This document shows positions 1 to 64,000 of a stretch of 64,000 bases of DNA, piece after piece. Below the pieces are notes generated by a model that did not search any database, was not told the DNA's origin, and saw nothing but the letters and a program-made list of their open reading frames with translations. Where the stretch lies: positions 1-64,000 of IMG/VR virus record IMGVR_UViG_3300025759_000075; one strand, given 5' to 3'. This DNA is from a virus. Every line of letters starts with the position of its first letter. The first letter of the stretch is position 1. Position numbers and translations under genes: made by a program.

Positions 1-57
1 TATTGCCGGAAAGACCCGCGTGTCGCCAGCACATACGAAAAGTATAAGGACCGCTAA
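1..57 (+). CDS. DnaA domain IV replication protein, C-terminal end only (partial)
   Basis: Only the last 18 codons and the stop lie in the window. They are identical in nucleotide sequence to the end of the complete gene at 39461-40180, a zinc-ribbon plus DnaA-domain-IV protein. The body of this copy lies upstream of position 1. The stop codon overlaps the rusA start by one base (TAATG), as in the second copy. This shows that a second dnaA-like gene precedes the window. Confidence 0.85.
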   Translation, partial: YCRKDPRVASTYEKYKDR

Positions 58-388
58 TGATCCTGCTACCTTACCCTGCGCCGCCCCTGTGGCCGAACAA
101 GCGCGCCCATTGGGCCAAGAAAGCCCGAGAGACAAAGAAGCATCGTGCATGGGCGCATGGGGCCGCACTGGCGGCAAAGCCCTCCGCTGACGGGGAGCCC
201 ATTCCGGTGCGAATCACGCTTTACCCAAAACCCAAAGGGCCAGCACCGGACAAAGACAACGTTGTTGCCAGCGCAAAGGCTTATCTCGATGGGATAGCTG
301 AAGCGATGGGAGTCAATGATCGTGCGTTCGCCTCGCCAATTGTTCGCATATCGGGAGAGCGCCTTAGCCAGATGGGGATTGAAATTGG
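1..388. repeat. Direct repeat A (dnaA end plus rusA), partner at 40124-40511
   Basis: Bases 1-127 are identical to 40124-40250, and bases 128-388 differ at only about 8 positions, giving near 98% identity overall. After base 388 the two copies diverge completely. The offset of 40123 bases equals the spacing between equivalent points of the two phage genomes in this window. The repeat is protein-coding, not a terminal or insertion-sequence repeat. Confidence 0.95.
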
Positions 389-395
389 CAAATAA
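57..395 (+). CDS. rusA: RusA family Holliday junction resolvase (copy A)
   Basis: 112 residues, the usual RusA length (about 120). RusA enzymes are dimeric, Mg-dependent nucleases that cut four-way DNA junctions during recombination and late replication. The catalytic pattern is visible: D65 and D67 in PAPDKDN, K74, D78 in YLDG and D88 in GVND. The N-terminal PPLWPNKR stretch also fits the family. The ATG overlaps the stop of the DnaA-like gene. The copy at 40180 differs at few residues. It works with ERF, SSB and NinB encoded at 36.2-38.0 kb. Confidence 0.9.
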   Translation: MILLPYPAPPLWPNKRAHWAKKARETKKHRAWAHGAALAAKPSADGEPIPVRITLYPKPKGPAPDKDNVVASAKAYLDGIAEAMGVNDRAFASPIVRISGERLSQMGIEIGK

Positions 396-534
396 CCCTA
401 AATTATGCGCGCACCATCAAACTCGGCGTCATGGGTTCTTTCACTCTGCCTGTACGAATTGCGGGGCGCTGTTTGTTGTGGTTCGCAAAGATCAGGTTGA
501 CGCTGCTTTTAGGCGCGTATTGTTGGGGAAATGA
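385..534 (+). CDS. Small zinc-ribbon-like protein, TTG start inside rusA
   Basis: 49 residues from a TTG codon lying within the last codons of rusA, preceded by GGGG about ten bases upstream. The protein has a C8-x-H-H and C23-x2-C26 arrangement suggestive of a zinc-binding knuckle, with a basic C-terminus. The equivalent TTG in copy B (40508) opens an unrelated 48-residue protein, so the slot is conserved but its content is exchanged. Function unknown. The start is an inference from this conserved position. Confidence 0.5.
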   Translation: MANNPKLCAHHQTRRHGFFHSACTNCGALFVVVRKDQVDAAFRRVLLGK

Positions 535-535
535 G

Positions 536-1141
536 ATGCAGCCCTACGATCCAGTTTTGACAGTGATAGCCAACGAGGCCCGCGTGCGTACTCCGCATGT
601 CTTTCACCTGATACACGCCATGAAGGCCGGTAAGTTCCACCAGGCTGCGTTCGCGCAATTCACAGGGCTAGAGGAACGCCATGTCGAACGGATGCTAGAG
701 GCAATCGAAAAACACGGCGTGGAGATTAAGGCGAAGCGTCAGCAGACGACACGGGGGCACCGCCTGCCCGATGACTGGACCTTGCCACAGGAATGGCGCG
801 ACTGGGCAATCAAGGAACGCAAGTGGGAGCCTTCTGTGGTATTGGAAGAAGCCGCGAACTTTGCCGATTACTGGCATGGCGTATCCGGCACGAAAGGCAC
901 GAAACTGGACTGGCAGGCAACGTGGCGCAATTGGGTTCGCAATTCCCGGCGCGCCACTGGCGATTATGTGCCAGTAGAGCAGCGCCAGACAGCGGAGGGC
1001 TGGGTAGCGTATTGCGAGCAGCAGCTACAGCGGTGCAAGGAAAAGAACTATCGTCAGGGCATCGAGGAATGGACTGCGAAGCTGAACGCGGCGCGCGATA
1101 AGGTAGCTGCCAATGTTCTGCCATTCCGGCGCGAAGCCTAA
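536..1141 (+). CDS. Putative phage replication (replisome organiser-like) protein
   Basis: 201 residues. The start ATG at 536 follows GGGGAAATGAG and sits just after the preceding stop. The N-terminal 70 residues look like a winged helix (FAQFTGLEERHVERMLEAIE). The C-terminal half carries DWQATWRNWVRNS, which resembles the closing motif of many phage O/DnaT-type replication proteins. Copy B has a DUF1376-type protein in the same slot after rusA, with a similar NWQSAWQTWV motif. I infer a helicase-loading or origin-binding role. The family cannot be fixed from sequence reading alone. Confidence 0.6.
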   Translation: MQPYDPVLTVIANEARVRTPHVFHLIHAMKAGKFHQAAFAQFTGLEERHVERMLEAIEKHGVEIKAKRQQTTRGHRLPDDWTLPQEWRDWAIKERKWEPSVVLEEAANFADYWHGVSGTKGTKLDWQATWRNWVRNSRRATGDYVPVEQRQTAEGWVAYCEQQLQRCKEKNYRQGIEEWTAKLNAARDKVAANVLPFRREA

Positions 1142-1162
1142 ATTATTTTTTCTCCTGTCATT

Positions 1163-1197
1163 TTCCACTTTACAAGGTGGAATATCCACTACATAAA
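1163..1197 (+). promoter_or_regulatory. Candidate early promoter with inverted repeat over -35
   Basis: TTTACA (1169-1174), a 17-base spacer and CATAAA (1192-1197). The -35 box is embedded in a perfect inverted repeat, TTCCAC (1163-1168) and GTGGAA (1177-1182). Closely related sequences occur at 2853 and 3844, so this looks like a regulated promoter family. It precedes the small genes from 1223 onward. Confidence 0.55.
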
Positions 1198-1222
1198 GGG
1201 GACATAGACAAGGAGATACGAA

Positions 1223-1378
1223 ATGACGGTTCAGTTTCAGATCAACGGCCAGACCCGCATCGGCAAAGTCATTGCGCGTGGGTATGGGAAAGTTGATTCG
1301 CCAGAGTCGTTTGAGGTTGAAGTCAACAAATACGGCTTCACCAAGTGGATCCCCGTCAAGGACTGCAAGGTCATCTAA
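1223..1378 (+). CDS. Small hypothetical protein, 51 residues
   Basis: ATG at 1223 is preceded by AAGGAGAT at good spacing. The predicted product is a compact, mostly beta, SH3-like chain (FQINGQTRIGKVIARGYG). It follows the candidate promoter at 1169-1197 and its TAA overlaps the next ATG. No family recognised. Confidence 0.65.
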   Translation: MTVQFQINGQTRIGKVIARGYGKVDSPESFEVEVNKYGFTKWIPVKDCKVI

Positions 1379-1560
1379 TGGATAGGGAATTCTGGGCCGC
1401 TCCCATTGGTGACAACCGATTGAGCGGCCTGCTCTCCGAACTTTGGGAGGCAATCGAGGACTGCGACGATCCCGACCGCCTTTATCGATTTCATCGCCGC
1501 TTAACGATGGGAATTGTGAACCATGCCAAACGCCGAGAAAATGAACTGCGAGACGTGTAG
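1378..1560 (+). CDS. Small hypothetical protein, 60 residues
   Basis: The ATG overlaps the preceding TAA by one base. The acidic N-terminal half and basic C-terminal helix (LYRFHRRLTMGIVNHAKRREN) give no recognisable family. It overlaps the next gene by 38 bases in another frame. Confidence 0.55.
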   Translation: MDREFWAAPIGDNRLSGLLSELWEAIEDCDDPDRLYRFHRRLTMGIVNHAKRRENELRDV

Positions 1561-1957
1561 GGGTTGGGGTGTCAACGATATGACAGGACAAACTTGTCAG
1601 CACTGCAATGGAAAAGGAACTATTGAGCAATCCTCAAAGGTTGCCGTTGCTTCGTCACACTGGCGCAGCGGCAAAAGCCTTGATAGCCTCGGAGCCGATG
1701 GGCAGGAGGTCGCAACTGTCAATAATTCCTTGACGGTTCAAGTGCAAGACCGCCTTGAAGGCTTGCGGGAGTGGGTAGACGATAACTGCCCCGAAGGCGT
1801 GGCTGGTATTCCCGACGATGTGCGCTGGCTCTTGTCCTATGCCGAATCTGTAGCAGCCGCAGATCTGAAACAACGCCTAAGCGATGCGGTCACGCTGCTT
1901 TATACGCATGGCGTGATTACCGAAAAGATGCGCGCCCATGCTCGGCGCAACCTGTAA
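1523..1957 (+). CDS. DnaJ-type zinc-finger protein
   Basis: 144 residues. The N-terminus has two CxxCxGxG repeats (CETCRGWG and CQHCNGKG), the signature of the DnaJ central zinc domain, found in many small phage proteins without a J domain. The remaining 100 residues are predicted helical and unrecognised. It could bind protein or nucleic acid. I cannot assign a substrate. The start overlaps the previous gene. Confidence 0.65.
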   Translation: MPNAEKMNCETCRGWGVNDMTGQTCQHCNGKGTIEQSSKVAVASSHWRSGKSLDSLGADGQEVATVNNSLTVQVQDRLEGLREWVDDNCPEGVAGIPDDVRWLLSYAESVAAADLKQRLSDAVTLLYTHGVITEKMRAHARRNL

Positions 1958-1980
1958 GCAATCGTTACAAGTTGGAAACT

Positions 1981-2133
1981 ATGACCGATTGGCGTGAACA
2001 CCTAACCCCCGAAGAGGCCAAGCGCCTCGACGATATCGAAACGGAAAAGCTGACCCTGCGCCGTGAACATCGCCGCATCTTTGATCGTGCGCGCAAGCGA
2101 GCAGTAAGGGGCTTGCAATCCAAATCAGGATAG
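1981..2133 (+). CDS. Small helical protein, paralogue of the gene at 3296
   Basis: 50 residues: the pattern MTDWREHLTPEEAKRL followed by a basic helix (REHRRIFDRARKRA). The gene at 3296-3460 encodes the same pattern (MPDWRDTLTEDEAQRL and YRRIFDRARKRA), so these are diverged duplicates within copy A. No function known. It is preceded by 23 non-coding bases and is the last gene before a structured non-coding stretch. Confidence 0.65.
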   Translation: MTDWREHLTPEEAKRLDDIETEKLTLRREHRRIFDRARKRAVRGLQSKSG

Positions 2134-2423
2134 CGCATAAAGTTTGGGCCGGAACGCTGGTGGAAGCGCCCGGCCCGATTGCTTTGAACAAGCCCCTTAT
2201 AGGCCCCGCAATCGGACAATGCAAGGTTCGAATTGGCGCTTGGCCTAATCCACCCAAAAAGCTGCCTTGATCGACCACGTGCGCCGAGTTTTTCCGGCAA
2301 AGTGCAATCGGTCACAACGTGTTGAGTGCCACGTAAAAGCGGCTCCAGGGGTTCTTTTGCCTGTGACAAGGGATGCCTCGGGTGTTTACCCCCGCACCGC
2401 CGATGCGTGAACCGCGCTAAGGC
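2134..2423. other. Non-coding stretch with strong competing hairpins
   Basis: No convincing reading frame on either strand. A strong stem forms from GGGCCGG (2146-2152) with CCGGCCC (2170-2176), containing an inner CGCT/AGCG stem. A second stem pairs CCGATTGC (2175-2182) with GCAATCGG (2208-2215), and a further GCAATCGG occurs at 2304-2311. The first two stems overlap by two bases, so they could compete. It may be a structured leader or small RNA. Copy B lacks this stretch. Confidence 0.45.
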
Positions 2424-2546
2424 ATGGCCGAACCACGTAATGCCGCTCGCAAGAGTGAAATCGAGGACGACGCTCTAAACGGTCGAGACTATCGCTGGCC
2501 ACGATCCCGGAAGGGCAAAAGGCAGGTTCGGAATAAACGAGGCTAA
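2424..2546 (+). CDS. Possible small basic protein, 40 residues
   Basis: An ATG-initiated frame encodes a highly basic peptide ending in KGKRQVRNKRG. Only a weak AAGG lies immediately upstream and no homologue is visible in copy B, so it may be chance. Confidence 0.25.
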   Translation: MAEPRNAARKSEIEDDALNGRDYRWPRSRKGKRQVRNKRG

Positions 2547-2622
2547 AGGTTCAGGTGATCCGTCGCTATCGGTAAGGTAGCACCTCGACGGGGGTATGGG
2601 CTATGTCCAAAGGAGACGCAGA

Positions 2623-2844
2623 ATGGAAAAGAGACCAGTGCCGGCCCCCGGATACACAAAGATAAGCGGGCATCGATCACCTCCGAAAAGCATGGGCACA
2701 AACCTGTACGTGCAAATACGCGCTGGCCACTGCGACCCTACGCCATGGCCTGTAGCAACCACGCGGTGGAAATGGCAGAGAGATGAAGCAGGCAACGTGA
2801 TCGAACACGCGGGCGATGTGGTCGCGATTCGCCGGGCGGAATAA
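2623..2844 (+). CDS. Small hypothetical protein, 73 residues
   Basis: ATG 2623 has a strong AAAGGAG seven bases upstream (2609-2615), which decides the start over an ATG 27 bases earlier. The product has a WKWQRDEAGNVIEHAGDVVAI C-terminal half typical of small beta phage proteins. No family recognised. Confidence 0.6.
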   Translation: MEKRPVPAPGYTKISGHRSPPKSMGTNLYVQIRAGHCDPTPWPVATTRWKWQRDEAGNVIEHAGDVVAIRRAE

Positions 2845-2889
2845 TTGTCCGCTTGACATAGGTGGAAATCCGCTTATTGTGGCGGACAA
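2845..2889 (+). promoter_or_regulatory. Candidate promoter flanked by 8-base inverted repeat
   Basis: TTGACA (2853-2858), a 16-base spacer and TATTGT (2875-2880). The promoter is bracketed by a perfect inverted repeat, TTGTCCGC (2845-2852) and GCGGACAA (2882-2889), a likely operator. The core shares AGGTGGAA with the promoter at 1169. It serves the gene starting at 2902. Confidence 0.55.
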
Positions 2890-2901
2890 GGAGAAAAAAA
2901 T

Positions 2902-3303
2902 ATGTCTTGGAATCTTTGGGATAAGGAAGCTGAGATTTCCACCATGCTCGGATGCGTGTTCGATAAAATCGAAGGTGCGGAAGATGGCTCGGATGAAATC
3001 AAGTTCTACGAAAATGGCGTAGAGCGCTTCCGTATGTATCACACACAGGATTGCTGCGAGCATGTCAGGCTTGAGGATACCGCTGGCGACATAGCGGATC
3101 TGATTGGCTCACCTATCCTCGAGGCGGAATGTGTCACAAACAGCGAAGACGATCCGCCTGAATATGCCGATAGCTGGACGTGGACGTTCTACAAGCTTGG
3201 CACCATCAAGGGCCATGTGACCTTGCGCTGGCTAGGTGAGAGTAACGGATACTACAGCGAAAGCGTAGATCTTGCGGACATGCAGAAGATCGGCAATGCC
3301 TGA
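2902..3303 (+). CDS. DUF7448-like phage protein
   Basis: 133 residues with a good GGAG upstream. The core MYHTQDCCEHVRLEDTAGD, then IGSPILEAE, WTWTFYKL and SNGYYSESV matches a widespread small phage family that I recall as DUF7448. Function unknown. The conserved paired cysteines could bind metal. It overlaps the start of the next gene by 8 bases. Confidence 0.6.
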   Translation: MSWNLWDKEAEISTMLGCVFDKIEGAEDGSDEIKFYENGVERFRMYHTQDCCEHVRLEDTAGDIADLIGSPILEAECVTNSEDDPPEYADSWTWTFYKLGTIKGHVTLRWLGESNGYYSESVDLADMQKIGNA

Positions 3304-3460
3304 TTGGCGCGACACATTGACCGAAGATGAGGCGCAAAGGCTGGAAGAGATACCAGCCGAACGGTATGCGCTTTCGGCGGAATATCGCAGGATATTTGAT
3401 CGGGCTCGCAAGCGGGCAGATCGCGGCAGAGTACGCAAGCACAGGGCGGAGAAGCAGTGA
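3296..3460 (+). CDS. Small helical protein with boundary-repeat C-terminus
   Basis: 54 residues, paralogous to the gene at 1981. Its last 12 codons, stop and the next ATG lie in a 39-base sequence repeated exactly at 4503-4541, so the C-terminus RVRKHRAEKQ is shared with the unrelated HTH gene at 4324. This is a sign of recombination at gene junctions. Confidence 0.65.
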   Translation: MPDWRDTLTEDEAQRLEEIPAERYALSAEYRRIFDRARKRADRGRVRKHRAEKQ

Positions 3461-3462
3461 TG
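3424..3462 (+). repeat. 39-base gene-boundary repeat, copy 1
   Basis: Identical to 4503-4541. It spans the last codons (RVRKHRAEKQ), the TGA and the overlapping ATG of the next gene, so two different gene pairs share the same junction. Confidence 0.95.
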
Positions 3463-3639
3463 GATGATGAAAAACTATGGACCCTGCGCGGTATATGGTC
3501 GCAGATGACCGCCGCTGAGCAAGACGTTGTTTTCATGCTCGCAGACCGCAAGTTCACTAAGTCTCGCAAGCGCGACCTGATTGCGCGCCTTGAACATCTG
3601 ATTGAGCAAATCGAATACGTGCAGGAGGGTGGGACATGA
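3460..3639 (+). CDS. Small helical hypothetical protein, 59 residues
   Basis: ATG 3460 overlaps the previous TGA. The chain is helical and charged (AEQDVVFMLADRKFTKSRKRDLIARLEHLIEQIEY) and resembles a small DNA- or protein-binding helical bundle. A GTG three bases upstream is an alternative start. No family recognised. Confidence 0.6.
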   Translation: MDDEKLWTLRGIWSQMTAAEQDVVFMLADRKFTKSRKRDLIARLEHLIEQIEYVQEGGT

Positions 3640-3797
3640 GCCTCTACAGCGAACTTTCGTGGGCCGGCCCTAACTTCTACGGCCAGACGTTCACAGCCCA
3701 CCACTTCTACCACTGCGCAGCCCGTGACGAGCATATGCGCCTTGAACGCGCCAGAAGGATGGCGAGAGCGGCAGTCAGGAGTGTTAGGCATGGGTGA
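3636..3797 (+). CDS. Conserved small protein, 53 residues (shared with copy B)
   Basis: Starts MSLYSELSWAGPNFYGQTF and ends in a basic helix (RLERARRMARAAVRSVRHG). The gene at 45431-45592 is nearly identical in nucleotide sequence, although its neighbours differ, so this is a cassette exchanged between the two phages. The ATG overlaps the preceding TGA. Function unknown. Confidence 0.7.
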   Translation: MSLYSELSWAGPNFYGQTFTAHHFYHCAARDEHMRLERARRMARAAVRSVRHG

Positions 3798-3843
3798 GCA
3801 ATTCAAGCGCGTCGAATAATTTTCGGGATGGTGCATTTTCCTC

Positions 3844-3872
3844 TTTACAAGGCGGAACAATGGCCCTAGAAC
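3844..3872 (+). promoter_or_regulatory. Candidate promoter upstream of 3921
   Basis: TTTACA (3844-3849), a 17-base spacer and TAGAAC (3867-3872). The segment CTTTACAAGGCGGAA closely matches the promoter at 1169. Copy B has TTGACC-17-TAGAAG in the same position (43982-44010). Both leaders contain a GGGGCA..TGCCCC-like or GGGGCAATGCTCC hairpin just before the ribosome site. Confidence 0.55.
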
Positions 3873-3920
3873 GGACTTAACGAAACGGGGCACTGCCCCA
3901 CCAGACAAGGGAAATTGAAA

Positions 3921-4112
3921 ATGACTTACGGATGGACCACTACGAAGAACGAAGCAGGCTTCACTTGGGCCGTTACCGCAACCGAATGGAGTGAAGAACT
4001 CGGTCGCGGTGTTAGCAAAGTTCTCAAGTCTGGCACAGTCGCAACCCGTGCCAAGGCAGCAGGCGCCGCAAAGCGTTGGGTTCTCTTTTTTCGTCGCGGG
4101 GGCTCGATCTGA
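3921..4112 (+). CDS. Small hypothetical protein, 63 residues
   Basis: The ATG is preceded by AAGGGAAATTGAAA. The product MTYGWTTTKNEAGFTWAVTATEW is followed by a basic tail (RAKAAGAAKRWV), suggesting a small nucleic-acid-associated protein. Copy B carries a different small protein (44058) behind the equivalent promoter. Confidence 0.6.
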   Translation: MTYGWTTTKNEAGFTWAVTATEWSEELGRGVSKVLKSGTVATRAKAAGAAKRWVLFFRRGGSI

Positions 4113-4327
4113 TGGCCACCTACAAGAACCCTTGGCACAAAGATGGGCGCCCAGAGTATGGGCCGCTTGATTATGTGACAGACGTAGAGCCCAAAGAATA
4201 CCGCGGGTATTTGATATATAATCGCAATCCAGTCGTCTGGGATGTGGTAAAAGACGGCGTGTGCGTAACGCAACTTGCAGGTTCTCGTGGCGCTCGTGAC
4301 GCAATCGACAGGATTTTAAGGAAATGA
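4112..4327 (+). CDS. Small hypothetical protein, 71 residues
   Basis: The ATG overlaps the previous TGA (TGATG). The sequence KEYRGYLIYNRNPVVWDVVKDGVCVTQLAGSRGARDAIDRIL resembles small phage proteins with a repeated strand-turn-helix fold. Not assigned to a family. It overlaps the HTH gene by 4 bases (ATGA). Confidence 0.6.
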   Translation: MATYKNPWHKDGRPEYGPLDYVTDVEPKEYRGYLIYNRNPVVWDVVKDGVCVTQLAGSRGARDAIDRILRK

Positions 4328-4539
4328 CTCCCACAGAGTTCAAAGCAATCCGAAACGGTGCAGGGTATTCTCAAAATGCCCTCGCTGACCTCCTGCGCAT
4401 ATCTGATGGCAGAACCGTGCGCAGATGGGAGGATGGGTCCAGACCCGTCACAGGGCCTATTTCGATCCTCATGGAGGGCTTGAGGGATGGCTGGTTCCAT
4501 GACGGCAGAGTACGCAAGCACAGGGCGGAGAAGCAGTGA
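4324..4539 (+). CDS. Helix-turn-helix DNA-binding protein
   Basis: 71 residues. The HTH is GYSQNALADLLRISDGRTVRRWEDGSRPVTGP, a pattern seen in phage transcription regulators. The copy B homologue is at 44442 (MTPKQFRKIRERAGYS). The homology stops before the last 12 residues, which come from the 39-base boundary repeat. It probably regulates the nearby early promoters. That is inference. Confidence 0.7.
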   Translation: MTPTEFKAIRNGAGYSQNALADLLRISDGRTVRRWEDGSRPVTGPISILMEGLRDGWFHDGRVRKHRAEKQ

Positions 4540-4541
4540 TG
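4503..4541 (+). repeat. 39-base gene-boundary repeat, copy 2
   Basis: Exact copy of 3424-3462. Here it ends the HTH gene and starts the gene at 4539. Confidence 0.95.
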
Positions 4542-4724
4542 AGCAAGTCACCATTAGAGCACCTTCTTTCAGAGTTTACCGAATGGCCCGACAGCGAGCT
4601 TGTCCAGCTTTGTCTCGCACCGCCTCCCGGAGAGCACAAGGGCGGACCCGTTGTAGCTGCAACACTTGGCCAACTTCGCAGGAGCGTCTTGAAGGAGCAG
4701 CCCAGCATTGGAACTCACCCATGA
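4539..4724 (+). CDS. Small hypothetical protein, 61 residues
   Basis: Its ATG is the last codon of the 39-base boundary repeat. The product starts MSKSPLEHLLSEFTEWPDSELVQLCL and has no recognised family. It overlaps the next gene by 4 bases. Confidence 0.55.
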   Translation: MSKSPLEHLLSEFTEWPDSELVQLCLAPPPGEHKGGPVVAATLGQLRRSVLKEQPSIGTHP

Positions 4725-5014
4725 CTAAAACAATCGACCAAGAGGTGATCCAGGCGGATCGTGAGTTGGTTGATTGCATCATGTGCGATGATCCAGCCGC
4801 GCCTGACTTTGAGTACGCATACCGCGAGGTTGCAGCCCACCGCATGACAGAGCGCGCGGCAATCGTGGCGTGGTTGATAAGGCAGGCGGTCTATTACACC
4901 GAGATAGACGAAGGTTATCACGCTAACGCCGTTTCAGATGCCGCAGACGCTATCGAACGCGGCGGCCACATGGAGACAATCAAGCGCGTTCGAGCAGAAG
5001 GGGCGCAGGGATGA
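4721..5014 (+). CDS. Small hypothetical protein shared with copy B (45790)
   Basis: 97 residues. The first 50 (MTKTIDQEVIQADRELVD, then AYREVAAHRMTERAAIVAWL) are nearly identical to the copy B protein, after which the two diverge. It ends in IKRVRAEGAQG, a variant of the KRVRAEKG boundary sequence. Helical and acidic, function unknown. Confidence 0.65.
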   Translation: MTKTIDQEVIQADRELVDCIMCDDPAAPDFEYAYREVAAHRMTERAAIVAWLIRQAVYYTEIDEGYHANAVSDAADAIERGGHMETIKRVRAEGAQG

Positions 5015-5381
5015 GTGGCCTAATCTTGGGGAGTGGTATTGGAACGCGCGTCGTGGTTCGCGCGTCATAGGCTACAAACCCAAAGCCACCACCGAAGCAA
5101 AGCCCGACGACACCCGCCTCATGGCAATCATCGAACGCATAGCCTCTAACGGCGTAGCATCCATAACCGATGTCAGGGAGTGTGAGGCAATCGTGGCAGA
5201 GCGGAGGCCGGTTGATCCGTTGGTTGAGAGCGTAGCGGAACTGGTTCACGATGCCATGATGTGGGGCGTTGGATGCGGCGGGGAGCCTAGTAATTGGGCA
5301 GGCAAGAAAAGTCTCGGTGAGGAAATGGCGCGCGAATACGCCAAGGAAATTATCAAGAAACTCAAGATCGTAGAGGCATAA
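4938..5381 (+). CDS. Hypothetical protein, start uncertain
   Basis: The C-terminal 90 residues (ERIASNGVASITDVRECEAIVAERR, then HDAMMWGVGCGG and LGEEMAREYAKEIIKKLK) are shared with copy B at 46122. The first ATG at 4938 would overlap the upstream gene by 77 bases. An ATG at 5011 lies in another frame, and the next in-frame ATG is 5119. A frameshift near the 5' end is possible, as in copy B. No function recognised. Confidence 0.5.
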   Translation: MPQTLSNAAATWRQSSAFEQKGRRDEWPNLGEWYWNARRGSRVIGYKPKATTEAKPDDTRLMAIIERIASNGVASITDVRECEAIVAERRPVDPLVESVAELVHDAMMWGVGCGGEPSNWAGKKSLGEEMAREYAKEIIKKLKIVEA

Positions 5382-5383
5382 CA

Positions 5384-5878
5384 ATGACCGAGATAGACTG
5401 GAACGCACCGCTTGAGGCCGTGCATGATGATGGCAGGGTTGTTAGTGTAACTAAAAGTCGCGGTTGGGAGTGTGCCGATGCCGATGGTGAGTATCGTTTA
5501 GACGGAATCCCTGAAAGCATGTATGCTCCGTATTTCAGCAGTACCGGGCGCGGTGACGATCCTTCGTGGCAAATCCGCAACCGCACCACAAAGCCCGCCA
5601 ATGCGCCTTCGCCGGAGTTCATGCAGTCGGTAAAGGCATTGGCCAAAGGTGCGCTAATGCAGTGGTCGAGCGGAGTGTATCACGATCACGCAAAAGCCAT
5701 CCTCGCAGAACTAGAGCCTAAGCCCGATGCTTTGGATGAAGAGTTCGATAAGTGGATTGAAGGCTACTGCGGCAAGTTCGATCCAGAAGAAACAAACATA
5801 CGCTTTACGGCAAACGAAATGCGTAAAGCATTCAAGGGCGGTTCCGCAATCAAGCGCGTTAGAGCGGAGAAGGGGTGA
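5384..5878 (+). CDS. Hypothetical phage protein starting MTEIDW
   Basis: 164 residues. The N-terminus MTEIDWNAPLEAVHDDGRV is typical of a common small phage family. The middle IRNRTTKPANAPSPEF and the end AIKRVRAEKG are shared with copy B (46394), but the stretches between differ, showing mosaic exchange within the gene. Function unknown. Confidence 0.65.
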   Translation: MTEIDWNAPLEAVHDDGRVVSVTKSRGWECADADGEYRLDGIPESMYAPYFSSTGRGDDPSWQIRNRTTKPANAPSPEFMQSVKALAKGALMQWSSGVYHDHAKAILAELEPKPDALDEEFDKWIEGYCGKFDPEETNIRFTANEMRKAFKGGSAIKRVRAEKG

Positions 5879-6081
5879 TGGGTGACTATGAAGCCGTACC
5901 GTGCCAGAGACCTGCGGGCCTTAGCGATAGCGATGTTATCATAACCCACGAATACACGCGAGGATGGGGAAGCTGTTGCTACAAGCGCAAGGTGGCCGAC
6001 ATTGATTGGTCTTTGGTGTTTGGCATTCATCGCGCACCCATAACCCAAACCCCACTTGCCCACAAAGGCAATACAGGCTAG
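5878..6081 (+). CDS. Small hypothetical protein, 67 residues
   Basis: The ATG overlaps the TGA of the previous gene inside the KRVRAEKG boundary sequence. It contains two adjacent cysteines (GSCCYKRK). Copy B has a zinc-ribbon protein in this slot. Its stop lies within the -10 box of the candidate terminase promoter. Confidence 0.5.
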   Translation: MGDYEAVPCQRPAGLSDSDVIITHEYTRGWGSCCYKRKVADIDWSLVFGIHRAPITQTPLAHKGNTG

Positions 6082-6084
6082 ATA
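6056..6084 (+). promoter_or_regulatory. Candidate late (terminase operon) promoter
   Basis: TTGCCC, a 17-base spacer and TAGATA. The block CCCCACTTGCCCA, AGGCTAGATAG is preserved at 47099-47132 upstream of terS in copy B, although the flanking genes differ. That makes it the best candidate for the start of the packaging and morphogenesis operon. Confidence 0.5.
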
Positions 6085-6143
6085 GGGCAGTATGGCTTCG
6101 ACCCCTAAAATCCTGCACATGATTTTTTTCAAAGGAAATCAAG

Positions 6144-6449
6144 ATGGCGCACGGGGGTAAGCGTCCCGGTGCCGGTAGGCCTAAAGGGGCTAAGGACAAG
6201 CTGACACGCGAAGCGGGTGCTAGCCTTGCTGAGATAGCGCGGGAACACACGGAATCCGCCATAGAGACACTTGTGCAGATTGCGGTTTCTGGTGAGAGCG
6301 AGGCTGCTAGGGTGAGTGCAGCAAACGCGCTGCTTGATCGTGGTTACGGTAGGGCTCCACAGTCAATCGAACACACGGGCGAGGTCGCATTCAGCAAAGC
6401 CACTGAACTGTCAGACGACGAACTGGCAAAGCTGGCAACCGGGCGGTGA
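6144..6449 (+). CDS. terS: Terminase small subunit
   Basis: 101 residues. The N-terminus HGGKRPGAGRPKGAKDK is the characteristic basic segment of a phage small-terminase/DUF5681-like group. The rest is helical (EIAREHTESAIETLVQIAVSGESEAARVSAANALLDRGYG). It recognises phage DNA and regulates the large subunit at the start of headful packaging. The ATG follows AAAGGAAATCAAG. It ends overlapping the terL GTG. The copy B protein differs at about three residues. Confidence 0.8.
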   Translation: MAHGGKRPGAGRPKGAKDKLTREAGASLAEIAREHTESAIETLVQIAVSGESEAARVSAANALLDRGYGRAPQSIEHTGEVAFSKATELSDDELAKLATGR

Positions 6450-7996
6450 CGATAACTCAGCAGGAGGCTGCAACGGAACTCCTGCGCCGCCGCCGCGCCA
6501 GATCCAGCCTTGTTGATTATGCCCGCTATATCGATGTTCCCGGCGCACCTGTCACTGAAGACGATCCCGACTGCGAGACATTCAAACCGGTCGAAACTGT
6601 TCTAGCCGAGCATCACGAAATCATCCTGAACGCCACACAGCGGTGCATAGAGCGCCACCGTGGGCGAACGATGCTGTTCCTGCCCCCTGGTAGTGCGAAG
6701 TCGACATACGCAACGGTCGTGTCATCAACATGGGCGCTGGGTAGGCAAGAGGGGTACAAGGTTATCAATGTCAGCTATGCCAGCGACATAGCTAAGAAGT
6801 TTGGCCGCCGAATGAGGGCGATAACCAAGCAGAAGAAGTTCGAAAATCTATTCTCCACCAGTTTATCGAAAGAGAGTAGCGCCGCTGATGAGTGGGCCTT
6901 GTTGAATGAATCTGAATTCATGGCTGGCGGCATTCTTTCTGGCATAACCGGGAACCGTGCAGATTTCGTATGTATTGACGATCCCATTCGCGGGCGACGT
7001 GACGCGGATTCGGAAACAATTCGGAAGAACACCCGCGATGCATACGATGATGATGTTCTAACCCGCTTGAAGCCCGGTGGGAGCGTGATGATTACGCAAA
7101 CGCGCTGGCATGAAATGGACCTTGCTGGCTCTATCCTGCCTGAAGGATGGAATGGCGAAAGCGGCATGATTGAGTGCCGTGATGGCGAGACGTGGGAAGT
7201 TATCTGCATTCCTGCCAAGGCTGAGCGTCACGACGACATGCTTGGGCGTTTGCCGGGTGAGTATATCTGGCCAGAATGGTTCGGTCCTGAGCATTGGGCT
7301 CCGTTCGAGCGGATGCCCCGTACATGGAATGCCCTCTACCAACAGCGACCAGCCCCCGACACAGGCGACTACTTCAAGCGCGAATGGATTATCGAGGAAG
7401 ATGCTGTTCCACCTCTCCAGACCATGCAGATATTCGGTGCATCCGATTATGCCGTGACCGCAAACGGCGGCGATTACACGGTGCATGTCGTCATGGGGAT
7501 AGATCACACGGGCCGCTTGTGGCTGCTTGACCTATGGCGGCAACAGGCATCGTCCGATGTATGGGTGGATAGCCTGTGTGCGTTGGTGAAGCAGTGGAAG
7601 CCGATAGGATGGGCAGAGGAAACCGGGCAGATCAAGTCGGGCGTTGGCCCGTTCCTGGTGAAGCGGATGCTTGAGACTGAGGCTTACGTGGCCCGCGAGC
7701 AGTTCCCGACACGCGGCGACAAAGCGGTGCGAGCCCAGTCCATTCGTGGGCGCATGGCAATGCAGGGGCTGCACGTTCCCCGTGGTGCGCCATGGTTGCC
7801 AACACTCATTTCCGAGATGATGTCTTTCCCCGTCGGCAGTCACGACGATCAGGTCGATGCGCTGGGTTTGGCAGGACAGTTGATTGCGAAGATGGATTTC
7901 GGTAAGACACCTGAAGACGAGAAACCTAAACCGGGGGCACCGCCGCGCGTCGTGGCGGATGGTGTTATCGCCCCGCCATTGAGGATGAGGCGGTAA
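6446..7996 (+). CDS. terL: Terminase large subunit
   Basis: 516 residues, the normal size. It has an N-terminal ATPase with Walker A PPGSAKST (about residues 80-87) and Walker B VCIDD (175-179), then an RNase H-fold nuclease with acidic residues in FGASDYAV and GGDYTV (about 334 and 343) and in SHDDQVDALG near the C-terminus. It powers DNA translocation into the prohead at the portal and cuts the concatemer. The GTG start overlaps the terS stop (GTGA). The copy B protein is about 95% identical. Confidence 0.95.
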   Translation: MTITQQEAATELLRRRRARSSLVDYARYIDVPGAPVTEDDPDCETFKPVETVLAEHHEIILNATQRCIERHRGRTMLFLPPGSAKSTYATVVSSTWALGRQEGYKVINVSYASDIAKKFGRRMRAITKQKKFENLFSTSLSKESSAADEWALLNESEFMAGGILSGITGNRADFVCIDDPIRGRRDADSETIRKNTRDAYDDDVLTRLKPGGSVMITQTRWHEMDLAGSILPEGWNGESGMIECRDGETWEVICIPAKAERHDDMLGRLPGEYIWPEWFGPEHWAPFERMPRTWNALYQQRPAPDTGDYFKREWIIEEDAVPPLQTMQIFGASDYAVTANGGDYTVHVVMGIDHTGRLWLLDLWRQQASSDVWVDSLCALVKQWKPIGWAEETGQIKSGVGPFLVKRMLETEAYVAREQFPTRGDKAVRAQSIRGRMAMQGLHVPRGAPWLPTLISEMMSFPVGSHDDQVDALGLAGQLIAKMDFGKTPEDEKPKPGAPPRVVADGVIAPPLRMRR

Positions 7997-8005
7997 GGCA
8001 TAGTG

Positions 8006-10318
8006 ATGGACAGCACCCAAGACTTCACCGGCACGCCTGAGCAGACGCGCGAGAAAGCCTCCGCGCCTATCCTGCAGGCCCTCAAGCGCTCGCAGGACGC
8101 GTTCAAGGAATGGGACGCCACCTGCCACGGTATCGATGACATCTACTCGCGCCACGGATCGTCCTATGAAACCCTGATGACCGATTATGGCGGATCCAGC
8201 TGGAAAGATGCACAGATGGACCTGTTCTGGTCATCGTCGGAAGTGCTGAAACCTGCAGTGTATGCGCGCCCGCCTGTTCCTGCGATTGCGCCGATCTTCA
8301 AGGATGGTGGCCGTCTGAAGTCAACCACGGCTGAATTGCTTGAGCGTGCGGCGGTATCGACCTTCAAGAAGACTGGCATTGACGATGTGATGCAGTCGGT
8401 GCGCGATGACCTGCTGTTCTCCGGCCGCGGTGTCATGTGGCTGCGGTATGAGAGCGACGATGGAAAGCGCGTCTGTGTAGAACACCTCGATCGCGATGAC
8501 TTCCTGCATGACGTGGCCCGCAAGTGGTCTGCCGTCGGCTGGGTGGCTGGCGGTTTCTGGATGTCTCGTGAAGAGATCAAGGAGCGGTTCAAGGGTCTGA
8601 CTGAAGACCAGATGGACACCATCAAGTTCCTTGAGCGCCGCGACGTGGACAACCGCGACGAAAAGGCAATGACTGCCAAGGCGCGTGTGTGGGAGGTCTG
8701 GCACAAGGCCAACAACCGCGTTTACTGGGTTACTGAGGGTCTGGATGTCTATCTGGACGATGGTGAGCCCCACCTGAAGCTTGATGAGTTCTTCCCCTGC
8801 CCACGGCCAGCCTATGGCACGCTGCAGCGGCGTAGCCTTATTCCTGTGCCCGACTTCGAACGCTATTCAGGCATGTTCGCCAAGATCAACACGCTGACGG
8901 CGCGCATTTACCTGCTGCTTGATCAGGTCAAGATGAAGGGCCTTATCCCTGCAGGAGGGGACATTGCAGACGCCATCCACCAGGTTATGCGCTCGGATGA
9001 CGACAGCATCGTTATCGGTGTTCCTGGCGCTGCCATGATGGAGGGCGCCGCAGTAGTGCAATGGTTGCCACTCGACCAGATCGCCGCCGCCATTACGGGC
9101 CTGATCGAAGCCCGCCGCCAGCTGATCGAAGACTTCTACCAGCTTTCCGGAATATCGGACATCATGCGCGGTGCGACACAGGCGGAAGAAACGCTTGGCG
9201 CCCAGCAGTTGAAGGCGCAGTTCGGTTCTGTGCGTGTGCGCCAAAAGATCGACGAGATGCAGCGGATTGCGGCTGAAGCGGTCAAGATCGCATCGGAGAT
9301 ACTGGCCGAAAAGTTCGACGGTGACACGCTGCTTGCCATGTCGCAGATGGAATTGCCGACACGCAAGGACATCGAAAAGCGGCTTAAGGAGATTGAAAGC
9401 GCCGCCGAAAAGGAAATGAAGGCGCTGGCTGACAAGGCCATGGAAGGCGGGCAGGACATGGATCCTGCACAGGCCCAGCAGATGCTTCAACAGGCGCAAC
9501 AGGAGATTGTCTCCCGCTATGCGCCGATGTTCGAAGAAGCCGAGAACCTTGTGCCGATCGATGACGTGGTGGACCTGCTGCGCGATGACCGGGCGCGCTC
9601 GTTTGCCTTCGAGATCGAGACCGATTCCACTATCATGGTGGATGAGATTGCCGAGAAACAGGCCCGCAACGAGTTCATGGGGGCGTTCAACAGCGCCACG
9701 CAGGGGCTTATGGGGCTGGCTGGCATGGGTGAGCCCGGGGCCAAGCTTGCGGGTGAGTTGATGAAGTTCGTGCTGGCGCCCTATCGCGTCGGCCGGCAGA
9801 TGGACACGGCGATTGACGACTTCGTGAAGCAGGCGCCTGCGATGATGGCAGGACAGGGTGAAGGTGAAGATCAGCAGGGCGTTGCGGCACTGGCTGAAGC
9901 CGAGATGGAAAAGGCCAAGGCTCAGATGGCCAAGGTCGAGGCCGATAGCGCGCTCAAGCAGGCTGAAAACCAACGCAAGTTCGCTGAATTGCAGGTAAAG
10001 GCGCAGAAGGATCAGGCGGACGCTCAGGCCAAGATGGTCAAACTGCAGCAGGATGCGGATGCAATGGGAATCAAGGCGCAGGAAGCGTTGGCCAATGTCG
10101 ATCTGCTGCGGGCACAGACCATGAAGGCCATGTCCGAGGCTGGAATAGCTATCGACACCGCGCAGCTTGACGAGTTCCGTTCGCTGTCGGACATTGAGAT
10201 CAAGCGCAGCCAGGAACAGCGCGCCATCGCCAATGACGCAAGGCAGGCTGCACGGGCCGATCGCCAAGAGGTGCGGGAGGTTATGGAGCCGCCCGAAACC
10301 GAGATGGAGGACGATTGA
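8006..10318 (+). CDS. Portal protein
   Basis: 770 residues, large like P22-type portals rather than the roughly 530 residues of T7. It directly follows terL, as portals do. The body contains the conserved KPAVYARPPVPAI, then FSGRGVMWLRYE, PVPDFERYSGMFAKIN and FYQLSGISDIMRG segments. The last 170 residues are a long alanine- and glutamine-rich coiled coil (AEMEKAKAQMAKVEADSALK), which would form the barrel above the ring. ATG 8006 is preferred to the GTG three bases earlier. Confidence 0.85.
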   Translation: MDSTQDFTGTPEQTREKASAPILQALKRSQDAFKEWDATCHGIDDIYSRHGSSYETLMTDYGGSSWKDAQMDLFWSSSEVLKPAVYARPPVPAIAPIFKDGGRLKSTTAELLERAAVSTFKKTGIDDVMQSVRDDLLFSGRGVMWLRYESDDGKRVCVEHLDRDDFLHDVARKWSAVGWVAGGFWMSREEIKERFKGLTEDQMDTIKFLERRDVDNRDEKAMTAKARVWEVWHKANNRVYWVTEGLDVYLDDGEPHLKLDEFFPCPRPAYGTLQRRSLIPVPDFERYSGMFAKINTLTARIYLLLDQVKMKGLIPAGGDIADAIHQVMRSDDDSIVIGVPGAAMMEGAAVVQWLPLDQIAAAITGLIEARRQLIEDFYQLSGISDIMRGATQAEETLGAQQLKAQFGSVRVRQKIDEMQRIAAEAVKIASEILAEKFDGDTLLAMSQMELPTRKDIEKRLKEIESAAEKEMKALADKAMEGGQDMDPAQAQQMLQQAQQEIVSRYAPMFEEAENLVPIDDVVDLLRDDRARSFAFEIETDSTIMVDEIAEKQARNEFMGAFNSATQGLMGLAGMGEPGAKLAGELMKFVLAPYRVGRQMDTAIDDFVKQAPAMMAGQGEGEDQQGVAALAEAEMEKAKAQMAKVEADSALKQAENQRKFAELQVKAQKDQADAQAKMVKLQQDADAMGIKAQEALANVDLLRAQTMKAMSEAGIAIDTAQLDEFRSLSDIEIKRSQEQRAIANDARQAARADRQEVREVMEPPETEMEDD

Positions 10319-10473
10319 TGAACGTCACCATAGTTGAAAGCGGGGGCTATCCCGTTACGCCTGTAGATGACGGCGCACCTCCTGCCGAAGTGGTCGATGA
10401 AGGCGGTTATCCCATTACCATCGTGGAAAGCGGCGGCGTTCCGTTCGTTCTCAATAATTACACACCCGCATAA
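10318..10473 (+). CDS. Small VESGGYP-repeat protein
   Basis: 51 residues built from a repeated motif: VTIVESGGYPVT, VVDEGGYPIT, IVESGGVPFVL. The ATG overlaps the portal stop (TGATG). Copy B has the same design at 51389. Its position between portal and scaffold suggests a small virion or head-assembly protein. The function is unknown. Confidence 0.65.
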   Translation: MNVTIVESGGYPVTPVDDGAPPAEVVDEGGYPITIVESGGVPFVLNNYTPA

Positions 10474-10485
10474 GGACTGAGTGAC

Positions 10486-10743
10486 ATGGCGAATGCAGAA
10501 AGATTGATGGCTCTGGGCGTAACAGGCCCGATGGCTGTGGAAATGGCGGCACAGATCGAAGCGCAGGAAGGCAATGCCGACCGTCTTCGTGAACTGGGCA
10601 TGGTCCCTTCGCTTGCCGCGGAACTGGCTGGCCAGATCGACGCTGAAGGCGCGACCGACGCGCCGAAGCTTGCCGCGCATAGCATGGTGCCCGATGTCGC
10701 GGTGGAAACCGTGGCGCAGATCGAGGCTGACAGGGCTGAATAA
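10486..10743 (+). CDS. Small triple-repeat protein (LG..AxEMAAQIEA)
   Basis: 85 residues made of three helical repeats: LGVTGPMAVEMAAQIEA, LGMVPSLAAELAGQIDA and HSMVPDVAVETVAQIEA. Preserved in copy B (51574), also three repeats. A structural or scaffolding helper is likely from context only. Confidence 0.65.
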   Translation: MANAERLMALGVTGPMAVEMAAQIEAQEGNADRLRELGMVPSLAAELAGQIDAEGATDAPKLAAHSMVPDVAVETVAQIEADRAE

Positions 10744-10847
10744 TGCCGGGGCTTGTCCGTCGTCTGGTCGATACTGGCATGTCCTATCAGCAGGCCCAGC
10801 AGTTCAGCGACCTGTCTGGAAGCGACATTGCGACACCAGTTACATAA
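10743..10847 (+). CDS. Very small repeat-like protein, 34 residues (copy A only)
   Basis: TAATG overlap with the preceding stop. The sequence LVDTGMSYQQAQQFSDLSG has the same Gly-Met/Pro turn and helix spacing as the repeats in the preceding gene. Copy B lacks it, with both flanks otherwise matching, so it is a clean insertion or loss. Confidence 0.5.
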   Translation: MPGLVRRLVDTGMSYQQAQQFSDLSGSDIATPVT

Positions 10848-10875
10848 CTTGCGACGGAAAATGAAAGGAACTGAC

Positions 10876-11025
10876 ATGACTACGAAGAAAGAACAGGAAA
10901 AGATCGACAACGACGACAACGGCCTTGCCGATCGCATGAAGACGATGGACCCGCGCTTCGATGAGAAGGGTAAGCCCGTCGAAGAGGAAAAGAAGGAAGG
11001 TCAGACCAAGACCGCCAGCAAATAG
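10876..11025 (+). CDS. Small charged conserved protein, 49 residues
   Basis: ATG preceded by AAAGGAACTGAC. The chain is almost entirely charged (TKKEQEKIDNDDNG, then MDPRFDEKGKPVEEEKKEG) and likely disordered. Copy B at 51862 is closely similar. It lies in the head gene cluster, function unknown. Confidence 0.65.
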   Translation: MTTKKEQEKIDNDDNGLADRMKTMDPRFDEKGKPVEEEKKEGQTKTASK

Positions 11026-11034
11026 GAGGCTGTC

Positions 11035-11418
11035 ATTCCGTTGTACGATTTTTTGTGCGAGAACTATCATCGTTTCGAACGGTTCGTTCCGCTTGCGTCC
11101 TTTGAAGATCGTCAGGAATGCGAATGCGGGGCCGGTGCTTCGCGTCTTATCAGTGCGCCAAGGATCATATCGGACAGCATAGAGCCGACCATGGGGCCAG
11201 ACGGTAAGATGCACACCAGTCTCGCATCGTATCGCCACAGCTGCACGCCAGAGGGTAATTCCCGCGGCGAAAAGTTCGAAGAGTTGGGGCGGGATGAATT
11301 GCCCGCTTTCAAGGCGCCGGAATTCGACCGACGCAAACGGCGTGACGACATCCGCGCCGGGATCCAGGATGTCAAAGAGGGCCGCGTTCCGCCCGTTGTT
11401 ACCGGGGATACACCATGA
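11035..11418 (+). CDS. FmdB-like zinc-ribbon protein, probable ATT start
   Basis: 127 residues if started at ATT 11035. The first in-frame listed start, TTG 11041, is 11 bases from a perfect AGGAGG (11024-11029), while ATT is 5 bases away. The copy B homologue (52017) begins MPLYDF at an ATG, and ATT-CCG-TTG-TAC-GAT aligns exactly with it, giving equal lengths. The N-terminus resembles FmdB zinc ribbons, with CENYHRFERFV and CECGAG. The C-terminal 60 residues are basic (FDRRKRRDDIRAG). Role unknown, conserved before the scaffold gene. Confidence 0.7.
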   Translation: MPLYDFLCENYHRFERFVPLASFEDRQECECGAGASRLISAPRIISDSIEPTMGPDGKMHTSLASYRHSCTPEGNSRGEKFEELGRDELPAFKAPEFDRRKRRDDIRAGIQDVKEGRVPPVVTGDTP

Positions 11419-12626
11419 CCGATCTAGCCGATATTGAGACTGTTTCGACCAACCTTGAGGAAACCACGCCTTCCAGCCCGTCCGGTGGGGGCGTTGTTAA
11501 TCCGCCTGCCGAAGATGGCAAGGAGGAAACCTCTCTGCGCGATACGCTGGCCGACGAACTGAAGAAGGACGAAGGCCGCAACAAAACTGAAAAGCCGGAG
11601 AAGCCTGAGAAAGCTGAAAAGCCCGCAAAGGAGCCTGCCAAAGATGACGCCGACGCCGCCAAGGGAACCGATGGGGACGAAGATGGCGAGACCGAAGGAA
11701 AGGCGCAGCAGGGCGATAAAGACAACGCCGAACACAAGGAAAAGGCAGCGGCCAAGCCCGACGATGTAGAGGGTGACAAGGGGCGTGCTGAAGGCAAGAC
11801 TGAAGACAAGCCCGGGCATTATCAGCCGCCGAAGAACTTCCTGCCCGATGCGCGCGAAAAGTGGCTCAATGTTCCGCGCCCTGTGCAGCGCGACATCGAC
11901 AACATGGCTCGCGAATACGAAACGCAGGTGCAGCAGTATCAGAAGGCTACGGAACGCTACGAATCCCTGCGCGAGTTCGATGAACTGGCACAGACGAACG
12001 GGCGCGATCTGACCGAGAGCCTGACGAAGCTCAACGAGATTGAGAATCTGATGCAATCCAACCCGATTGCGGGCTTGAACGCTATCCTGCAGGAGATTGG
12101 CCCCCGTCGCGCTGACGGAACGGCGCCCTCTCTGCGCGAAGTGGCTGCATTCATCGCTCAGCAGCCGGATGACAAGTATCAACAGATGGTAGCACAACGT
12201 CCGCAGCAGCAAGAGCAGCAGGCTGACCCTCAGGTTGAGGCACTGCAGCGCCAGATTTACGAGATGCAGATTCAGCAGACGGCCCAGAATGTCATCGAAC
12301 CATTCAAGGCCGAGCATCCGCGCTACAATGAATTGCAAGGGGCTATTGATAAAATACTTCGTTCTGGTATGGTGCCTTCTAGCTTGAGTGCGCCTGACCG
12401 ACTGGCAGCGGCTTACGACATGGCTGAGAGGCTTAACCCTCCTTCGAATGTCGAACAGCCCGCCTCACAGGCAAACCCTGACGCAGATGCCCGCGTTGAT
12501 GACCTCAGCGGCACGAAATCCATCAAATCTGCGCCGGGGTCAGCATCACCCGATCTCGAACCCGACCGCAGCGGCCCAACACGCGACATCCTACGCGAGG
12601 AAATGCGCAGGCGTCGTGCAAGCTAA
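11415..12626 (+). CDS. Scaffolding protein
   Basis: 403 residues. A disordered, Lys/Glu/Pro-rich N-terminal 130 residues is followed by a helical region (PGHYQPPKNFLPDAREKW, then PRPVQRDIDNMAREYE) and a Gln-rich coiled coil, ending in a basic helix (DILREEMRRRRAS). Composition, size and its position immediately before the capsid gene are those of a phage scaffold that guides capsid assembly and then leaves. The start overlaps the previous stop (ATGA). Confidence 0.75.
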   Translation: MTDLADIETVSTNLEETTPSSPSGGGVVNPPAEDGKEETSLRDTLADELKKDEGRNKTEKPEKPEKAEKPAKEPAKDDADAAKGTDGDEDGETEGKAQQGDKDNAEHKEKAAAKPDDVEGDKGRAEGKTEDKPGHYQPPKNFLPDAREKWLNVPRPVQRDIDNMAREYETQVQQYQKATERYESLREFDELAQTNGRDLTESLTKLNEIENLMQSNPIAGLNAILQEIGPRRADGTAPSLREVAAFIAQQPDDKYQQMVAQRPQQQEQQADPQVEALQRQIYEMQIQQTAQNVIEPFKAEHPRYNELQGAIDKILRSGMVPSSLSAPDRLAAAYDMAERLNPPSNVEQPASQANPDADARVDDLSGTKSIKSAPGSASPDLEPDRSGPTRDILREEMRRRRAS

Positions 12627-12639
12627 GAGGGGATAGGAC

Positions 12640-13650
12640 ATGCCTATCGTTTCAGATCGTAACTACGGGCAGATTCTGACTGCCTCGGTTGCACGTCGTT
12701 CGCGCGATGTGCAGAATATCGTCTACAACTCCACTCCACTGACTCGCATCCTGCGGGACCAGAATCGCATCAAGATGAAAACTGCCGGCGGGCCGGAACT
12801 TCGTGTTCCGATCATGTTCGACAAGCTGGATGCACAGTGGTTCACCGGCTATGACAAGCTGCAGATCACGCCCAAGGAGCTGCTGAACTCGGCAGTCTTC
12901 AACTGGTCGCGGTGTGTCGGCATGTTCTCGCTTACTGGCACCGAACTGCTTTACAACAGCGGCGAAGATGAAGTCATCGATCTCATGGAAACCTACATGG
13001 ATGCTGCAGAGCAGTCCGTGAAGGAAGCCTTCGAAGAAGGTATCGTGGGCGATGGCACTGCCGACGGCGGTCGCCAGATGATCGGCTGGGGTGCTGCTAT
13101 CCCGACCGTGACCAACACGGGCGTTTATGGCGGAATCGATCGTGCAACAGTTCCTAACTGGCGTACCTCGACCTTCGACATCCCGGCAGGCGATGTCTCG
13201 GGCTTCACCACGTTCGACAGCACCACGGCTCGCCAGATCATCGAACGGATTACCCTGCAGCGCTCGCGCGGCGGTCGTTATCCCGACTTGATCATCGCGG
13301 ATGCCAAGTCCTACGAAGTCATCTCTTCGGCCTTTGTCGCTCATCAGCGGCTGGCTTCGGAACGCCTCGCGCGTCTCGGCTTCCAGGGCATGTCGATCGT
13401 CACTGGCGCAGGCATCGTCGATGTCGTGGCAGCTGGCGGTATCGGCAACGTCATGCCGGAGAATACCTTCTTCGGTATCGATACCAAGGGCATGTCGATC
13501 TACACCTTCCCGGGTCAGGAATTCGTTCCTTTCCATCCGGGCAACGGTATGCGTCCGATCAACCAGGATGCGGTGGCTCAGGGTGTGGTATGGACGGGAC
13601 AGCTTGTCCTCGAAAACCCGCTCTTCACCTATCGCGCCATCACGGCCTAA
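12640..13650 (+). CDS. Major capsid protein
   Basis: 336 residues, same length as copy B (53609) and about 90% identical. It begins PIVSDRNYGQILTASVARRS and ends PLFTYRAITA. It follows the scaffold gene and precedes a small decoration-like protein. I expect an HK97-like fold as in other tailed phages, but this cannot be read directly. Strong GGGGATAG upstream fits high expression. Confidence 0.85.
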   Translation: MPIVSDRNYGQILTASVARRSRDVQNIVYNSTPLTRILRDQNRIKMKTAGGPELRVPIMFDKLDAQWFTGYDKLQITPKELLNSAVFNWSRCVGMFSLTGTELLYNSGEDEVIDLMETYMDAAEQSVKEAFEEGIVGDGTADGGRQMIGWGAAIPTVTNTGVYGGIDRATVPNWRTSTFDIPAGDVSGFTTFDSTTARQIIERITLQRSRGGRYPDLIIADAKSYEVISSAFVAHQRLASERLARLGFQGMSIVTGAGIVDVVAAGGIGNVMPENTFFGIDTKGMSIYTFPGQEFVPFHPGNGMRPINQDAVAQGVVWTGQLVLENPLFTYRAITA

Positions 13651-13666
13651 CCGAGAGGATTGAAAA

Positions 13667-13984
13667 ATGGTTACTTCACCTTTCCGCACCACTGGCCAGC
13701 TTGGCCCCGATCTGCACCAACAGGTCACTCCGGGCGAAGTCTGGTACGATAACCCGGATCTCGTCAGCCCCGTCGTGGGCACGCGGGAAACCGGCGATGA
13801 TGGCTTCGATTATGTCTGGGTTCGCGCCTCGGCAAACGTCGCAGCAGCATCGGCTCCGGGCACGCAGGTATCGATCACGGTTCCTGCCTACACTGCGGCT
13901 GCAGGCGCGGGCGGTTTCTACGCTCCGATTGCAGGCGTAACGTCCGGCGATTACTTTTGGGCCAAGAAGGGCTCAACACTTTGA
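13667..13984 (+). CDS. Head decoration/fibre-like protein
   Basis: 105 residues, beta-rich with an Ala/Gly-rich middle (VSITVPAYTAAAGAGGFYAP). Only about three residues differ from copy B. It follows the capsid gene and is closed by a terminator, as expected for an abundant capsid accessory protein. Assignment by position. Confidence 0.6.
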   Translation: MVTSPFRTTGQLGPDLHQQVTPGEVWYDNPDLVSPVVGTRETGDDGFDYVWVRASANVAAASAPGTQVSITVPAYTAAAGAGGFYAPIAGVTSGDYFWAKKGSTL

Positions 13985-13992
13985 TCGTCACG

Positions 13993-14024
13993 CGGGGGAG
14001 GTTTCGGCTTCCCCCGTTATTTTC
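13993..14024 (+). terminator. Rho-independent terminator after capsid genes
   Basis: Stem CGGGGGAGG (13993-14001) with CTTCCCCCG (14008-14016), including a G-T pair, loop TTTCGG minus stem bases, then TTATTTTC. The same position in copy B has a different stem (54959-54989), so the structure is conserved rather than the sequence. Partial termination here would set the capsid to tail expression ratio. Confidence 0.8.
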
Positions 14025-14044
14025 TCTAATTGGAGCGTCCATCC

Positions 14045-14779
14045 ATGACTGAAGCCGTACTTATCGACGAACGTGACCTTCAGGTCACTCCCATGTTCAA
14101 GGTCATCCAGGTCGAAGACATCAACGCCTCGGAACGCGAAGGCCACCTCGTGATGAAAACTCGCGAAGTGGTCGAAGTCCGCATTGCCGGCGCGCGCGAT
14201 GTGAAGGTGTTTCCCTCGGATGAAGTCTGGCGCCGCGAAGGCAATAGGGCGATTACCTATGCCGAACGCTGGCCTGAACAATACGCCACCTATCACAACG
14301 GCGACACGCAGCAGGCGCTAGGCACGCCGCTGGAAATGCTGCGCCCCTATGGCATCTCGGAATCGATGGTTTCGGTCTGCCGCGCGCTCAAGATTTATTC
14401 GGTTGAGGCCCTGTATGCTCTAGAGGGTGCGGGTCTCAAGGCGCTCGGTATGAACGGCAATCGGCTAAAGGACGCGGCCCGTCAGTTCATGGCCGAGCGC
14501 CAATCTTCTGTCAGCGCCATGTCGGAAGTCGAAGCCCTGAAGGCTCGCATTGCCGAACTGGAAGCCAATGGTTCGAAGGTGGACATTCCCGCCGAATTGC
14601 CTACTGATGCAGAGATGGATGCGGCGGTGGCTGCTTCCGATGCGGAGTTTGCGGATATGAGCGACGAGGCAATCAAGGAAGAGATCGGGAAGCTTGCCGG
14701 ATCCAAACCCCGCGGAACTCCTTCGCGCTCGACACTTGAAAACTCCTTGCGCGAACTTCGCGCTGCAAAGGCTGCTTAA
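14045..14779 (+). CDS. Conserved structural-cluster protein with C-terminal LEM/HeH-like segment
   Basis: 244 residues (equal in copy B at 55006). The N-terminal half is beta-rich (LVMKTREVVEVRIAG). The middle YALEGAGLKALGMNGNRLKDAA resembles a helix-hairpin-helix, and the end (SDEAIKEEIGKLAGSKPRGTPSRSTL) resembles small LEM/HeH domains. ATG 14045 is chosen over an upstream TTG because TTGGAG serves as its ribosome site. It is probably a head-completion protein or virion component, a call that rests on context. Confidence 0.55.
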   Translation: MTEAVLIDERDLQVTPMFKVIQVEDINASEREGHLVMKTREVVEVRIAGARDVKVFPSDEVWRREGNRAITYAERWPEQYATYHNGDTQQALGTPLEMLRPYGISESMVSVCRALKIYSVEALYALEGAGLKALGMNGNRLKDAARQFMAERQSSVSAMSEVEALKARIAELEANGSKVDIPAELPTDAEMDAAVAASDAEFADMSDEAIKEEIGKLAGSKPRGTPSRSTLENSLRELRAAKAA

Positions 14780-15502
14780 ATGACGGTGCTTGCGGCCCTC
14801 CAAAAGGCTAGTATCAGGCTAGTGGGTCGCAAGCCCAATACGTTCTTTGGCGCCAAGGGTCAGTTCGAACTTGAATTGACCGACCTTGTTAACGAGGTGG
14901 CGCAGGACATTGCCCAGTATCAGGATTGGCAGGAACTTGTCCGCATAGGCACGGTGACGGGCGATGGCGTGGCAACCGATTTCGATCTGCCGACCGATTA
15001 CAGTCGCTTTCCCGTCAAGGGTGCCATTCAGGACTATACGAATTGGGCTTGGGGATATTTCCACTATCAGGACCTCGACACGTTCTTGTATGATGAAGCG
15101 CGCAACTTCAATGCACTGCCGGGTGGCTGGATCATCTACGGCAATTTGATGCGTTTCTCGCCTGCTCCTGCAACGGATGCGCAGGCCAAATTCCCTTACA
15201 TCACGAAGAACATCGTGCGGGATTTCTCAACCAACACGAAAGAGGAATTCACCGATGACCGCGATGAGTTCCTGCTGCCCGAACGCCTGCTGACGCTGGG
15301 CCTCGTGTGGAGGTGGAGGGAGAATAAGAAACTTGATTCCACTGGCGACCAAGAGGCATTCATCAAGGCTCTGGACGAATACGCTGCCAAGTCGGGCGGC
15401 CCTGTGGTTATCCGTCGCAATGGCGCCCGCGGTATCCCCGGTACGCATCCGGCCTATCCTTGGGAACTTGGACAGGGCGCTAACTACTGGCCCGTCGGCT
15501 GA
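14780..15502 (+). CDS. Head-to-tail adaptor (tail tubular A-like) protein
   Basis: 240 residues, same in copy B (55741). The helical N-terminus (ALQKASIRLVGRKP, then ELTDLVNEVAQDIAQYQDW) is followed by beta segments (FDLPTDYSRFPVKG, then DTFLYDEARNFNALPGGWIIYG). This matches podovirus adaptor proteins that sit between portal and nozzle. The stop of the previous gene and this ATG are adjacent (TAAATG). Confidence 0.7.
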   Translation: MTVLAALQKASIRLVGRKPNTFFGAKGQFELELTDLVNEVAQDIAQYQDWQELVRIGTVTGDGVATDFDLPTDYSRFPVKGAIQDYTNWAWGYFHYQDLDTFLYDEARNFNALPGGWIIYGNLMRFSPAPATDAQAKFPYITKNIVRDFSTNTKEEFTDDRDEFLLPERLLTLGLVWRWRENKKLDSTGDQEAFIKALDEYAAKSGGPVVIRRNGARGIPGTHPAYPWELGQGANYWPVG

Positions 15503-17415
15503 TGGTGTACGCACGCCGCCAGTCGCGGCCTAAGCCCCGCCAAGCCCAAACCCGTAAATGGCCCGCCCCTGTGGCCGGCTGGGTTTCCAACAGGATGCTT
15601 TCTGATCCCAAGTCGATCGAAGGCCCTGGCGCTGCGGTGTTGGACAACTTCTTCCCCCGTGCAACTGGTGTGGCCTTTCGCCGCGGGAAAGCACGTTACG
15701 CCACGCTTGAGAATGACACGCTGGATGTGCAGGCGCTGTTTACCTATGACAATGGCACAAATGAAAGCCTGTTTGCTGCCAATGCAAGCACGATCTATGA
15801 CATTTCGGATGTGATATTCCCTGAAGCGCTCGACATTACCGACGGCGATGGCGATGCACTGGTTGACGATCTGGGCAATATAATCGGATGGAGTTCGACC
15901 GAAGGACTGGACCGCGCCACTGGCTACACGTCGGGCGATTGGTCCGTTATCCAGTTTGCCACCACGGGCGGGATATTCCTTGTTGGCGTAAATGGATCGG
16001 ACATCGGCTTCATCTATGACGGGACCAACTTCTACCCGAACGTCGTGGGCGGCACGACACAGGTCAATTATGACGGCCTGACCGATGATTTCACGCCGGG
16101 CGAGGTTATTACGGGCGGCACAAGCGGGGCCACAGGCACGCTATGGCAGCAGAAGTCTGCGACCGATACGACGGGCCAACTGTTCCTGATCGATGTCACA
16201 GGCACATTTGAAGACGATGAAGAACTGACCGGCGCGACCACTGGCGTTGCTGATGTTATCGGTGATCCGGTAATTGCGGCTCCGGGCATGGATTTTGGCG
16301 CTTACACGTCTGCCGATATGTCTTTCGTGTGGTCCTACAAGAACCGCCTGTATTTCACCCAGAACGATAGCCTGACGGCTTGGTATCTGCCTGTCGATCA
16401 GATTGGCGGCACGGCAAGCGCGTTCCCTATGGGCGGCATTTTCGCCAATGGCGGCTATCTCATGTTCGGACAACGCTGGTCGCTTGAAGCGGGCGGGTCC
16501 GGCGGCCTTTCCGAACAGAACATCTTCGTGTCGTCTGAAGGCGAGGTCGCAATTTATCAGGGCACGTCACCCGATGAACCTTCAACGTGGTCGCTGGTGG
16601 GGGTCTATCGGATTGGAAACCCGCTCGGGAAACGCGCCTACCTTCGCGGCGGCGGTGACTTGGCCATCGCCACGTCTGTCGGTCTTGTTCCCTTGTCGAA
16701 GGCTATTTCGCTGGATGTGACTGCGCTCAACGTGGGCACGATCAGTTACAAGATCGCCGATGCATGGACTGAAGCCGTGCAACTGCGTGGACAGCAGAAC
16801 TGGCAGTGCATGATCTGGCCCGAAAAGAAATTGGCCGCGATTGCTTTGCCCGACATGATCGGCTCCAGCGATCCCGTCATGTTCATTTCGAACACTGAAA
16901 CAGGCGCATGGGCACGCTATACCAACTGGCAGGGACTTTCTCTGGCAGTGTTCCGCGGGCAACTTTATTTCGGATCCACGGGCGGCAAGGTATATCAGGC
17001 CGAGGTTGGCGGGCAGGACGACGGGGAAACCTATTCCGGTGCCGTTGTGCCGCTGTTCGATGACCTTGAGTTTTCGGCCGGTGCCAAGGTTGGCAAGATG
17101 GCCCGGGCTCGCGTGCGTGCCTCGACCGAGATCGTGGACAATGTTTCCCTGCTGGCCGATTACAACGTGGACCTTCCTCCCGCTCCCGATGCGACGGGCG
17201 TGTTCGCTTCCAACACTTGGGGCGCAGCCGTTTGGGGTGAGGCGACGTGGGGTGCTGCGGTGCCGAGCGTTATTAATCAGGAATGGCGATCGGCAGGGGC
17301 AGTGGGATATTCGATTGCGCCCTGCTACCAGGTGACCAGCGGAGCCCCTGCGCCTCTGGACGTAGAATTGATCGACATCGATATTCTCTACAACACGGCA
17401 GAGGCGGTGACTTGA
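15502..17415 (+). CDS. Tail nozzle (tail tubular B-like) protein
   Basis: 637 residues, beta-propeller-like throughout. The basic N-terminus (MVYARRQSRPKPRQAQTRKWPA) leads into MLSDPKSIEGPGAAVLDNFFP, typical of podovirus nozzle proteins. An inserted beta domain near residues 190-250 has the repeated pattern TGGTSGATGTL. It follows the adaptor with a one-base overlap. It forms the channel through which DNA and ejection proteins leave. Confidence 0.7.
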   Translation: MVYARRQSRPKPRQAQTRKWPAPVAGWVSNRMLSDPKSIEGPGAAVLDNFFPRATGVAFRRGKARYATLENDTLDVQALFTYDNGTNESLFAANASTIYDISDVIFPEALDITDGDGDALVDDLGNIIGWSSTEGLDRATGYTSGDWSVIQFATTGGIFLVGVNGSDIGFIYDGTNFYPNVVGGTTQVNYDGLTDDFTPGEVITGGTSGATGTLWQQKSATDTTGQLFLIDVTGTFEDDEELTGATTGVADVIGDPVIAAPGMDFGAYTSADMSFVWSYKNRLYFTQNDSLTAWYLPVDQIGGTASAFPMGGIFANGGYLMFGQRWSLEAGGSGGLSEQNIFVSSEGEVAIYQGTSPDEPSTWSLVGVYRIGNPLGKRAYLRGGGDLAIATSVGLVPLSKAISLDVTALNVGTISYKIADAWTEAVQLRGQQNWQCMIWPEKKLAAIALPDMIGSSDPVMFISNTETGAWARYTNWQGLSLAVFRGQLYFGSTGGKVYQAEVGGQDDGETYSGAVVPLFDDLEFSAGAKVGKMARARVRASTEIVDNVSLLADYNVDLPPAPDATGVFASNTWGAAVWGEATWGAAVPSVINQEWRSAGAVGYSIAPCYQVTSGAPAPLDVELIDIDILYNTAEAVT

Positions 17416-17816
17416 TCGTAACAGGCGACCACGTTGCCCAGTTCGTATCTCAACGGCTAGGCTTTGCTCTCTGTCCTCCCTTTACTGCACTCGGCCTTGA
17501 GCGCGATGGCGCATTGGTCGGCGGGGTCATTTTCAACCAGTTCGAAGGCGCGGACGTGCATGTCTCGGCAGCAGGGTCTTGCTGGACACGCGGCTTTTTG
17601 CGGGCGGTGGGGTCTTATGTGTTCGACCAGATGGGGTGCCTGCGCATGACATTCACGACCGAGCAACCCGATGTAGCGGAGTATGCCAAGCGGCTTGGCG
17701 GTGATGTGGAAGGCGTGCTTCGGGACCATTACGGGGAAGGCCGGGATGGCGTGATTATCGGGGTATTGCGAAAAGATTGGAAATTCGGTAACAAGAGGGC
17801 AACCGAGCGCGGCTGA
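17412..17816 (+). CDS. GNAT-like acetyltransferase-fold protein, TTG start
   Basis: 134 residues from TTG 17412, which overlaps the previous stop (TTGA). The same start and length occur in copy B (58376). The alternation ALGLERDGALVGGVIFN, a mid helix (WTRGFLRAVGSYVFDQ) and YAKRLGG is GNAT-like, but the acetyl-CoA loop is not classical. Phages of this type often carry such a protein in the tail cluster. It may modify a host or virion protein, or act only structurally. Confidence 0.6.
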   Translation: MIVTGDHVAQFVSQRLGFALCPPFTALGLERDGALVGGVIFNQFEGADVHVSAAGSCWTRGFLRAVGSYVFDQMGCLRMTFTTEQPDVAEYAKRLGGDVEGVLRDHYGEGRDGVIIGVLRKDWKFGNKRATERG

Positions 17817-17829
17817 ACCTTACTTCACG

Positions 17830-17851
17830 CGCTTTCCGTGAATGGAAAGCG
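17830..17851 (+). promoter_or_regulatory. Hairpin masking a ribosome site
   Basis: Perfect 8-base stem CGCTTTCC (17830-17837) with GGAAAGCG (17844-17851), loop GTGAAT. The 3' arm contains the only purine-rich ribosome site for the GTG at 17857. In copy B the arms are TGCTTCC and GGAAGCA at the same place, so pairing is kept while bases change. Confidence 0.6.
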
Positions 17852-17856
17852 AGCAA

Positions 17857-18675
17857 GTGAAGACACCTAAAGCGCCCCCTCCCCCGGATCCAGTAGCGAC
17901 AGCGCAGGCCCAAGCGGGCCTCAATCTGTCAACTGCCATCACGCAGCAGAACCTCAACATGACCGATCAGGTCAATCCTTGGGGAACGACAAGCTACACG
18001 CAGAACGGCAACACGCGATTCCAGGATAGCTTCGGGAATTGGGTGGAGGTTCCACGCTACACCCAGACAACCGAGTTTTCTCCCGAACAGCAGGCGATCT
18101 TCGACAAGTCGCAGGCTGCACAGACGAACCTTGCCGGTATCGCACAGGAACAGTCTGGCCGCGTGTCGGAAGCCTTGGCTGATCCGTTCTCTTTCAACAA
18201 TCAGGACGCAGCAGATTGGGCCTATGACCTTAGCCAGTCTCGCATTGCCCCGCAACAGGCGCAGCAGGAAGCGGCTCTCCGCGACAGGCTGATCAATCAG
18301 GGTATCCGCCCGGGCACAACTGCTTGGGATGCGGAGATGGGCCGTCAGACGCAGGGCTTCAACGACCAGAACAACCAGCTTGCCCTTACGGGTCGCAATC
18401 AGGCATTTTCGGAAGCCCTCGCAACGCGCAATCAGCCGCTTAATGAGTTGTCCGCGCTGCTCTCCGGGTCGCAAGTGTCGAACCCCGCCCAGATGTCTGG
18501 CGCCACTCCACAGGTCGGCGTCGGCGGTGTGGACTATTCCGGTATGGTCCAGAACAACTACAACAACCAGATGCAGCAGTATAATGCGCAGATGCAGAAC
18601 CGCGGCGGTATGCTGGGAGGACTGTTCGGGCTTGCAGGTTCCTTGGGTGGGGCCGCTATTCGAGGAGGTTTCTGA
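17857..18675 (+). CDS. Putative ejection (internal virion) protein 1
   Basis: 272 residues from GTG 17857. An ATG at 17842 adds five codons but lies in the hairpin loop, and the GTG reading (MKTPKAPPPPDP) aligns with copy B read from TTG 58818, again 272 residues. The protein is Gln/Asn-rich with a Pro-rich start, an YNNQMQQYNAQMQN segment and a C-terminal glycine zipper (GGMLGGLFGLAGSLGGAAI) suited to membrane insertion. Its position after the nozzle and before the transglycosylase fits a pilot protein. Confidence 0.55.
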   Translation: MKTPKAPPPPDPVATAQAQAGLNLSTAITQQNLNMTDQVNPWGTTSYTQNGNTRFQDSFGNWVEVPRYTQTTEFSPEQQAIFDKSQAAQTNLAGIAQEQSGRVSEALADPFSFNNQDAADWAYDLSQSRIAPQQAQQEAALRDRLINQGIRPGTTAWDAEMGRQTQGFNDQNNQLALTGRNQAFSEALATRNQPLNELSALLSGSQVSNPAQMSGATPQVGVGGVDYSGMVQNNYNNQMQQYNAQMQNRGGMLGGLFGLAGSLGGAAIRGGF

Positions 18676-19376
18676 TGATCCTCCCCCAAGCAGCAATGGC
18701 CGCAGTCGATCCGGTTGCACAGGCTCTTGCGCCGCCTGAAGCCTTCGTCTGGGGGCACGGCGGGCTCAAGATGACCCCGCAACAGGCCATGATGCAGCGG
18801 GAGCGCGGTATCGCCCGATCGCAAGGTGACTTTTCGCCTATCCAGAATTGGACGCAGGGCTTGGGCCGTGTGGCCGAGAATGTGCTTGGCGCCCTTGAGG
18901 CACGCAAGGCGGATAAGGCTCTTGCTGCAGGTGCGGAAGCCGATCGAGGGCTTGCAGAGGCTATCGCTGCTGGAGGTGTGGATGATGCCACCATTGCCCG
19001 GGCGCTGATGGATCCGAATGTGGGTCAGGGCGTGCGCGAATTCGCGGGCATGGAATATGCGGCACGTAGGCCAAAGGCGGCGGCTCCTACCAACATCGAA
19101 AAGCTTATGATCTCGCGCGGCATTCAGCCCGGTTCGCCGGAATGGAATCGCACGCTTGACGCGGCCCTGCAGAACGAAACCGATCCGTTCGTGACGTTCC
19201 AGGGTCCGACCTATGGTTATACCGGCAGGCAATCTGGTCTTGCCGCTGCAATGCAGGGAGGAGGTGGTCCGGTATCTGGAGCGCAGCCGGGTGGTGAGCC
19301 CCCGGCAGTGCTTCCCCCTGACTTTGACTTCGGGGAAGGAGGTCAGGCGTCCGCGCCTGATCCCTTTCGGCGCTAG
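18675..19376 (+). CDS. Putative ejection/structural protein 2
   Basis: 233 residues. The ATG overlaps the previous TGA. The N-terminal 130 residues (LKMTPQQAMMQRERGIARSQ, then WTQGLGRVAENVLGALEARKADKAL) are conserved with copy B (59636, 254 residues), the C-terminal Gly/Pro-rich part is not. It is placed within the presumed ejection-protein group. No enzymatic motif. Confidence 0.5.
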   Translation: MILPQAAMAAVDPVAQALAPPEAFVWGHGGLKMTPQQAMMQRERGIARSQGDFSPIQNWTQGLGRVAENVLGALEARKADKALAAGAEADRGLAEAIAAGGVDDATIARALMDPNVGQGVREFAGMEYAARRPKAAAPTNIEKLMISRGIQPGSPEWNRTLDAALQNETDPFVTFQGPTYGYTGRQSGLAAAMQGGGGPVSGAQPGGEPPAVLPPDFDFGEGGQASAPDPFRR

Positions 19377-19383
19377 CGGCTCA

Positions 19384-19755
19384 ATGCTTGATAACATCAC
19401 CGCTCAGACCGAGAGCAACAACCGCAACTATGCCAACGGCCGGCCTGTGACCTCGCCTGCGGGGGCTATGTTCGCCATGCAGGTTATGCCTGCGACTGCG
19501 CGTGACCCCGGGTTTGGGTTGCGCCCCGCCAATCCGAGTGATGCAAACGACATGAACCGCCTTGGCCGTGAATATCGCGCCAAGATGGAGCAGCGCTACG
19601 GCGGCGATCTTAGCAAGATGTGGGGAGCCTATAACGCAGGGCCGGGGCGTGTAGACGATCTCATTCGCCAATACGGCAATGATTGGCTAAGGTATGCCCC
19701 CGCTGAAACTCGCAATTATGTGTCCAAAAACATTCGCGCTCTAAGGGGCAAGTAA
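19384..19755 (+). CDS. Virion-associated lytic transglycosylase
   Basis: 123 residues, a single SLT-type domain. The catalytic Glu is in QTESNNRNY, followed by GAMFAMQVMPATARDP and the AYNAGPGRV motif, all diagnostic of lysozyme-like transglycosylases. It has no signal peptide, so it probably rides in the virion and opens peptidoglycan during DNA entry. ATG 19384 corresponds to copy B ATG 60408. The stop overlaps the next ATG. Confidence 0.85.
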   Translation: MLDNITAQTESNNRNYANGRPVTSPAGAMFAMQVMPATARDPGFGLRPANPSDANDMNRLGREYRAKMEQRYGGDLSKMWGAYNAGPGRVDDLIRQYGNDWLRYAPAETRNYVSKNIRALRGK

Positions 19756-22556
19756 TGCCGACAAAGACTTATCAGGGCTACACCTACGAACAGCAGGCAG
19801 ACGGCAGCTGGGCGCGCATTGGTTCCGCTTCCGCACAGGGCGCGGTGTTCCAGACCAATCCGAACGCCTCTGCCGAACAGGCGCGCGAAGATGAGCGCCT
19901 GCGCAATGAGCGTCGGCGTCTGCAGATCACCGAAGACAATGCAATGCGCCAAGCGGAAAAGGACCGTATTGCGTTAGACAAGGATTCGGCTGAAGTCGCT
20001 CAGAAGGATAAAGAATCGGCAGCCTTGGAGGCTGCGCAGCGCGCACAGGTTCGCGAGACTGCGGCCACCATGCGCACGGTCATCGAGAAAGCCAAGCAGG
20101 CTAAGGCGCGGTCTAACGACTGGTTTGCCACAGGGTTTGGCGCAGAGACGGCTTTGGGGATAGGTGGTAGCGCAGCGCAGGATGTGCGTGAACTTCTGGC
20201 GCCGATAAAAGCCAATCAGGCATTCACGACTTTGCAGAAGATGCGTGAGGCTTCGCCTACTGGCGGTGCTTTGGGTGCGGTTTCCGAACGTGAACTGGCA
20301 TTGCTACAAAGCACGATCACAGGTCTTGAGCAGACGCAATCTGATGCGCAATTCCAATATGCGATGGATGAAGTTGTCCAGCGCTACACCCGCGCGCTTG
20401 CTGCGCTTGAAGATTCGGACAGGTATTACCGCGAGAACGGCTCGCTTGAAGGATATGTCGGGCCTTCGGAAGAATACCTTAACAGCTACAACCCGAGCGA
20501 TCCCAAGCCCGCCACTGCAGCAGGACAGGGTGCTACACAGACAAGCCTAGAACTGCCGCAGGAATACCAGGATCGGCACGCGGCCTATCTGCGCGAGAAC
20601 TGGGGCAACATCACGCCCGACGGCTATGCGCAATTCCGTGCGGGGCTCGATAACCAATTCTCAGACGTGGCATCGCCTAATATCGAAGCCTATCGCGACA
20701 TTGTTCCTGCCCTCAACCAGATGGCGGCGGAAGGCCAACCTCCTGAAGCGGCCGGACAAGTTCCGCCTGCGGTGCGCGATCTCTCGGGCAGCGAACAAGC
20801 GGTAAACGATTTCGTCACAAGCCCGTTCGGCACCGGCGCCACATCAGCGATCAACAGCGCCACGTTCGGCATTCCTGATGCTTTGGCTGGCCGGCGCCTT
20901 CAGGCTGCGCAGGAACTCAACCCCAAATCTGCCTTTGCCGGTGACTTCTTGGGTGGCGCTGTAGGCTCCGCTCTAGGGGGCACAGGACTTGCGGCAGCTG
21001 GTGTAGGGCGTGCGGCACCTTTCCTTGGCGATGCGCTCTACGGGACCACATACGGCGCTCTGAGTGATGAAGACCCTGTAACGGGCGCCCTGATCGGTCT
21101 GGGTTCGTCTATCGTGGGCGATCAGGTGGGCAAGTATGCGGGGCGCGGCATCAATTCGCTTCGCGCTCCTGAAAATGCACTGAGTGAAGGCCAGCAGGCT
21201 ATCACGCAGACTGTTCGCCAAGCGGATAATCAGGACGTCATTGCGCAGGCTTTAATGCAGGCGCGCGATCTTGGTGTGCCGATGACGCTGGCCGATGCTT
21301 CGCCGGAACTGCAGTCTCTTGCCGGTTCCGCTGCTCGTTTCTCGCCTACCACGGCCGGCACGGCGCGCTCGGTCATGGCAACCCGCAATCAAGGGCAAAT
21401 CGATCGACTGGCTGAAGCGGTGGCGCGCGACCTTGGCCCTGTCGAGAACATCCCGCAGCGCAGCGCCGACCTGATGCAGCAGGCTCGCACGAATGCAGGG
21501 CCGTTGTATGACGCGGCCTATTCAGCCCCGGGCGCTGAGATGGTGGACCTTGGCGACCTTGCTGACCGTCCGACCTTTGAAGCGGCCTTGCGTGAGGCAT
21601 ATAACGAGGTCCTTGATGAAGGTCTGGATCCGTCTGCAGTTGGATTGCAGGGTGTTGGCGATAGTGTAGTGCTGGCTCAACCGTCATGGCAGGCCCTCGA
21701 CTATGCCAAGCGTGGGCTCGACAATATCATTGAATCGAACACTGATATTTCAGGCAAGGTTTCTCCTGCGGGCCGCCGTGCGTTGCAGATGAAGAATGAC
21801 CTTCTTTCCCGCATGGATGCCGCAAACCCGGATTATGCTGCTGCCCGTCAGGCTTTCGCAGGACCAGCGCAAGAGCGCGCGTTTATGCAGCGCGGGACAG
21901 AGGCCTACAACACCCGCCCTGATCAGCTTGGCGTCGATACTGCTAACCTGACGCCCGAACAGCGCCAGCAGATGCAGCTTGGCTTTCAATCGGAAGTAAT
22001 GGGCCGTGCGGGCAACCTTCGCGGAAACACAAATCCATGGGGGCAATTGAACACGCCAAACATGGAAGGGCGCATGGGGGCACTCTATGGCGAAGATGCA
22101 GACATTGCCCGTTTACTGACGCAGCGCGACCTTGAATTGCAACTGGCCGGCAGCGCCAATCGTCTGATTGGTAATAGCGCCACGGCCGAGCGCGAGATTG
22201 CCGACGAGTTCTTCAAGAAACGGAACGGCATGGGAGGCGATGTCGCTATGGGTATTGTCGAGACAGGCGCTCTAGGTGGTCCTTGGCTGACTGTCGGCAA
22301 GGGCATTGCTGACCGTGTATTCAAGGACAAGCGCGAAGCCGCGGCTGCTGCTGCCAATCGTTCGCTTGCCGATGACCTTGGCCCGCTCTTGCTCGATCAG
22401 AACCCGCAAGGGGCGGTTGATTCCCTGTCGTCCATGATGGCACAGGATGCTGAGTATCGCGCTATCGTGGAAGCGCTGACCAATCAGGGCGATAAGTGGG
22501 GCCGCCGGGCTGGAATGGGCCTTAGCACTGCAACTACGGACAGGATTGCTTACTAA
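19755..22556 (+). CDS. Large internal virion (DNA ejection) protein
   Basis: 933 residues. An N-terminal coiled coil (about residues 40-110) is followed by a conserved phage segment (ATGFGAETALGIGG, then LQKMREASPTGGALGAVSERELALLQ), a glycine-rich hydrophobic region (GDFLGGAVGSALGGTGLAAAGVG) and a helical C-terminus. The size, single copy and place behind the transglycosylase match podovirus ejection proteins that form the trans-envelope conduit. Copy B (60782, 918 residues) is collinear. Confidence 0.7.
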   Translation: MPTKTYQGYTYEQQADGSWARIGSASAQGAVFQTNPNASAEQAREDERLRNERRRLQITEDNAMRQAEKDRIALDKDSAEVAQKDKESAALEAAQRAQVRETAATMRTVIEKAKQAKARSNDWFATGFGAETALGIGGSAAQDVRELLAPIKANQAFTTLQKMREASPTGGALGAVSERELALLQSTITGLEQTQSDAQFQYAMDEVVQRYTRALAALEDSDRYYRENGSLEGYVGPSEEYLNSYNPSDPKPATAAGQGATQTSLELPQEYQDRHAAYLRENWGNITPDGYAQFRAGLDNQFSDVASPNIEAYRDIVPALNQMAAEGQPPEAAGQVPPAVRDLSGSEQAVNDFVTSPFGTGATSAINSATFGIPDALAGRRLQAAQELNPKSAFAGDFLGGAVGSALGGTGLAAAGVGRAAPFLGDALYGTTYGALSDEDPVTGALIGLGSSIVGDQVGKYAGRGINSLRAPENALSEGQQAITQTVRQADNQDVIAQALMQARDLGVPMTLADASPELQSLAGSAARFSPTTAGTARSVMATRNQGQIDRLAEAVARDLGPVENIPQRSADLMQQARTNAGPLYDAAYSAPGAEMVDLGDLADRPTFEAALREAYNEVLDEGLDPSAVGLQGVGDSVVLAQPSWQALDYAKRGLDNIIESNTDISGKVSPAGRRALQMKNDLLSRMDAANPDYAAARQAFAGPAQERAFMQRGTEAYNTRPDQLGVDTANLTPEQRQQMQLGFQSEVMGRAGNLRGNTNPWGQLNTPNMEGRMGALYGEDADIARLLTQRDLELQLAGSANRLIGNSATAEREIADEFFKKRNGMGGDVAMGIVETGALGGPWLTVGKGIADRVFKDKREAAAAAANRSLADDLGPLLLDQNPQGAVDSLSSMMAQDAEYRAIVEALTNQGDKWGRRAGMGLSTATTDRIAY

Positions 22557-22819
22557 GCGAAGGCGTTAAGAACGGCGACAATTCCAAGCGCCGCCACCGC
22601 CCAAGGCACAAGCATGAATTCCATTCGATCGGATGCCGCCCGATAGCCTGCGAGAAACGCTAGCTGGCGATCCTTCTGGCGGTATGTCTTGGAGGCTTGC
22701 TCAAGGGCTTTGCGCTCATGGCGTGACCTTAGATATTTCTCGGAATCCAGTTCGCTGAACCGTGCGCGCTGCAGTTCCTGCTCAATCTGCGCAATGGTGT
22801 GTTTCGGAGCCGGTTCCAT
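22553..22819 (-). CDS. Small membrane protein, antisense within the late cluster
   Basis: 88 residues. A charged coiled N-terminal region (AQIEQELQRARFSELDSEKYLRSRH) is followed by one C-terminal membrane segment (LVPWAVAALGIVAVLNAF). It reads against all neighbours and its end overlaps the ejection-protein stop by four bases. Copy B keeps the gene, orientation and topology at 63515-63778 with strong sequence drift. It may have its own promoter in the gap before the tail-fibre gene. Function unknown. Confidence 0.7.
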   Translation of the reverse strand: MEPAPKHTIAQIEQELQRARFSELDSEKYLRSRHERKALEQASKTYRQKDRQLAFLAGYRAASDRMEFMLVPWAVAALGIVAVLNAFA

Positions 22820-22871
22820 GCCCCTATTGCTAGCACACCGCCTTTGATGTAACAAGCACATGAGAAATTGC

Positions 22872-22913
22872 GCGGTTGAATTTACCTCACGCGCTTGTGT
22901 TCCAACGCAAGCG
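22872..22913 (+). promoter_or_regulatory. Repeated late-gene leader element with hairpin
   Basis: GCGGTTGAA, TTT, ACCTCACGCG, then a stem CGCTTG (22892-22897) and CAAGCG (22908-22913). The same block begins at 17809 and at 63823 in copy B, with a degenerate version at 58774. It precedes the GGAG and GTG start of the tail-collar gene. Confidence 0.5.
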
Positions 22914-22924
22914 GAGTTTGGCCT

Positions 22925-23707
22925 GTGCCAAGAGATTCAAACGGCGACTATGATCTTCCCCCGGGTAGTATAGTCAATACTGGGGATGACGTTCTTCCCA
23001 GCCAGCACAATCCACCCCTGCAAGACCTGGCGCAAGCCATGGGCAATTCCCTCGACCGCGACGGTAAGGGCGGGATGCGTGCCGATCTACCGATGAATGG
23101 CAACAAGATCACCGACGTTGCACCGGGGACCAATCCCACGGACGTGGCGACGGTAAGCCAGATCGTAGGTGGTTCGAATATTCCTATCGGCGTGGTGGTG
23201 GACTTTTGGGGCTCAACTCCCCCTGAAAACTATCTGTTCGCCGCGGGGCAAGAGGTCAGCCGTTCGACGTATGCTGCCCTGTTTGCCGTTATCGGAACAA
23301 ATGCAGGCGCAGGGGACGGTTCCACGACATTCAATCTTCCCGATTACCGCGGCAGGATCGGTGCTGGACGTGAAAGCATGGCTACACCTGCCACGACGCG
23401 CCTCAACACACTGTCATCGTCTACCTTGGGGGCGGCAGGTGGTGCCCAGACGCACACTCTGACTGAAGCGCAGATGCCAGCGCACAATCACTCGGTTACA
23501 GATCCCGGCCACACGCATTCCTATCAGCGCGCCACGGTACAGGGCAATGTCGGCGCGGAAGGGGGTATCACTTCTTCGACCACTGTCACTTCTGCCAGCA
23601 CGGTCAGCGCCACAACCGGCATTACCATCGCCAGCAAGGGCGGCGGCGAAGCGCACAACAACGTGCAGCCTACTATCATTTGCAATAAAATTATCAGGAT
23701 AGCATAG
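22925..23707 (+). CDS. Tail collar domain protein (tail fibre/hub)
   Basis: 260 residues from GTG 22925, supported by the matching GTG in copy B (63876). The N-terminal about 90 residues (DYDLPPGSIVNTGDD, then QHNPPLQDLAQAM) probably attach to the tail. Residues about 95-170 form a phage tail-collar domain (WGSTPPENYLFAAGQEVSRSTY, then TTFNLPDYRGRIGAG, described in parts). The C-terminus has the QMPAHNHSV and NVQPTIICNKII motifs of collar fibres. It is likely part of the receptor-binding apparatus. Confidence 0.75.
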   Translation: MPRDSNGDYDLPPGSIVNTGDDVLPSQHNPPLQDLAQAMGNSLDRDGKGGMRADLPMNGNKITDVAPGTNPTDVATVSQIVGGSNIPIGVVVDFWGSTPPENYLFAAGQEVSRSTYAALFAVIGTNAGAGDGSTTFNLPDYRGRIGAGRESMATPATTRLNTLSSSTLGAAGGAQTHTLTEAQMPAHNHSVTDPGHTHSYQRATVQGNVGAEGGITSSTTVTSASTVSATTGITIASKGGGEAHNNVQPTIICNKIIRIA

Positions 23708-23708
23708 C

Positions 23709-25787
23709 ATGGCGACCATTCGACCAGACGACCTTCCTGCCGCCTCTACGGTAAGCAACACCGACGCGTTTGTAGTAGACCGGGGTAGTGCAGTCCAAAA
23801 GGCTACGCCTTCGCAGATCGTCGATGCAGCAACCCCTCTCGCTTCACAAGCTGAGGCTGAGGCTGGAACAGACAATGCCAAGCGCGTCACCCCTTTGCGG
23901 GTTAAGCAGGCTATCGATGCGATTGGTATCTCTGCGGATTCGCTGGCAGCTGGATTAGCCACCAAGGCTGACGCAGCCGCGACCACTGCCGCCCTTTCGG
24001 TAAAAGTCACCGCAACAGCGGCAAAAAGCGACGTTGCCAACCTCGGCGCATCCGGCCCTCGCACGGTCACGCTTGGCGGCGATAACTTCGACCGTTCATC
24101 CAGCGACCTTTCTGCATGGGTCGATCGAGATCCTACGAACAGCGTAATCATCCCCTTTGCCAGCGACACCACGGGCGCATCGGGCGGTTATGTTCGCAGG
24201 GGTCCGTGGGCGCTTGGGACCGTCTATGCAACATGGTTCGGGTTTGTGGCCGACAGCACGGGCGCGGCAGGCAACGGAACGGATAACACTGCTGCACTTC
24301 AGGCCGCCATTGATTTTGTGTGTCCTTTTATCTGGCAGGGCGGAACCCGCGCAACCGAATTGCAGGGAAGCTTTTCGGGTGAGGTAATCCTGCCCAAAGG
24401 CATCGGGCGCATCACCGACAAGATCAAGCTTGCTCCAAACCTTTCCCTTCGCGGGCAGGGATGTGCAAACGACTGGACAGTCCGCACGGGTATTGCAGGG
24501 GTAGCATCTGGCACCGAGCGCATGGGTAGCGCACTGTTCTGCGATATCAACGATTTTACCACATACGCTCTCGACACATGCCCTTACGATAATACAGGCG
24601 TTCGCCTCGACGACACTACGGTAGAGGGTGGAGACAGCTCAAGCGGACTCAAGACGCAGGTTTCGAACGTCCAGATTTCCGCCCTGACGATTTACGGCAA
24701 CTGGACGTGCAAGGGCGTGAACCTCGCGGGCGCGGAAAGCTGCAAGATCGCAAGCGACGTGCTTATTCGCGGATTTACAGTAGGCGTGCGATGTTCTGCG
24801 ACATGGTACGCTAAAATCTACTGCCGCATCCTTCACAATTGGCGCGGTCTCATCGGCTATCTGTCGGGCACGGATATTGATATTTCCGGCGCTTCGTTCT
24901 GGAAGCCTGTCGAGGCTCCTGTCTACGATCCTGCGGTTAGTGGGTATGACGGCACCGAACCGACGATCGATGCTTGGTGGACGGCAGCGGCCCTGAAGCG
25001 CACCGCGCATATCTTCAACTTCTACTGCAACATTACGGGCACGAATGTCGGCGCCGAGCTTGGCGATGTGATGTTCATGTCGAAGAACGGCGTTGCCAAC
25101 CTCACCGGGATTTACACCGAAGGCGCAACCTTCACGACCATATTCACCGAAGGCCCGGACCAGCAGAACGAGTTCTACCAGTTCGATACGACAGTTTCGG
25201 CCAGTGTGCCGCTGCTCTATTCGAAGAATGCGCGCATTCAGGTCGATGTAGCCCACCACAACAACCAGAACGGATATTCTGCGGTTATCGGCGATCTGGT
25301 CAACTCGATCGGCTACGAAGGCTTGCCCGTCCTTAATGGGGTCAAGCTGACCGGCTCGGACGTGTTTACCGATCCGAGCATCGCTTATGGCGGGTTGCGT
25401 CAGTATCAAGGGCCATGGTCGCCCGTTCCCAAGTTCGGCGGCACGGCAGGGGATAGCGGGAGCGGCACGAAAACAGGCCGCTGGGTGCGCATCGGCAACA
25501 CGGTGACTGTGTGGGGCTACGTCACGATCCAGACGCTCAACGGCGCTGCATCGGGCGCGTTCACCATCGATGGCCTGCCCTTTGTAATCCGCAACGTTTT
25601 TGGTCTCGACTCCTGTGCCGATGTTGCTTTCTCTTTCGGCACGCCGGCTCTCACAAAAGGACGCGGGGAAGCTGGCGGATATGCTATCAAGTTCGATGGC
25701 ATCACGAAAACCGGCTTTTCCAGCGGTGCTGACATTCGTTTCCAGATGACCTATGAAACGACAGAACTAGGCCCATGGGGATGGTAA
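23709..25787 (+). CDS. Tailspike, pectate-lyase-like beta helix
   Basis: 692 residues. The N-terminal anchor (residues 1-120) has phage-fibre repeats (DAFVVDRGSAVQKATPSQI). The middle begins with GFVADSTGAAGNGTDNTAALQAAIDF, the hallmark entry to pectate-lyase-type parallel beta helices, and continues with short repeated strands. The C-terminus (WVRIGNTVTVWGYVTI) looks like a trimerisation or lectin-like domain. It probably binds or degrades host surface polysaccharide. Its start is two bases after the collar gene. Confidence 0.75.
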   Translation: MATIRPDDLPAASTVSNTDAFVVDRGSAVQKATPSQIVDAATPLASQAEAEAGTDNAKRVTPLRVKQAIDAIGISADSLAAGLATKADAAATTAALSVKVTATAAKSDVANLGASGPRTVTLGGDNFDRSSSDLSAWVDRDPTNSVIIPFASDTTGASGGYVRRGPWALGTVYATWFGFVADSTGAAGNGTDNTAALQAAIDFVCPFIWQGGTRATELQGSFSGEVILPKGIGRITDKIKLAPNLSLRGQGCANDWTVRTGIAGVASGTERMGSALFCDINDFTTYALDTCPYDNTGVRLDDTTVEGGDSSSGLKTQVSNVQISALTIYGNWTCKGVNLAGAESCKIASDVLIRGFTVGVRCSATWYAKIYCRILHNWRGLIGYLSGTDIDISGASFWKPVEAPVYDPAVSGYDGTEPTIDAWWTAAALKRTAHIFNFYCNITGTNVGAELGDVMFMSKNGVANLTGIYTEGATFTTIFTEGPDQQNEFYQFDTTVSASVPLLYSKNARIQVDVAHHNNQNGYSAVIGDLVNSIGYEGLPVLNGVKLTGSDVFTDPSIAYGGLRQYQGPWSPVPKFGGTAGDSGSGTKTGRWVRIGNTVTVWGYVTIQTLNGAASGAFTIDGLPFVIRNVFGLDSCADVAFSFGTPALTKGRGEAGGYAIKFDGITKTGFSSGADIRFQMTYETTELGPWGW

Positions 25788-25897
25788 TGCAGAAGCCCAA
25801 ACCTACGACGCATAATTACATGGAGTGCGGTGGTCCGCCTCCTGAAGAACGGTATTGGGAAAAGGACAAGCCCAAACCGCGTAAGGCACGCAAGTGA
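25787..25897 (+). CDS. Very small Pro/Lys-rich protein, 36 residues
   Basis: TAATG overlap with the tailspike stop. Sequence MQKPKPTTHNYMECGGPPPEERYWEKDKPKPRKARK. Probably a small accessory, function unknown. Confidence 0.5.
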   Translation: MQKPKPTTHNYMECGGPPPEERYWEKDKPKPRKARK

Positions 25898-25986
25898 AAA
25901 CTGTTCTCGCCGCTATCGGTCTGCTATGGATCGTGAGTAGCCTGGAGCGTCACCGACGTTTCTGGGCTGCGGCAAGACTTTGGTAA
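25894..25986 (+). CDS. Very small membrane peptide, 30 residues
   Basis: GTG start overlapping the previous TGA (GTGA). It has one short hydrophobic helix (TVLAAIGLLWIVSSL) followed by a basic tail. It sits at the start of the lysis region. A lysis regulator is conceivable but unproven. Confidence 0.45.
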   Translation: MKTVLAAIGLLWIVSSLERHRRFWAAARLW

Positions 25987-25998
25987 AGGAAACACATT

Positions 25999-26115
25999 AT
26001 GGCCCTGCCACCGCCTCCACCGCCACCCGCTCCCCCGAGCCCGCCAGATATCCCCGAGGGTCGCAGCGTGAAGAACCCGAAAACCAAAAAGACCAAGAAG
26101 TCCAAGAAGGACTGA
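25999..26115 (+). CDS. Proline-run, lysine-tail small protein, 38 residues
   Basis: ATG preceded by AAAGGAAACAC. Seven consecutive prolines, then PPAPPSPP and a tail TKKTKKSKKD. Low-complexity, possibly disordered. No known function. Confidence 0.5.
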   Translation: MALPPPPPPPAPPSPPDIPEGRSVKNPKTKKTKKSKKD

Positions 26116-26116
26116 C

Positions 26117-26560
26117 ATGATCGAGGCGCTGACATACGCGTCTTACGTTGCCTTAGCCCTTGCTGCATGGACCGCTTTCCAAGGTGGACCGTCAGCAGGG
26201 GCTTTGGTTGCGAGTAACGTTGTGGCGCGCCTTGTCTACACGATTGGCCTGCCGGTGACGTACGACCTCCTTTTCATCTTAGACATTCTAGTGATCGTTT
26301 TCATCTACGCAGGCATGGTGCGCAGAGGGCGCCCGCTACTGAGGGAGGCGGCAATCATCCTGCTGTTCCCGATAGCATGGCGGTTTTACTGGTTGCCGGC
26401 TGAAGAACAGTACGTTGCTTTTTGCGTGATAACGTCTGTCGTGATAGTACAACTTATGCTGACGCTTCCTTTGATGACAATACGTTACCGGGCATTAAAG
26501 GCGTTGGGTCGCAATGGGCCGATGATCGAACCGTCACGGCTGGAGAAAACGCATGCCTGA
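26117..26560 (+). CDS. Multi-pass membrane protein of the lysis region
   Basis: 147 residues with about four hydrophobic segments: YVALALAAWTAF, LLFILDILVIVFIYAGM, EAAIILLFPIAWRFYWL and FCVITSVVIVQLMLTLPLM. It precedes a second membrane protein and the lysozyme, so it may be a holin or holin partner, but topology alone does not prove this. No copy B counterpart is in the window. Confidence 0.55.
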   Translation: MIEALTYASYVALALAAWTAFQGGPSAGALVASNVVARLVYTIGLPVTYDLLFILDILVIVFIYAGMVRRGRPLLREAAIILLFPIAWRFYWLPAEEQYVAFCVITSVVIVQLMLTLPLMTIRYRALKALGRNGPMIEPSRLEKTHA

Positions 26561-26873
26561 CGGGAATGATCTACAAAGGGAAATAGTATTTCGCGGGATG
26601 GCCGAGCAGCTTCTTGAGCAATGGGAAGCGAAGCAGTCAGCCAAGAAAAGCCCTTTCAACCTTACCAATCTAACAAGCATCATGGCCCTGCTGATTTCGG
26701 TGGGGACGTTGATCTGGCAATCGGCCATTACGACCGATCGGGTGGAGCGCAACACATCGCGGCTGGAAAAGCTTGAACAAAGCAATCTGACGGCAGACTT
26801 TGCGCGCTTGGAGGCAAAGGTGGATCTGCTGCTTGAGGACAGGGCTCGCAACATAAACACGGGAGTAAGGTGA
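26553..26873 (+). CDS. Membrane-anchored coiled-coil protein (holin-like/XhlA-like)
   Basis: 106 residues: helical cytoplasmic N-terminus, one membrane segment (LTSIMALLISVGTLIW), and a C-terminal coiled coil (VERNTSRLEKLEQSN, then FARLEAKVDLLLED). The layout resembles haemolysin XhlA or pinholin-associated proteins next to endolysins. Overlaps the previous gene by 8 bases. Confidence 0.5.
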   Translation: MPDGNDLQREIVFRGMAEQLLEQWEAKQSAKKSPFNLTNLTSIMALLISVGTLIWQSAITTDRVERNTSRLEKLEQSNLTADFARLEAKVDLLLEDRARNINTGVR

Positions 26874-26874
26874 C

Positions 26875-27444
26875 GTGGACAGAAAGCCGATATTTGATGA
26901 ATTACGCGCCATTCTTGGACGTGGTCTGACGCAAGCCGAAGTCGATAGCATGGACACTGCTATAGACGCCGCTGAAGGCATTATCGTGGTTCGGCCACCC
27001 AAACCCAAGGGCCGCCAGATAAACGCAGCAGGCGAGCGTCTGATCAAGTCCTTTGAGGGATTGGAGTTGGAAGCCTATCCAGACCCCGGGACAGGCGGTG
27101 AGCCGTGGACTATCGGATGGGGGCATACGGGCGGCGTGAGCCGTGGAGATCGCGTCACGGAAGAAGAAGCCGATGATCTGTTCGACAACGACACCGATCG
27201 CTTTGAAGCTGCTGTAGAACGCTTGGCACCCAAGGCCACTGACAACCAGTTCGCGGCGCTTGTCTCGTTTGCCTACAATCTGGGTGAAGGCAATCTGGAA
27301 AAGTCCACGCTGCTGAAGAAGCACAACGCGGGTGACTATGCAGGTGCGGCCAAAGAATTTCCCAGATGGAACCGCGCAAATGGCAAGGTTATGCGCGGCC
27401 TGACCCGCCGTCGTGAAGCCGAGCGCAAGCTGTATCTGTCATGA
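26875..27444 (+). CDS. Endolysin, GH24 lysozyme
   Basis: 189 residues from GTG 26875. An N-terminal extension of about 50 residues (RAILGRGLTQAEVDSMDTAI) is common in alphaproteobacterial phage lysozymes. The T4-type catalytic triad is visible as E61 (SFEG), D70 (YPDP) and T79 (WTIGWGHT), followed by FAALVSFAYNLG. It cuts peptidoglycan between MurNAc and GlcNAc. No signal peptide, so a holin must release it. The stop overlaps the next ATG. Confidence 0.9.
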   Translation: MDRKPIFDELRAILGRGLTQAEVDSMDTAIDAAEGIIVVRPPKPKGRQINAAGERLIKSFEGLELEAYPDPGTGGEPWTIGWGHTGGVSRGDRVTEEEADDLFDNDTDRFEAAVERLAPKATDNQFAALVSFAYNLGEGNLEKSTLLKKHNAGDYAGAAKEFPRWNRANGKVMRGLTRRREAERKLYLS

Positions 27445-27851
27445 CGATCCGCAACTCGATCCGCACATGGGCACTGGTCGCCGTATTTGTGAGCAGCCTT
27501 TTCACAATCGGCGCGGCGCTATGGATTATCAAGATCCTGTCGGCGCGGAATTGGTGTGCGGATATGCTTGGCGCATCGAAGTACGTGGACGGTCGGCCTG
27601 ACTTCGCGGTCATGGCATGCAAGGAACTGGCGCTTCAGAACGCCGACAAGCTTGGCGATGCCCTGACAATCGCGATGGGCGTCCAGGCTGTCGCGCTGCT
27701 TGTGCTGGTGGTAATCGTGCTTGCAGGCGGTCGCTTGTCATTCAAGGCGGGCAAAGAAGGCGTATCAGCCAACATGTCACGTGAAGAAGCGGCGCAACAG
27801 GTGGCGGATGCCGCCGAGAATGAGGCGCGCGAGATTTCAGGTGATCGCTAA
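27441..27851 (+). CDS. Two-pass membrane protein, possible holin
   Basis: 136 residues with two membrane segments (WALVAVFVSSLFTIGAALWII and VQAVALLVLVVIVLAGG) separated by a loop with two cysteines, and a charged C-terminal tail (EEAAQQVADAAENEARE). Directly coupled to the lysozyme by ATGA. A holin or antiholin role is plausible from context. Confidence 0.5.
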   Translation: MTIRNSIRTWALVAVFVSSLFTIGAALWIIKILSARNWCADMLGASKYVDGRPDFAVMACKELALQNADKLGDALTIAMGVQAVALLVLVVIVLAGGRLSFKAGKEGVSANMSREEAAQQVADAAENEAREISGDR

Positions 27852-27957
27852 AACCATTTCGCGCCGGATACGAACTAGGCTATGGTACGCCGCCCCAGTG
27901 ATAGGGCTGGCCTTGGGCTGTCTTGGGTATGCGATTTATATAGGAGTGACGGGATGA
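27841..27957 (+). CDS. Small single-pass membrane protein, 38 residues
   Basis: GTG start overlapping the previous gene. Basic N-terminus (KTISRRIRTRLWY) and one hydrophobic helix (APVIGLALGCLGYAIYIGV). It overlaps the next ATG by four bases. Possibly a lysis accessory. Confidence 0.45.
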   Translation: MIAKTISRRIRTRLWYAAPVIGLALGCLGYAIYIGVTG

Positions 27958-28325
27958 TTAAGGCTTTCTTCGGTCCCATCGTGAACCGTATCTTCGCAGG
28001 CGTCGTTTTCGCGCTGCTTGCCGCTCTCGGCATTGCCCTGTGGTCGAATGCGGCCAAGGATCGCGAGAATGACCGCCTCCGCAACACTCTCGCAGTCTCG
28101 GAAGCACAGCACAGCGTAACAGCAGCGTCTCTGGATGCCCTGACGCGCCGGATGCAGCAGCTTGTCGATGAAGGCAAGCTACGCCAGAGCCTTTTGGAAG
28201 ACGCCATGAAGGACGCGGAAGCGGAAGCGGAAGACTTGCAGGACGAAGCCGATGCACTGCGCAAGGAAGGCGTGGTCGATCAGTGTGTGACGCCAGCTGG
28301 GGTGCTGCGCTCGAAAGGGCTTTAG
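27954..28325 (+). CDS. Inner-membrane spanin subunit (Rz-like)
   Basis: 123 residues: N-terminal membrane anchor (IFAGVVFALLAALGIALWS) and a periplasmic coiled coil (ENDRLRNTLAVSEAQ, then EDAMKDAEAEAEDLQDEADALRKE). This is the i-spanin layout. The partner lipoprotein is at 28438. Together they would fuse inner and outer membranes in the last lysis step. The two genes are separated, not nested as in lambda. Confidence 0.7.
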   Translation: MIKAFFGPIVNRIFAGVVFALLAALGIALWSNAAKDRENDRLRNTLAVSEAQHSVTAASLDALTRRMQQLVDEGKLRQSLLEDAMKDAEAEAEDLQDEADALRKEGVVDQCVTPAGVLRSKGL

Positions 28326-28330
28326 GGGTG

Positions 28331-28423
28331 CTGCGGTTCTTGGTGGGATTCGAACCCACGGCGGGGGCTTCTAACCCCTGCGGAATCAAACCTGCCTTAG
28401 ACCACTCAGCCACAAGGCCGCAG
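28331..28423 (-). tRNA. tRNA-like sequence, class II (Ser/Leu-like), probably degenerate
   Basis: On the minus strand the D-arm reads GGCTGAGTGGTCTAAGGC and the T-arm GTGGG-TTCGAAT-CCCAC, both canonical. The acceptor ends pair as TGCGG/CCGCA and CTTG/CAAG around an internal loop. The anticodon arm is abnormal. One fold gives loop TTTGATT (anticodon TGA, Ser) on a short stem plus a GGGG-TTAGAAG-CCCC variable arm. Another uses the latter as anticodon arm (AGA, Ser) with an insertion. No CCA is encoded. It lies antisense between the two spanin genes. Confidence 0.5.
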
Positions 28424-28437
28424 CAAGGAGAAACTAG

Positions 28438-28707
28438 ATGAAACGCATTGCCATCGCAAGCCTGTTATTGCTTTCCGCCTGCAACCATCCGCAGCCGGGG
28501 ATTTCCGTGCGTACTGTGGAGGTCCCGGTTCCTCAGCCTTGTTTAAAATCAGCGGATATTCCTCCCGAACCAGCCCAAGTAGGCGACCAGCTAACCGGCA
28601 ATGCCGCGTCCGACCTGCTTATCGTGGCTGCATCTGCTCTGGAATTGCGGGCTGCGGTGATCACCATGCGTGCAGCCCTTATGGCTTGTGCGAGTGATGG
28701 GGGTTAG
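28438..28707 (+). CDS. Outer-membrane lipoprotein spanin subunit (Rz1-like)
   Basis: 89 residues. A lipoprotein signal peptide (RIAIASLLLLSACNH) has a lipobox LSAC. The mature part has the Pro-rich o-spanin style VEVPVPQPCLKSADIPPEP. AAGGAGAAACTAG precedes the ATG. It pairs with the i-spanin at 27954. Its end overlaps the first leftward gene by 29 bases on the opposite strand. Confidence 0.75.
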   Translation: MKRIAIASLLLLSACNHPQPGISVRTVEVPVPQPCLKSADIPPEPAQVGDQLTGNAASDLLIVAASALELRAAVITMRAALMACASDGG

Positions 28708-28966
28708 GGGCAATATCGTAACCTTGCTCCACCAGCGCCCTAAGCACCGCCGACGCAGCAGCTTCGGAAGCCGCCTTGAACACATTGTCTGCCTGATCTT
28801 CAATATGTGTGCGGCTCAAGTATTCCTCTAGTGTGCTTGGACGGAAATCATCAGGCCCGTTATTGGCCCAATCCGTATGATCGGTATATTCTGAATTTGG
28901 CCAAGGAAAACTCTTGCGCGCGCCTTCTTCGATTGCCTTCGTGATTATCTCTTTCGGTGTCATCAT
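28679..28966 (-). CDS. Hypothetical protein, last leftward early gene
   Basis: 95 residues. It begins MMTPKEIITKAIEEGARKSF, helical, with a conserved-looking DDFRPSTLEEYLSRTHIED middle. The start is supported by GGAGAGGGT just upstream. It converges on and overlaps the o-spanin gene. No family recognised. Confidence 0.6.
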   Translation of the reverse strand: MMTPKEIITKAIEEGARKSFPWPNSEYTDHTDWANNGPDDFRPSTLEEYLSRTHIEDQADNVFKAASEAAASAVLRALVEQGYDIAPNPHHSHKP

Positions 28967-29006
28967 ACCCTCTCCCTACCATGCTTCAGAGATACCAGGA
29001 GCATGT

Positions 29007-29222
29007 CTATAACGTGCCGTGATGTGCCAAGGCCAAGCTGCTCGGCAATGCGGTGGGGGAGAGGGCGATTGCCACCTCGTCGGCAACGAATTTACTCACA
29101 GCCTTGGCTAAGGCGGCGTGGCTAGCGTCTTCCTTCGACTGCTCCCGAATTATCCGGAATGCGTCGATGTAGTGGTACTCTGGATTAAGCGCCTCCACGG
29201 CCTCGGAGTTGGCCTTGGTCAT
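29007..29222 (-). CDS. Small hypothetical protein, 71 residues
   Basis: Start ATG at 29222 has AAAGGATCGAGAG upstream and overlaps the previous stop (ATGA), so longer in-frame starts are rejected. Helical (YIDAFRIIREQSKEDASHAALAKAVSKFVADEVAIAL). Function unknown. Confidence 0.55.
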   Translation of the reverse strand: MTKANSEAVEALNPEYHYIDAFRIIREQSKEDASHAALAKAVSKFVADEVAIALSPTALPSSLALAHHGTL

Positions 29223-29362
29223 ACTCTCGATCCTTTGAATATCCGCGCAAACAGTCCGGGCCTCTCCATGGGCAGGATGCGCGCGTTGTAGTGGTAGCCG
29301 CCGCCAAAGTTCTGGCGAGGTGCGCACCTGTGGCTGCGTTCGTATGTGTGCGAGCGGGTCAT
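29219..29362 (-). CDS. Very small basic protein, 47 residues
   Basis: A short frame that links its neighbours by ATGA overlaps at both ends. Product MTRSHTYERSHRCAPRQNF followed by GGGYHYNARILPMERPGLFARIFKGSRV. The perfect coupling on both sides supports it. Function unknown. Confidence 0.5.
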   Translation of the reverse strand: MTRSHTYERSHRCAPRQNFGGGYHYNARILPMERPGLFARIFKGSRV

Positions 29363-29757
29363 TCGATCACCACCTTGACCGCGCCAGACTTTACGATGTC
29401 CACGATTTCGCGCTTAGTCAGGTTGTGGATGGCAGAGCGAATAGCCGCCGAAAGCGCATCTGCCTCCTTGCGGACGGCGCTGTTCAGTATCTGACGGGCT
29501 TCACTTGGGGGCCTTCCGTATCCGCCGAGATCGAACATGGTGAACGTGGATAGGTCGTCCAGAAGGCTCACTGCCTTGTCGTAGATTTTCTGGCCTGCGT
29601 CGTCGTCCAGTTTGGCGTTGGCGATGTCGGTGGCGAGAGAATAGCCTGCGTTCGTAATGATCCGCTCAGCGTTCTCTCTGGCATATCCACTTAGCCCAGA
29701 AAGGATGGCGTCCTTGATCTCGGCCTCATTGACATACTCCATGATGTCGATATCCAT
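29359..29757 (-). CDS. Hypothetical protein, 132 residues
   Basis: ATG 29757 lies 8 bases after GGGAG. It begins MDIDIMEYVNEAEIKDAILSG and is helical, acidic first and basic later (AAIRSAIHNLTKREIVDIVKSG). It has no recognisable family. Part of a tightly overlapped leftward operon. Confidence 0.6.
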   Translation of the reverse strand: MDIDIMEYVNEAEIKDAILSGLSGYARENAERIITNAGYSLATDIANAKLDDDAGQKIYDKAVSLLDDLSTFTMFDLGGYGRPPSEARQILNSAVRKEADALSAAIRSAIHNLTKREIVDIVKSGAVKVVIE

Positions 29758-29758
29758 C

Positions 29759-29947
29759 TCAAACACTCCCTGCCATTGATTGTGCGTCGTCCCATTCGGC
29801 GTTGAGATCCGCCCACCTCGCCTCGCCCATCCTGTCGCGTGCGTGGGCTATGTGCCGATCCAGGCTGTAGTTCGCCTCCCATTCGCGGGTGAGAACATCA
29901 CGCGCGGCATGGTCTTGCTGGCGGCTGAGTTGTGCTGTGCGGCTCAT
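29759..29947 (-). CDS. Small helical protein, 62 residues
   Basis: MSRTAQLSRQQDHAARDVL, then REWEANYSLDRHIAHARDRMGEARW. The chosen ATG overlaps the stop of the DUF3307 gene upstream. Function unknown. Confidence 0.5.
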   Translation of the reverse strand: MSRTAQLSRQQDHAARDVLTREWEANYSLDRHIAHARDRMGEARWADLNAEWDDAQSMAGSV

Positions 29948-30285
29948 GCGGGCACCGTGATAGCGAGGACAAGCCAAGCCCCTTTGCAGGCAAGATGAAT
30001 GGCCTGATCCTGATTGAAGGTAATCTTGCCGCGACACTTTGCGTCGTCAGTGAACCAGTGGATCGCCGCTTCAGCAAAGAACAGCCACCAGATGCCAGTA
30101 ATGAAGGCGACAAAAGCGCCATGGATCGCAACGTGTGCGCCAAGGGCTTGCCACCACGGAACACCGGGTATTGGCGTAGTGCGGTTCTTCGCTTTCGAAA
30201 GAAAATCACCTTGCAGCGGGTAGTCCGCTAAGGCGTGACCTGCGACAAGCGCGATTGCCATCATAGGTATGGTTTCAACTAGCAT
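29944..30285 (-). CDS. DUF3307-like membrane protein
   Basis: 113 residues with two to three membrane segments and the DUF3307 hallmark GHALADYPLQGDFLSKAKN near the N-terminus, plus HVAIHGAFVAFITG. DUF3307 proteins are common in phages and of unknown role. Encoded in the leftward operon with a short overlap on the upstream gene. Confidence 0.7.
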   Translation of the reverse strand: MLVETIPMMAIALVAGHALADYPLQGDFLSKAKNRTTPIPGVPWWQALGAHVAIHGAFVAFITGIWWLFFAEAAIHWFTDDAKCRGKITFNQDQAIHLACKGAWLVLAITVPA

Positions 30286-30730
30286 ATTCAGCCTCCAAGG
30301 CTTCTGCCGCCAAATCCCATACGCTGGCCGCTTTAGGGCAATACGCGTCGGGATTGCTCCGGCATTGATCGGCTCGCCAGCGGAAATCTTTAATCAGGCG
30401 CTTGCCCGCCTCCATCGCCTCATCCAGTTGAGCACGTAGGTCTGCTATCTCTGCCGTGAGGGTATCAACTTCATCCCGAGCCTCCCTCAGTACCGACCAA
30501 TGAACAGCTACGAATGTTTCGCTGGCTGAGAGGCCGTACATTCGACATTCCAAGGCGGGGACGATTTCTTGTCCGTTGAGGGCTGAAGTGAAGAACGGTA
30601 TAGGATGCTTGTAAGTCGGAGATTTCAGATATTCATCTGCCTCCCATGGCTCCGCCTTTGCCTCCACAACCTCCGGCACGTCCTTGGTCCTATCCATTAT
30701 GGGTTTCTCCTGTTCTACGGTTTTATCCAT
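30275..30730 (-). CDS. Coiled-coil hypothetical protein
   Basis: 151 residues from ATG 30730, which has AAAGGAAG upstream. A disordered acidic N-terminus precedes a coiled coil (REARDEVDTLTAEIADLRAQLDEAME, described in parts) and a C-terminal DFRWRADQCRSNPDAYCP with two cysteines. Function unknown. Confidence 0.6.
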   Translation of the reverse strand: MDKTVEQEKPIMDRTKDVPEVVEAKAEPWEADEYLKSPTYKHPIPFFTSALNGQEIVPALECRMYGLSASETFVAVHWSVLREARDEVDTLTAEIADLRAQLDEAMEAGKRLIKDFRWRADQCRSNPDAYCPKAASVWDLAAEALEAEYAS

Positions 30731-31028
30731 GGTTGCTTCCTTTGGGTTGGCGGGGGCGAAGCGCATCTTCTGCCGCTCGCATTCCGGCGATTTTGTCCTT
30801 CGCGAGCGCGGTCGCCATAATGTCCCGTAGGGCCTTGCGTTCAGCGATCTCTTCAGCGGTTAGAGGATTGCACCACTCACAACGGCGGGTGCAGAGACAC
30901 GTCCCCTCCCCCTCGTCATAGGTGTCGCACTGCCATTCCCACGAACAGCCATAGGTGAACCCTTCGCCGCCGCAGTTCGCGCAAGCGGGACCGTCGTAGT
31001 CCAGATCATCTAGGTCATGCTTGCTCAC
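30723..31028 (-). CDS. Cysteine-rich zinc-binding protein
   Basis: 101 residues from GTG 31028, which overlaps the DUF1643 stop. Several metal knuckles: CANCGGEG, CSWEWQC, CLCTRRCEWC. The C-terminal half is a basic helix. Probably a zinc protein that binds nucleic acid or protein, unassigned. Confidence 0.6.
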   Translation of the reverse strand: MSKHDLDDLDYDGPACANCGGEGFTYGCSWEWQCDTYDEGEGTCLCTRRCEWCNPLTAEEIAERKALRDIMATALAKDKIAGMRAAEDALRPRQPKGSNHG

Positions 31029-31561
31029 GACTTCTCCCCCTCCCCGCGCTCAGGCGGGTCCGTGCGATCGGGGGCGTCCCACGTTACCAACGGTGTTGCG
31101 TAGGGAAGCATGAGAGTATGACGGGGCTGGCCATCCTTGGCCGTGCCGAAGCACATTACAGGCTTGCCTGTTTCGAACATCATGGCGGCGACTTCCCGCC
31201 ACCGATTGCGAAGGCTCTTCGGCAACTTCGAGAGAGGCCCCCAGCACGGTATGAGAATATCCGCCTCGGCAAATATCTGGCGCAAATACTCGTCGTTTTC
31301 CGGCCCTACAGGATCCGCCGCAGTGCGCAGTTCACGAACGTCTTTTGCTCGGTAGGCGAACTTGTTAGCCTTGATGATGCGTGACCATCCCAGCACCTCG
31401 CCAAAGCCTAAGTCCTTGCGAATTGTCTGGTCATTCTCGACTGCATCGGCAGTGGATGGGTTCACGCCAACCAACGCAGCTACCGCCCCCCCACAAAGGG
31501 GGCGAACATCGCGATCAAGGCGAAGGCGGAACGTGCCGCACTCTGAAATAACTGCGCTCAC
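31025..31561 (-). CDS. DUF1643 protein
   Basis: 178 residues from GTG 31561. It has the DUF1643 pattern VGVNPSTADAVENDQTIRKD, then IIKANKFAYRAKDVRELRTA and ILIPCWG. The domain is widespread in phages and bacteria, with unknown activity, perhaps nucleotide- or base-related. Its last codons (DPPERGEGEKS) are a boundary repeat shared with the next upstream gene. Confidence 0.8.
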   Translation of the reverse strand: MSAVISECGTFRLRLDRDVRPLCGGAVAALVGVNPSTADAVENDQTIRKDLGFGEVLGWSRIIKANKFAYRAKDVRELRTAADPVGPENDEYLRQIFAEADILIPCWGPLSKLPKSLRNRWREVAAMMFETGKPVMCFGTAKDGQPRHTLMLPYATPLVTWDAPDRTDPPERGEGEKS

Positions 31562-32238
31562 GACTTATCCCCCTCCCCACGCTCAGGCGGGTTGGCTAAC
31601 GCGCAAACACCATCGTAAAGATCCCATGCGACCTTCTTGACGGGCTCCAGCGACATGGCTTTTTCCGCTCTCGTGCCCTCAGGGCATCGGTAATCGGATA
31701 TGGCGTCGTTTATGTCCTTAAAGTCTTGCAGGAAGCCGCGTGCATGCCGGTTGGCGATGGCGACCATATACAGTGCGCCAAGCGAGCGAATTGTGGCCTT
31801 GCCCGTCGCAATGTCTGCGCGGATCATCATCAGGTTGTAATCGCCACCCATCATCCCTCTCCCATCCAATGCTTGCGTTGTGGCGGAACACGATGGGCAC
31901 GGCAATCCCAAATCTGACGGAAGCATGGTGCGGTGGCCGACAGGTGGGTCTATCGCGTATACGCGCGCAGCTTCGCTTGCTGCCGCAACTTTATCCGGGT
32001 CGGTTTCGCAGTAGTCCTTGTCCCACGCTAGCTTCGCCAGTAGGCCCGTCGCCGCTTCTACGTTCTGGACCCAATCGGCGAATTCGTCGCGATAACGATC
32101 ATCATCCCAATCGTAGGGGCCGCGCCCTTCAAGTAACCAACGGTGGCCATTCAGGGCGCTTTTGATATGGCCGAGTGCAATCGCCACCACATACCGGTCG
32201 CGGTCAAGCATGTGGCGCATAGTCGCTATATCGATCAC
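31558..32238 (-). CDS. Hypothetical protein, 226 residues
   Basis: GTG 32238 overlaps the previous stop (GTGA), giving MIDIATMRHMLDRDRYVVAIAL. It is helical with a CPSC knuckle (GLPCPSCSATTQ) in the middle. It ends NPPERGEGDKS, the boundary repeat. Function unknown. Confidence 0.6.
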   Translation of the reverse strand: MIDIATMRHMLDRDRYVVAIALGHIKSALNGHRWLLEGRGPYDWDDDRYRDEFADWVQNVEAATGLLAKLAWDKDYCETDPDKVAAASEAARVYAIDPPVGHRTMLPSDLGLPCPSCSATTQALDGRGMMGGDYNLMMIRADIATGKATIRSLGALYMVAIANRHARGFLQDFKDINDAISDYRCPEGTRAEKAMSLEPVKKVAWDLYDGVCALANPPERGEGDKS

Positions 32239-32597
32239 AGCACCCTCTCCTTCATCCAGTGTTGCTTTTGCGGGTCCGTGCGCCCGTCCGAAGTCTGGCG
32301 GGCGAACATGTCGATCCACTCTTTCCAGGTAGCCAACGTCGCCCACACATCGCTGCCCTGCGGATAGCTGCCGAAGATCAGGTGCGTGTCGTGCGGTGCG
32401 CAAAGCTGGCGCTGGATCGTATCGGCCAGCTTGCGAGCCTTGGCCGCGTCACAATGGCCTGTATCGGCACCATGGCGCAGAACCGTGATGGCTGCGTTGG
32501 CGCGGGCAATAAGGCGATCAGCGGAGATCTGCGATGTGTTGCGCGTATGCTGGTTGTAGGAGGTTAGGGCGCGGGTGAGATTGGAGGGGGCGTTCAT
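32235..32597 (-). CDS. Hypothetical protein, 120 residues
   Basis: ATG 32597 overlaps the upstream stop (ATGA). Helical, with ADRLIARANAAITVLRHG and a Trp-rich C-terminus (WATLATWKEWIDMFARQ). Common-looking phage hypothetical, no function. Confidence 0.6.
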   Translation of the reverse strand: MNAPSNLTRALTSYNQHTRNTSQISADRLIARANAAITVLRHGADTGHCDAAKARKLADTIQRQLCAPHDTHLIFGSYPQGSDVWATLATWKEWIDMFARQTSDGRTDPQKQHWMKERVL

Positions 32598-32995
32598 GCG
32601 AAGTCCTCCTCGCGAAAGCCTGTGCGCATTTCCCATTCGGGCCGGTCGTCATATCCCTGCGGTTCCGGCTGCGGGCGCGATCCACCTCCGGTTTTAGCTT
32701 TGGCGATTACTGCCTCCATCGCTTGGACCTGTGCGCTGTGGCCAAACGGGCGCAGCAGCTTAACGGCAAACTCAAGGTGGGCGAGCAACTCCGGTGACGC
32801 TGCGATTAAGCGGGCATTGGCTTCAGTCTCATTTGGGTAATTGAAGGCGTTTATGCCTTTGGCTTGCACAGCAGCAAGGGTTGGCAATTTACCTAAAGGC
32901 GCGACGTAGTAGCCCTCGTAATTAGAGGCATATCCGAATCCCCAAGGCCCCGGCGTATGCCCACCCTCGGCGCGTTCGATCTTGGAGGGGGTCAT
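32594..32995 (-). CDS. Phage HTPGPW/ANARLIAASPELL family protein
   Basis: 133 residues with the pair of motifs GGHTPGPW near the start and ETEANARLIAASPELLAHLE in the middle, found together in many small phage proteins of unknown role. The start overlaps the stop of the gene at 32992. Confidence 0.7.
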   Translation of the reverse strand: MTPSKIERAEGGHTPGPWGFGYASNYEGYYVAPLGKLPTLAAVQAKGINAFNYPNETEANARLIAASPELLAHLEFAVKLLRPFGHSAQVQAMEAVIAKAKTGGGSRPQPEPQGYDDRPEWEMRTGFREEDFA

Positions 32996-33246
32996 GCTGC
33001 GATCCTGATGCGTTCGGCAATGCGCTTGCGTTCATCGGCGCGAATTTCATCTTCACTCTTTCGAACGGACGAAGGCGAAAGAACGGCTGAAAGATGGTCA
33101 GCGTCTTCTGTGGCAAGGCCGAAAAGGGTTATGTCAAAGCAACCCTGCGCGGTGTCGATCATGATTGATACGGCGTTGCTATTATTGTGGGCGACAGAAG
33201 TGCTGCGGACTCCGCTAACTTCGTGGATCATTATGGAAGTAGCCAT
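32992..33246 (-). CDS. First leftward early protein, 84 residues
   Basis: The ATG is preceded by AAAGGAGTTAAGAGC. Product MATSIMIHEVSGVRSTSVAHN, then a basic C-terminus (EDEIRADERKRIAERIRIAA). Being first behind the leftward promoter, it may be an early regulator. That is only inference. Confidence 0.6.
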   Translation of the reverse strand: MATSIMIHEVSGVRSTSVAHNNSNAVSIMIDTAQGCFDITLFGLATEDADHLSAVLSPSSVRKSEDEIRADERKRIAERIRIAA

Positions 33247-33262
33247 GCTCTTAACTCCTTTG

Positions 33263-33324
33263 CCAATCGTCGGATTGGTCTGTGTTGGTGATGGGGTTAT
33301 GGATGAGGCAATCTAGCCTGTCAA
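33263..33324 (-). promoter_or_regulatory. Leftward early promoter and leader hairpin
   Basis: On the minus strand TTGACA (33324-33319), a 17-base spacer and CATAAC (33301-33296). Downstream in the leader is the inverted repeat CCAATC-GTCG-GATTGG (33263-33278), a possible operator or hairpin. It drives the genes from 33246 down to 28679. Confidence 0.6.
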
Positions 33325-33384
33325 GCATTAGTTTTGCAAAATAAGTGCTGGACGTGCGTGAAATTAGCATATATAGTATTCGGC

Positions 33385-33579
33385 ATGGACAAGAAAGCCG
33401 AACTCGATAAGCTTCACTCACGGGTCTTTGCGCTTCGCAAAACTATGGGCCAGGTGTGCAATGAAGCAGGTGTCGCGCACTCAACAGTGTCGCGATGGAA
33501 TAACAACCCAGACAGCATGACGGCTGGCACGCTCCGAAGGATGGAGATTGCATTAGAGCGTATGGAGGCAGGACAATGA
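33385..33579 (+). CDS. Small HTH protein, Cro/repressor-like
   Basis: 64 residues, first rightward gene of the divergent control region. The HTH is CNEAGVAHSTVSRWNNNPDSMTAGTLRRME. It has no second domain, so it is closer to Cro than to a two-domain repressor. A likely -10 (TATAGT) lies 20-30 bases upstream. It probably controls the divergent promoters at 33.3 kb. Confidence 0.65.
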   Translation: MDKKAELDKLHSRVFALRKTMGQVCNEAGVAHSTVSRWNNNPDSMTAGTLRRMEIALERMEAGQ

Positions 33580-33860
33580 GTGATTGGAAGGAAGGCGATC
33601 TGGCTTTGTGTGTCCGGACTCGCCTTGGACGTTGGCGTCAGGATCCGCATCCTTGCGAGGTCGGCAGAATTTATGAAGTCGAACGCATTGTGCCTACGAA
33701 GAATGAAGGGTTGGGGCTAGGTCTGGTCAATATCGTATTCCCGAACTGTTTTCTGAACGCAGACACTGAGAAAAACTACCGCAAAGTAACACCTGAGAAA
33801 GCCGACGAGTTCGACCGCGAAGTTATCTTCCACATGCAGAACCAAAGGATAACCCAATGA
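33576..33860 (+). CDS. Hypothetical protein, 94 residues
   Basis: ATGA overlap with the HTH gene. The beta-rich N-terminus (WKEGDLALCVRTRLG, then VGRIYEVERIVPT) resembles small SH3-like phage proteins. No function known. Confidence 0.6.
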   Translation: MSDWKEGDLALCVRTRLGRWRQDPHPCEVGRIYEVERIVPTKNEGLGLGLVNIVFPNCFLNADTEKNYRKVTPEKADEFDREVIFHMQNQRITQ

Positions 33861-33991
33861 CACACAAAGACTACAGCCCCCACCCTTTCTCGATAGCGCT
33901 GTTCGCGTTTATCGCGGGATGCACGTTCGGCGGGTTTCTCTGGTTCCTCACGCAAGCGATTGCGGGCGTTGTTGGGGAGATGGTGGGGTGA
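33857..33991 (+). CDS. Small membrane protein, 44 residues
   Basis: The ATG overlaps the previous stop, and its own stop overlaps the GTG of the methyltransferase. One hydrophobic segment (FSIALFAFIAGCTFGGFLWFL). Function unknown. Confidence 0.6.
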   Translation: MTHKDYSPHPFSIALFAFIAGCTFGGFLWFLTQAIAGVVGEMVG

Positions 33992-35325
33992 GATACGGTT
34001 CGGTGTGTTCGGGTATCGAGGCTGCTACAGTAGCGTGGCATCCGATCGGCTGGACGCCTGCATTCTTCTCGGAGATCGAGAAATTCCCCCGCGCTGTTCT
34101 GGCGCACCACTACGCCGACACACCGTGTCATGGCGACTTTACCACAATCGGAGCATATGAATATGGGCCAATTGACCTTCTTGTCGGAGGAACTCCATGT
34201 CAATCATTCAGCATCGCAGGACTCAGAGGCGGCTTGGCAGACGACCGTGGGAACCTGGCCCTCGAATATCTTAGACTTGCTCAACGAACACGGCCCCAGT
34301 GGTTGGTTTGGGAGAACGTCCCCGGCGTCCTGTCAAGCAACGGAGGAAGGGACTTTGGTTCCATTCTCGGGGGCATGGTCGAACTCGGGTATGGCATCGC
34401 CTACCGAGTGCTTGACGCTCAGTACTTTGGAATTCCACAGCGGCGCCGCCGCGTGTTCGTTGTCGGATGTCTTGGAGACTGGCGACGTGCCGCAGCGGTT
34501 CTTTTTGAGCGCCACAGCCTGTCGGGGCATCCTGCGCCGCGCAGAGAAAAGGGGCAAGTCGCTCCCACCGTCCCTAGCCGCGGCTCTGCAGGCGGTGGCC
34601 TCGGAACCGACTTCGACTGCGATGGCGGATTGACAGTAATGGCGCACGGCCAAGGCGGTGCGGAAATAACCACAGGCAAGGCGCCCACACTTTCCTGCAA
34701 TCATGAAGCGCCGATTCTTGCTCATTCGCTTCGGGCTGAAGGTTTCGACGCAAGCGAAGACGGCACGGGGAGAGGGACGCCGCTTGTACCGGTGGCCATC
34801 CAAGAGCGCGCCACTTCGGAAAACGAAGCTGCCGGTCCGGACGGCAAAGGCTTCCGCACCGATGGCATGGCCTACACGCTTGAAGCCCGGGCGACGGTGC
34901 AGGCGGTAGCGTTCGGACTAGCCACGCAGCAAGAACCGAAATGGGCAGAGGAACTTTGCCCAACACTTCAGGTGCCGAGTAGGTGCGGTGGTGGTCAGCC
35001 TGATGCAGTCGCGTTCGATATGCGGGGGCGTGACGGTGGTGCGCAGTTCGAAGGCCCCCACGACACCGCGAATATCCGCGCTGCGTCTGGCGGTTCGTCC
35101 CGCTCCTATGTCGCCAGTTCCGCAGTCCGCCGCCTTACCCCCATGGAATGCGAACGCCTGCAAGGCTTTCCTGACGGCTACACGCAAATACCGTGGCGCG
35201 GGAAAGATGCAGACCAATGCCCAGACGGGCCGCGGTACAAAGCGCTAGGAAACTCGATGGCTGTTCCGGTGATGAACTGGATTGGCCGGCGCATCGAACA
35301 AGTAAACCAAAAGGAACCCACATGA
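33988..35325 (+). CDS. DNA (cytosine-5) methyltransferase
   Basis: 445 residues from GTG 33988. Motifs in order: I (SVCSGIEAATVAW), IV (GGTPCQSFS, catalytic Cys about residue 71), VI (WENVPGVL), VIII (QRRRRVFVVG) and, after a long variable target-recognition region, X (GNSMAVPVMNW). It transfers a methyl group from SAM to cytosine C5. No cognate nuclease is adjacent, so it is an orphan that likely protects phage DNA from host restriction. Confidence 0.9.
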   Translation: MRYGSVCSGIEAATVAWHPIGWTPAFFSEIEKFPRAVLAHHYADTPCHGDFTTIGAYEYGPIDLLVGGTPCQSFSIAGLRGGLADDRGNLALEYLRLAQRTRPQWLVWENVPGVLSSNGGRDFGSILGGMVELGYGIAYRVLDAQYFGIPQRRRRVFVVGCLGDWRRAAAVLFERHSLSGHPAPRREKGQVAPTVPSRGSAGGGLGTDFDCDGGLTVMAHGQGGAEITTGKAPTLSCNHEAPILAHSLRAEGFDASEDGTGRGTPLVPVAIQERATSENEAAGPDGKGFRTDGMAYTLEARATVQAVAFGLATQQEPKWAEELCPTLQVPSRCGGGQPDAVAFDMRGRDGGAQFEGPHDTANIRAASGGSSRSYVASSAVRRLTPMECERLQGFPDGYTQIPWRGKDADQCPDGPRYKALGNSMAVPVMNWIGRRIEQVNQKEPT

Positions 35326-35534
35326 CCATAGACATAGGCCCTGGATACGATCGGCCAGCCTTCAACGCATACGCCGCTTACCAGAGCGAGCGTGAATATA
35401 GCCACAAGCTTGAAGAAGCCCTGTCTGCTGCCCTTTCCCTGCTCGACATGGAAAATGGCCGCCGTGCCCTTCGAGGCGAGGATGTGGGCCACCTTCAGGC
35501 ATTCGTTAAACAGACCCGGGAGATTTGGGCATGA
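35322..35534 (+). CDS. Small helical protein, 70 residues
   Basis: ATGA overlap with the methyltransferase. MTIDIGPGYDRPAFNAYAAYQ followed by a helical region (HKLEEALSAALSLLDMENG). No family recognised. Confidence 0.6.
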   Translation: MTIDIGPGYDRPAFNAYAAYQSEREYSHKLEEALSAALSLLDMENGRRALRGEDVGHLQAFVKQTREIWA

Positions 35535-36196
35535 ACGTAATTTTTCTCGACATAGAATCTTTGCCAAGCCAATCGGCTGAATACCGCGCAGAGGTCCGCA
35601 ACACCATCACCGCACCGGCACAATACAAGAAGCCCGACAGCATTGCACAATGGATCGCAGACAACGGCGATGCGGCTGCTGACGAGATTGTTGCCAAGAC
35701 CAGCTTTAATCCCGCGCACGGCCATATCTGCACGATAGGTTTTGCGATTGGTGATGAGCCAGTAGAAACTCTCAGTATTGGGTCAAATATTGATCTTGAG
35801 TGGGATATCCTACACGAGTTCTTCGAAGCACTCCCCACGCAAGGGCTTAACCGCTTCATCGGCCACTATATCAGCGGCTTTGATCTGCGCTTTATCCTGA
35901 ACCGCGCAATCGTGCTTGGCGTCCAATTGCCGCCTAGCGTCATGTTCCCCCGCGACATTAAGCCGTGGTCGGATAATGTGTTCGACACGATGGTAGCATG
36001 GGCGGGGCCGCGCGATAAGATCAGCCTAGACGATCTGTGCAAGGCTCTCGGCATTCCCGGCAAGGATGGCTTTGACGGATCGATGGTGGCTGAAGCATGG
36101 GCGAACGGCGAGCATGACAAGATCGCCAGCTATGCAAAGGATGATGTCGAGCGCGTGCGTTCGGTGTTCCGCAAGTTCGCAGAAGTGGGCTACTGA
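35531..36196 (+). CDS. DEDD-type 3'-5' exonuclease (predicted PolB-like)
   Basis: 221 residues. RNase H-like exonuclease signature: D7 and E9 in FLDIES, D118 in HYISGFDLRF, and the YxxxD motif (Y201, D205) in YAKDDVERVR. It fits the phage 3'-5' exonucleases related to family B polymerase proofreading domains. Next to ERF and SSB it probably resects DNA ends for annealing. The ATG overlaps the previous stop. Confidence 0.8.
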   Translation: MNVIFLDIESLPSQSAEYRAEVRNTITAPAQYKKPDSIAQWIADNGDAAADEIVAKTSFNPAHGHICTIGFAIGDEPVETLSIGSNIDLEWDILHEFFEALPTQGLNRFIGHYISGFDLRFILNRAIVLGVQLPPSVMFPRDIKPWSDNVFDTMVAWAGPRDKISLDDLCKALGIPGKDGFDGSMVAEAWANGEHDKIASYAKDDVERVRSVFRKFAEVGY

Positions 36197-36197
36197 T

Positions 36198-36782
36198 ATG
36201 AGCAAAGCAATCATTACCGCACTGGCGAAGGTTTTGCCGACGCTTGAGAACGCCAAGAAGAACGCGGCTAACCCGCACTTCAAAAGCAAGTATGCCAACC
36301 TGTCGGCGGTCATGGAAGCCGTCGAGCCGATCAAGGCACACGGTCTATGGTATCGCCAGCAGCCCCACGACAAGCCTGATGGTGCATGTATCGAAACCAT
36401 ATATCTGCACGAAAGCGGCGAGGAAATGAGCGCGGGTTTGACGTTCGTAAAGGCCGACAAGCAGAACGCACAGGGCTTTGGATCTGCAATGACCTATGCG
36501 CGGCGCTATAGCCTGCAAACGGCGTTCGGTCTGGATGCCGAGGATGACGATGGCAATGCGGCCTGCCCGCCCAAGCAACAGCCTGCACCCAAGGTCGAGA
36601 CAATCACCGACGCCCAGCGCGAAGAACTCATGCTGCTGTGTGACCGGCTTAACGTCCCTGTTGACCGCTTCCTGAGCGTTGGCGGGGTCAAGGATTTAAG
36701 AGAAGTTCCCGCATCACAGTTTGGACAAGCCAAGCAGTGGATCGAAGCGGAAGGCAAGAAACTGGAGAACAACAATGCTTAA
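36198..36782 (+). CDS. erf: ERF-family single-strand annealing protein
   Basis: 194 residues. The ERF core is clear: [35 protein letters not shown], then [29 protein letters not shown] proteins form rings that anneal complementary strands and circularise P22-type genomes. The C-terminal 60 residues form a small helical domain. SSB follows with an 8-base overlap. Confidence 0.9.
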
Positions 36783-37176
36783 TCGTGCAATGATCATTGG
36801 CCACCTTGGCGCTGATCCTGAAATTCGCTCCTTCCAATCGGGAGGTAAGGTCGCAAACCTGCGCATTGCCACTACGGAAAAATGGAAAAAAGACGGCGAG
36901 CAGCAAGAGCGCACCGAATGGCACAGCGTTGCGATTATGAATGATGGGCTTGTCGGTGTGGTTGAACGCTTCCTGCGCAAAGGCAGTAAGGTCTACATTG
37001 AAGGCCAGCTTCAGACGCGCAAGTGGCAGGACCAGTCTGGCAATGACCGCTACAGCACCGAGATTGTTTTACGCGGCTTCGGTGGATCGCTTGTGATGCT
37101 CGATGGCGCGCAAGGCCAGAGCAACAACGACAGCTACAATCAGGACGCTGGCGATAGCGGCGGCGGTTGGGGTTAA
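36775..37176 (+). CDS. ssb: Single-stranded DNA-binding protein
   Basis: 133 residues. OB-fold signature: [48 protein letters not shown] and RYSTEIVL. The C-terminus ends GDSGGGWG and lacks the acidic DDDIPF-type tip used by cellular SSBs to recruit partners. It may therefore bind partners differently or only coat DNA. Confidence 0.9.
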
Positions 37177-37184
37177 GTTACGGT

Positions 37185-37249
37185 CAGGCAATATCGAATA
37201 CGGTTGCCTGAGGAAGCCACGCGGCGGGCCGTGGCCGTTAGAGCCCGCC
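37185..37249 (+). other. Two hairpins in the ssb downstream gap
   Basis: CAGGCAA (37185-37191) pairs with TTGCCTG (37204-37210), and GGCGGGC (37223-37229) pairs with GCCCGCC (37243-37249). No T-run follows, so these are RNA-processing or attenuation structures rather than a clear terminator. Confidence 0.5.
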
Positions 37250-37269
37250 AATCAATTCAGGAGAAACAC

Positions 37270-37611
37270 ATGCTCCCCCGTAAAATCGCCAAGAAGGGAA
37301 ACCGCACCGCGCGCTGGAAAAGCCAAGCCCATTGCACCTTCGTTCGTGGACATCATTGTTCCGTTCCAGGATGCGAGGAAATGCCTATCGAGGTGGCTCA
37401 TGTCCGCTGCGGTTCGGATGCAGGAATGGGTCGCAAGCCGTCAGACTGGCACACGATAAGCCTTTGTCGCGAGCATCACTCCCAGCAGCACGCTATCGGG
37501 GAAGGTTCGTTCGAAGACCTGTATAGCATCGACATGTCCGAACTGGCAGAAGAGTTTGCCAAGGCCTCGCCCAAGTGGCGGGAGATACAAGAGGCGCGGC
37601 GCAATGGGTAG
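37270..37611 (+). CDS. HNH nuclease-like protein (DUF968/Ref-like)
   Basis: 113 residues, with AGGAG seven bases before the ATG. Zinc and nuclease-type pattern: CTFVRGHHCSVPGCEE, IEVAHVRCGSDAGMGRKPSDW, then LCREHHSQQHAIG. This resembles DUF968/Ref recombination-associated HNH proteins found among phage nin-type genes. It precedes ninB, supporting a recombination role. Confidence 0.7.
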   Translation: MLPRKIAKKGNRTARWKSQAHCTFVRGHHCSVPGCEEMPIEVAHVRCGSDAGMGRKPSDWHTISLCREHHSQQHAIGEGSFEDLYSIDMSELAEEFAKASPKWREIQEARRNG

Positions 37612-37996
37612 CCGCACGATATTCCTGATAGGTGAAAGCCAGCGCGACTATGCCAAGCGGTCCATTGATGAAGCCCCTGCGGACTATGTTTGCAAGATCA
37701 CGAAGGTAACACGTAGCGATAAGCAGAACCGCAAGCTTTGGGCCATGATTCGAGACATCCAGGAACAGGTGCCCGAAACCGCGACACGTTCGGCTGACGA
37801 TGTGAAGTGTCAATTCCTGAATACGCTCGGTGTAGAGATGCGCTATTTACCAACGCTTGATGGGGGCGGCGTCTTCCCAACCGGAATGCGCTCGTCACAA
37901 CTCAACAAAGAGCAATTCGCAGCGCTGATTGAATTGATCTTCGCTTGGGGCGCGCGTCACGAAATCAGGTGGAGTAAGGAGAGTTTAGAGCCATGA
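37604..37996 (+). CDS. ninB: NinB recombination protein
   Basis: 130 residues. NinB signature: TRSDKQNRKLWAMIRDIQEQVP, then FLNTLGVEMRYLPTLDGGG and SSQLNKEQFAALIELIFAWG. NinB (Orf) helps RecFOR-like loading on single-stranded DNA in lambda. It overlaps its upstream neighbour by 8 bases. Confidence 0.85.
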   Translation: MGSRTIFLIGESQRDYAKRSIDEAPADYVCKITKVTRSDKQNRKLWAMIRDIQEQVPETATRSADDVKCQFLNTLGVEMRYLPTLDGGGVFPTGMRSSQLNKEQFAALIELIFAWGARHEIRWSKESLEP

Positions 37997-38562
37997 GAGT
38001 TCTGGTAGCATGTGAATATAGCGCGGTTGTGCGTGATGCCTTCCGTGCCCGCGGCTTCGATGCCCGTGATATAGAGGGCTTTCCCGGTTATGTTGTCACG
38101 GCCTGCGGGCAGGTGTTCAGCCGTAACCACCCGACCGGACCGCTCCGTTGGTTCAAGCCGCTAAAAGGCCACATTGATAAGAAGGGCTATCATGGTCTGA
38201 CGCTGTGCAACTCTGACGGGCACTTCCCCCGCCGTGTGCATCGCTTGATTGCAGATGCTTTTCATCCGAACCCGGACGACCTTCCCTGCGTCCGCCACAT
38301 CAATGGCAATCCTGGAGATAACCGGGCTGAAAATCTCGCGTGGTCCACTTACGCAGAAAATGAGGCTGATAAATGGGCGCACGGGACCTGGAATACCCGT
38401 CGCAACGGGAAGCTTTCCATCCCCCAAGTAAAGGCTATCAAGCGCCAGATTGCTGCTGGCGAGGTGCACCAAGAGATTGCCGACAAATACGGTGTCAGCA
38501 GAATCACCGTGACCCGTATAGCCAAAGGCACGACGTGGGGAGATGTCCCATGCGTGTCCTGA
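37993..38562 (+). CDS. NUMOD4-HNH homing endonuclease fused to a methylase N-terminus
   Basis: 189 residues. Residues 1-24 (MRVLVACEYSAVVRDAFRAR, then GFDA) match the N-terminus of the methylase family encoded directly downstream. From residue 26 it becomes a homing endonuclease: NUMOD4 (DIEGFPGYVVTACGQVFS), HNH_3 (VHRLIADAFH, then RHINGNPGDNRAENLAW) and a C-terminal HTH (QEIADKYGVSRITVTRIAKG). It looks like an endonuclease that invaded a methylase gene and kept its start. The end overlaps the next gene by 13 bases. Confidence 0.85.
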   Translation: MRVLVACEYSAVVRDAFRARGFDARDIEGFPGYVVTACGQVFSRNHPTGPLRWFKPLKGHIDKKGYHGLTLCNSDGHFPRRVHRLIADAFHPNPDDLPCVRHINGNPGDNRAENLAWSTYAENEADKWAHGTWNTRRNGKLSIPQVKAIKRQIAAGEVHQEIADKYGVSRITVTRIAKGTTWGDVPCVS

Positions 38563-39143
38563 TTGGTTGCGAGTTTTCCGGCTCTGTCCGTGAAGCGTTT
38601 CGCACAAAGGGATTTGAAGCATACTCATGCGACATTCTCCCTGCTGAAGATGCCAGCCCGTTCCACATCGAGGGCGACGTCCTCGACGTTCTGAATGACG
38701 GTTGGGCACTTGGAATTTTCCATCCGCCATGCACTCACTTGGCAGTAAGCGGCGCACGCTGGTTCAAGGACAAGCGGCAAGAACAGGCGGAGGCGTTGGA
38801 GTTCGTCCGCACCCTGCTTGAGGCGCCAATCCCACATATTGCTCTGGAGAACCCCGTCAGCATCATATCAAGCCGCATCCGCAAGCCAGACTGCACCTAT
38901 CAGCCGTAGGAGCACGGGCACGGCGAGATCAAGCGAAGCTGCCTGTGGCTCAAGAACCTGCCGCCGATTAAGCCATCTAAAGTGGTCGATGGACGGGAAG
39001 CGAGGGTTCATAAGATGGCTCCTGGACCTGACCGTTGGAAAGAACGATCCCGAACTCTTGAGGGTGTAGCCAAAGCTATGGCCGATCAGTGGGGCGACTA
39101 CCTTTTATCACTTCCGAAATACAAGGAGGCAATCAATGCTTGA
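38550..39143 (+). pseudogene. C5-methylase-like gene interrupted by an in-frame TAG
   Basis: The first 119 residues are intact: FHPPCTHLAVSGARWF with the PPC catalytic motif (Cys 61) and ALENPVSIISSRIRKPD with ENP. TAG at 38907-38909 falls where related proteins usually have Trp (QPW). The same frame then continues for 77 sense codons (GHGEIKRSCLWLKNLPPIKP, then RVHKMAPGPDRWKERSRT) to TGA at 39141-39143. One G-to-A change would explain it. Either a recent pseudogene or a recoded stop. Confidence 0.75.
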
Positions 39144-39297
39144 AGACCCTACCGTTACCTACGCCCGCGCCTGCAATGACGCTCAATGGGCGGCTAAACT
39201 CGAATCCCGTCTGGCATCACGCAAGCAAGCCCGACAGTCTGGCGAGACACAGGTATCAGCCCACCGTCGCACTCTCAGCCCACGTTACGCAAAATGA
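39136..39297 (+). CDS. Small hypothetical protein, 53 residues
   Basis: A near-perfect AAGGAGG precedes the ATG by six bases. Basic and helical (DAQWAAKLESRLASRKQARQSG). It overlaps the methylase end and the next gene (ATGA). Function unknown. Confidence 0.6.
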   Translation: MLEDPTVTYARACNDAQWAAKLESRLASRKQARQSGETQVSAHRRTLSPRYAK

Positions 39298-39461
39298 GCG
39301 CCGCTGAATACCTACGCCACAAAGCCACCATTCTGCGCAAAGCCGCTGACAATCCCCGCAAGGGCTACAGCGAAGAGACACGCGGGAACATGATCTACGC
39401 GGCAACGCAGCTTAATGTTGCTGCCGACGAATTGCAGAACGAATTTAACGAGGAAGACTGA
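39294..39461 (+). CDS. Small helical protein, 55 residues
   Basis: MSAAEYLRHKATILRKAADNP, then an acidic tail (ELQNEFNEED). Coupled on both sides by ATGA and TGATG overlaps. Function unknown. Confidence 0.55.
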   Translation: MSAAEYLRHKATILRKAADNPRKGYSEETRGNMIYAATQLNVAADELQNEFNEED

Positions 39462-40180
39462 TGTTAGCCATCGACTTTGCAGAGCCCGAACCATCGGAAG
39501 ACTTTGCGGACTATCGCGATTCCATGCGCCGTAGCAGCCAAACGTTCCTGACTGCGATCCAGACAGCGAAAGGGACACATTGGCTTTGTGGCCATCATCG
39601 CGGGCCGGATAACACGCATACCATAGCCGGAAAGACGCAATGCAAGAAGTGTCGCCGAAATAAAATTAACAGCGTTCTAAAGGTGATTGCGCAGCGCCAA
39701 GCTGTAGAGCGCGCCCTTGCTGTTCATGCGGCGGAGATGGAAGAACGTAGGATTGAAAGGCGTAAAGGCGAAAAGCAACGCGAGGCCGAGCGCTACAGGC
39801 GCGAGCGAGAGGAAAAGCGCCGGTTGCGCGATCAGGCCAACCGAAGGGCCAATGAAATACGTGCTGCTATTGTAGAGCGCACGATCATACACCCTGCGAA
39901 TGGCCGCATTCCTTTGCATGATTTAATCCAGGCTGTTGCCACTGCGTTCGGCATTGACCCTGAGGGTGTGCGCAGCAAGGCGAGGGGTAAGAATTTCCTA
40001 TATGCCCGATGCGTGCTTGTGAAAATCCTGCAAGAGCGAGGCGCGTCATATCCCGTCATTGGAAGGCTGTTAGGCGGTCGCGATCATAGCACCACGATCA
40101 ACGCCTATCACATGTTCCCGACATATTGCCGGAAAGACCCGCGTGTCGCCAGCACATACGAAAAGTATAAGGACCGCTAA
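39461..40180 (+). CDS. DnaA domain IV-containing replication initiator-like protein
   Basis: 239 residues. N-terminal zinc-ribbon-like C43GHH and C61-x2-C64, a highly basic coiled coil (about residues 84-135), then a DnaA C-terminal DNA-binding domain. The signature GGRDHSTTINAY is at 205-216, preceded by LIQAVATAFGID and YARCVLVKIL. There is no AAA+ ATPase, so it could bind DnaA boxes at a phage or host origin without ATP-driven melting. It is immediately followed by rusA. Confidence 0.85.
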   Translation: MLAIDFAEPEPSEDFADYRDSMRRSSQTFLTAIQTAKGTHWLCGHHRGPDNTHTIAGKTQCKKCRRNKINSVLKVIAQRQAVERALAVHAAEMEERRIERRKGEKQREAERYRREREEKRRLRDQANRRANEIRAAIVERTIIHPANGRIPLHDLIQAVATAFGIDPEGVRSKARGKNFLYARCVLVKILQERGASYPVIGRLLGGRDHSTTINAYHMFPTYCRKDPRVASTYEKYKDR

Positions 40181-40511
40181 TGATCCTGCTACCTTACCCT
40201 GCGCCGCCCCTGTGGCCGAACAAGCGCGCCCATTGGGCCAAGAAAGCCCGCGAGACAAAGAAGCATCGTGCATGGGCGCATGGGGCCGCACTGGCGGCAA
40301 AGCCCTCTGCTGACGGGGAGCCTATTCCGGTGCGAATCACGCTTTACCCAAAACCCAAAGGGCCAGCCCCGGACAAAGACAACGTTGTTGCCAGCGCAAA
40401 GGCGTATCTCGATGGAATAGCTGAAGCGATGGGAATCAATGATCGTGCGTTCGCCTCGCCAATTGTTCGCATATCGGGAGAGCGACTTAGCCAGATGGGG
40501 ATTGAAATTGG
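40124..40511. repeat. Direct repeat B (dnaA end plus rusA), partner at 1-388
   Basis: Second copy of the segment at 1-388. It marks the junction between the early region (28.7-40.1 kb) and the second late region. Confidence 0.95.
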
Positions 40512-40521
40512 AAAAGCCTAA
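40180..40521 (+). CDS. rusA: RusA family Holliday junction resolvase (copy B)
   Basis: 113 residues, nearly identical to the protein at 57-395, with the same catalytic acidic residues. It ends GKA instead of GK because the copies diverge at the last codons. Confidence 0.9.
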   Translation: MILLPYPAPPLWPNKRAHWAKKARETKKHRAWAHGAALAAKPSADGEPIPVRITLYPKPKGPAPDKDNVVASAKAYLDGIAEAMGINDRAFASPIVRISGERLSQMGIEIGKA

Positions 40522-40654
40522 AGCAGCACCGCCGTACTTTCCCTATCGCGACCACAGAACGATTGAGCAAATCGCGCGCGGTGAGCCACGGCCAGAGTTT
40601 ATGCGCTCGGTTGTGGTGCATCCACTAGGACGTACACTAGCTGACTTGCTATAG
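40508..40654 (+). CDS. Small protein, 48 residues, TTG start inside rusA
   Basis: Opens at the TTG equivalent to 385 in copy A but encodes an unrelated chain (LEKPKAAPPYFPYRDHRTIEQ, split here as a KPKAAPPYFPYRD start and SVVVHPLGRTLADLL end). Followed by a strong terminator. Function unknown. Confidence 0.5.
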   Translation: MEKPKAAPPYFPYRDHRTIEQIARGEPRPEFMRSVVVHPLGRTLADLL

Positions 40655-40677
40655 ATATGAGCTTGTGGCAATAAGGC

Positions 40678-40715
40678 GGCGGGGAGCGTTAGCGCGCTCG
40701 ACCCGCCTATTTTCT
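40678..40715 (+). terminator. Strong rho-independent terminator after rusA operon
   Basis: Stem GGCGGG-GAGCG (40678-40688) with CGCTC (40695-40699), a GA bulge and CCCGCC (40702-40707), followed by TATTTTCT. It closes the early rightward operon before the replication genes of copy B. Copy A has no equivalent. Confidence 0.8.
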
Positions 40716-40739
40716 AAACGCCTGAAACGGAGGCGATGA

Positions 40740-41027
40740 ATGACAGAGTATCTAGACAAGCCAGTTCGTAAGCGCAAGGTTCTTACTCTAAAACTGGAAA
40801 CCCCCAAAGAAGCGCTTGAACAAGTCTCCGCTGATCCTACCAGGTTCACGCGGCGCGAAGACTGTTTCTTCATGGTGTTCAATGAACAAGGCCATATGCC
40901 TAAGAGGGTATACGGTCCGGACGAGATACACACGGCATATAAGCATGCTAGCCAATTGGCGCGCGAGACAGGCTATACTTTCCATGTCATGCGTAGCTGG
41001 CGGGTAGTGAAGCCGAGGGATGAATAA
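40740..41027 (+). CDS. Hypothetical protein, 95 residues
   Basis: ACGGAGGCGATGA supplies the ribosome site. MTEYLDKPVRKRKVLTLKLE, then FTRREDCFFMVFNEQGHMPKRVYGPDEIHTAY. Its stop overlaps the DUF1376 gene start (TAATGG region). No family recognised. Confidence 0.6.
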   Translation: MTEYLDKPVRKRKVLTLKLETPKEALEQVSADPTRFTRREDCFFMVFNEQGHMPKRVYGPDEIHTAYKHASQLARETGYTFHVMRSWRVVKPRDE

Positions 41028-41764
41028 TGGCCGTTCCATTCATGCCCCTCTATGTTGCCGATTATATGGCCGATACGGCTCACCTGACCACAGTCGAACA
41101 CGGTGCCTACCTTCTGCTGATAATGACCTATTGGCAGAGGGGGGAAGCGTTGCCAGACGATGATAAAAAGTTGGCCAGAATTGTTGGCTTACAGGGCCGA
41201 AACTGGAAGCGCGTCAGGCAGGAAATTGAGCCCTTTTTTGAGTTCCGAGACAACAAATGGGTGCATCAGAGGATCGAGCATCAATTGACTGTGATGAGGT
41301 CTCAGAGCCGCGCTAACTCATTGAATGGAAAGAAAGGAGGTTTAGCGAAGGCTAAAGGTTCGCCTAGCGAAAATCTAGCGAAACATAAGCGAACGCTAAG
41401 CCATACAGATATAGATATAGATACAGTAGAACCTAAAGGTTCTATTTCCGCTAGCGCGAAAAAGCCGAGCAAGAAGACCCTGCCTAAAGACTGGTTTCCA
41501 GAGGCTTTTAGCCCGTCCAGCAAATGCGCCAAGATAATCGGAACGTGGTCGCCTAGCGATATGTCGGATCACCTTGAACACTTCAGGGCGCATCATGAAG
41601 CGAGGGGCACGAAATTTGAGAACTGGCAATCTGCTTGGCAGACTTGGGTGATAAACAGCGACAAGTTCAAGCCCCGCCAGCAAGTAGATAGCGCACGTGG
41701 TGGGTCGCTTGCAGATATTGGTGATGAAGTAAGAGGATTGCTGAATTATGGACAAGGTAACTGA
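41027..41764 (+). CDS. DUF1376 (YdaU-like) replication protein
   Basis: 245 residues. DUF1376 N-terminus: MPLYVADYMADTAHLTTVEHG, then YLLLIMTYWQRGEALPDDD. A charged linker with HTDIDIDT follows, and the C-terminus FENWQSAWQTWVINS resembles replisome organisers. This type of protein is found at the phage O/P position. It replaces the unrelated gene at 536 in copy A. Confidence 0.8.
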   Translation: MAVPFMPLYVADYMADTAHLTTVEHGAYLLLIMTYWQRGEALPDDDKKLARIVGLQGRNWKRVRQEIEPFFEFRDNKWVHQRIEHQLTVMRSQSRANSLNGKKGGLAKAKGSPSENLAKHKRTLSHTDIDIDTVEPKGSISASAKKPSKKTLPKDWFPEAFSPSSKCAKIIGTWSPSDMSDHLEHFRAHHEARGTKFENWQSAWQTWVINSDKFKPRQQVDSARGGSLADIGDEVRGLLNYGQGN

Positions 41765-42107
41765 ATTACAGCGCTGTTTTGCGCTGGTGAGGCCTGTTGG
41801 AATGTCTGACTCGGCTGCCAGGGATTGGCTTTTGGCAGCCGCTGCGGAGGTCGATGAGTTTGCTACATATCGGCCTGACCAGTTTCGTTTTGCCTGTGCG
41901 GCCATCAGGAAGACGGCCACGCATCACGGCCAGATAGTTCCTGGCATTTTGGCAAAGCAATTCTACGAGTGGGAAACCGTTTCAGGACACCATCGGAAAG
42001 GACTGGCTGCGCTATGTGGGGGCAAGAAGCCTGACACTGCGCAGATTGAAAATCGCGGAGGCGTAAAGCGCATAGGCGATCTCACTAAGGATTTTGGCAA
42101 TGAATGA
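41748..42107 (+). CDS. Hypothetical replication-associated protein, 119 residues
   Basis: Overlaps the DUF1376 gene by 17 bases. Helical (DSAARDWLLAAAAEVDEFATY, then FACAAIRKTATHHGQIVPGI). Its place after a replication gene recalls helicase-loader slots, but no P-loop is present. Confidence 0.55.
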   Translation: MDKVTELQRCFALVRPVGMSDSAARDWLLAAAAEVDEFATYRPDQFRFACAAIRKTATHHGQIVPGILAKQFYEWETVSGHHRKGLAALCGGKKPDTAQIENRGGVKRIGDLTKDFGNE

Positions 42108-42252
42108 GCGCGAGCACCGCCAAGCCGATTTCAGGGCATGGGTGGCGAGCCTGAATGCGCAGCGCGACAGGGCCAACGTCACCCGCAGACGGTATCGTAT
42201 CATTGAGAAAGACGGGCTTATGTCGATGGAAGACTGCTGGCCTGCCCGCTAA
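42100..42252 (+). CDS. Small basic protein, 50 residues
   Basis: Overlaps the previous gene by 8 bases. MNEREHRQADFRAWVASLNA, then RRRYRIIEKDGLMSMEDCWPA. Function unknown. Confidence 0.5.
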   Translation: MNEREHRQADFRAWVASLNAQRDRANVTRRRYRIIEKDGLMSMEDCWPAR

Positions 42253-42276
42253 CACACATTACCCAAGGAGATAGGA

Positions 42277-42876
42277 ATGGAAGCTGTAACGATAGGGCGG
42301 GCCACGCTGTATTGTGGGGACTGCCTCGACATTATCCCGGCGCTTGGAAAGGTGGACGCGGTGGTGACCGATCCGCCGTATCCAAACAACGCTGGCCATT
42401 TTGTCGAGGACATTCCCGCAGCCGTTCAAATGATGGCACAGGTTGAAGCGCCCCATTGGCTGGTCTTCTGGACGGAAATGGAGTTCCCGCCAGTTGTTCA
42501 GCCGATGGTTGCCGCTCACATTTGGCACCGGACCAACACGAACCGGCCCGACAATTACGAACCTATTTTTGAGTTCCACGAAGACGGCAAGAAACGCGCA
42601 AGCCGCGTCTTTCCTTATTGCGTCATCTTCCCCGGCCTGACCGGAATAGAGGCTACCGGGCACCCGACCGAAAAGAACGTTGATCTGATGGCCGCGCTAA
42701 TCAAGCGCACCACGGGCACCATTCTTGATCCGTTCCTTGGCAGTGGTGCGACGGGCGTGGCCGCAATGAAGCAGGGCCGCGACTTCATCGGGATTGAAAG
42801 GGAAGAGCGTTACTTCGACATCGCCTGCAAGCGTATTGAAGACGCCCAGAGGCAAGGAGATATGTTCATTGCCTAA
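42277..42876 (+). CDS. DNA adenine/cytosine-N methyltransferase (DPPY type)
   Basis: 199 residues with CAAGGAGATAG upstream. Catalytic motif IV TDPPYP (about 31-36) comes before SAM-binding motif I DPFLGSGATG (151-160), the beta-class order. DPPY favours N6-adenine activity. The C-terminal IGIEREERYFDIACKRIEDAQRQ is typical of phage Dam-like enzymes. No restriction partner. Probably phage DNA protection. Confidence 0.85.
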   Translation: MEAVTIGRATLYCGDCLDIIPALGKVDAVVTDPPYPNNAGHFVEDIPAAVQMMAQVEAPHWLVFWTEMEFPPVVQPMVAAHIWHRTNTNRPDNYEPIFEFHEDGKKRASRVFPYCVIFPGLTGIEATGHPTEKNVDLMAALIKRTTGTILDPFLGSGATGVAAMKQGRDFIGIEREERYFDIACKRIEDAQRQGDMFIA

Positions 42877-43135
42877 AGCCCAAATCCCCGCGCCTGGATT
42901 TACAGAATGTCATGGCAGACGGCCACCCGGCTGGGCATCACTTCCGCAATCGACAAAGTTCTACGCACAGATACGCGGGGGAAGCCCTGAGACTGCGGGA
43001 TTCGTCGATTCGGTTCCGTGGGTTTTGGAAAGAGCGAATTTCCGCCACGGCGACCACGCAGGCGACATTGTGGCTGCTAGATTGGTTGAGCAGATAAAAA
43101 CTGAAGGCAGACAGGATAACGGGAGTTACGAATGA
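42869..43135 (+). CDS. Small partner ORF of the methylase, 88 residues
   Basis: TTG 42869 lies nine bases after AAGGAG inside the methylase end. It contains CHGRRPPGWASLPQSTKFYAQ, split here, and HGDHAGDIVAARLVEQIK. A truncated relative (GHPGDIVGARLVE) follows the next methylase at 43899. Function unknown. Confidence 0.5.
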   Translation: MPKAQIPAPGFTECHGRRPPGWASLPQSTKFYAQIRGGSPETAGFVDSVPWVLERANFRHGDHAGDIVAARLVEQIKTEGRQDNGSYE

Positions 43136-43902
43136 GAGTTGAGCGAATAGGATTGGCCACGATGTATCTCGGAGACTGCCGGGAAGTGGTTAGCGTTCTT
43201 TCGGGTGTGTCATGTGTGGTTACTAGTCCGCCATATAATCAGATGGAGGGAATCAAAGATCGTAAGCCTAGCGGGATTTGGGCGCAAAAAGGTGGTGGTG
43301 CTGGGTTTGTAGATGCATGGAAAACGAGCGGTTATTCCGATGACACCCCAGAATCAGAGTATCAGACAGAACAATCCGATTTATTCTCAGCAATCGCTAA
43401 CGCGTGCACTGCTGATGCATCGCTTTTCTACAATCACCAGTTGAGATGGCGGGATGGAGAATGTTTACACCCTGTCCAATGGTTCACGCCGGATGGCTGG
43501 GCGCTACGTTCAGAAATAATCTGGGATCGGGCGGGAGGCATGATGTTTAACGCCCGAATGTTTTGCCGTTTTGATGAGCGAGTGCTTTGGTTTGTGCGTG
43601 GAAAAAAATGGAAGTGGAACCAAGATCAAGTAGGTATGGGGACCGTCTGGCGGATTCCAAGAGCGCAAAACAAAGACCACCCTGTTGCCTACCCCGTTGA
43701 ACTTCCAAAGCGATGCATTCTAGCCACGACCGACCCTGATGATATTGTTTTGGACCCCTATTCAGGTTCAGCTTCGACCGGCGTGGCAGCTGTTCAAAAC
43801 GGGCGGCGCTATATCGGGATAGAGCGCGAAGAAAAGTATTTCGATGCAGCTTGCAAACGCATTGAAGATGCACAGCGACAGGCTGACCTGTTCATTCCAT
43901 GA
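43132..43902 (+). CDS. DNA N4-cytosine or N6-adenine methyltransferase (TSPPY type)
   Basis: 256 residues. Motif IV TSPPYN (31-36), often found in N4-cytosine enzymes, motif I LDPYSGSASTG near the C-terminus, and the same IGIEREEKYFDAACKRIEDAQRQ end as the preceding methylase, so the two are related. The gene looks more AT-rich than its neighbours, suggesting separate acquisition. The ATG overlaps the previous stop. Confidence 0.85.
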   Translation: MRVERIGLATMYLGDCREVVSVLSGVSCVVTSPPYNQMEGIKDRKPSGIWAQKGGGAGFVDAWKTSGYSDDTPESEYQTEQSDLFSAIANACTADASLFYNHQLRWRDGECLHPVQWFTPDGWALRSEIIWDRAGGMMFNARMFCRFDERVLWFVRGKKWKWNQDQVGMGTVWRIPRAQNKDHPVAYPVELPKRCILATTDPDDIVLDPYSGSASTGVAAVQNGRRYIGIEREEKYFDAACKRIEDAQRQADLFIP

Positions 43903-43955
43903 CAAGCAACACCGGCCACCCCGGCGACATCGTAGGGGCAAGGTTGGTGGAATAA
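43899..43955 (+). pseudogene. Truncated remnant of the methylase partner ORF
   Basis: 18 codons (MTSNTGHPGDIVGARLVE) matching the C-terminal part of the 88-residue protein at 42869. Its ATG overlaps the methylase stop, preserving the methylase-partner arrangement. Probably a decayed duplicate. Confidence 0.55.
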
Positions 43956-43981
43956 ATGCGACGAGTTGAGTGTGATTGTGG

Positions 43982-44010
43982 TTGACCGATGGTCACAGGC
44001 GGGCTAGAAG
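43982..44010 (+). promoter_or_regulatory. Candidate promoter of copy B accessory genes
   Basis: TTGACC, a 17-base spacer and TAGAAG. An inverted repeat TGACC-GAT-GGTCA overlaps the -35. Same location and -10 type as the copy A promoter at 3844, but a different operator-like repeat. Confidence 0.5.
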
Positions 44011-44057
44011 GTTTTCATCGAAAGGGGCAATGCTCCACCAACGAAAGGGAAAATGAA

Positions 44058-44261
44058 ATGGCTACTTTTCAGAAAAACGGTCGGACCTACACCATTACCG
44101 GAACGCAGGATAATTCGGCAACTGCCGCACACCTGCGCGGGCGCGGATTTGATGGGGTGGTTTATTTTGCTGAATCGCAGCCGGTAGGTCGCCAGCGTAA
44201 ACCTTTCGTTGGTATGTTTTACCGCTCGGTTAAGACCGGCCAGTTCCACAGCGCAATCTAA
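44058..44261 (+). CDS. Small hypothetical protein, 67 residues
   Basis: AAAGGGAAAATGAA precedes the ATG. Beta-rich (FQKNGRTYTITGTQDN, then GVVYFAESQPVGRQRKPFVGMF). Positional equivalent of 3921 in copy A. Function unknown. Confidence 0.6.
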   Translation: MATFQKNGRTYTITGTQDNSATAAHLRGRGFDGVVYFAESQPVGRQRKPFVGMFYRSVKTGQFHSAI

Positions 44262-44271
44262 GGATCAGGCA

Positions 44272-44445
44272 ATGAATAAACTCGACTTTCTTACATCCCT
44301 CCGCGGCAAAGCCCTCAGCGAGGGAAATGCTGACGCATGGCGCGATTACGACATGCAAATCCGCGCCGAACTGGCTTATCTTCGTGCAGAGGTTAAGCTT
44401 GGCCGTCGCGATGCAGAAACATTCCGAATGGTCGCTCGCGCATGA
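44272..44445 (+). CDS. Small helical protein, 57 residues
   Basis: MNKLDFLTSLRGKALSEGNAD, then RAELAYLRAEVKLGRRDAETF. Overlaps the HTH gene by four bases. Function unknown. Confidence 0.55.
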   Translation: MNKLDFLTSLRGKALSEGNADAWRDYDMQIRAELAYLRAEVKLGRRDAETFRMVARA

Positions 44446-44642
44446 CCCCCAAACAATTCCGTAAAATCCGCGAGCGGGCTGGTTATAGTGTTGACCAGCT
44501 TGCCGCAGTTCTCCGCATTAGCGACGGTCGATCCGTAAGGCGTTGGGAAGATGGAAGCCGCAAGGTATCCGGCCCCGTGTCTCTGATAATGTCGGCTTTG
44601 GAGCAGGGCTTACTTACTGGCGAAGATCTTCTAAATCTTTAA
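44442..44642 (+). CDS. Helix-turn-helix DNA-binding protein (copy B)
   Basis: 66 residues, homologue of 4324: GYSVDQLAAVLRISDGRSVRRWEDGSRKVSGP. It has its own C-terminus rather than the 39-base boundary repeat. Likely regulator. Confidence 0.7.
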   Translation: MTPKQFRKIRERAGYSVDQLAAVLRISDGRSVRRWEDGSRKVSGPVSLIMSALEQGLLTGEDLLNL

Positions 44643-44696
44643 TGGGCCTGTCGCTATTTTATAGACATTCTTTTGAGTTTGGTTTAGGTGTTTCCA

Positions 44697-45434
44697 ATGG
44701 AAAAATTCAAAACCATTCCAATAGCGGAACTTAAAAAGTCTTTGGATTATAATCCTGAAACGGGAATATTCCTAAGAAAGATTGACCCGTCCGTTAGGGG
44801 GTCGCTTAGGGCAAGGTGGGGCAATAAGCCGACATCACCAAACCCAAACAAGCACGGGTATCTTCTGGTTAGTGTAGGTGCGGTGCAGTTTCTCGCCCAT
44901 CGCGTGGCGTGGGCAATCCATTACGGAGAATGGCCCCAAGGGCAGATAGATCACATAAATCACTGCCGAAGCGATAACAGGATTTCCAATCTTAGGGTTG
45001 TGAATGACGCGGGAAACAAGAAGAACATGTCACTCAGGACCGATAACAAAAGTGGATGTGCTGGCGTTTCATGGCGTGAAAATAGGCAGAAGTGGCGCGC
45101 CAGAATTCATGTTGATGGCAAGGAAGTCTGCTTAGGTCATTTCGAAAATAAGGAATCCGCAATCGCAGTCAGAGCGAAGGCGTTAAAGGAATATCAATTT
45201 CACAAAAACCACGGAAACCCAAGCCATGATAACCCGCGTAACAACCGAGAACGGCCAGGATCTAGGCGAGTGGGAAACGCAGCACCCTATCCGCGCTGGC
45301 GAGGTAATCACCGATGGCGGGCAGGAATACGAAGCCATGTTCTATCAGGGCGGTGGCTTGATTGTGAGGGAAGTATGAGCAAAGGTCTCGTGGTTTTAGC
45401 GATGCTCGCATTCCGCAAGGAACAGCAACCATGA
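44697..45434 (+). CDS. HNH homing endonuclease with AP2 domain
   Basis: 245 residues as read. HNH region FLAHRVAWAIHYGEWP, then QIDHINHCRSDNRISNLR (about 66-100), and an AP2-type DNA-binding domain (SGCAGVSWRENRQKWRARI, about 119-138). Typical proteins of this type end near residue 173 (EYQFHKNHG). Here the frame runs on for 70 residues through the neighbouring gene, so the stop was probably lost at insertion. Strikingly AT-rich relative to flanks, a sign of recent arrival. Confidence 0.8.
   Translation: MEKFKTIPIAELKKSLDYNPETGIFLRKIDPSVRGSLRARWGNKPTSPNPNKHGYLLVSVGAVQFLAHRVAWAIHYGEWPQGQIDHINHCRSDNRISNLRVVNDAGNKKNMSLRTDNKSGCAGVSWRENRQKWRARIHVDGKEVCLGHFENKESAIAVRAKALKEYQFHKNHGNPSHDNPRNNRERPGSRRVGNAAPYPRWRGNHRWRAGIRSHVLSGRWLDCEGSMSKGLVVLAMLAFRKEQQP
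45226..45378 (+). CDS. Small hypothetical protein, 50 residues
   Basis: MITRVTTENGQDLGEWETQH, then YEAMFYQGGGLIVREV: a normal small phage protein lying in another frame within the 3' extension of the homing endonuclease. Its stop overlaps a 19-codon frame (45375-45434) that ends at the next gene start. It is the more credible gene of the two overlapping frames here. Confidence 0.5.
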   Translation: MITRVTTENGQDLGEWETQHPIRAGEVITDGGQEYEAMFYQGGGLIVREV

Positions 45435-45592
45435 GCCTCTACAGCGAACTTTCGTGGGCCGGCCCTAACTTCTACGGCCAGACATTCACCGCCCACCACT
45501 TCCACCACTGCGCAGCCCGTGACGAGCATATGCGCCTAGAACGCGCCCGAAGGATGGCGAGAGCAGCAGTCAGGAGTGTTAGGCATGGGTGA
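45431..45592 (+). CDS. Conserved small protein, 53 residues (copy B of 3636)
   Basis: One residue (FHHC for FYHC) separates it from the copy A protein MSLYSELSW. Only a few bases differ although upstream neighbours are unrelated. Probably exchanged by recombination. Confidence 0.7.
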   Translation: MSLYSELSWAGPNFYGQTFTAHHFHHCAARDEHMRLERARRMARAAVRSVRHG

Positions 45593-45797
45593 TAGAGTAG
45601 AACGAAAGCTAACCCTTTATCGCGATGATAGCACCGCGCAGGTTGTCTACGATCGCGTGAAGACATGGTTCTGGACGGCAGGGAATACCGTGCTGGTCGT
45701 GAGTCGTTATGACACCGATACGGGAGGCGAGCATCATTACATTCATTGGCCACGCGAACGTTTCTGCTGGTTTAAGGACGAACCCCGCCATGACTAA
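45585..45797 (+). CDS. Small hypothetical protein, 70 residues
   Basis: Starts MGDRVERKLTLYRDDSTAQV with a Trp/Phe-rich C-terminus (HHYIHWPRERFCWFKDEP). Copy A has only a stub at this site (3790, MGEQFKRVE then stop). Overlaps both neighbours by 8 bases. Confidence 0.55.
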   Translation: MGDRVERKLTLYRDDSTAQVVYDRVKTWFWTAGNTVLVVSRYDTDTGGEHHYIHWPRERFCWFKDEPRHD

Positions 45798-46125
45798 AAC
45801 AAGCGACCAAGAGGTGATCCAGGCGGATCGTGAGGTAGTGGATCGCATCATGTGCGATGACCCCGACGCGCCCGACTTCGACTACGCATATCGCGAGGTT
45901 GCAGCCCACCGCATGACAGAGCGCGCGGCAATTGTGGCGTGGTTGAGGGCGGAGGCTCGTTCGAACTACAACACCGCATTTGAGTGCTGGAAGGAATCGC
46001 GACAGACCGGGGACGCCGGCACTGGTTCAATCGGTGATAGCGCTTTCCACGAATATCAGATCAAGGATCGCATCATAGACGCCATCGAACGCGGTGACCA
46101 CACGGAGACAAGCCATGAGCAATGA
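45790..46125 (+). CDS. Small hypothetical protein shared with copy A (4721)
   Basis: 111 residues. The N-terminal half (MTKTSDQEVIQADREVVD, then AYREVAAHRMTERAAIVAWL) matches 4721. The C-terminal half is unrelated and ends TETSHEQ. Mosaic gene. Confidence 0.65.
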   Translation: MTKTSDQEVIQADREVVDRIMCDDPDAPDFDYAYREVAAHRMTERAAIVAWLRAEARSNYNTAFECWKESRQTGDAGTGSIGDSAFHEYQIKDRIIDAIERGDHTETSHEQ

Positions 46126-46391
46126 GATCGACTGGACTAAGCCGCGAACGCATAGCCTCTAACGGTGTAGCATCCATAACCGATGTCAGGGAGTGTGAGG
46201 CAATCGTGGCAGAGCGGAGGCAGGACCCGTTGGTGGAAGCTATAGCGGAACTGGTTCACGATGCCATGATGTGGGCCGTTGGCTGTGGTGGCGAGCCTAG
46301 AAATTGGGCGGGTGGCAAAAGCTTGGGTGAGGAAATGGCGCGGGAATACGCCATGGAGATCATCAAGAAACCGAAGATCGTAGAGGCATAA
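46122..46391 (+). CDS. Hypothetical protein, 5' end probably disrupted
   Basis: 89 residues. From ERIASNGVASITDVRECEAIV onward it equals the copy A protein at 4938. An ATG at 46115 in another frame opens MSNEIDWTKP, a typical start for this phage gene type, and stops after 15 codons. A deletion or frameshift has probably joined the two parts, leaving ATG 46122 as an accidental start. Confidence 0.5.
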   Translation: MRSTGLSRERIASNGVASITDVRECEAIVAERRQDPLVEAIAELVHDAMMWAVGCGGEPRNWAGGKSLGEEMAREYAMEIIKKPKIVEA

Positions 46392-46393
46392 CA

Positions 46394-46888
46394 ATGACCG
46401 AGATAGAGTGGAGCGCACCGCTTGATTTGAGTGAATTGCGAGAAATACTTAATGACTTTTTCCCTAACGATTTGCGCGTTTACGATTCTTGCCGAGGTCG
46501 CGGCGAGAGAGTGTTCGCGGATAGTATGCGGTATAGAGGTTATGAAATCCGCAACCGCACCACAAAGCCCGCCAATGCGCCTTCGCCGGAGTTGGTGGAG
46601 AGCCTTAAATCCATGCGCGATCATTTAGATTTAGCGCGCAACAGGATTAGGGCCACCGCAATCAATTTCTCAGGCCTTGATGAACCGCGCTCCTATGAAG
46701 CATCGTATTGGGCGAATGAGGCAGACGAGCATGTGAAACAGTTTGACGCCATCCTCGCAGAACTAGAGCCGGTCGATCCTGACGAAGCATTGATTGACCA
46801 AGTTCTAGGCGACCACGGCGGATTCGATGCTCGCACGGAAGCCATGCTTCGAGACGCAATCAAGCGCGTTAGAGCGGAGAAGGGGTGA
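46394..46888 (+). CDS. Hypothetical phage protein starting MTEIEW (copy B of 5384)
   Basis: 164 residues. It shares the start, the IRNRTTKPANAPSPE block and the AIKRVRAEKG end with copy A, but the intervening segments differ. Function unknown. Confidence 0.65.
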   Translation: MTEIEWSAPLDLSELREILNDFFPNDLRVYDSCRGRGERVFADSMRYRGYEIRNRTTKPANAPSPELVESLKSMRDHLDLARNRIRATAINFSGLDEPRSYEASYWANEADEHVKQFDAILAELEPVDPDEALIDQVLGDHGGFDARTEAMLRDAIKRVRAEKG

Positions 46889-47073
46889 TGGAGACTTATT
46901 CAAACCAAGGTCCGCAGTGCCCTTATTGCGATAGGCAATATACGGCAGATGATTCGTTCTATTACGATGAAAGCGGATATACCGAAGAAACGTGCGACGA
47001 ATGCGGCAAGACATTTGACGTAGAGGTTTGCCATACTGTTGCATGGTCATGTGTGCAGCGTGATGAGGAATAA
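46888..47073 (+). CDS. Zinc-ribbon protein, 61 residues
   Basis: CPYCDRQYTADD followed by CDECGKTFDVEV: two CxxC knuckles forming a classical zinc ribbon. Its start lies in the KRVRAEKG boundary. It replaces the unrelated 67-residue gene at 5878 of copy A. Confidence 0.65.
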   Translation: METYSNQGPQCPYCDRQYTADDSFYYDESGYTEETCDECGKTFDVEVCHTVAWSCVQRDEE

Positions 47074-47102
47074 CCGCCGCACTACCCCTAACCACTCCCC
47101 AC

Positions 47103-47131
47103 TTGCCCAGACAGACAATAAAGGCTAGATA
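47103..47131 (+). promoter_or_regulatory. Candidate late promoter (copy B)
   Basis: TTGCCC-17-TAGATA, matching 6056-6084 in box sequences and spacing. Flanking genes are different, so the conservation points to function. Confidence 0.5.
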
Positions 47132-47137
47132 GAAACC

Positions 47138-47212
47138 ATGAACATCGAACGCGCAATCGGTCTGGTGATACTTGTCCTGCTGGTGATCTTCCTGGCGCGG
47201 CTGGTTGTATGA
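47138..47212 (+). CDS. Tiny membrane peptide, 24 residues (copy B only)
   Basis: MNIERAIGLVILVLLVIFLA then RLVV: a single hydrophobic helix just behind the late promoter. Copy A has no counterpart. It may be a regulator or chance frame, since the ribosome site is weak. Confidence 0.4.
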   Translation: MNIERAIGLVILVLLVIFLARLVV

Positions 47213-47239
47213 CTTTGAATTTTTTCAATGGAAATCAAG

Positions 47240-47545
47240 ATGGCGCACGGGGGTAAGCGGCCCGGTGCCGGTAGGCCTAAAGGGGCTAAGGACAAGCTGA
47301 CACGCGAAGCGGGTGCCAGTCTTGCTGAGATAGCACGCGAGCACACTGAGTCTGCCATTGAGACACTTGTGCAGATTGCGGTATCTGGAGAGAGTGAAGC
47401 AGCTAGAGTAAGTGCGGCCAACGCGCTGCTTGATCGTGGCTATGGCAGGGCTCCGCAGTCAATCGAACACACAGGCGAGGTCACATTCAGCAAAGCCACT
47501 GAACTGTCAGACGACGATCTAGCCAAGCTGGCAACAGGTCAGTGA
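47240..47545 (+). CDS. terS: Terminase small subunit (copy B)
   Basis: 101 residues, about three differences from 6144. ATG 47240 is chosen by homology over an in-frame ATG 12 bases upstream. It overlaps terL (GTGA). Confidence 0.8.
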   Translation: MAHGGKRPGAGRPKGAKDKLTREAGASLAEIAREHTESAIETLVQIAVSGESEAARVSAANALLDRGYGRAPQSIEHTGEVTFSKATELSDDDLAKLATGQ

Positions 47546-49095
47546 CCACGATCACGCCGCAGGAGGCCGCAACAGAACTCCTGCGCAGACGACGCGCCAG
47601 AACCAACCTTGTCGATTACGCCCGCTACATCGACGTTCCCGGCGCGCCAGTTACAGAAGACGATCCCGACTGCGAGACGTTCAAGCCCGTCGAGACTGTT
47701 CTAGCCGAGCATCACGAAATTATCCTCAACGCCACGCAGCGCTGCATAGAGCGTCATCGCGGGCGCACGATGCTGTTCCTGCCCCCTGGTAGCGCCAAGT
47801 CGACGTATGCCACTGTTGTGTCGTCCACATGGGCTTTAGGTAGGCAGCCCGGGTACAAGGTTATCAATGTCAGTTATGCCAGCGATATAGCAAAGAAGTT
47901 TGGCCGCCGAATGAGGGCGATAACCAAGCAGAAGAAGTTCGAGAACCTTTTTGCCACTAGCCTTTCAAAAGAAAGTAGCGCTGCTGACGAATGGGCCTTG
48001 TTGAATGAATCTGAATTCATGGCTGGCGGTATTCTGTCTGGCATAACCGGGAACCGTGCAGATTTCGTATGTATTGACGACCCCATTCGCGGGCGACGTG
48101 ACGCGGATTCGGAAACAATTCGGAAGAACACCCGAGATGCATACGATGAGGATGTTCTAACCCGCTTGAAGCCTGGGGGTAGCGTAATGATAACGCAAAC
48201 CAGATGGCACATGGATGACCTTGCTGGTTCAATATTACCTGATGATTGGAAGGGTGAAAGCGGCATGATTGAATGCCGTGATGGCGAGACGTGGGAAGTT
48301 ATCTGCATTCCTGCCAAGGCTGAGCGGCACGATGACATGCTTGGCCGATTGCCCGGGGAATACATCTGGCCAGAATGGTTCGGCCCTGAGCATTGGGCAC
48401 CTTTCGAGCGCATGCCAAGGACGTGGAATGCCCTCTACCAGCAACGCCCTGCCCCAGACACAGGCGATTACTTCAAGCGTGAATGGATCATCGAGACGGA
48501 CAACGCGCCTCCGCGCGAAACCATGCAGATATTCGGCGCGTCCGATTATGCCGTGACCGCTGACGGCGGCGACTACACCGTTCATGTCGTGATGGGCATC
48601 GATCACACTGGCCGCTTGTGGCTGCTGGACCTATGGCGGCAACAGGCATCGTCCGATGTATGGGTGGATAGCCTGTGTTCGCTGGTAAAGCAATGGCGAC
48701 CGATAGGCTGGGCTGAGGAAACGGGTCAGATCAAGTCCGGCGTCGGCCCGTTCCTGGTCAAGCGCATGCTTGAAACGGAAGCTTACGTGGCGCGCGAGCA
48801 ATTCCCGACGCGAGGGGATAAGGCGGTGCGCGCACAGTCTATCCGTGGCCGCATGGCAATGCAGGGGCTGCATGTGCCAAGAGGTGCGCCATGGCTACCT
48901 GCGCTGATCAGTGAAATGATGTCTTTCCCGGTCGGTTCGCATGACGATCAGGTCGATGCGCTTGGATTGGCGGGCCAGCTCATTGCAAAAATGGATTTTG
49001 GTGCTACACCTGAAGACGCTAAACCGAAACCGGGAGCGCCGCCGCGTGTTGTTGCGGATGGTGTCATTGCTCCACCACTTAGGGCGCGTAGATGA
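47542..49095 (+). CDS. terL: Terminase large subunit (copy B)
   Basis: 517 residues. Same Walker A (PPGSAKST), Walker B and nuclease motifs as 6446, with one extra residue near the N-terminus. Nucleotide divergence is mostly at third positions, so the proteins are under purifying selection. Confidence 0.95.
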   Translation: MTTITPQEAATELLRRRRARTNLVDYARYIDVPGAPVTEDDPDCETFKPVETVLAEHHEIILNATQRCIERHRGRTMLFLPPGSAKSTYATVVSSTWALGRQPGYKVINVSYASDIAKKFGRRMRAITKQKKFENLFATSLSKESSAADEWALLNESEFMAGGILSGITGNRADFVCIDDPIRGRRDADSETIRKNTRDAYDEDVLTRLKPGGSVMITQTRWHMDDLAGSILPDDWKGESGMIECRDGETWEVICIPAKAERHDDMLGRLPGEYIWPEWFGPEHWAPFERMPRTWNALYQQRPAPDTGDYFKREWIIETDNAPPRETMQIFGASDYAVTADGGDYTVHVVMGIDHTGRLWLLDLWRQQASSDVWVDSLCSLVKQWRPIGWAEETGQIKSGVGPFLVKRMLETEAYVAREQFPTRGDKAVRAQSIRGRMAMQGLHVPRGAPWLPALISEMMSFPVGSHDDQVDALGLAGQLIAKMDFGATPEDAKPKPGAPPRVVADGVIAPPLRARR

Positions 49096-51392
49096 ACGAA
49101 TCCCGCAACTTTACCGGAACGACCGAAGAAGCGCGCGAGAAAGCATCTGCGCCAATCCTTCAGGCGCTCAAGCGTTCACAGGATGCGTTTCGGGAGTGGG
49201 ACGCCACCTGCCACGGTATCGATGACCTCTATTCGCGCCACGGCTCAAGCTACGAGCGCCTGCTTGATATGGCCGCTTATGGCGACGGCGAGATGGATCT
49301 GTTCTGGTCCTCGTCCGAAGTTCTCAAGCCTGCTGTTTATGCCCGCCCGCCTGTCCCGGCCATTGCGCCGATCTTCAAGGATGGTGGCCCGGTAAAGTCC
49401 ACTACTGCCGAATTGCTGGAGCGTGCGGCTGTATCGACGTTCAAGCAGACCGGCATCGATGATGTCATGCAGTCGGTGCGTGATGATCTGTTGTTCTCTG
49501 GGCGCGGCGTCATGTGGCTGCGTTACGAAAGCGAAGGCGGCAAGAAGGTCTGTGTCGAACACCTGGACCGTGATGACTTCCTGCATGATGTGGCACGCAA
49601 GTGGTCTGGTGTTGGCTGGGCTGCTGGCGGCTTCTGGATGTCCGAAGACGAGATCAAGGAGCGGTTCAAAGGCATTACGCAGGAGCAGATCGATCAGATC
49701 GAGTTCATGGAATGCCGCGACGAAGCGAACCGGCAAGAAAAGGGTATGTCCCCCAAGGCGCGCGTGTGGGAAGTCTGGCACCGCGCGAACAACCGCGTCT
49801 ATTGGGTAACGGAAGGGCTGGACGTTTATCTTGACGACAGCGAACCGCACCTGAAGCTTGAGGGCTTCTTTCCTTGCCCGCGTCCGGCTTATGGCACCTT
49901 GCAGCGTCGTTCGCTTATTCCTGTGCCTGACTTCGAACGCTACGGCGGCATGTTCGCCAAGATCAACACGCTGACGGCCCGCATTTACCTGTTGCTCGAT
50001 CAGGTGAAGATGAAGGGTATTATCCCTGGCGGTGGGGATATAGCATCGGCCATTGAATCGCTGATGAAGTCCGAGGACGACAGCATCCTCATTGCGGTTC
50101 CCGGCGCTGCACTGATGGAAGGCGCGGCTGCGGTTGTGTGGATGCCATTGCAGGAACTTGCAGCGGCTATCACCGCGCTGATCGATGCTCGCCGTCAGCT
50201 TATCGAAGACTTCTATCAGCTTTCCGGCATATCCGACATCATGCGCGGTGCTACCGAGGCAGAGGAAACCCTTGGCGCGCAGCAGTTGAAGGCGCAGTTC
50301 GGTTCGGTGCGTGTTCGCCAGAAGATCGACGAGATGCAGCGGATCGCGGCAGAGGCGGTTAAGATTGCCTCCGAGATACTGGCTGAGAAATTCGACGGCA
50401 AGACGTTGCTGGAGATGTCGCAGATGGATTTGCCGACGCGGGCTGACATCAAGAAGCGCATCAAGGAAATCGAAGACGCGGCTGAGAAAGAACTCAAGGC
50501 GCTTGAAAAGAACGTCATGCAGGCCGGGGGCAATATGGACCCTGAACAAGCGCAGCAGATGTTCCAGCAACAACAGCAGGCCATAGTCGGCAAATATGGT
50601 CCGATGCTGGAGGAAGCTGAAAACCTCGTTCCGATCGACGACGTGGTTGACCTGTTGCGGGATGATCGTGCGCGTTCGTTTGCTTTCGAGATTGAAACCG
50701 ACAGCACAATCATGGTCGACGAGATTGCGGAAAAGAGCGCCCGCAATGAGTTCATGGGTGTATTCAACAACGCCACGCAGGGCCTTATGGGTCTGGCCGG
50801 TATGGGTGAACCGGGGGCAAAGCTTGCCGGTGAACTGATGAAGTTCGTTCTGGCTCCCTATCGTGTCGGCAGACAGCTTGACGGGGCGATTGATGACTTT
50901 GTGAAGCAGGCCCCTGCTATGCTGGCCTCTCAGCAAGGTGAGGGTGACGAGCAAGGTGTTGCGGCACTGGCTGAGGCTGAGATGGAAAAGGCCAAGGCCC
51001 AGATGGCCAAGGTCGAAGCCGATAGCGCGCTCAAACAGGCTGAAAACCAGCGCAAGTTTGCCGAATTGCAGGTTAAGGCGCAGAAGGATCAATCCGACGC
51101 ACAAGCAAAGATGGCCAAGCTGGAGCAGGATGCCAACGCCAACGCAATCAAGGCGCAGGAAGCTTTGGCCAAGGTGGATCTACTGCGCGCCCAGACCATG
51201 AAGGCGATGGCCGAAGCAGGTATAGCCATAGACACGGCGCAATTGGACGAGTTCAAGTCCCTTGCAGACATCGACATCAAGCAAAGCCAGGAGCAGCGCG
51301 CTATCGTGAACGATCAGCGCCAAGCAGAGCGTGCCGACCGGCAGGAAGCGCGCGAAGTGATGCAGCCTGCCGAACGGGAGTTCCCGCAATGA
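49092..51392 (+). CDS. Portal protein (copy B)
   Basis: 766 residues, collinear with 8006. Most differences lie near the N-terminus (YERLLDMAAYGDGEMD) and in the Gln-rich coiled coil. The ATG overlaps the terL stop. Confidence 0.85.
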   Translation: MNESRNFTGTTEEAREKASAPILQALKRSQDAFREWDATCHGIDDLYSRHGSSYERLLDMAAYGDGEMDLFWSSSEVLKPAVYARPPVPAIAPIFKDGGPVKSTTAELLERAAVSTFKQTGIDDVMQSVRDDLLFSGRGVMWLRYESEGGKKVCVEHLDRDDFLHDVARKWSGVGWAAGGFWMSEDEIKERFKGITQEQIDQIEFMECRDEANRQEKGMSPKARVWEVWHRANNRVYWVTEGLDVYLDDSEPHLKLEGFFPCPRPAYGTLQRRSLIPVPDFERYGGMFAKINTLTARIYLLLDQVKMKGIIPGGGDIASAIESLMKSEDDSILIAVPGAALMEGAAAVVWMPLQELAAAITALIDARRQLIEDFYQLSGISDIMRGATEAEETLGAQQLKAQFGSVRVRQKIDEMQRIAAEAVKIASEILAEKFDGKTLLEMSQMDLPTRADIKKRIKEIEDAAEKELKALEKNVMQAGGNMDPEQAQQMFQQQQQAIVGKYGPMLEEAENLVPIDDVVDLLRDDRARSFAFEIETDSTIMVDEIAEKSARNEFMGVFNNATQGLMGLAGMGEPGAKLAGELMKFVLAPYRVGRQLDGAIDDFVKQAPAMLASQQGEGDEQGVAALAEAEMEKAKAQMAKVEADSALKQAENQRKFAELQVKAQKDQSDAQAKMAKLEQDANANAIKAQEALAKVDLLRAQTMKAMAEAGIAIDTAQLDEFKSLADIDIKQSQEQRAIVNDQRQAERADRQEAREVMQPAEREFPQ

Positions 51393-51568
51393 GCGGCTTC
51401 CCTGTAACCATAGTCGACAGCGGTGGTTATCCAGTCACCCATGTTCCTGCTGACACAACGCCTGTCGCGGCTGCGCCCGCTAACGTGGTTGATGAAGGCG
51501 GCTATCCGATCACGATTGTTGAAAGCGGCGGCCTACCGCTGACCCTTATTGGCTACACACCGGAGTAA
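51389..51568 (+). CDS. Small VESGGYP-repeat protein (copy B)
   Basis: 59 residues: VTIVDSGGYPVTHV, VVDEGGYPITIV, ESGGLPLTLI. Compared with 10318 it has an extra Ala/Pro-rich spacer. ATGA overlap with the portal. Confidence 0.65.
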   Translation: MSGFPVTIVDSGGYPVTHVPADTTPVAAAPANVVDEGGYPITIVESGGLPLTLIGYTPE

Positions 51569-51573
51569 ATGAA

Positions 51574-51828
51574 ATGGCAGATGCAAACAGATTGATTGGC
51601 TTGGGCGTCCCCGAACCAACCGCCGTGGAAATGGCCGCGCAGATCGAAGCGCAGGAAGGCAATGCCGACCGTTTGAAGGAATTGGGCGTTGTGCCTGAAC
51701 TGGCAACAGAACTGGCCGGTCAGATTGACGCTGAGGGCACTACCAACGCGCCGAAGCTGGTCGACTACAGCATGATACCCGACATTGCGGTGGAGGTCGT
51801 GGCGCAGATCGAGGCGGATAGGGCTTAG
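51574..51828 (+). CDS. Small triple-repeat protein (copy B)
   Basis: 84 residues with the same three LG..AxEMAAQIEA-type repeats as 10486. The 34-residue gene that follows in copy A is missing here. Confidence 0.65.
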   Translation: MADANRLIGLGVPEPTAVEMAAQIEAQEGNADRLKELGVVPELATELAGQIDAEGTTNAPKLVDYSMIPDIAVEVVAQIEADRA

Positions 51829-51861
51829 CAAGCTTGTGACGGGGAAACGAAAGGAACTGAC

Positions 51862-52017
51862 ATGACTACGAAGAAAGAGCAGGAAAAGATCGACAAGGAC
51901 GACAACGGCCTGTCGGATCGTCTGAAGACCATGGACCCGCGCTTCGATGAGAAGGGCAAGGATGTCGAAACCGAGAAGAAAGAGGGCCAGACCTCGACTG
52001 CGAGCAAGTCGAAGTAA
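51862..52017 (+). CDS. Small charged conserved protein (copy B)
   Basis: 51 residues, close to 10876 (MDPRFDEKGKDVETEKKEG). Its TAA overlaps the ATG of the zinc-ribbon gene (TAATG), whereas copy A has a gap there. Confidence 0.65.
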   Translation: MTTKKEQEKIDKDDNGLSDRLKTMDPRFDEKGKDVETEKKEGQTSTASKSK

Positions 52018-52400
52018 TGCCTCTTTACGATTTCCGATGCGAGAATGAACACCGCTTTGAGCGGTTCGTCTCGCTTGCGTCCTTCGGGGATCGTCAGACA
52101 TGCGAGTGCGGGGCTGGCGCCAAACGACTTATCAGCGCGCCTAGAGTGATTTCGGACAGCATGGAGCCGACACTTGGGCCTGATGGGAAGATGCATACCA
52201 GTCTCGCCTCGTATCGTCATTCCTGCACTGCCGAGGGCAACCCGCAGGGCGAAACATATCTAGAGCTTGGGCGGGAAGAATTGCCTGAGTTCAAAGCGCC
52301 GGAGTTCGACCGACGCAAGAGGCGTGAGGACATCCGCGCCGGGATCCAGGATGTCAAAGAGGGCCGCGTTCCGCCCGTTGTTGTAGGGGATCTACCATGA
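52017..52400 (+). CDS. FmdB-like zinc-ribbon protein (copy B)
   Basis: 127 residues starting MPLYDFRCENEHRFERF with CECGAGAKRL. This ATG-started copy defines the true N-terminus of the copy A gene at 11035, where the equivalent codon is ATT. Confidence 0.75.
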   Translation: MPLYDFRCENEHRFERFVSLASFGDRQTCECGAGAKRLISAPRVISDSMEPTLGPDGKMHTSLASYRHSCTAEGNPQGETYLELGREELPEFKAPEFDRRKRREDIRAGIQDVKEGRVPPVVVGDLP

Positions 52401-53593
52401 CTGAATTAGCCGAAGCAGAAAGCAACTCGACAGTCCTTGAGGAAAACGTGCCTGCGGGCGTGTCCGGTGGCGGTGAGCCTAAACTGGAGCCTGAAGAACC
52501 GACATCGTTGCGCGACACGCTTGCCGACGAACTCAAGAAGGATGCCGAAAGCCAGAAGGAGCCTGCCAAGGATGACGCCTACGCCGCCAAGGGAGCCGAT
52601 GGGGACGAAGATGGCGAGGCCGAAGGAAAGGCGGACAAGGCCGATAAAGACGACGCCAAACCCAAGGAAAAGGCAGAGGGCGACGTAAAGCCTGCCAAGG
52701 AGCGGGCTGAAGACGGCAAGTTCAAGGCGAAAGAAGCGAAAGAGGCAAAAGACGCCAAGGAAGCGGAAGGCGAAAAGCCGGGGCATTACCAGGCACCTGA
52801 GAAATTCCTGCCCGATGCGCGGGAAAAGTGGCTCAATGTGCCCAAGCCGGTGCAGCGCGACATCGACAACATGGCGCGCGAGCACGAAGCCGAGGTGACG
52901 CAGCTTCGTGAAGCAACGCAGCGGTATGAAAGCATCCGTCAATTCGATGAGTTGGCGCAAAGCAATGGCCGCGACCTGACAGAAAGCCTGACGAAGCTCA
53001 ACGAGATCGAGAACGTCATGCAGCAGAATCCCTATGCGGGTCTGAACATGATTCTGCAGGAAATCGGGCCGCGCAAGCCGGATGGCTCGCCTGTGTCGCT
53101 TTACGAAGTGGCGCAGTTCGTGGCGCAGCAGGGGCCGGACAAGTGGCAGCAGATGGTATCGGTGCAGCCGCAACAGCAGCAGCCGCAGGAAAACCCCGAG
53201 GTTGCGCAGTTGAAGCAGCAGATTGCGCAGATGCAGGTCCAGCAGACCGCGCAGAGCGTGATCGAACCATTCAAGGCAGAGCATCCCCGTTACGATGAAT
53301 TGAAGGGGGATATTGCAATGTTCCTGAAGTCTGGTAGGATACCAGCTAGCTTGAGCGCGGCAGACCGTTTGGAGGCTGCTTATTACATGGCTGAGAGGTT
53401 AAACCCTCCTTCCGATGTGCAGGACGCCCCGACGAAGCCAAGCCCTGACGCAGACCGCCGCGTTGACGACCTCAGCGGCACGAAATCCATCAAGTCCGCG
53501 CCGGGTTCTGCATCTCCTGATATGGCTCCTCAGCGCGGTGGTTCCATCGCCGACATTCTTCGCGAAGAAGCACGAAGATCACGTCGAGCATAA
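52397..53593 (+). CDS. Scaffolding protein (copy B)
   Basis: 398 residues with the same disordered Lys/Glu N-terminus, HYQAPEKFLPDAREKWLNV core, Gln-rich coiled coil and basic C-terminal helix as 11415. The N-terminal low-complexity region differs in length. Confidence 0.75.
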   Translation: MTELAEAESNSTVLEENVPAGVSGGGEPKLEPEEPTSLRDTLADELKKDAESQKEPAKDDAYAAKGADGDEDGEAEGKADKADKDDAKPKEKAEGDVKPAKERAEDGKFKAKEAKEAKDAKEAEGEKPGHYQAPEKFLPDAREKWLNVPKPVQRDIDNMAREHEAEVTQLREATQRYESIRQFDELAQSNGRDLTESLTKLNEIENVMQQNPYAGLNMILQEIGPRKPDGSPVSLYEVAQFVAQQGPDKWQQMVSVQPQQQQPQENPEVAQLKQQIAQMQVQQTAQSVIEPFKAEHPRYDELKGDIAMFLKSGRIPASLSAADRLEAAYYMAERLNPPSDVQDAPTKPSPDADRRVDDLSGTKSIKSAPGSASPDMAPQRGGSIADILREEARRSRRA

Positions 53594-53608
53594 TTGAGGG
53601 GTAGCGCA

Positions 53609-54619
53609 ATGGCTATCGTTTCAGATCGTAACTACGGGCAGATTCTGACTGCCTCCGTTGCTCGTCGTTCGTCCGACGTGCAAAATATCGTTTACAACTC
53701 CACTCCCCTGACAGCGATCCTTAAGGACATGGGGAAGATCAAGCAGAAGCGCGCGGGCGGGCCGGAACTTCGTGTCCCGATCATGTTCGACAAGCTCGAA
53801 GCACAGTGGTTCACTGGCTACGACAAGCTGCAGATCACTCCCAAGGAACTGCTGAACAGCGCGGTCTACAACTGGTCGCGTTGCGTTGGTATGTTCTCGC
53901 TCACCGGCACTGAACTGCTTTACAACAGCGGTGAAGACGAAGTTATCGACCTCATGGAAACCTACATGGATGCTGCTGAGCAGTCCGTGAAGGAAGCCTT
54001 CGAGGAAGGTCTCGTCGGTGATGGTACGGCAGACGGTGGTCGCCAGATGACGGGCCTTGGTTCGGCGGTTCCCATCGTCACCAATACCGGCGTATATGGC
54101 GGAATCGACCGTGCAACGGTTCCTAACTGGCGCACGTCCACCTTCGACATCCCGGCTGGCGATGTTGCGGGCTACACCACTTGGGACAGCACCACGGCAC
54201 GGGCGATCATCGAAAAGATCACCCTGCAGCGTTCGCGCGGTGGCCGTTATCCTGACCTGATCATTGCCGACGCCAATTCGTATGCTGCCATCTCGGCTGC
54301 ATTCGTGGCACACCAGCGTCTCGCATCGGAACGTCTGGCACGCCTTGGCTTCACCGGCATGACGATCATCACCCCGGCAGGCCCGGTCGACGTGATCGCA
54401 GCAGGCGGTATCGGCAATGTCATGCCCGCAGATACGTTCTTCGGCATCGATACGCAGGGTATGGCGATCTACACGTTCCCCGGTCAGGAATTCGTTCCTT
54501 TCCATCCGGGCAACGGCATGCGTCCTATCAATCAGGATGCGGTGGCTCAGGGTGTGGTCTGGACAGGGCAGCTTGTCCTTGAAAACCCGCTCTTCACCTA
54601 TCGCGCCATCACGGCCTAA
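53609..54619 (+). CDS. Major capsid protein (copy B)
   Basis: 336 residues from ATG 53609, chosen because it aligns with the copy A start. Differences cluster in short surface-like stretches (ILKDMGKIKQKRAGG). GAGGGG upstream. Confidence 0.85.
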   Translation: MAIVSDRNYGQILTASVARRSSDVQNIVYNSTPLTAILKDMGKIKQKRAGGPELRVPIMFDKLEAQWFTGYDKLQITPKELLNSAVYNWSRCVGMFSLTGTELLYNSGEDEVIDLMETYMDAAEQSVKEAFEEGLVGDGTADGGRQMTGLGSAVPIVTNTGVYGGIDRATVPNWRTSTFDIPAGDVAGYTTWDSTTARAIIEKITLQRSRGGRYPDLIIADANSYAAISAAFVAHQRLASERLARLGFTGMTIITPAGPVDVIAAGGIGNVMPADTFFGIDTQGMAIYTFPGQEFVPFHPGNGMRPINQDAVAQGVVWTGQLVLENPLFTYRAITA

Positions 54620-54634
54620 AGAGAGGACTGAAAC

Positions 54635-54952
54635 ATGGTTACTTCACCTTTCCGCACCACTGGCCAGCTTGGCCCGGATCTGCACCAGCAGGTTACTCCG
54701 GGCGAAGTCTGGTACGACAATCCCGATCTTGTCAGCCCCGTCGTGGGGACTCGCGAGACCGGCGACGACGGTTTCGACTATGTCTGGGTTCGCGCTTCTG
54801 CGACCATCTCGGCAGCATCGGCACCGGGCACGCAGGTTTCGATCACGGTTCCTGCTTACACGGCAGCGGCTGGCGCAGGCGGGTTTTATGCCCCGATTGC
54901 CGGTGTAACATCCGGCGATTACTTCTGGGCCAAGAAGGGTTCGACCCTTTAA
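54635..54952 (+). CDS. Head decoration/fibre-like protein (copy B)
   Basis: 105 residues, about 97% identical to 13667 (ATISAASAPG for ANVAAASAPG). Followed by a terminator. Confidence 0.6.
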   Translation: MVTSPFRTTGQLGPDLHQQVTPGEVWYDNPDLVSPVVGTRETGDDGFDYVWVRASATISAASAPGTQVSITVPAYTAAAGAGGFYAPIAGVTSGDYFWAKKGSTL

Positions 54953-54958
54953 TTCGGT

Positions 54959-54989
54959 GGGGGGCCTTTGTGCCCCCTTCCTTCCTCTA
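54959..54989 (+). terminator. Rho-independent terminator after capsid genes (copy B)
   Basis: GGGGGC (54960-54965) pairs with GCCCCC (54972-54977), followed by TTCCTTCCTCT. The stem sequence differs from copy A but the position is the same. Confidence 0.65.
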
Positions 54990-55005
54990 GTTGGAGCGTC
55001 CATCC

Positions 55006-55740
55006 ATGACACAGTTAGCAGTTATCGACGAACGGGACCTTTCGGTTACGCCCGTATTCAAAGTTATCCAGGTTGAAGACATCAACGCCTCCGAGCGCGC
55101 GGGCCATCTTGTGATGAAGACGCGCGAAGTCGTAGAGGTGCGCATTGCGGGTTATCGCGATGTGAAGGTTTTCCCCTCTGACGCTGTATGGCGGCGCGAA
55201 GGCAACAGGGCGATCACCTATGCCGAACGCTGGCCTGAACAGTACGCATCCTATCACAATGGCGACGACCAGATGGCAGTGGGCACGCCGCTTGAAATGC
55301 TGCGTCCGTATGGCATTTCGGAATCGATGATTTCGGTCTGCCGCGCGCTGAAGGTGTATTCGATTGAAGCCCTGTATTCTCTTGAGGATCGGGGCCTCAA
55401 GGCGCTCGGCATGAACGGCAATCGGCTAAAGGACGCGGCCCGCCAGTTTATGTCCGAGCGCCAAACCACTGCATCGGCACTGTCCGAGGTTGAAGCCCTT
55501 AAGCAGCGCATTGCCGAGCTTGAGGCATCTGGTTCCAAGGTCGAGGTTCCCAAGGAACTGCCGACTGATGACGATGTGGAGGCTGCGCTGGCTGCATCCG
55601 ATAGCGAGTTTGAGGGTATGAGCGACGACAATATCAAGGAAGAGATCGCGTTGCTTGCAGGTTCCAAGCCGCGCGGGAACCCCTCTCGCGCCACATTAGT
55701 CAACTCCCTGCGCGAATTGCGCGAAGCAAAGGCGGCATAA
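55006..55740 (+). CDS. Conserved structural-cluster protein (copy B)
   Basis: 244 residues, collinear with 14045, including the YSLEDRGLKALGMNGNRLK helix-hairpin-like segment and the LEM/HeH-like end (DDNIKEEIALLAGSKPRG). TTGGAG ribosome site as in copy A. Confidence 0.55.
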   Translation: MTQLAVIDERDLSVTPVFKVIQVEDINASERAGHLVMKTREVVEVRIAGYRDVKVFPSDAVWRREGNRAITYAERWPEQYASYHNGDDQMAVGTPLEMLRPYGISESMISVCRALKVYSIEALYSLEDRGLKALGMNGNRLKDAARQFMSERQTTASALSEVEALKQRIAELEASGSKVEVPKELPTDDDVEAALAASDSEFEGMSDDNIKEEIALLAGSKPRGNPSRATLVNSLRELREAKAA

Positions 55741-56463
55741 ATGACGGTTCTTGCGGCTCTCCAATCGGCGGCTCTGCGGCTTGCAGGTCGGAGGCCGCAG
55801 ACCTTCTTCGATGCGTCTGGCCAGCTTGAGCAGGAACTGTGTGATCTTGTAAACGAGGTTGCACAGGACATCGCGCAATACACCGATTGGCAACAGCTTA
55901 TCCGCCTGCATACGATTGTGGGTGACGGGGCGACTTCGGAATTTCCTCTGCCCGACGATTATGGCAGCTTTCCTATCAAGGGAGACGTGCAGGACTATAC
56001 GACGTGGGCGTGGGGGTATCACCACTACACCGACCTCGATACGTTCCTGTTCGATCAGGCGCGCAACTTCAACGCACTACCGGGCGGCTGGATTATCTAC
56101 GGCGACCTGATGCGGTTCTCGCCTGTTCCGGGTGAGACTGTGCAGGCGCGCTTCCCGTATCTGACAAAGAACATCGTCCGTGCGTTTTCCACAGTTCCGA
56201 AAGAAGAGTTCACGGCAGACGACGATACGTTTCTTCTGCCCGAACGCCTTCTGACGCTTGGACTCGTATGGCGCTGGCGCGAGAATAAAGGTCTTGCTAG
56301 CACTGGCGACCAGGAAGCGTATATCAAGGCTCTCGACGATTACGCAGCAAAGAGTAAGGGGCCGGTTGTGATCAGACGTAACGGCGCAAGGCACTTTCCA
56401 GGAACGCACGCCGCCTTTCCATGGCCCCTCGGTGAGGGTGCCAATTACTGGCCCGCTGGCTGA
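55741..56463 (+). CDS. Head-to-tail adaptor protein (copy B)
   Basis: 240 residues, collinear with 14780 (DLDTFLFDQARNFNALPGGW). One-base overlap with the nozzle gene. Confidence 0.7.
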   Translation: MTVLAALQSAALRLAGRRPQTFFDASGQLEQELCDLVNEVAQDIAQYTDWQQLIRLHTIVGDGATSEFPLPDDYGSFPIKGDVQDYTTWAWGYHHYTDLDTFLFDQARNFNALPGGWIIYGDLMRFSPVPGETVQARFPYLTKNIVRAFSTVPKEEFTADDDTFLLPERLLTLGLVWRWRENKGLASTGDQEAYIKALDDYAAKSKGPVVIRRNGARHFPGTHAAFPWPLGEGANYWPAG

Positions 56464-58379
56464 TGGTTTATCCTCGCCGCCGAATGCAACCCAAGCCAAG
56501 GCGCTCGCAGACGCGTAAGTGGCCTGCGCCTGTCTCCGGCTGGGTATCCAATCGCATGCTGTCTGATCCCAAGTCCATTGAGGGGCCGGGCGCTGCGGTC
56601 ATGGATAACTTCTTTCCCCGCTCGACGGGTGTTGCGCTGCGCAGGGGCAAAGCGCGCTATGCCACGCTTGAAGATGAGGCGTTGGATGTCGAGGCTTTGT
56701 TCACCTATCACGATGGCACAAGCGAGCAGATGTTTGCGGCAAATGAAACGACCATTTATGACGTAACCAACGTGGTATTCCCTGAGCCGCAAGACCTGGG
56801 CGATGGTGACGGCGATTCCTTCGGGGACGGTGAAGGCAATATCATTGGCTGGAACTCGACGGCGGGCCTTGATGTGGCAGGCGGTTATACCTCCGGCGAC
56901 TGGTCGGTTATCCAGTTTGCCACAACAGGCGGGATTTACCTTGTCGGGGTCAATGGTTCGGATCTGGGCTTTATCTTCGACGGTGAGCGGTTTTATCCGG
57001 CTGTCGATGGCGGCACGACGCAGCTTAATTATGACGGGCTGACAGAAGACTTCGTAACCGGCGAAACGATCACGGGCGGCACAAGCGGGGCGACAGCTAC
57101 GCTATGGCGGCAAGAAGTGGCAACCGATACAACCGGACAGCTATTCCTCTACAACGTGACAGGCACGTTCGTGGATGACGATGTTCTGACGGGTGAAACG
57201 GCAGGGGAGGCAGATGCGATTGGCGCGCCTATTCCTGACGTAGCGCCGGGGATGGACTTCGGATCGCTGACTAGCGCAGACATGTCGTTCGTGTGGTCCT
57301 ACAAGAACAGGCTCTATTTCGCGCAGAAGAACAGCCTTTCGGCATGGTATCTCGACGTTGATAGCATCGGCGGCACGGCAACCGAATTTCCGATGGGGGG
57401 CATTTTCGCCAACGGCGGTTCGCTGATGTTCGGGCAGCGGTGGTCGCTGGAATCGGGCGGTTCTGGCGGTCTGTCGGAGCAGAACATATTCGTGTCGACC
57501 GAAGGCGAGGTGGCTATCTATCAGGGCACGTCGCCTAACGAAGCCTCTACATGGTCGCTGGTCGGGGTTTATCGCATTGGTGCGCCGCTTGGGAAACGCG
57601 CTTACATTCGCGGAGGTGGCGACTTGGCCATTGCCACGTCGGTCGGGCTGGTGCCGCTTTCCAAGGCTATTTCGCTGGATGTCACGGCCATGAACGTAGC
57701 ATCGATCAGCTACAAGATTGCCGACGCTTGGACGGAGGCTGTCAATCTGCGCGGAGAGCAGAACTGGCAGTGCATGATATGGCCGGAAAAGAAGATGGCC
57801 GTTATCGCGTTGCCAGACATGGTGGGGGGCAGCGATCCGGTGATGTTCGTTTCCAATACCGAAACGGGCGCATGGGGGCGTTATACGAACTGGCAGGGCC
57901 TTTCGATGGCGGTCTATCAGGGACAGCTTTATTTCGGCTCGCCTGAGGGGCGTATCTATCAGGCAGAAACAGGCGGGCTGGATGATGGGGAAACCTATTC
58001 GGGCGCAGTTGTGCCGCTGTTCGATGACATGGCGTTCTCTGCCGGCTCCAAGGTTGGCAAGATGGCGCGTGCGCGCGTGCGTGCCTCGACTACGATTGTC
58101 GATAATGTATCCCTGTTGGCCGATTATGACGTGACGCTTCCGCCTGCTCCCGATGCGACTGCCGTGTTCGCGTCCAACACATGGGGCGCAGGCGTATGGG
58201 GGCAATCGACATGGGATTCCGCAACGCCGAACGTGCTTAATCAGGAATGGCGATCTGCGGGCGCTATCGGGTATTCGCTTGCACCGTGTTACCAAGTAAG
58301 TAGCGGAAGTCCTGCGTCGATACAGGTCGAATTGATCGATATTGAAATGCTCTACGATGTCGCTGAGGCGGTGACTTGA
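56463..58379 (+). CDS. Tail nozzle protein (copy B)
   Basis: 638 residues, collinear with 15502. The inserted beta domain (TGGTSGATATL, then FVDDDVLTGETAGEA) is the most variable part. Confidence 0.7.
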   Translation: MVYPRRRMQPKPRRSQTRKWPAPVSGWVSNRMLSDPKSIEGPGAAVMDNFFPRSTGVALRRGKARYATLEDEALDVEALFTYHDGTSEQMFAANETTIYDVTNVVFPEPQDLGDGDGDSFGDGEGNIIGWNSTAGLDVAGGYTSGDWSVIQFATTGGIYLVGVNGSDLGFIFDGERFYPAVDGGTTQLNYDGLTEDFVTGETITGGTSGATATLWRQEVATDTTGQLFLYNVTGTFVDDDVLTGETAGEADAIGAPIPDVAPGMDFGSLTSADMSFVWSYKNRLYFAQKNSLSAWYLDVDSIGGTATEFPMGGIFANGGSLMFGQRWSLESGGSGGLSEQNIFVSTEGEVAIYQGTSPNEASTWSLVGVYRIGAPLGKRAYIRGGGDLAIATSVGLVPLSKAISLDVTAMNVASISYKIADAWTEAVNLRGEQNWQCMIWPEKKMAVIALPDMVGGSDPVMFVSNTETGAWGRYTNWQGLSMAVYQGQLYFGSPEGRIYQAETGGLDDGETYSGAVVPLFDDMAFSAGSKVGKMARARVRASTTIVDNVSLLADYDVTLPPAPDATAVFASNTWGAGVWGQSTWDSATPNVLNQEWRSAGAIGYSLAPCYQVSSGSPASIQVELIDIEMLYDVAEAVT

Positions 58380-58780
58380 TCGTAACCGGCGAACACGTCG
58401 CGCAATTCGTTTCCCAAAAGATAGGCGTGGGGTTGTGCCCACCTTACACGACGCTTGGGCTAGAGCGCGATGGTGTGCTTGTCGGCGGTGTCGTGCTGAA
58501 TTGCTGGGAGGGTGCAGACATACATCTAACGGCAGCGGGGGCGCATTGGACGCCGGGTTTTATGCGTGCTGTAGGACGGTATGTTTTTGATCAGCTTGGA
58601 TGCCTGCGTTTCACGATGGAAACGGAAAAGCCTGCAGTGGCGGAATATGCCAAGAGGCTCGGCGGTGTGGTTGAGGGGAGATTAAGGGACCACTTTGGCG
58701 AGGGCCGCGATGCGATCATTATCGGGGTCTTGAAAAAGGATTACGCTTACTATAGACATGGCGAAACCGAGCGCCGCTGA
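58376..58780 (+). CDS. GNAT-like protein, TTG start (copy B)
   Basis: 134 residues, same TTGA overlap and length as 17412. The core TLGLERDGVLVGGVVLN and YAKRLGGVVEGRLRDHFG are retained. A rare start kept in both phages suggests deliberate low expression. Confidence 0.6.
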   Translation: MIVTGEHVAQFVSQKIGVGLCPPYTTLGLERDGVLVGGVVLNCWEGADIHLTAAGAHWTPGFMRAVGRYVFDQLGCLRFTMETEKPAVAEYAKRLGGVVEGRLRDHFGEGRDAIIIGVLKKDYAYYRHGETERR

Positions 58781-58791
58781 ATTCCTTCAGG

Positions 58792-58813
58792 TGCTTCCAC
58801 TAAACAGGAAGCA
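58792..58813 (+). promoter_or_regulatory. Hairpin masking a ribosome site (copy B)
   Basis: TGCTTCC (58792-58798) pairs with GGAAGCA (58807-58813), loop ACTAAACA. The 3' arm carries the GGAAG five bases before the TTG at 58818. Counterpart of 17830-17851 with different paired bases. Confidence 0.6.
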
Positions 58814-58817
58814 TGCC

Positions 58818-59636
58818 TTGAAATCTCCTAAGCAGCCAACTCCGCCAGATCCTAACGTGGTCGCGCAAGCCCAAGCCGGGATGAACATCGACACGGCTCT
58901 TGCTCAGCAGAGCCTCAACATGGTTGATACGGTGAACCCGTGGGGCACGACCAGCTATGCGCAAAACGGCCAGACAAGCTTTGTCGATAGCAACGGTCAG
59001 CGCGTTACGCTGCCGCGCTATACCCAAACCACTAACTTATCGCCAGAACAACAGGCGATTTTCGACGCCTCGCAGGGCGCGCAGACGAACCTTGCCAATA
59101 TCGCGCAGGAACAGTCTGGCCGTGTGCAGGAAACTCTTTCCGACCCGTTCCAGTTTACCAATCAGGATGCAGCCGATTGGGCCTATGATCTGGGCCAGTC
59201 ACGCATTGCTCCCCAGCAGCAGCAGACCGAAGCCGCGCTTCGTGATCGGCTGATCAATTCCGGCATTCGCCCCGGCACACAGGCTTGGGATTCGGAGATG
59301 GCCCGCATGACGCAGGGCTTTAACGATCAGAACAACCAGTTAGCTTTGCAGGGCCGTGGACAGGCGTTTTCCGAGAACCTTGCCACGCGGAATCAGTCGC
59401 TTAATGAGTTGTCCGCGCTACTCTCCGGCTCGCAGGTATCGAACCCTGCGCAGATGTCGTCTGCCACGCCTCAAGTAGGGGTCGGTGGGGTCGATTATTC
59501 CGGCATGGTCCAGAACAATTACAACAACCAGATGCAGCAGTATAACGCCCAGATGCAAAATCGCGGCGGTATGCTCGGTGGCTTATTTGGCTTGGCAGGC
59601 TCGCTTGGCGGCGCTGCTATTCGAAGGGGTTTCTGA
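58818..59636 (+). CDS. Putative ejection protein 1 (copy B), TTG start
   Basis: 272 residues from TTG 58818 (MKSPKQPTPPDP), exactly matching the copy A length. An ATG at 58758 would add 20 residues with no counterpart in copy A and overlap the previous gene. It has the same Gln/Asn-rich body and C-terminal glycine zipper (GGMLGGLFGLAGSLGGAAI). Confidence 0.55.
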   Translation: MKSPKQPTPPDPNVVAQAQAGMNIDTALAQQSLNMVDTVNPWGTTSYAQNGQTSFVDSNGQRVTLPRYTQTTNLSPEQQAIFDASQGAQTNLANIAQEQSGRVQETLSDPFQFTNQDAADWAYDLGQSRIAPQQQQTEAALRDRLINSGIRPGTQAWDSEMARMTQGFNDQNNQLALQGRGQAFSENLATRNQSLNELSALLSGSQVSNPAQMSSATPQVGVGGVDYSGMVQNNYNNQMQQYNAQMQNRGGMLGGLFGLAGSLGGAAIRRGF

Positions 59637-60400
59637 TGATCCTCCCACAGTCTGCAATGGCCGCAGTCGATCCCGTAGCGCAGGCTTTGACGCCTGAAGC
59701 CGCGTTCACTTGGGCGCATGGTGGCTTGAAGATGACGCCGGAACAAGCGGCAATGCAGCGTCAACAGGGTATGGCGCGTAGCCGGGGTGATTACTCGCCT
59801 ATCCAGCATTGGACACAGGGCCTTGCGCGTGTGGCGGATAACGTCATGGGTGCACTAGAGGCACGTAAAGCCGACAAGCAGATTGCAGCGGGTGCAGATG
59901 CAGACCGCGCGCTGATGGAAGCGATTGCGGGCGGTGGTGTGGATGACACCATGATCGCCCGCGCACTAATGGACCCTAATGTAGGGCAGGGCGTGAAAGA
60001 GTTTGCGGGCATGGAGTATGCCGCGCGTAGGCCCAAGCAACAGGCTCCGCTAGAGGTTGAGCGGCTAGCTATGCTGGCGAACGATCCCAGCGCAGCGCCT
60101 TACGTGCGCGAGGCAGCAGCGGCCAAGCTTCGCAATCAAAACGATCCGCTTATCACAACGACCTTGCCGGGTGACAGGTTCTATTCGGGGCCGCAATCCG
60201 GTCTGGCAGCAGCATTGGGAGGAGGTGGTCAAGAATCTGGGGCACAGTCTACGGCGGTGCCTCCCGAGGCGGTGGCGGACCTAATGGCCGATCCGTCACC
60301 GCAGGCTATGGCAGAGTTTGATGACGCATTCGGACAGGGTGCGGCAGAGCGCGCTCTAGGAGGTCAGGCGTCCGCGCCTGATCCCTTTCCCGCAAGTTAG
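59636..60400 (+). CDS. Putative ejection/structural protein 2 (copy B)
   Basis: 254 residues, 21 longer than 18675 through an unrelated C-terminal third (AEFDDAFGQGAAERALGGQ). Both copies end GGQASAPDPF. Confidence 0.5.
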   Translation: MILPQSAMAAVDPVAQALTPEAAFTWAHGGLKMTPEQAAMQRQQGMARSRGDYSPIQHWTQGLARVADNVMGALEARKADKQIAAGADADRALMEAIAGGGVDDTMIARALMDPNVGQGVKEFAGMEYAARRPKQQAPLEVERLAMLANDPSAAPYVREAAAAKLRNQNDPLITTTLPGDRFYSGPQSGLAAALGGGGQESGAQSTAVPPEAVADLMADPSPQAMAEFDDAFGQGAAERALGGQASAPDPFPAS

Positions 60401-60407
60401 CGGAAAC

Positions 60408-60782
60408 ATGCTCGACAACATCACTATGCAGGCCGAAAGTAATGGCAGGCGTTATGGTGCAGGCGGTGGACTGCTGCGCTCACCTAAGGGAGCGATGGGG
60501 GAAATGCAGGTAATGCCAGCGACAGCCCGAGATCCCGGCTATGGCGTGCGCCCTTGGGACGGTTCGTCGCCGGATGATCTAGCCCGCGTTGGCCGCGATT
60601 ATCGCAGGGCCATGGAGCGGGAGTTCGGCGGGGACTATGCGGCGATGTTCGGGGCTTATAACGCTGGGCCTGGCCGCGTAAGGCAATTGCTGGATCGTTA
60701 CGGCGGCGACTGGTTGCGCTATGCTCCTGCTGAAACCCGTAACTATGTAAACAAAAACATGCGCGCTCTGAGGGGCAGATAA
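60408..60782 (+). CDS. Virion-associated lytic transglycosylase (copy B)
   Basis: 124 residues. Catalytic Glu in QAESNGRRY, then GAMGEMQVMPATARDP and AYNAGPGRV. The GEMQ reading is closer to the classic SLT motif than the FAMQ of copy A. Confidence 0.85.
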   Translation: MLDNITMQAESNGRRYGAGGGLLRSPKGAMGEMQVMPATARDPGYGVRPWDGSSPDDLARVGRDYRRAMEREFGGDYAAMFGAYNAGPGRVRQLLDRYGGDWLRYAPAETRNYVNKNMRALRGR

Positions 60783-63538
60783 TGGCTGAAAATCGTTTCC
60801 AGAAATATGTCCAGCCACAGCAGGGCGTAGTGTTCACCGATCCGAACGCGGCGGCGGAGCAGCAGCGCGAAGAAGATCGCCTTGCGATGGATCGCGAGCG
60901 CATTAGGTTAGCTCGCGAAGCTGCCGACAGAGCAGCGGCTAACGACGCCATCACGCGCGAAGAAAAGGCTGCTGAAAAAGCGCAAGCTGACAAGGAGGCT
61001 GCGGCACTAGAGGCCGCGCAGCGTAGCCAAGTGCGCGAAACTGCCGCTACTATGAGCACGGTTATCGAGAAAGCAAAGGAGGCGAAGCGTAGATCGAACG
61101 ATTGGTTCGCTACTGGCTTTGGCGCGGAAACTGCTCTTGATTGGGGCGGCTCGGCAGCGGCAGACGTTCGAGAACTGCTTGCGCCGATTAAGGCTAATCA
61201 GGCTTTCACCACGCTTCAGAAAATGCGCGAGGCTTCGCCAACTGGTGGCGCGCTTGGTGCGGTATCCGAACGCGAACTTGCCCTGCTTCAAAGCACGATC
61301 ACCGGCCTTGAGCAGTCGCAGTCTGATGCGCAATTCCAGTATGCAATGGACGAGATTGTCCAGCGTTACACGCGCGCCCTTGCCGCGCTGGAAGATGGCG
61401 ACCGCTATTACCGTGAAAACGGCTCGATGGAAGGCTATGTCGGCCCTTCAGATGAATATCTGAACAGCTACAATCCTGACAATCCAGAGCCTAGAGGAGC
61501 CGCGGGTTCCGGCGCTACGCAAACCAGCCTTGAACTGCCGCAGGAATACCAGGATCGTCACGCGGCCTATCTGCGCCAGAATTGGGGCAATATCACGCCT
61601 GATGGTTATGCGCAGTTCCGTGCTGGGCTTGATAACGAGTTCCCAGAGTACGGCTCGCCTAACCTTGAGGCATACCGCGATATTGTTCCCTCCTTCAACC
61701 AGATGGCGGCAGAGGGGCAACCTCCTGAAGCCGCAGGGCAGGTTCCTGCTGCAACGCGCGAACTGTCTGGATTCGATCAGTTCCGTAATAATATTATCTC
61801 AGACCCTTTAGGTACAGGGGTAACGTCCGCGATCAATAGTGCCACAGGCGGCCTTCCTGATTTGCTCGCGGGTCGCAGGTTGCAGGCGGCGGAAGAGCTT
61901 AACCCTAAAGCAGCCTTTGTGGGCGACCTTGTTGGCAGTACGGCAGGATCTGCACTTTTTGGTAGCGGCCTGACTGTTGCGGGGGCGGGCAAGTTCGCTC
62001 CGTTTCTCGGTGATGCGCTTTACGGGACAATGTACGGCGCAACCAGCGATGAAGACCCTGTAACTGGCGCATTGCTTGGCTTAGGTTCGTCTATAGTGGG
62101 CGACCAGGCTGGTAAATACGCGGGCCGTGCAATCAACTCGATCCGTCTGCCTGATATGAACCTTTCCGAAGGGCAGCGGGTCATTACCCAGACGGTGCGC
62201 GAAGCGGGTAATCAGGATGAAATCGCACGCGCGCTAATGAGCGCCGATGAACTTGGCGTGCCGATGACGCTGGCCGACGCATCTCCTGAATTACAGTCTC
62301 TTGCCGGTTCGGCAGTTCGCTTCTCTCCGACCACGGCGGGCGTAGCGCGGCAGACCATGGCGCGCAGGAACGAAGGCCAGTTTGACCGGCTTGCCGAGGC
62401 AGTGGCGCGTGATCTTGGCCCGGTTGAGAATATCCCTCAGCGCAGCGCCGATCTATTGCAGCAGGCACGCACTAATGCAGGGCCGTTGTATGAGCAGGCT
62501 TATGCGGCTCCAGGTGCGGATATGGTGGACCTTACCGACCTTGCCGACCGTCCGACATTCGAAAAGGCATTGCGCGAAGCCTATAACGAGGTGCTTGACG
62601 AAGGTCTTGACCCGTCTGCCGCTGGCATTGTCCAGACTGAAGGTGGCATGGTCATGGCCTCGCCGTCATGGCAGTCCTTGGACTATGCGAAGCGCGGTCT
62701 GGACAACATTATTGAACGCGGTATTCGGCAAGGCGATATGCCGGAAGTACGCCGTGCACAGGCTATGAAATCAACCCTATTGCAGCGCATGGATGAAGCC
62801 AATCCCGCCTATGCGGAGGCTCGTCGCGCTTATGCAGGGCCAGCGCAGGAGCGTTCGTTTATGGAGCGTGGACGCAACGTGTTCAAAGAAGATTCCGAAC
62901 AGTTGGGCGTGGATATAGCCAATCTGACGCCGGAACAAATCGGCCAAACGAGGCTCGGCGTTCAAAGCGGCACGATGCGCGAGGCGCGCAAGGTGCGGAA
63001 CAACGGCAACCCGTGGGGTAGAATGGACAACCCTGAACGGGAAGCCATCTATAAAAATGTCTATGCCAGCGCCGAAGATGCCGACATCGCGCGGCTGCTG
63101 TCTCAGCGGGACCTGGAACTTCAGCTTGCAGGAAGCGCCAATCGTCTCATTGGCAACAGCGCCACGGCGGAACGCGAGATTCAAGACGAGTTCTTCAAGC
63201 ATCGCACCGGCATGGGCGGCGATGTCGCAATGGGTATTGTTGAAACCGGCGCGCTCGGTGGGCCGTGGCTGACCGTAGGCAAAGGTATTGCAGATCGCGT
63301 GTTCAAGGATCGTCGCGAAAAAGCTGCAGCAACCGCAAACCGCGCACTAGCCGACGATCTTGGCCCGCTGTTGCTCAATCAGTCGCCTACAAGCTCGGTT
63401 GATGCCTTGTCGCAGATGATGGCTGAGGATGAAGCCTATCGCGCTATTGCGGAAAGCCTGACGCAGCAGGGTGACATGTGGGGCCGCCGTATCGGAACAG
63501 GGGCAGCTACGGCGCTAACCGATTACCTGGCTTACTAA
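60782..63538 (+). CDS. Large internal virion protein (copy B)
   Basis: 918 residues, collinear with 19755. The N-terminal 20 residues and the middle (VREAGNQDEIARALMSADELG) differ, the glycine-rich segment and coiled coil are retained. Confidence 0.7.
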   Translation: MAENRFQKYVQPQQGVVFTDPNAAAEQQREEDRLAMDRERIRLAREAADRAAANDAITREEKAAEKAQADKEAAALEAAQRSQVRETAATMSTVIEKAKEAKRRSNDWFATGFGAETALDWGGSAAADVRELLAPIKANQAFTTLQKMREASPTGGALGAVSERELALLQSTITGLEQSQSDAQFQYAMDEIVQRYTRALAALEDGDRYYRENGSMEGYVGPSDEYLNSYNPDNPEPRGAAGSGATQTSLELPQEYQDRHAAYLRQNWGNITPDGYAQFRAGLDNEFPEYGSPNLEAYRDIVPSFNQMAAEGQPPEAAGQVPAATRELSGFDQFRNNIISDPLGTGVTSAINSATGGLPDLLAGRRLQAAEELNPKAAFVGDLVGSTAGSALFGSGLTVAGAGKFAPFLGDALYGTMYGATSDEDPVTGALLGLGSSIVGDQAGKYAGRAINSIRLPDMNLSEGQRVITQTVREAGNQDEIARALMSADELGVPMTLADASPELQSLAGSAVRFSPTTAGVARQTMARRNEGQFDRLAEAVARDLGPVENIPQRSADLLQQARTNAGPLYEQAYAAPGADMVDLTDLADRPTFEKALREAYNEVLDEGLDPSAAGIVQTEGGMVMASPSWQSLDYAKRGLDNIIERGIRQGDMPEVRRAQAMKSTLLQRMDEANPAYAEARRAYAGPAQERSFMERGRNVFKEDSEQLGVDIANLTPEQIGQTRLGVQSGTMREARKVRNNGNPWGRMDNPEREAIYKNVYASAEDADIARLLSQRDLELQLAGSANRLIGNSATAEREIQDEFFKHRTGMGGDVAMGIVETGALGGPWLTVGKGIADRVFKDRREKAAATANRALADDLGPLLLNQSPTSSVDALSQMMAEDEAYRAIAESLTQQGDMWGRRIGTGAATALTDYLAY

Positions 63539-63778
63539 GAGGCAGACCGAGAGAACCCCGCCGATTGCATATAGCGGCCAGCGGGGTTTCGGTTCTTCAT
63601 AACCTGCTTTGAATCCGGCCAGATAGGCTTGGCGCACCATGCGGTCTTTGATGCCCTGCAATGACGCTTCGTTAAGCCTGCGACGTGAACGGCGCGCAAG
63701 AAAGCCTTCTGCCTCGCTTTCCTTGAAACGGGCGCGGTGTATTTCCCGCTCAATAGCCTCGATATTCGCGTCTGCCAT
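63515..63778 (-). CDS. Small membrane protein, antisense (copy B)
   Basis: 87 residues: charged helical N-terminus (IEREIHRARFKESEAEGFLARRSRR, described in parts) and one C-terminal membrane segment (LYAIGGVLSVCLLVSQVIG). It overlaps the ejection-protein end by 24 bases. Same orientation and layout as 22553, low identity. Confidence 0.7.
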   Translation of the reverse strand: MADANIEAIEREIHRARFKESEAEGFLARRSRRRLNEASLQGIKDRMVRQAYLAGFKAGYEEPKPRWPLYAIGGVLSVCLLVSQVIG

Positions 63779-63822
63779 GCCGGTCTTGATAGCATTCGCC
63801 CTATCGTGTAACAAGGGACAAC

Positions 63823-63864
63823 GCGGTTGAATCCACCTCACGCGATTGCCTTGAAACGCAAGCG
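63823..63864 (+). promoter_or_regulatory. Repeated late-gene leader element (copy B)
   Basis: GCGGTTGAA, TCC, ACCTCACGCG, then CGATTG (63843-63848) and CAAGCG (63859-63864), one mismatch in the stem. Counterpart of 22872-22913. Confidence 0.5.
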
Positions 63865-63875
63865 GAGTTCAACCT

Positions 63876-64000
63876 GTGCCACGAAATTCATCTGGCGATT
63901 ATTCTCTACCGGCTGGCACCACTGTCAACACAGGGGATACGCTGCTGGTTAGCCAGCACAATCCACCATTCCAGGATGTCGCACAGGCGCTTTCATCGTC
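63876..64000 (+). CDS. Tail collar/fibre protein N-terminus (copy B, partial)
   Basis: Starts GTG (VPRNSSGDYSLPAGTTVNTGD) and matches the copy A tail-collar protein at 22925 through QHNPPFQDVAQAL. Cut by the window end. Confidence 0.75.
   Translation, partial: MPRNSSGDYSLPAGTTVNTGDTLLVSQHNPPFQDVAQALSS

Follow-up and report, generated by a model that had tools for sequence, protein, structure and literature searches.

Two related phages read head to tail in a single IMG/VR contig: a probable assembly join at short identical repeats

In the part of the CheckV paper that deals with over-length contigs (PMC8116208), contigs from IMG/VR in which a genome is repeated are regarded as probable assembly artefacts, and end repeats of odd-numbered length are considered likely to correspond to assembler k-mers. 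The record analyzed here, IMGVR_UViG_3300025759_000075, is similar to these cases in being an over-length viral contig that probably originates from assembly, with end repeats whose lengths are likely those of assembler k-mers. However, the cases presented in that part of the paper consist of the same genome repeated, whereas two different genomes are joined here, and a k-mer frequency test would probably miss such a join. The locus can also be compared with the variant components treated in the corresponding part of the Phables paper (PMC10563150), in which related mosaic phages share unitigs where short-read assemblers break or take a wrong path; unlike the Phables graphs, the graph considered here was deduced from finished contigs and not from reads. 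Among named phages, the top-listed relative is Microcystis phage Mwe-JY13 (PP438406, 41,296 bp; 70.9% amino acid identity for terL and 47.6% for the major head protein). Its single-unit length near 40 kb is like that of the units described below, yet it is a different phage. A megablast search with the late region of the first unit (positions 6,000-23,000) gave no match among named phages.

The record is 75,939 bp long and the window, i.e. the whole stretch of DNA that was analyzed, corresponds to its first 64,000 bases. According to a BLAST comparison of the record with itself, it is collinear with itself at an offset of about 41 kb. Three blocks (E-values all reported as 0.0) cover 6,120-10,737 versus 47,216-51,825 (80.7% identity), 10,848-19,076 versus 51,833-60,037 (75.3%) and 20,028-22,507 versus 61,010-63,489 (72.6%). 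They confirm, far above chance, the proposal of the first-pass annotation that the gene order from terS to the ejection proteins is present twice. The same holds for the repetition of the dnaA-end/rusA segment at an offset of 40,123, positions 1-392 being 97.7% identical to 40,124-40,515. Beyond the window, the record stays collinear with the first unit as far as 35,841, its final 321 bases being 92% identical to 35,520-35,841. The late genes of the two units share 68-81% identity and the units as a whole are about 68-98% alike, when only aligned stretches are considered.

The window reads as a first unit (A), then a recombination/replication module (R, 35.7-40.25 kb with the repeats that flank it), then a second unit (B). 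Unit A together with R (positions 1-40123, plus strand) would constitute a complete, circularly mapping phage genome of 40,123 bp (A-R), as suggested by the exact recurrence of positions 1-127 at 40,124-40,250 and by a join from R to A in another contig, 3300025889_000002. Unit B (plus strand, 40124-64000 in the window and on to 75,939 in the record) appears to be a second, related phage devoid of its own module (R'); it is collinear with A at about 41 kb and identical to contig 3300025769_000370 over 35,816 bp. Profile matches of the ORFs from unit A include RusA, a primosomal protein, terS, terL, portal, head, tail and internal virion proteins, and the ORFs of unit B match them in size and order. 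Thus, rusA of unit A (57-395, plus strand, phrog_34) has a copy at 40,180-40,521. The terS and terL genes (6144-7996, plus strand, phrog_2538 and phrog_38) correspond to 47,228-49,095, and the portal, head, tail and large internal virion genes (8003-22556, plus strand, PHROG matches) to 49,092-63,538, both sets being included in the self-repeat.

The statement that only one early region is present reflects the places where the window and the record end: the minus-strand block of unit B lies past 64,000 and the R module there is cut off. A junction had also been suspected at 28-29 kb, which our data refute, since homologous sequence is present in unit B (68.5-69.3 kb) and an independent contig that contains A only (3300006919_000173, 35,856 bp) passes through 28-29 kb at 100% identity. 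This contig also spans, at 100%, the whole minus-strand ORF block of unit A (28679-32995), which is an ordinary gene block and no junction. The seam is instead located at 40,079-40,250.

Module R proper (35881-40078, plus strand) encodes, according to Pfam matches, ERF recombinase, HNHc_6/DUF968, NinB, HNH_3 and DnaA-C domain proteins. It is flanked by two exact repeats that are shared by both phages. The left one (143 bp, 35738-35880) lies within an exonuclease gene whose ORF starts at 35,525. The right one (172 bp, 40079-40250) covers the end of the DnaA-like gene, whose ORF ends at 40,180, and the start of rusA; it is the site of the probable misjoin from R to B. R and both repeats amount to 4,513 bp (35,738-40,250), and the copy carried by the window is identical to that of 3300025889_000002, an 80,572-bp record that carries both R and the diverged R' (73-93% alike in matching parts). 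A-R and B-R' have exactly two shared runs whose length allows merging at k=123-127; the third in length measures 80 bp. A pattern search of IMG/VR retrieved the left repeat from all four related records and the right one from three of the four, the R' pattern from the 80-kb record and a 26-kb record only, and the R pattern, besides the window's record, from the 80-kb record only.

Such identical DNA at the edges of the modules of two phages would be expected from recent homologous exchange. Since the module carries its own recombination genes, its exchange is plausible and B-R hybrids may exist. Four ORFs matching HNH_3 were found in the record (37993-38562, 44688-45434, record positions 75021-75626, and 11175-11666 of L004 on the minus strand, position 7327 of L004 being record position 67327); one is located within R and another just before the left-repeat copy of unit B. 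It is tempting to speculate that homing-type cleavage by such proteins could help to drive exchange at the flanks of the module. The DnaA-like protein (39461-40180) has a C-terminal DnaA DNA-binding domain (PF08299) as its sole Pfam match, and a scan for its close relatives gave three loci in two IMG/VR contigs.

A scan of IMG/VR with terL from unit A gave 71 loci, which by our reading of the list belong to 70 contigs; the sole one with two terL copies is the 80-kb record, which reads R', B, R, A. Besides 3300006919_000173, which contains A only, and 3300025769_000370 (35,839 bp), which contains B only, a 26,019-bp contig (3300007344_000206), found with the large virion gene of unit B, has B as sole unit and reads B then R'. 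These four records are 99.99-100% identical to A and/or B of the window, so that A or B or both occur in four further datasets. At position 15665 of unit B (record position 55788), the 80-kb record has a C, whereas the window record and 3300025769_000370 have a T and the 26-kb record agrees with the window; because of this private base, the dataset of the 80-kb record cannot simply be a duplicate of the others.

The joins were examined in seven records by an exact test in which the full repeat had to be flanked on both sides by 60 specific bases. The window record contains A to R and R to B, the 80-kb record R' to B, B to R and R to A, and the 26-kb record B to R', while no join was found in the other four of the seven. 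Hence, the assemblies disagree on what comes after B (R in one, R' in another) and on what comes after R (A in one, B in another). Every switch of order sits in the 143-bp (35,738-35,880) or the 172-bp (40,079-40,250) exact repeat, the left one being crossed by A to R, B to R and B to R' joins in different contigs. Furthermore, all but one of the 26,019 bases of the 26-kb record agree with a circular B-R', whose path it follows across the left repeat.

Of the origins put forward by the first-pass annotation, an assembly join between co-occurring phages is the one upheld by these contradictory orders, by switches confined to exact repeats longer than k and by the position of the contig ends. 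The window is very probably such a join of separate phages of about 40 kb each, a judgment that includes the version with three genomes discussed below. In the simplest version, two related co-occurring phages would have circular maps, A-R (40,123 bp) and B-R' (40,349 bp). The 143-bp and 172-bp exact runs would flank both recombination/replication modules and, each being longer than the assembler k, both genomes would traverse the same two short edges of the assembly graph. The assembler would have gone through A, the left repeat, R and the right repeat, and then out into B instead of back to A. Any physical A-R-B molecule is presumably absent.

De Bruijn graphs built from A-R plus B-R' at k=99, 123, 127 and 143 consist of six unitigs, i.e. 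A, B, R, R' and the two repeats. At k=123, the predicted A edge (according to edge convention) is identical to 3300006919_000173 over all 35,856 bases. At k=127, the predicted B edge has the length of 3300025769_000370 (35,839) and differs from it by 1 mismatch, which stems from a private base of the 80-kb record used for the prediction; the A edge coincides with the exact start of the window record and the exact end of the 80-kb record. Altogether, six of eight contig ends are exact to the base at branch points predicted with k=123 or 127. The other two, the end of the window record and the start of the 80-kb record, are 23 and about 11 bases short, respectively, and this count leaves out both ends of the 26-kb record, which are not at branch points. 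The two k values were deduced from the contig ends themselves; 123 and 127 are standard assembler k-values. The occurrence of A in one sample and B in another carries little weight, as both single-unit contigs end exactly at A/B branch points. Their ends suggest that sequence sharing those runs was present in both samples. The same six unitigs are obtained at these four k values from two monomers, from a dimer or from the three-genome model. The graph alone cannot tell monomers from a dimer, and their separation consequently rests on the conflicting contigs.

Over the six joins, the two monomers A-R and B-R' explain four, two contigs then having a single misjoin each, while either dimer, A-R-B-R' or A-R'-B-R, explains three. 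All six are accounted for if three genomes, A-R, B-R and B-R', co-circulate, R having been recently exchanged into some B phages. This is a version of the assembly-join reading, with which its probability overlaps, and we consider it rather unlikely. The contig would still be an arbitrary walk, here via the 4,513-bp shared element, and short reads could not have resolved a shared R of 4.5 kb; however, the join from R to B would be genuine hybrid DNA. The identity of R over 4,513 bp between the 80-kb record and the window is consistent with this proposal, as are the recombination genes (ERF, NinB, RusA) of the module and its edge. Moreover, repeats of 143-172 bp can normally be resolved by read pairs, yet R is joined to B in two assemblies, once on either side. 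This counts against a mere misjoin, and a B background with R may truly exist. The cost is a third genome, and no contig with R on B alone was found in IMG/VR, where the R pattern is restricted to the 80-kb record and the window's own. It is likewise doubtful that a cassette (exonuclease, ERF, NinB and DnaA-like genes, with RusA at the edge), with fixed identical linkers (143 and 172 bp) on its two sides, moves as a unit between co-circulating phages; in that case, all three genomes would exist and the seam from R to B would be a true hybrid instead of a misjoin. We rejected, as sole explanation, a collapsed figure-eight in which both phages have one identical R, since the 80-kb record has a different second module, R'; the idea survives in the three-genome proposal.

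Only with the dimer A-R-B-R' would the succession A, R, B of the window record be a physical molecule; in all other models it corresponds to none. A real heterodimer, either a replicative concatemer or a circular 80-kb molecule formed by recombination in co-infected cells, is very unlikely. Two records do hold both units head to tail, and the 100-bp exact end repeat of the 80,572-bp record, which could be taken for the closing of an 80,472-bp circle, counts against a join, being the same sign as that used for closure of relatives. However, this repeat lies wholly inside the 143-bp run and shows only that the contig starts and stops there. The window and 26-kb records are incompatible with the order A-R'-B-R, and the 80-kb record with the order A-R-B-R'. 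The heterotypic concatemer of the first-pass annotation is thus not retained: one sample shows B running into R', and a mosaic relative (3300009603_000028) closes as a single 37-kb unit. Two tandem prophages in a host chromosome are extremely improbable. Integrases do occur in some relatives, PF00589 (tyrosine integrase) being above the cut-off in 3 of the 10 records searched (G004, G020, G023). However, the window record, the 80-kb record and the 37-kb relative all lacked matches to PF00589 and to PF00239 (serine recombinase), whereas the control genomes were matched in 14 of 14 cases for PF00589 and 10 of 14 for PF00239. Both ends of the record are phage genes, and other contigs run on past them into R or R'. 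The earlier remark that no integrase or host gene separates the units stands for these two integrase profiles, and for host genes among the proteins profiled, which represent part of the ORFs. A tRNA search of the record found none.

With this record, genome size and gene content would be overestimated for this phage group, and one would be led to assume tandem prophages, which are probably not real. The record provides a worked case of a two-species chimera that could escape single-genome duplication checks. Resolved as an assembly join, it gives one complete genome of 40.1 kb (A-R) and indicates that the own module of B is R'. What is real is a pair of mosaic phages whose modules (exonuclease, ERF, NinB, HNH, DnaA-like) have identical DNA at their edges.

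No closed A-R or B-R' contig was found in our searches. The mosaic relative 3300009603_000028 (37,396 bp) has the same gene order and is 92% identical to the window around the DnaA-like gene and rusA but far more distant in terL. Its only self-match is an exact end repeat of 123 bp, so that it closes as one unit, a 37.3-kb circle. A single terL is present in each of 20 additional relatives selected for their size (33-48 kb), and eight of these, at 40.4-47.8 kb, have exact end repeats of 69-127 bp; G004, a relative from an isolate genome, has no exact end repeat. A scan of genome contigs gave 3 loci, the nearest, from Rhizorhapis suberifaciens (terL 78%), being too distant to help with the join.

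The two units also differ in accessory genes. At roughly corresponding places, A encodes a phrog_7 endolysin (26875-27444) and B an N-acetylmuramidase (PF11860, record positions 67327-68142). Near its start, unit B has two ORFs with N6/N4 methylase matches (42277-43902). Unit A encodes a C5 cytosine methyltransferase (33919-35325), part of which shares 76-83% nucleotide identity with Caulobacter, Roseobacter and Pseudanabaena phages.
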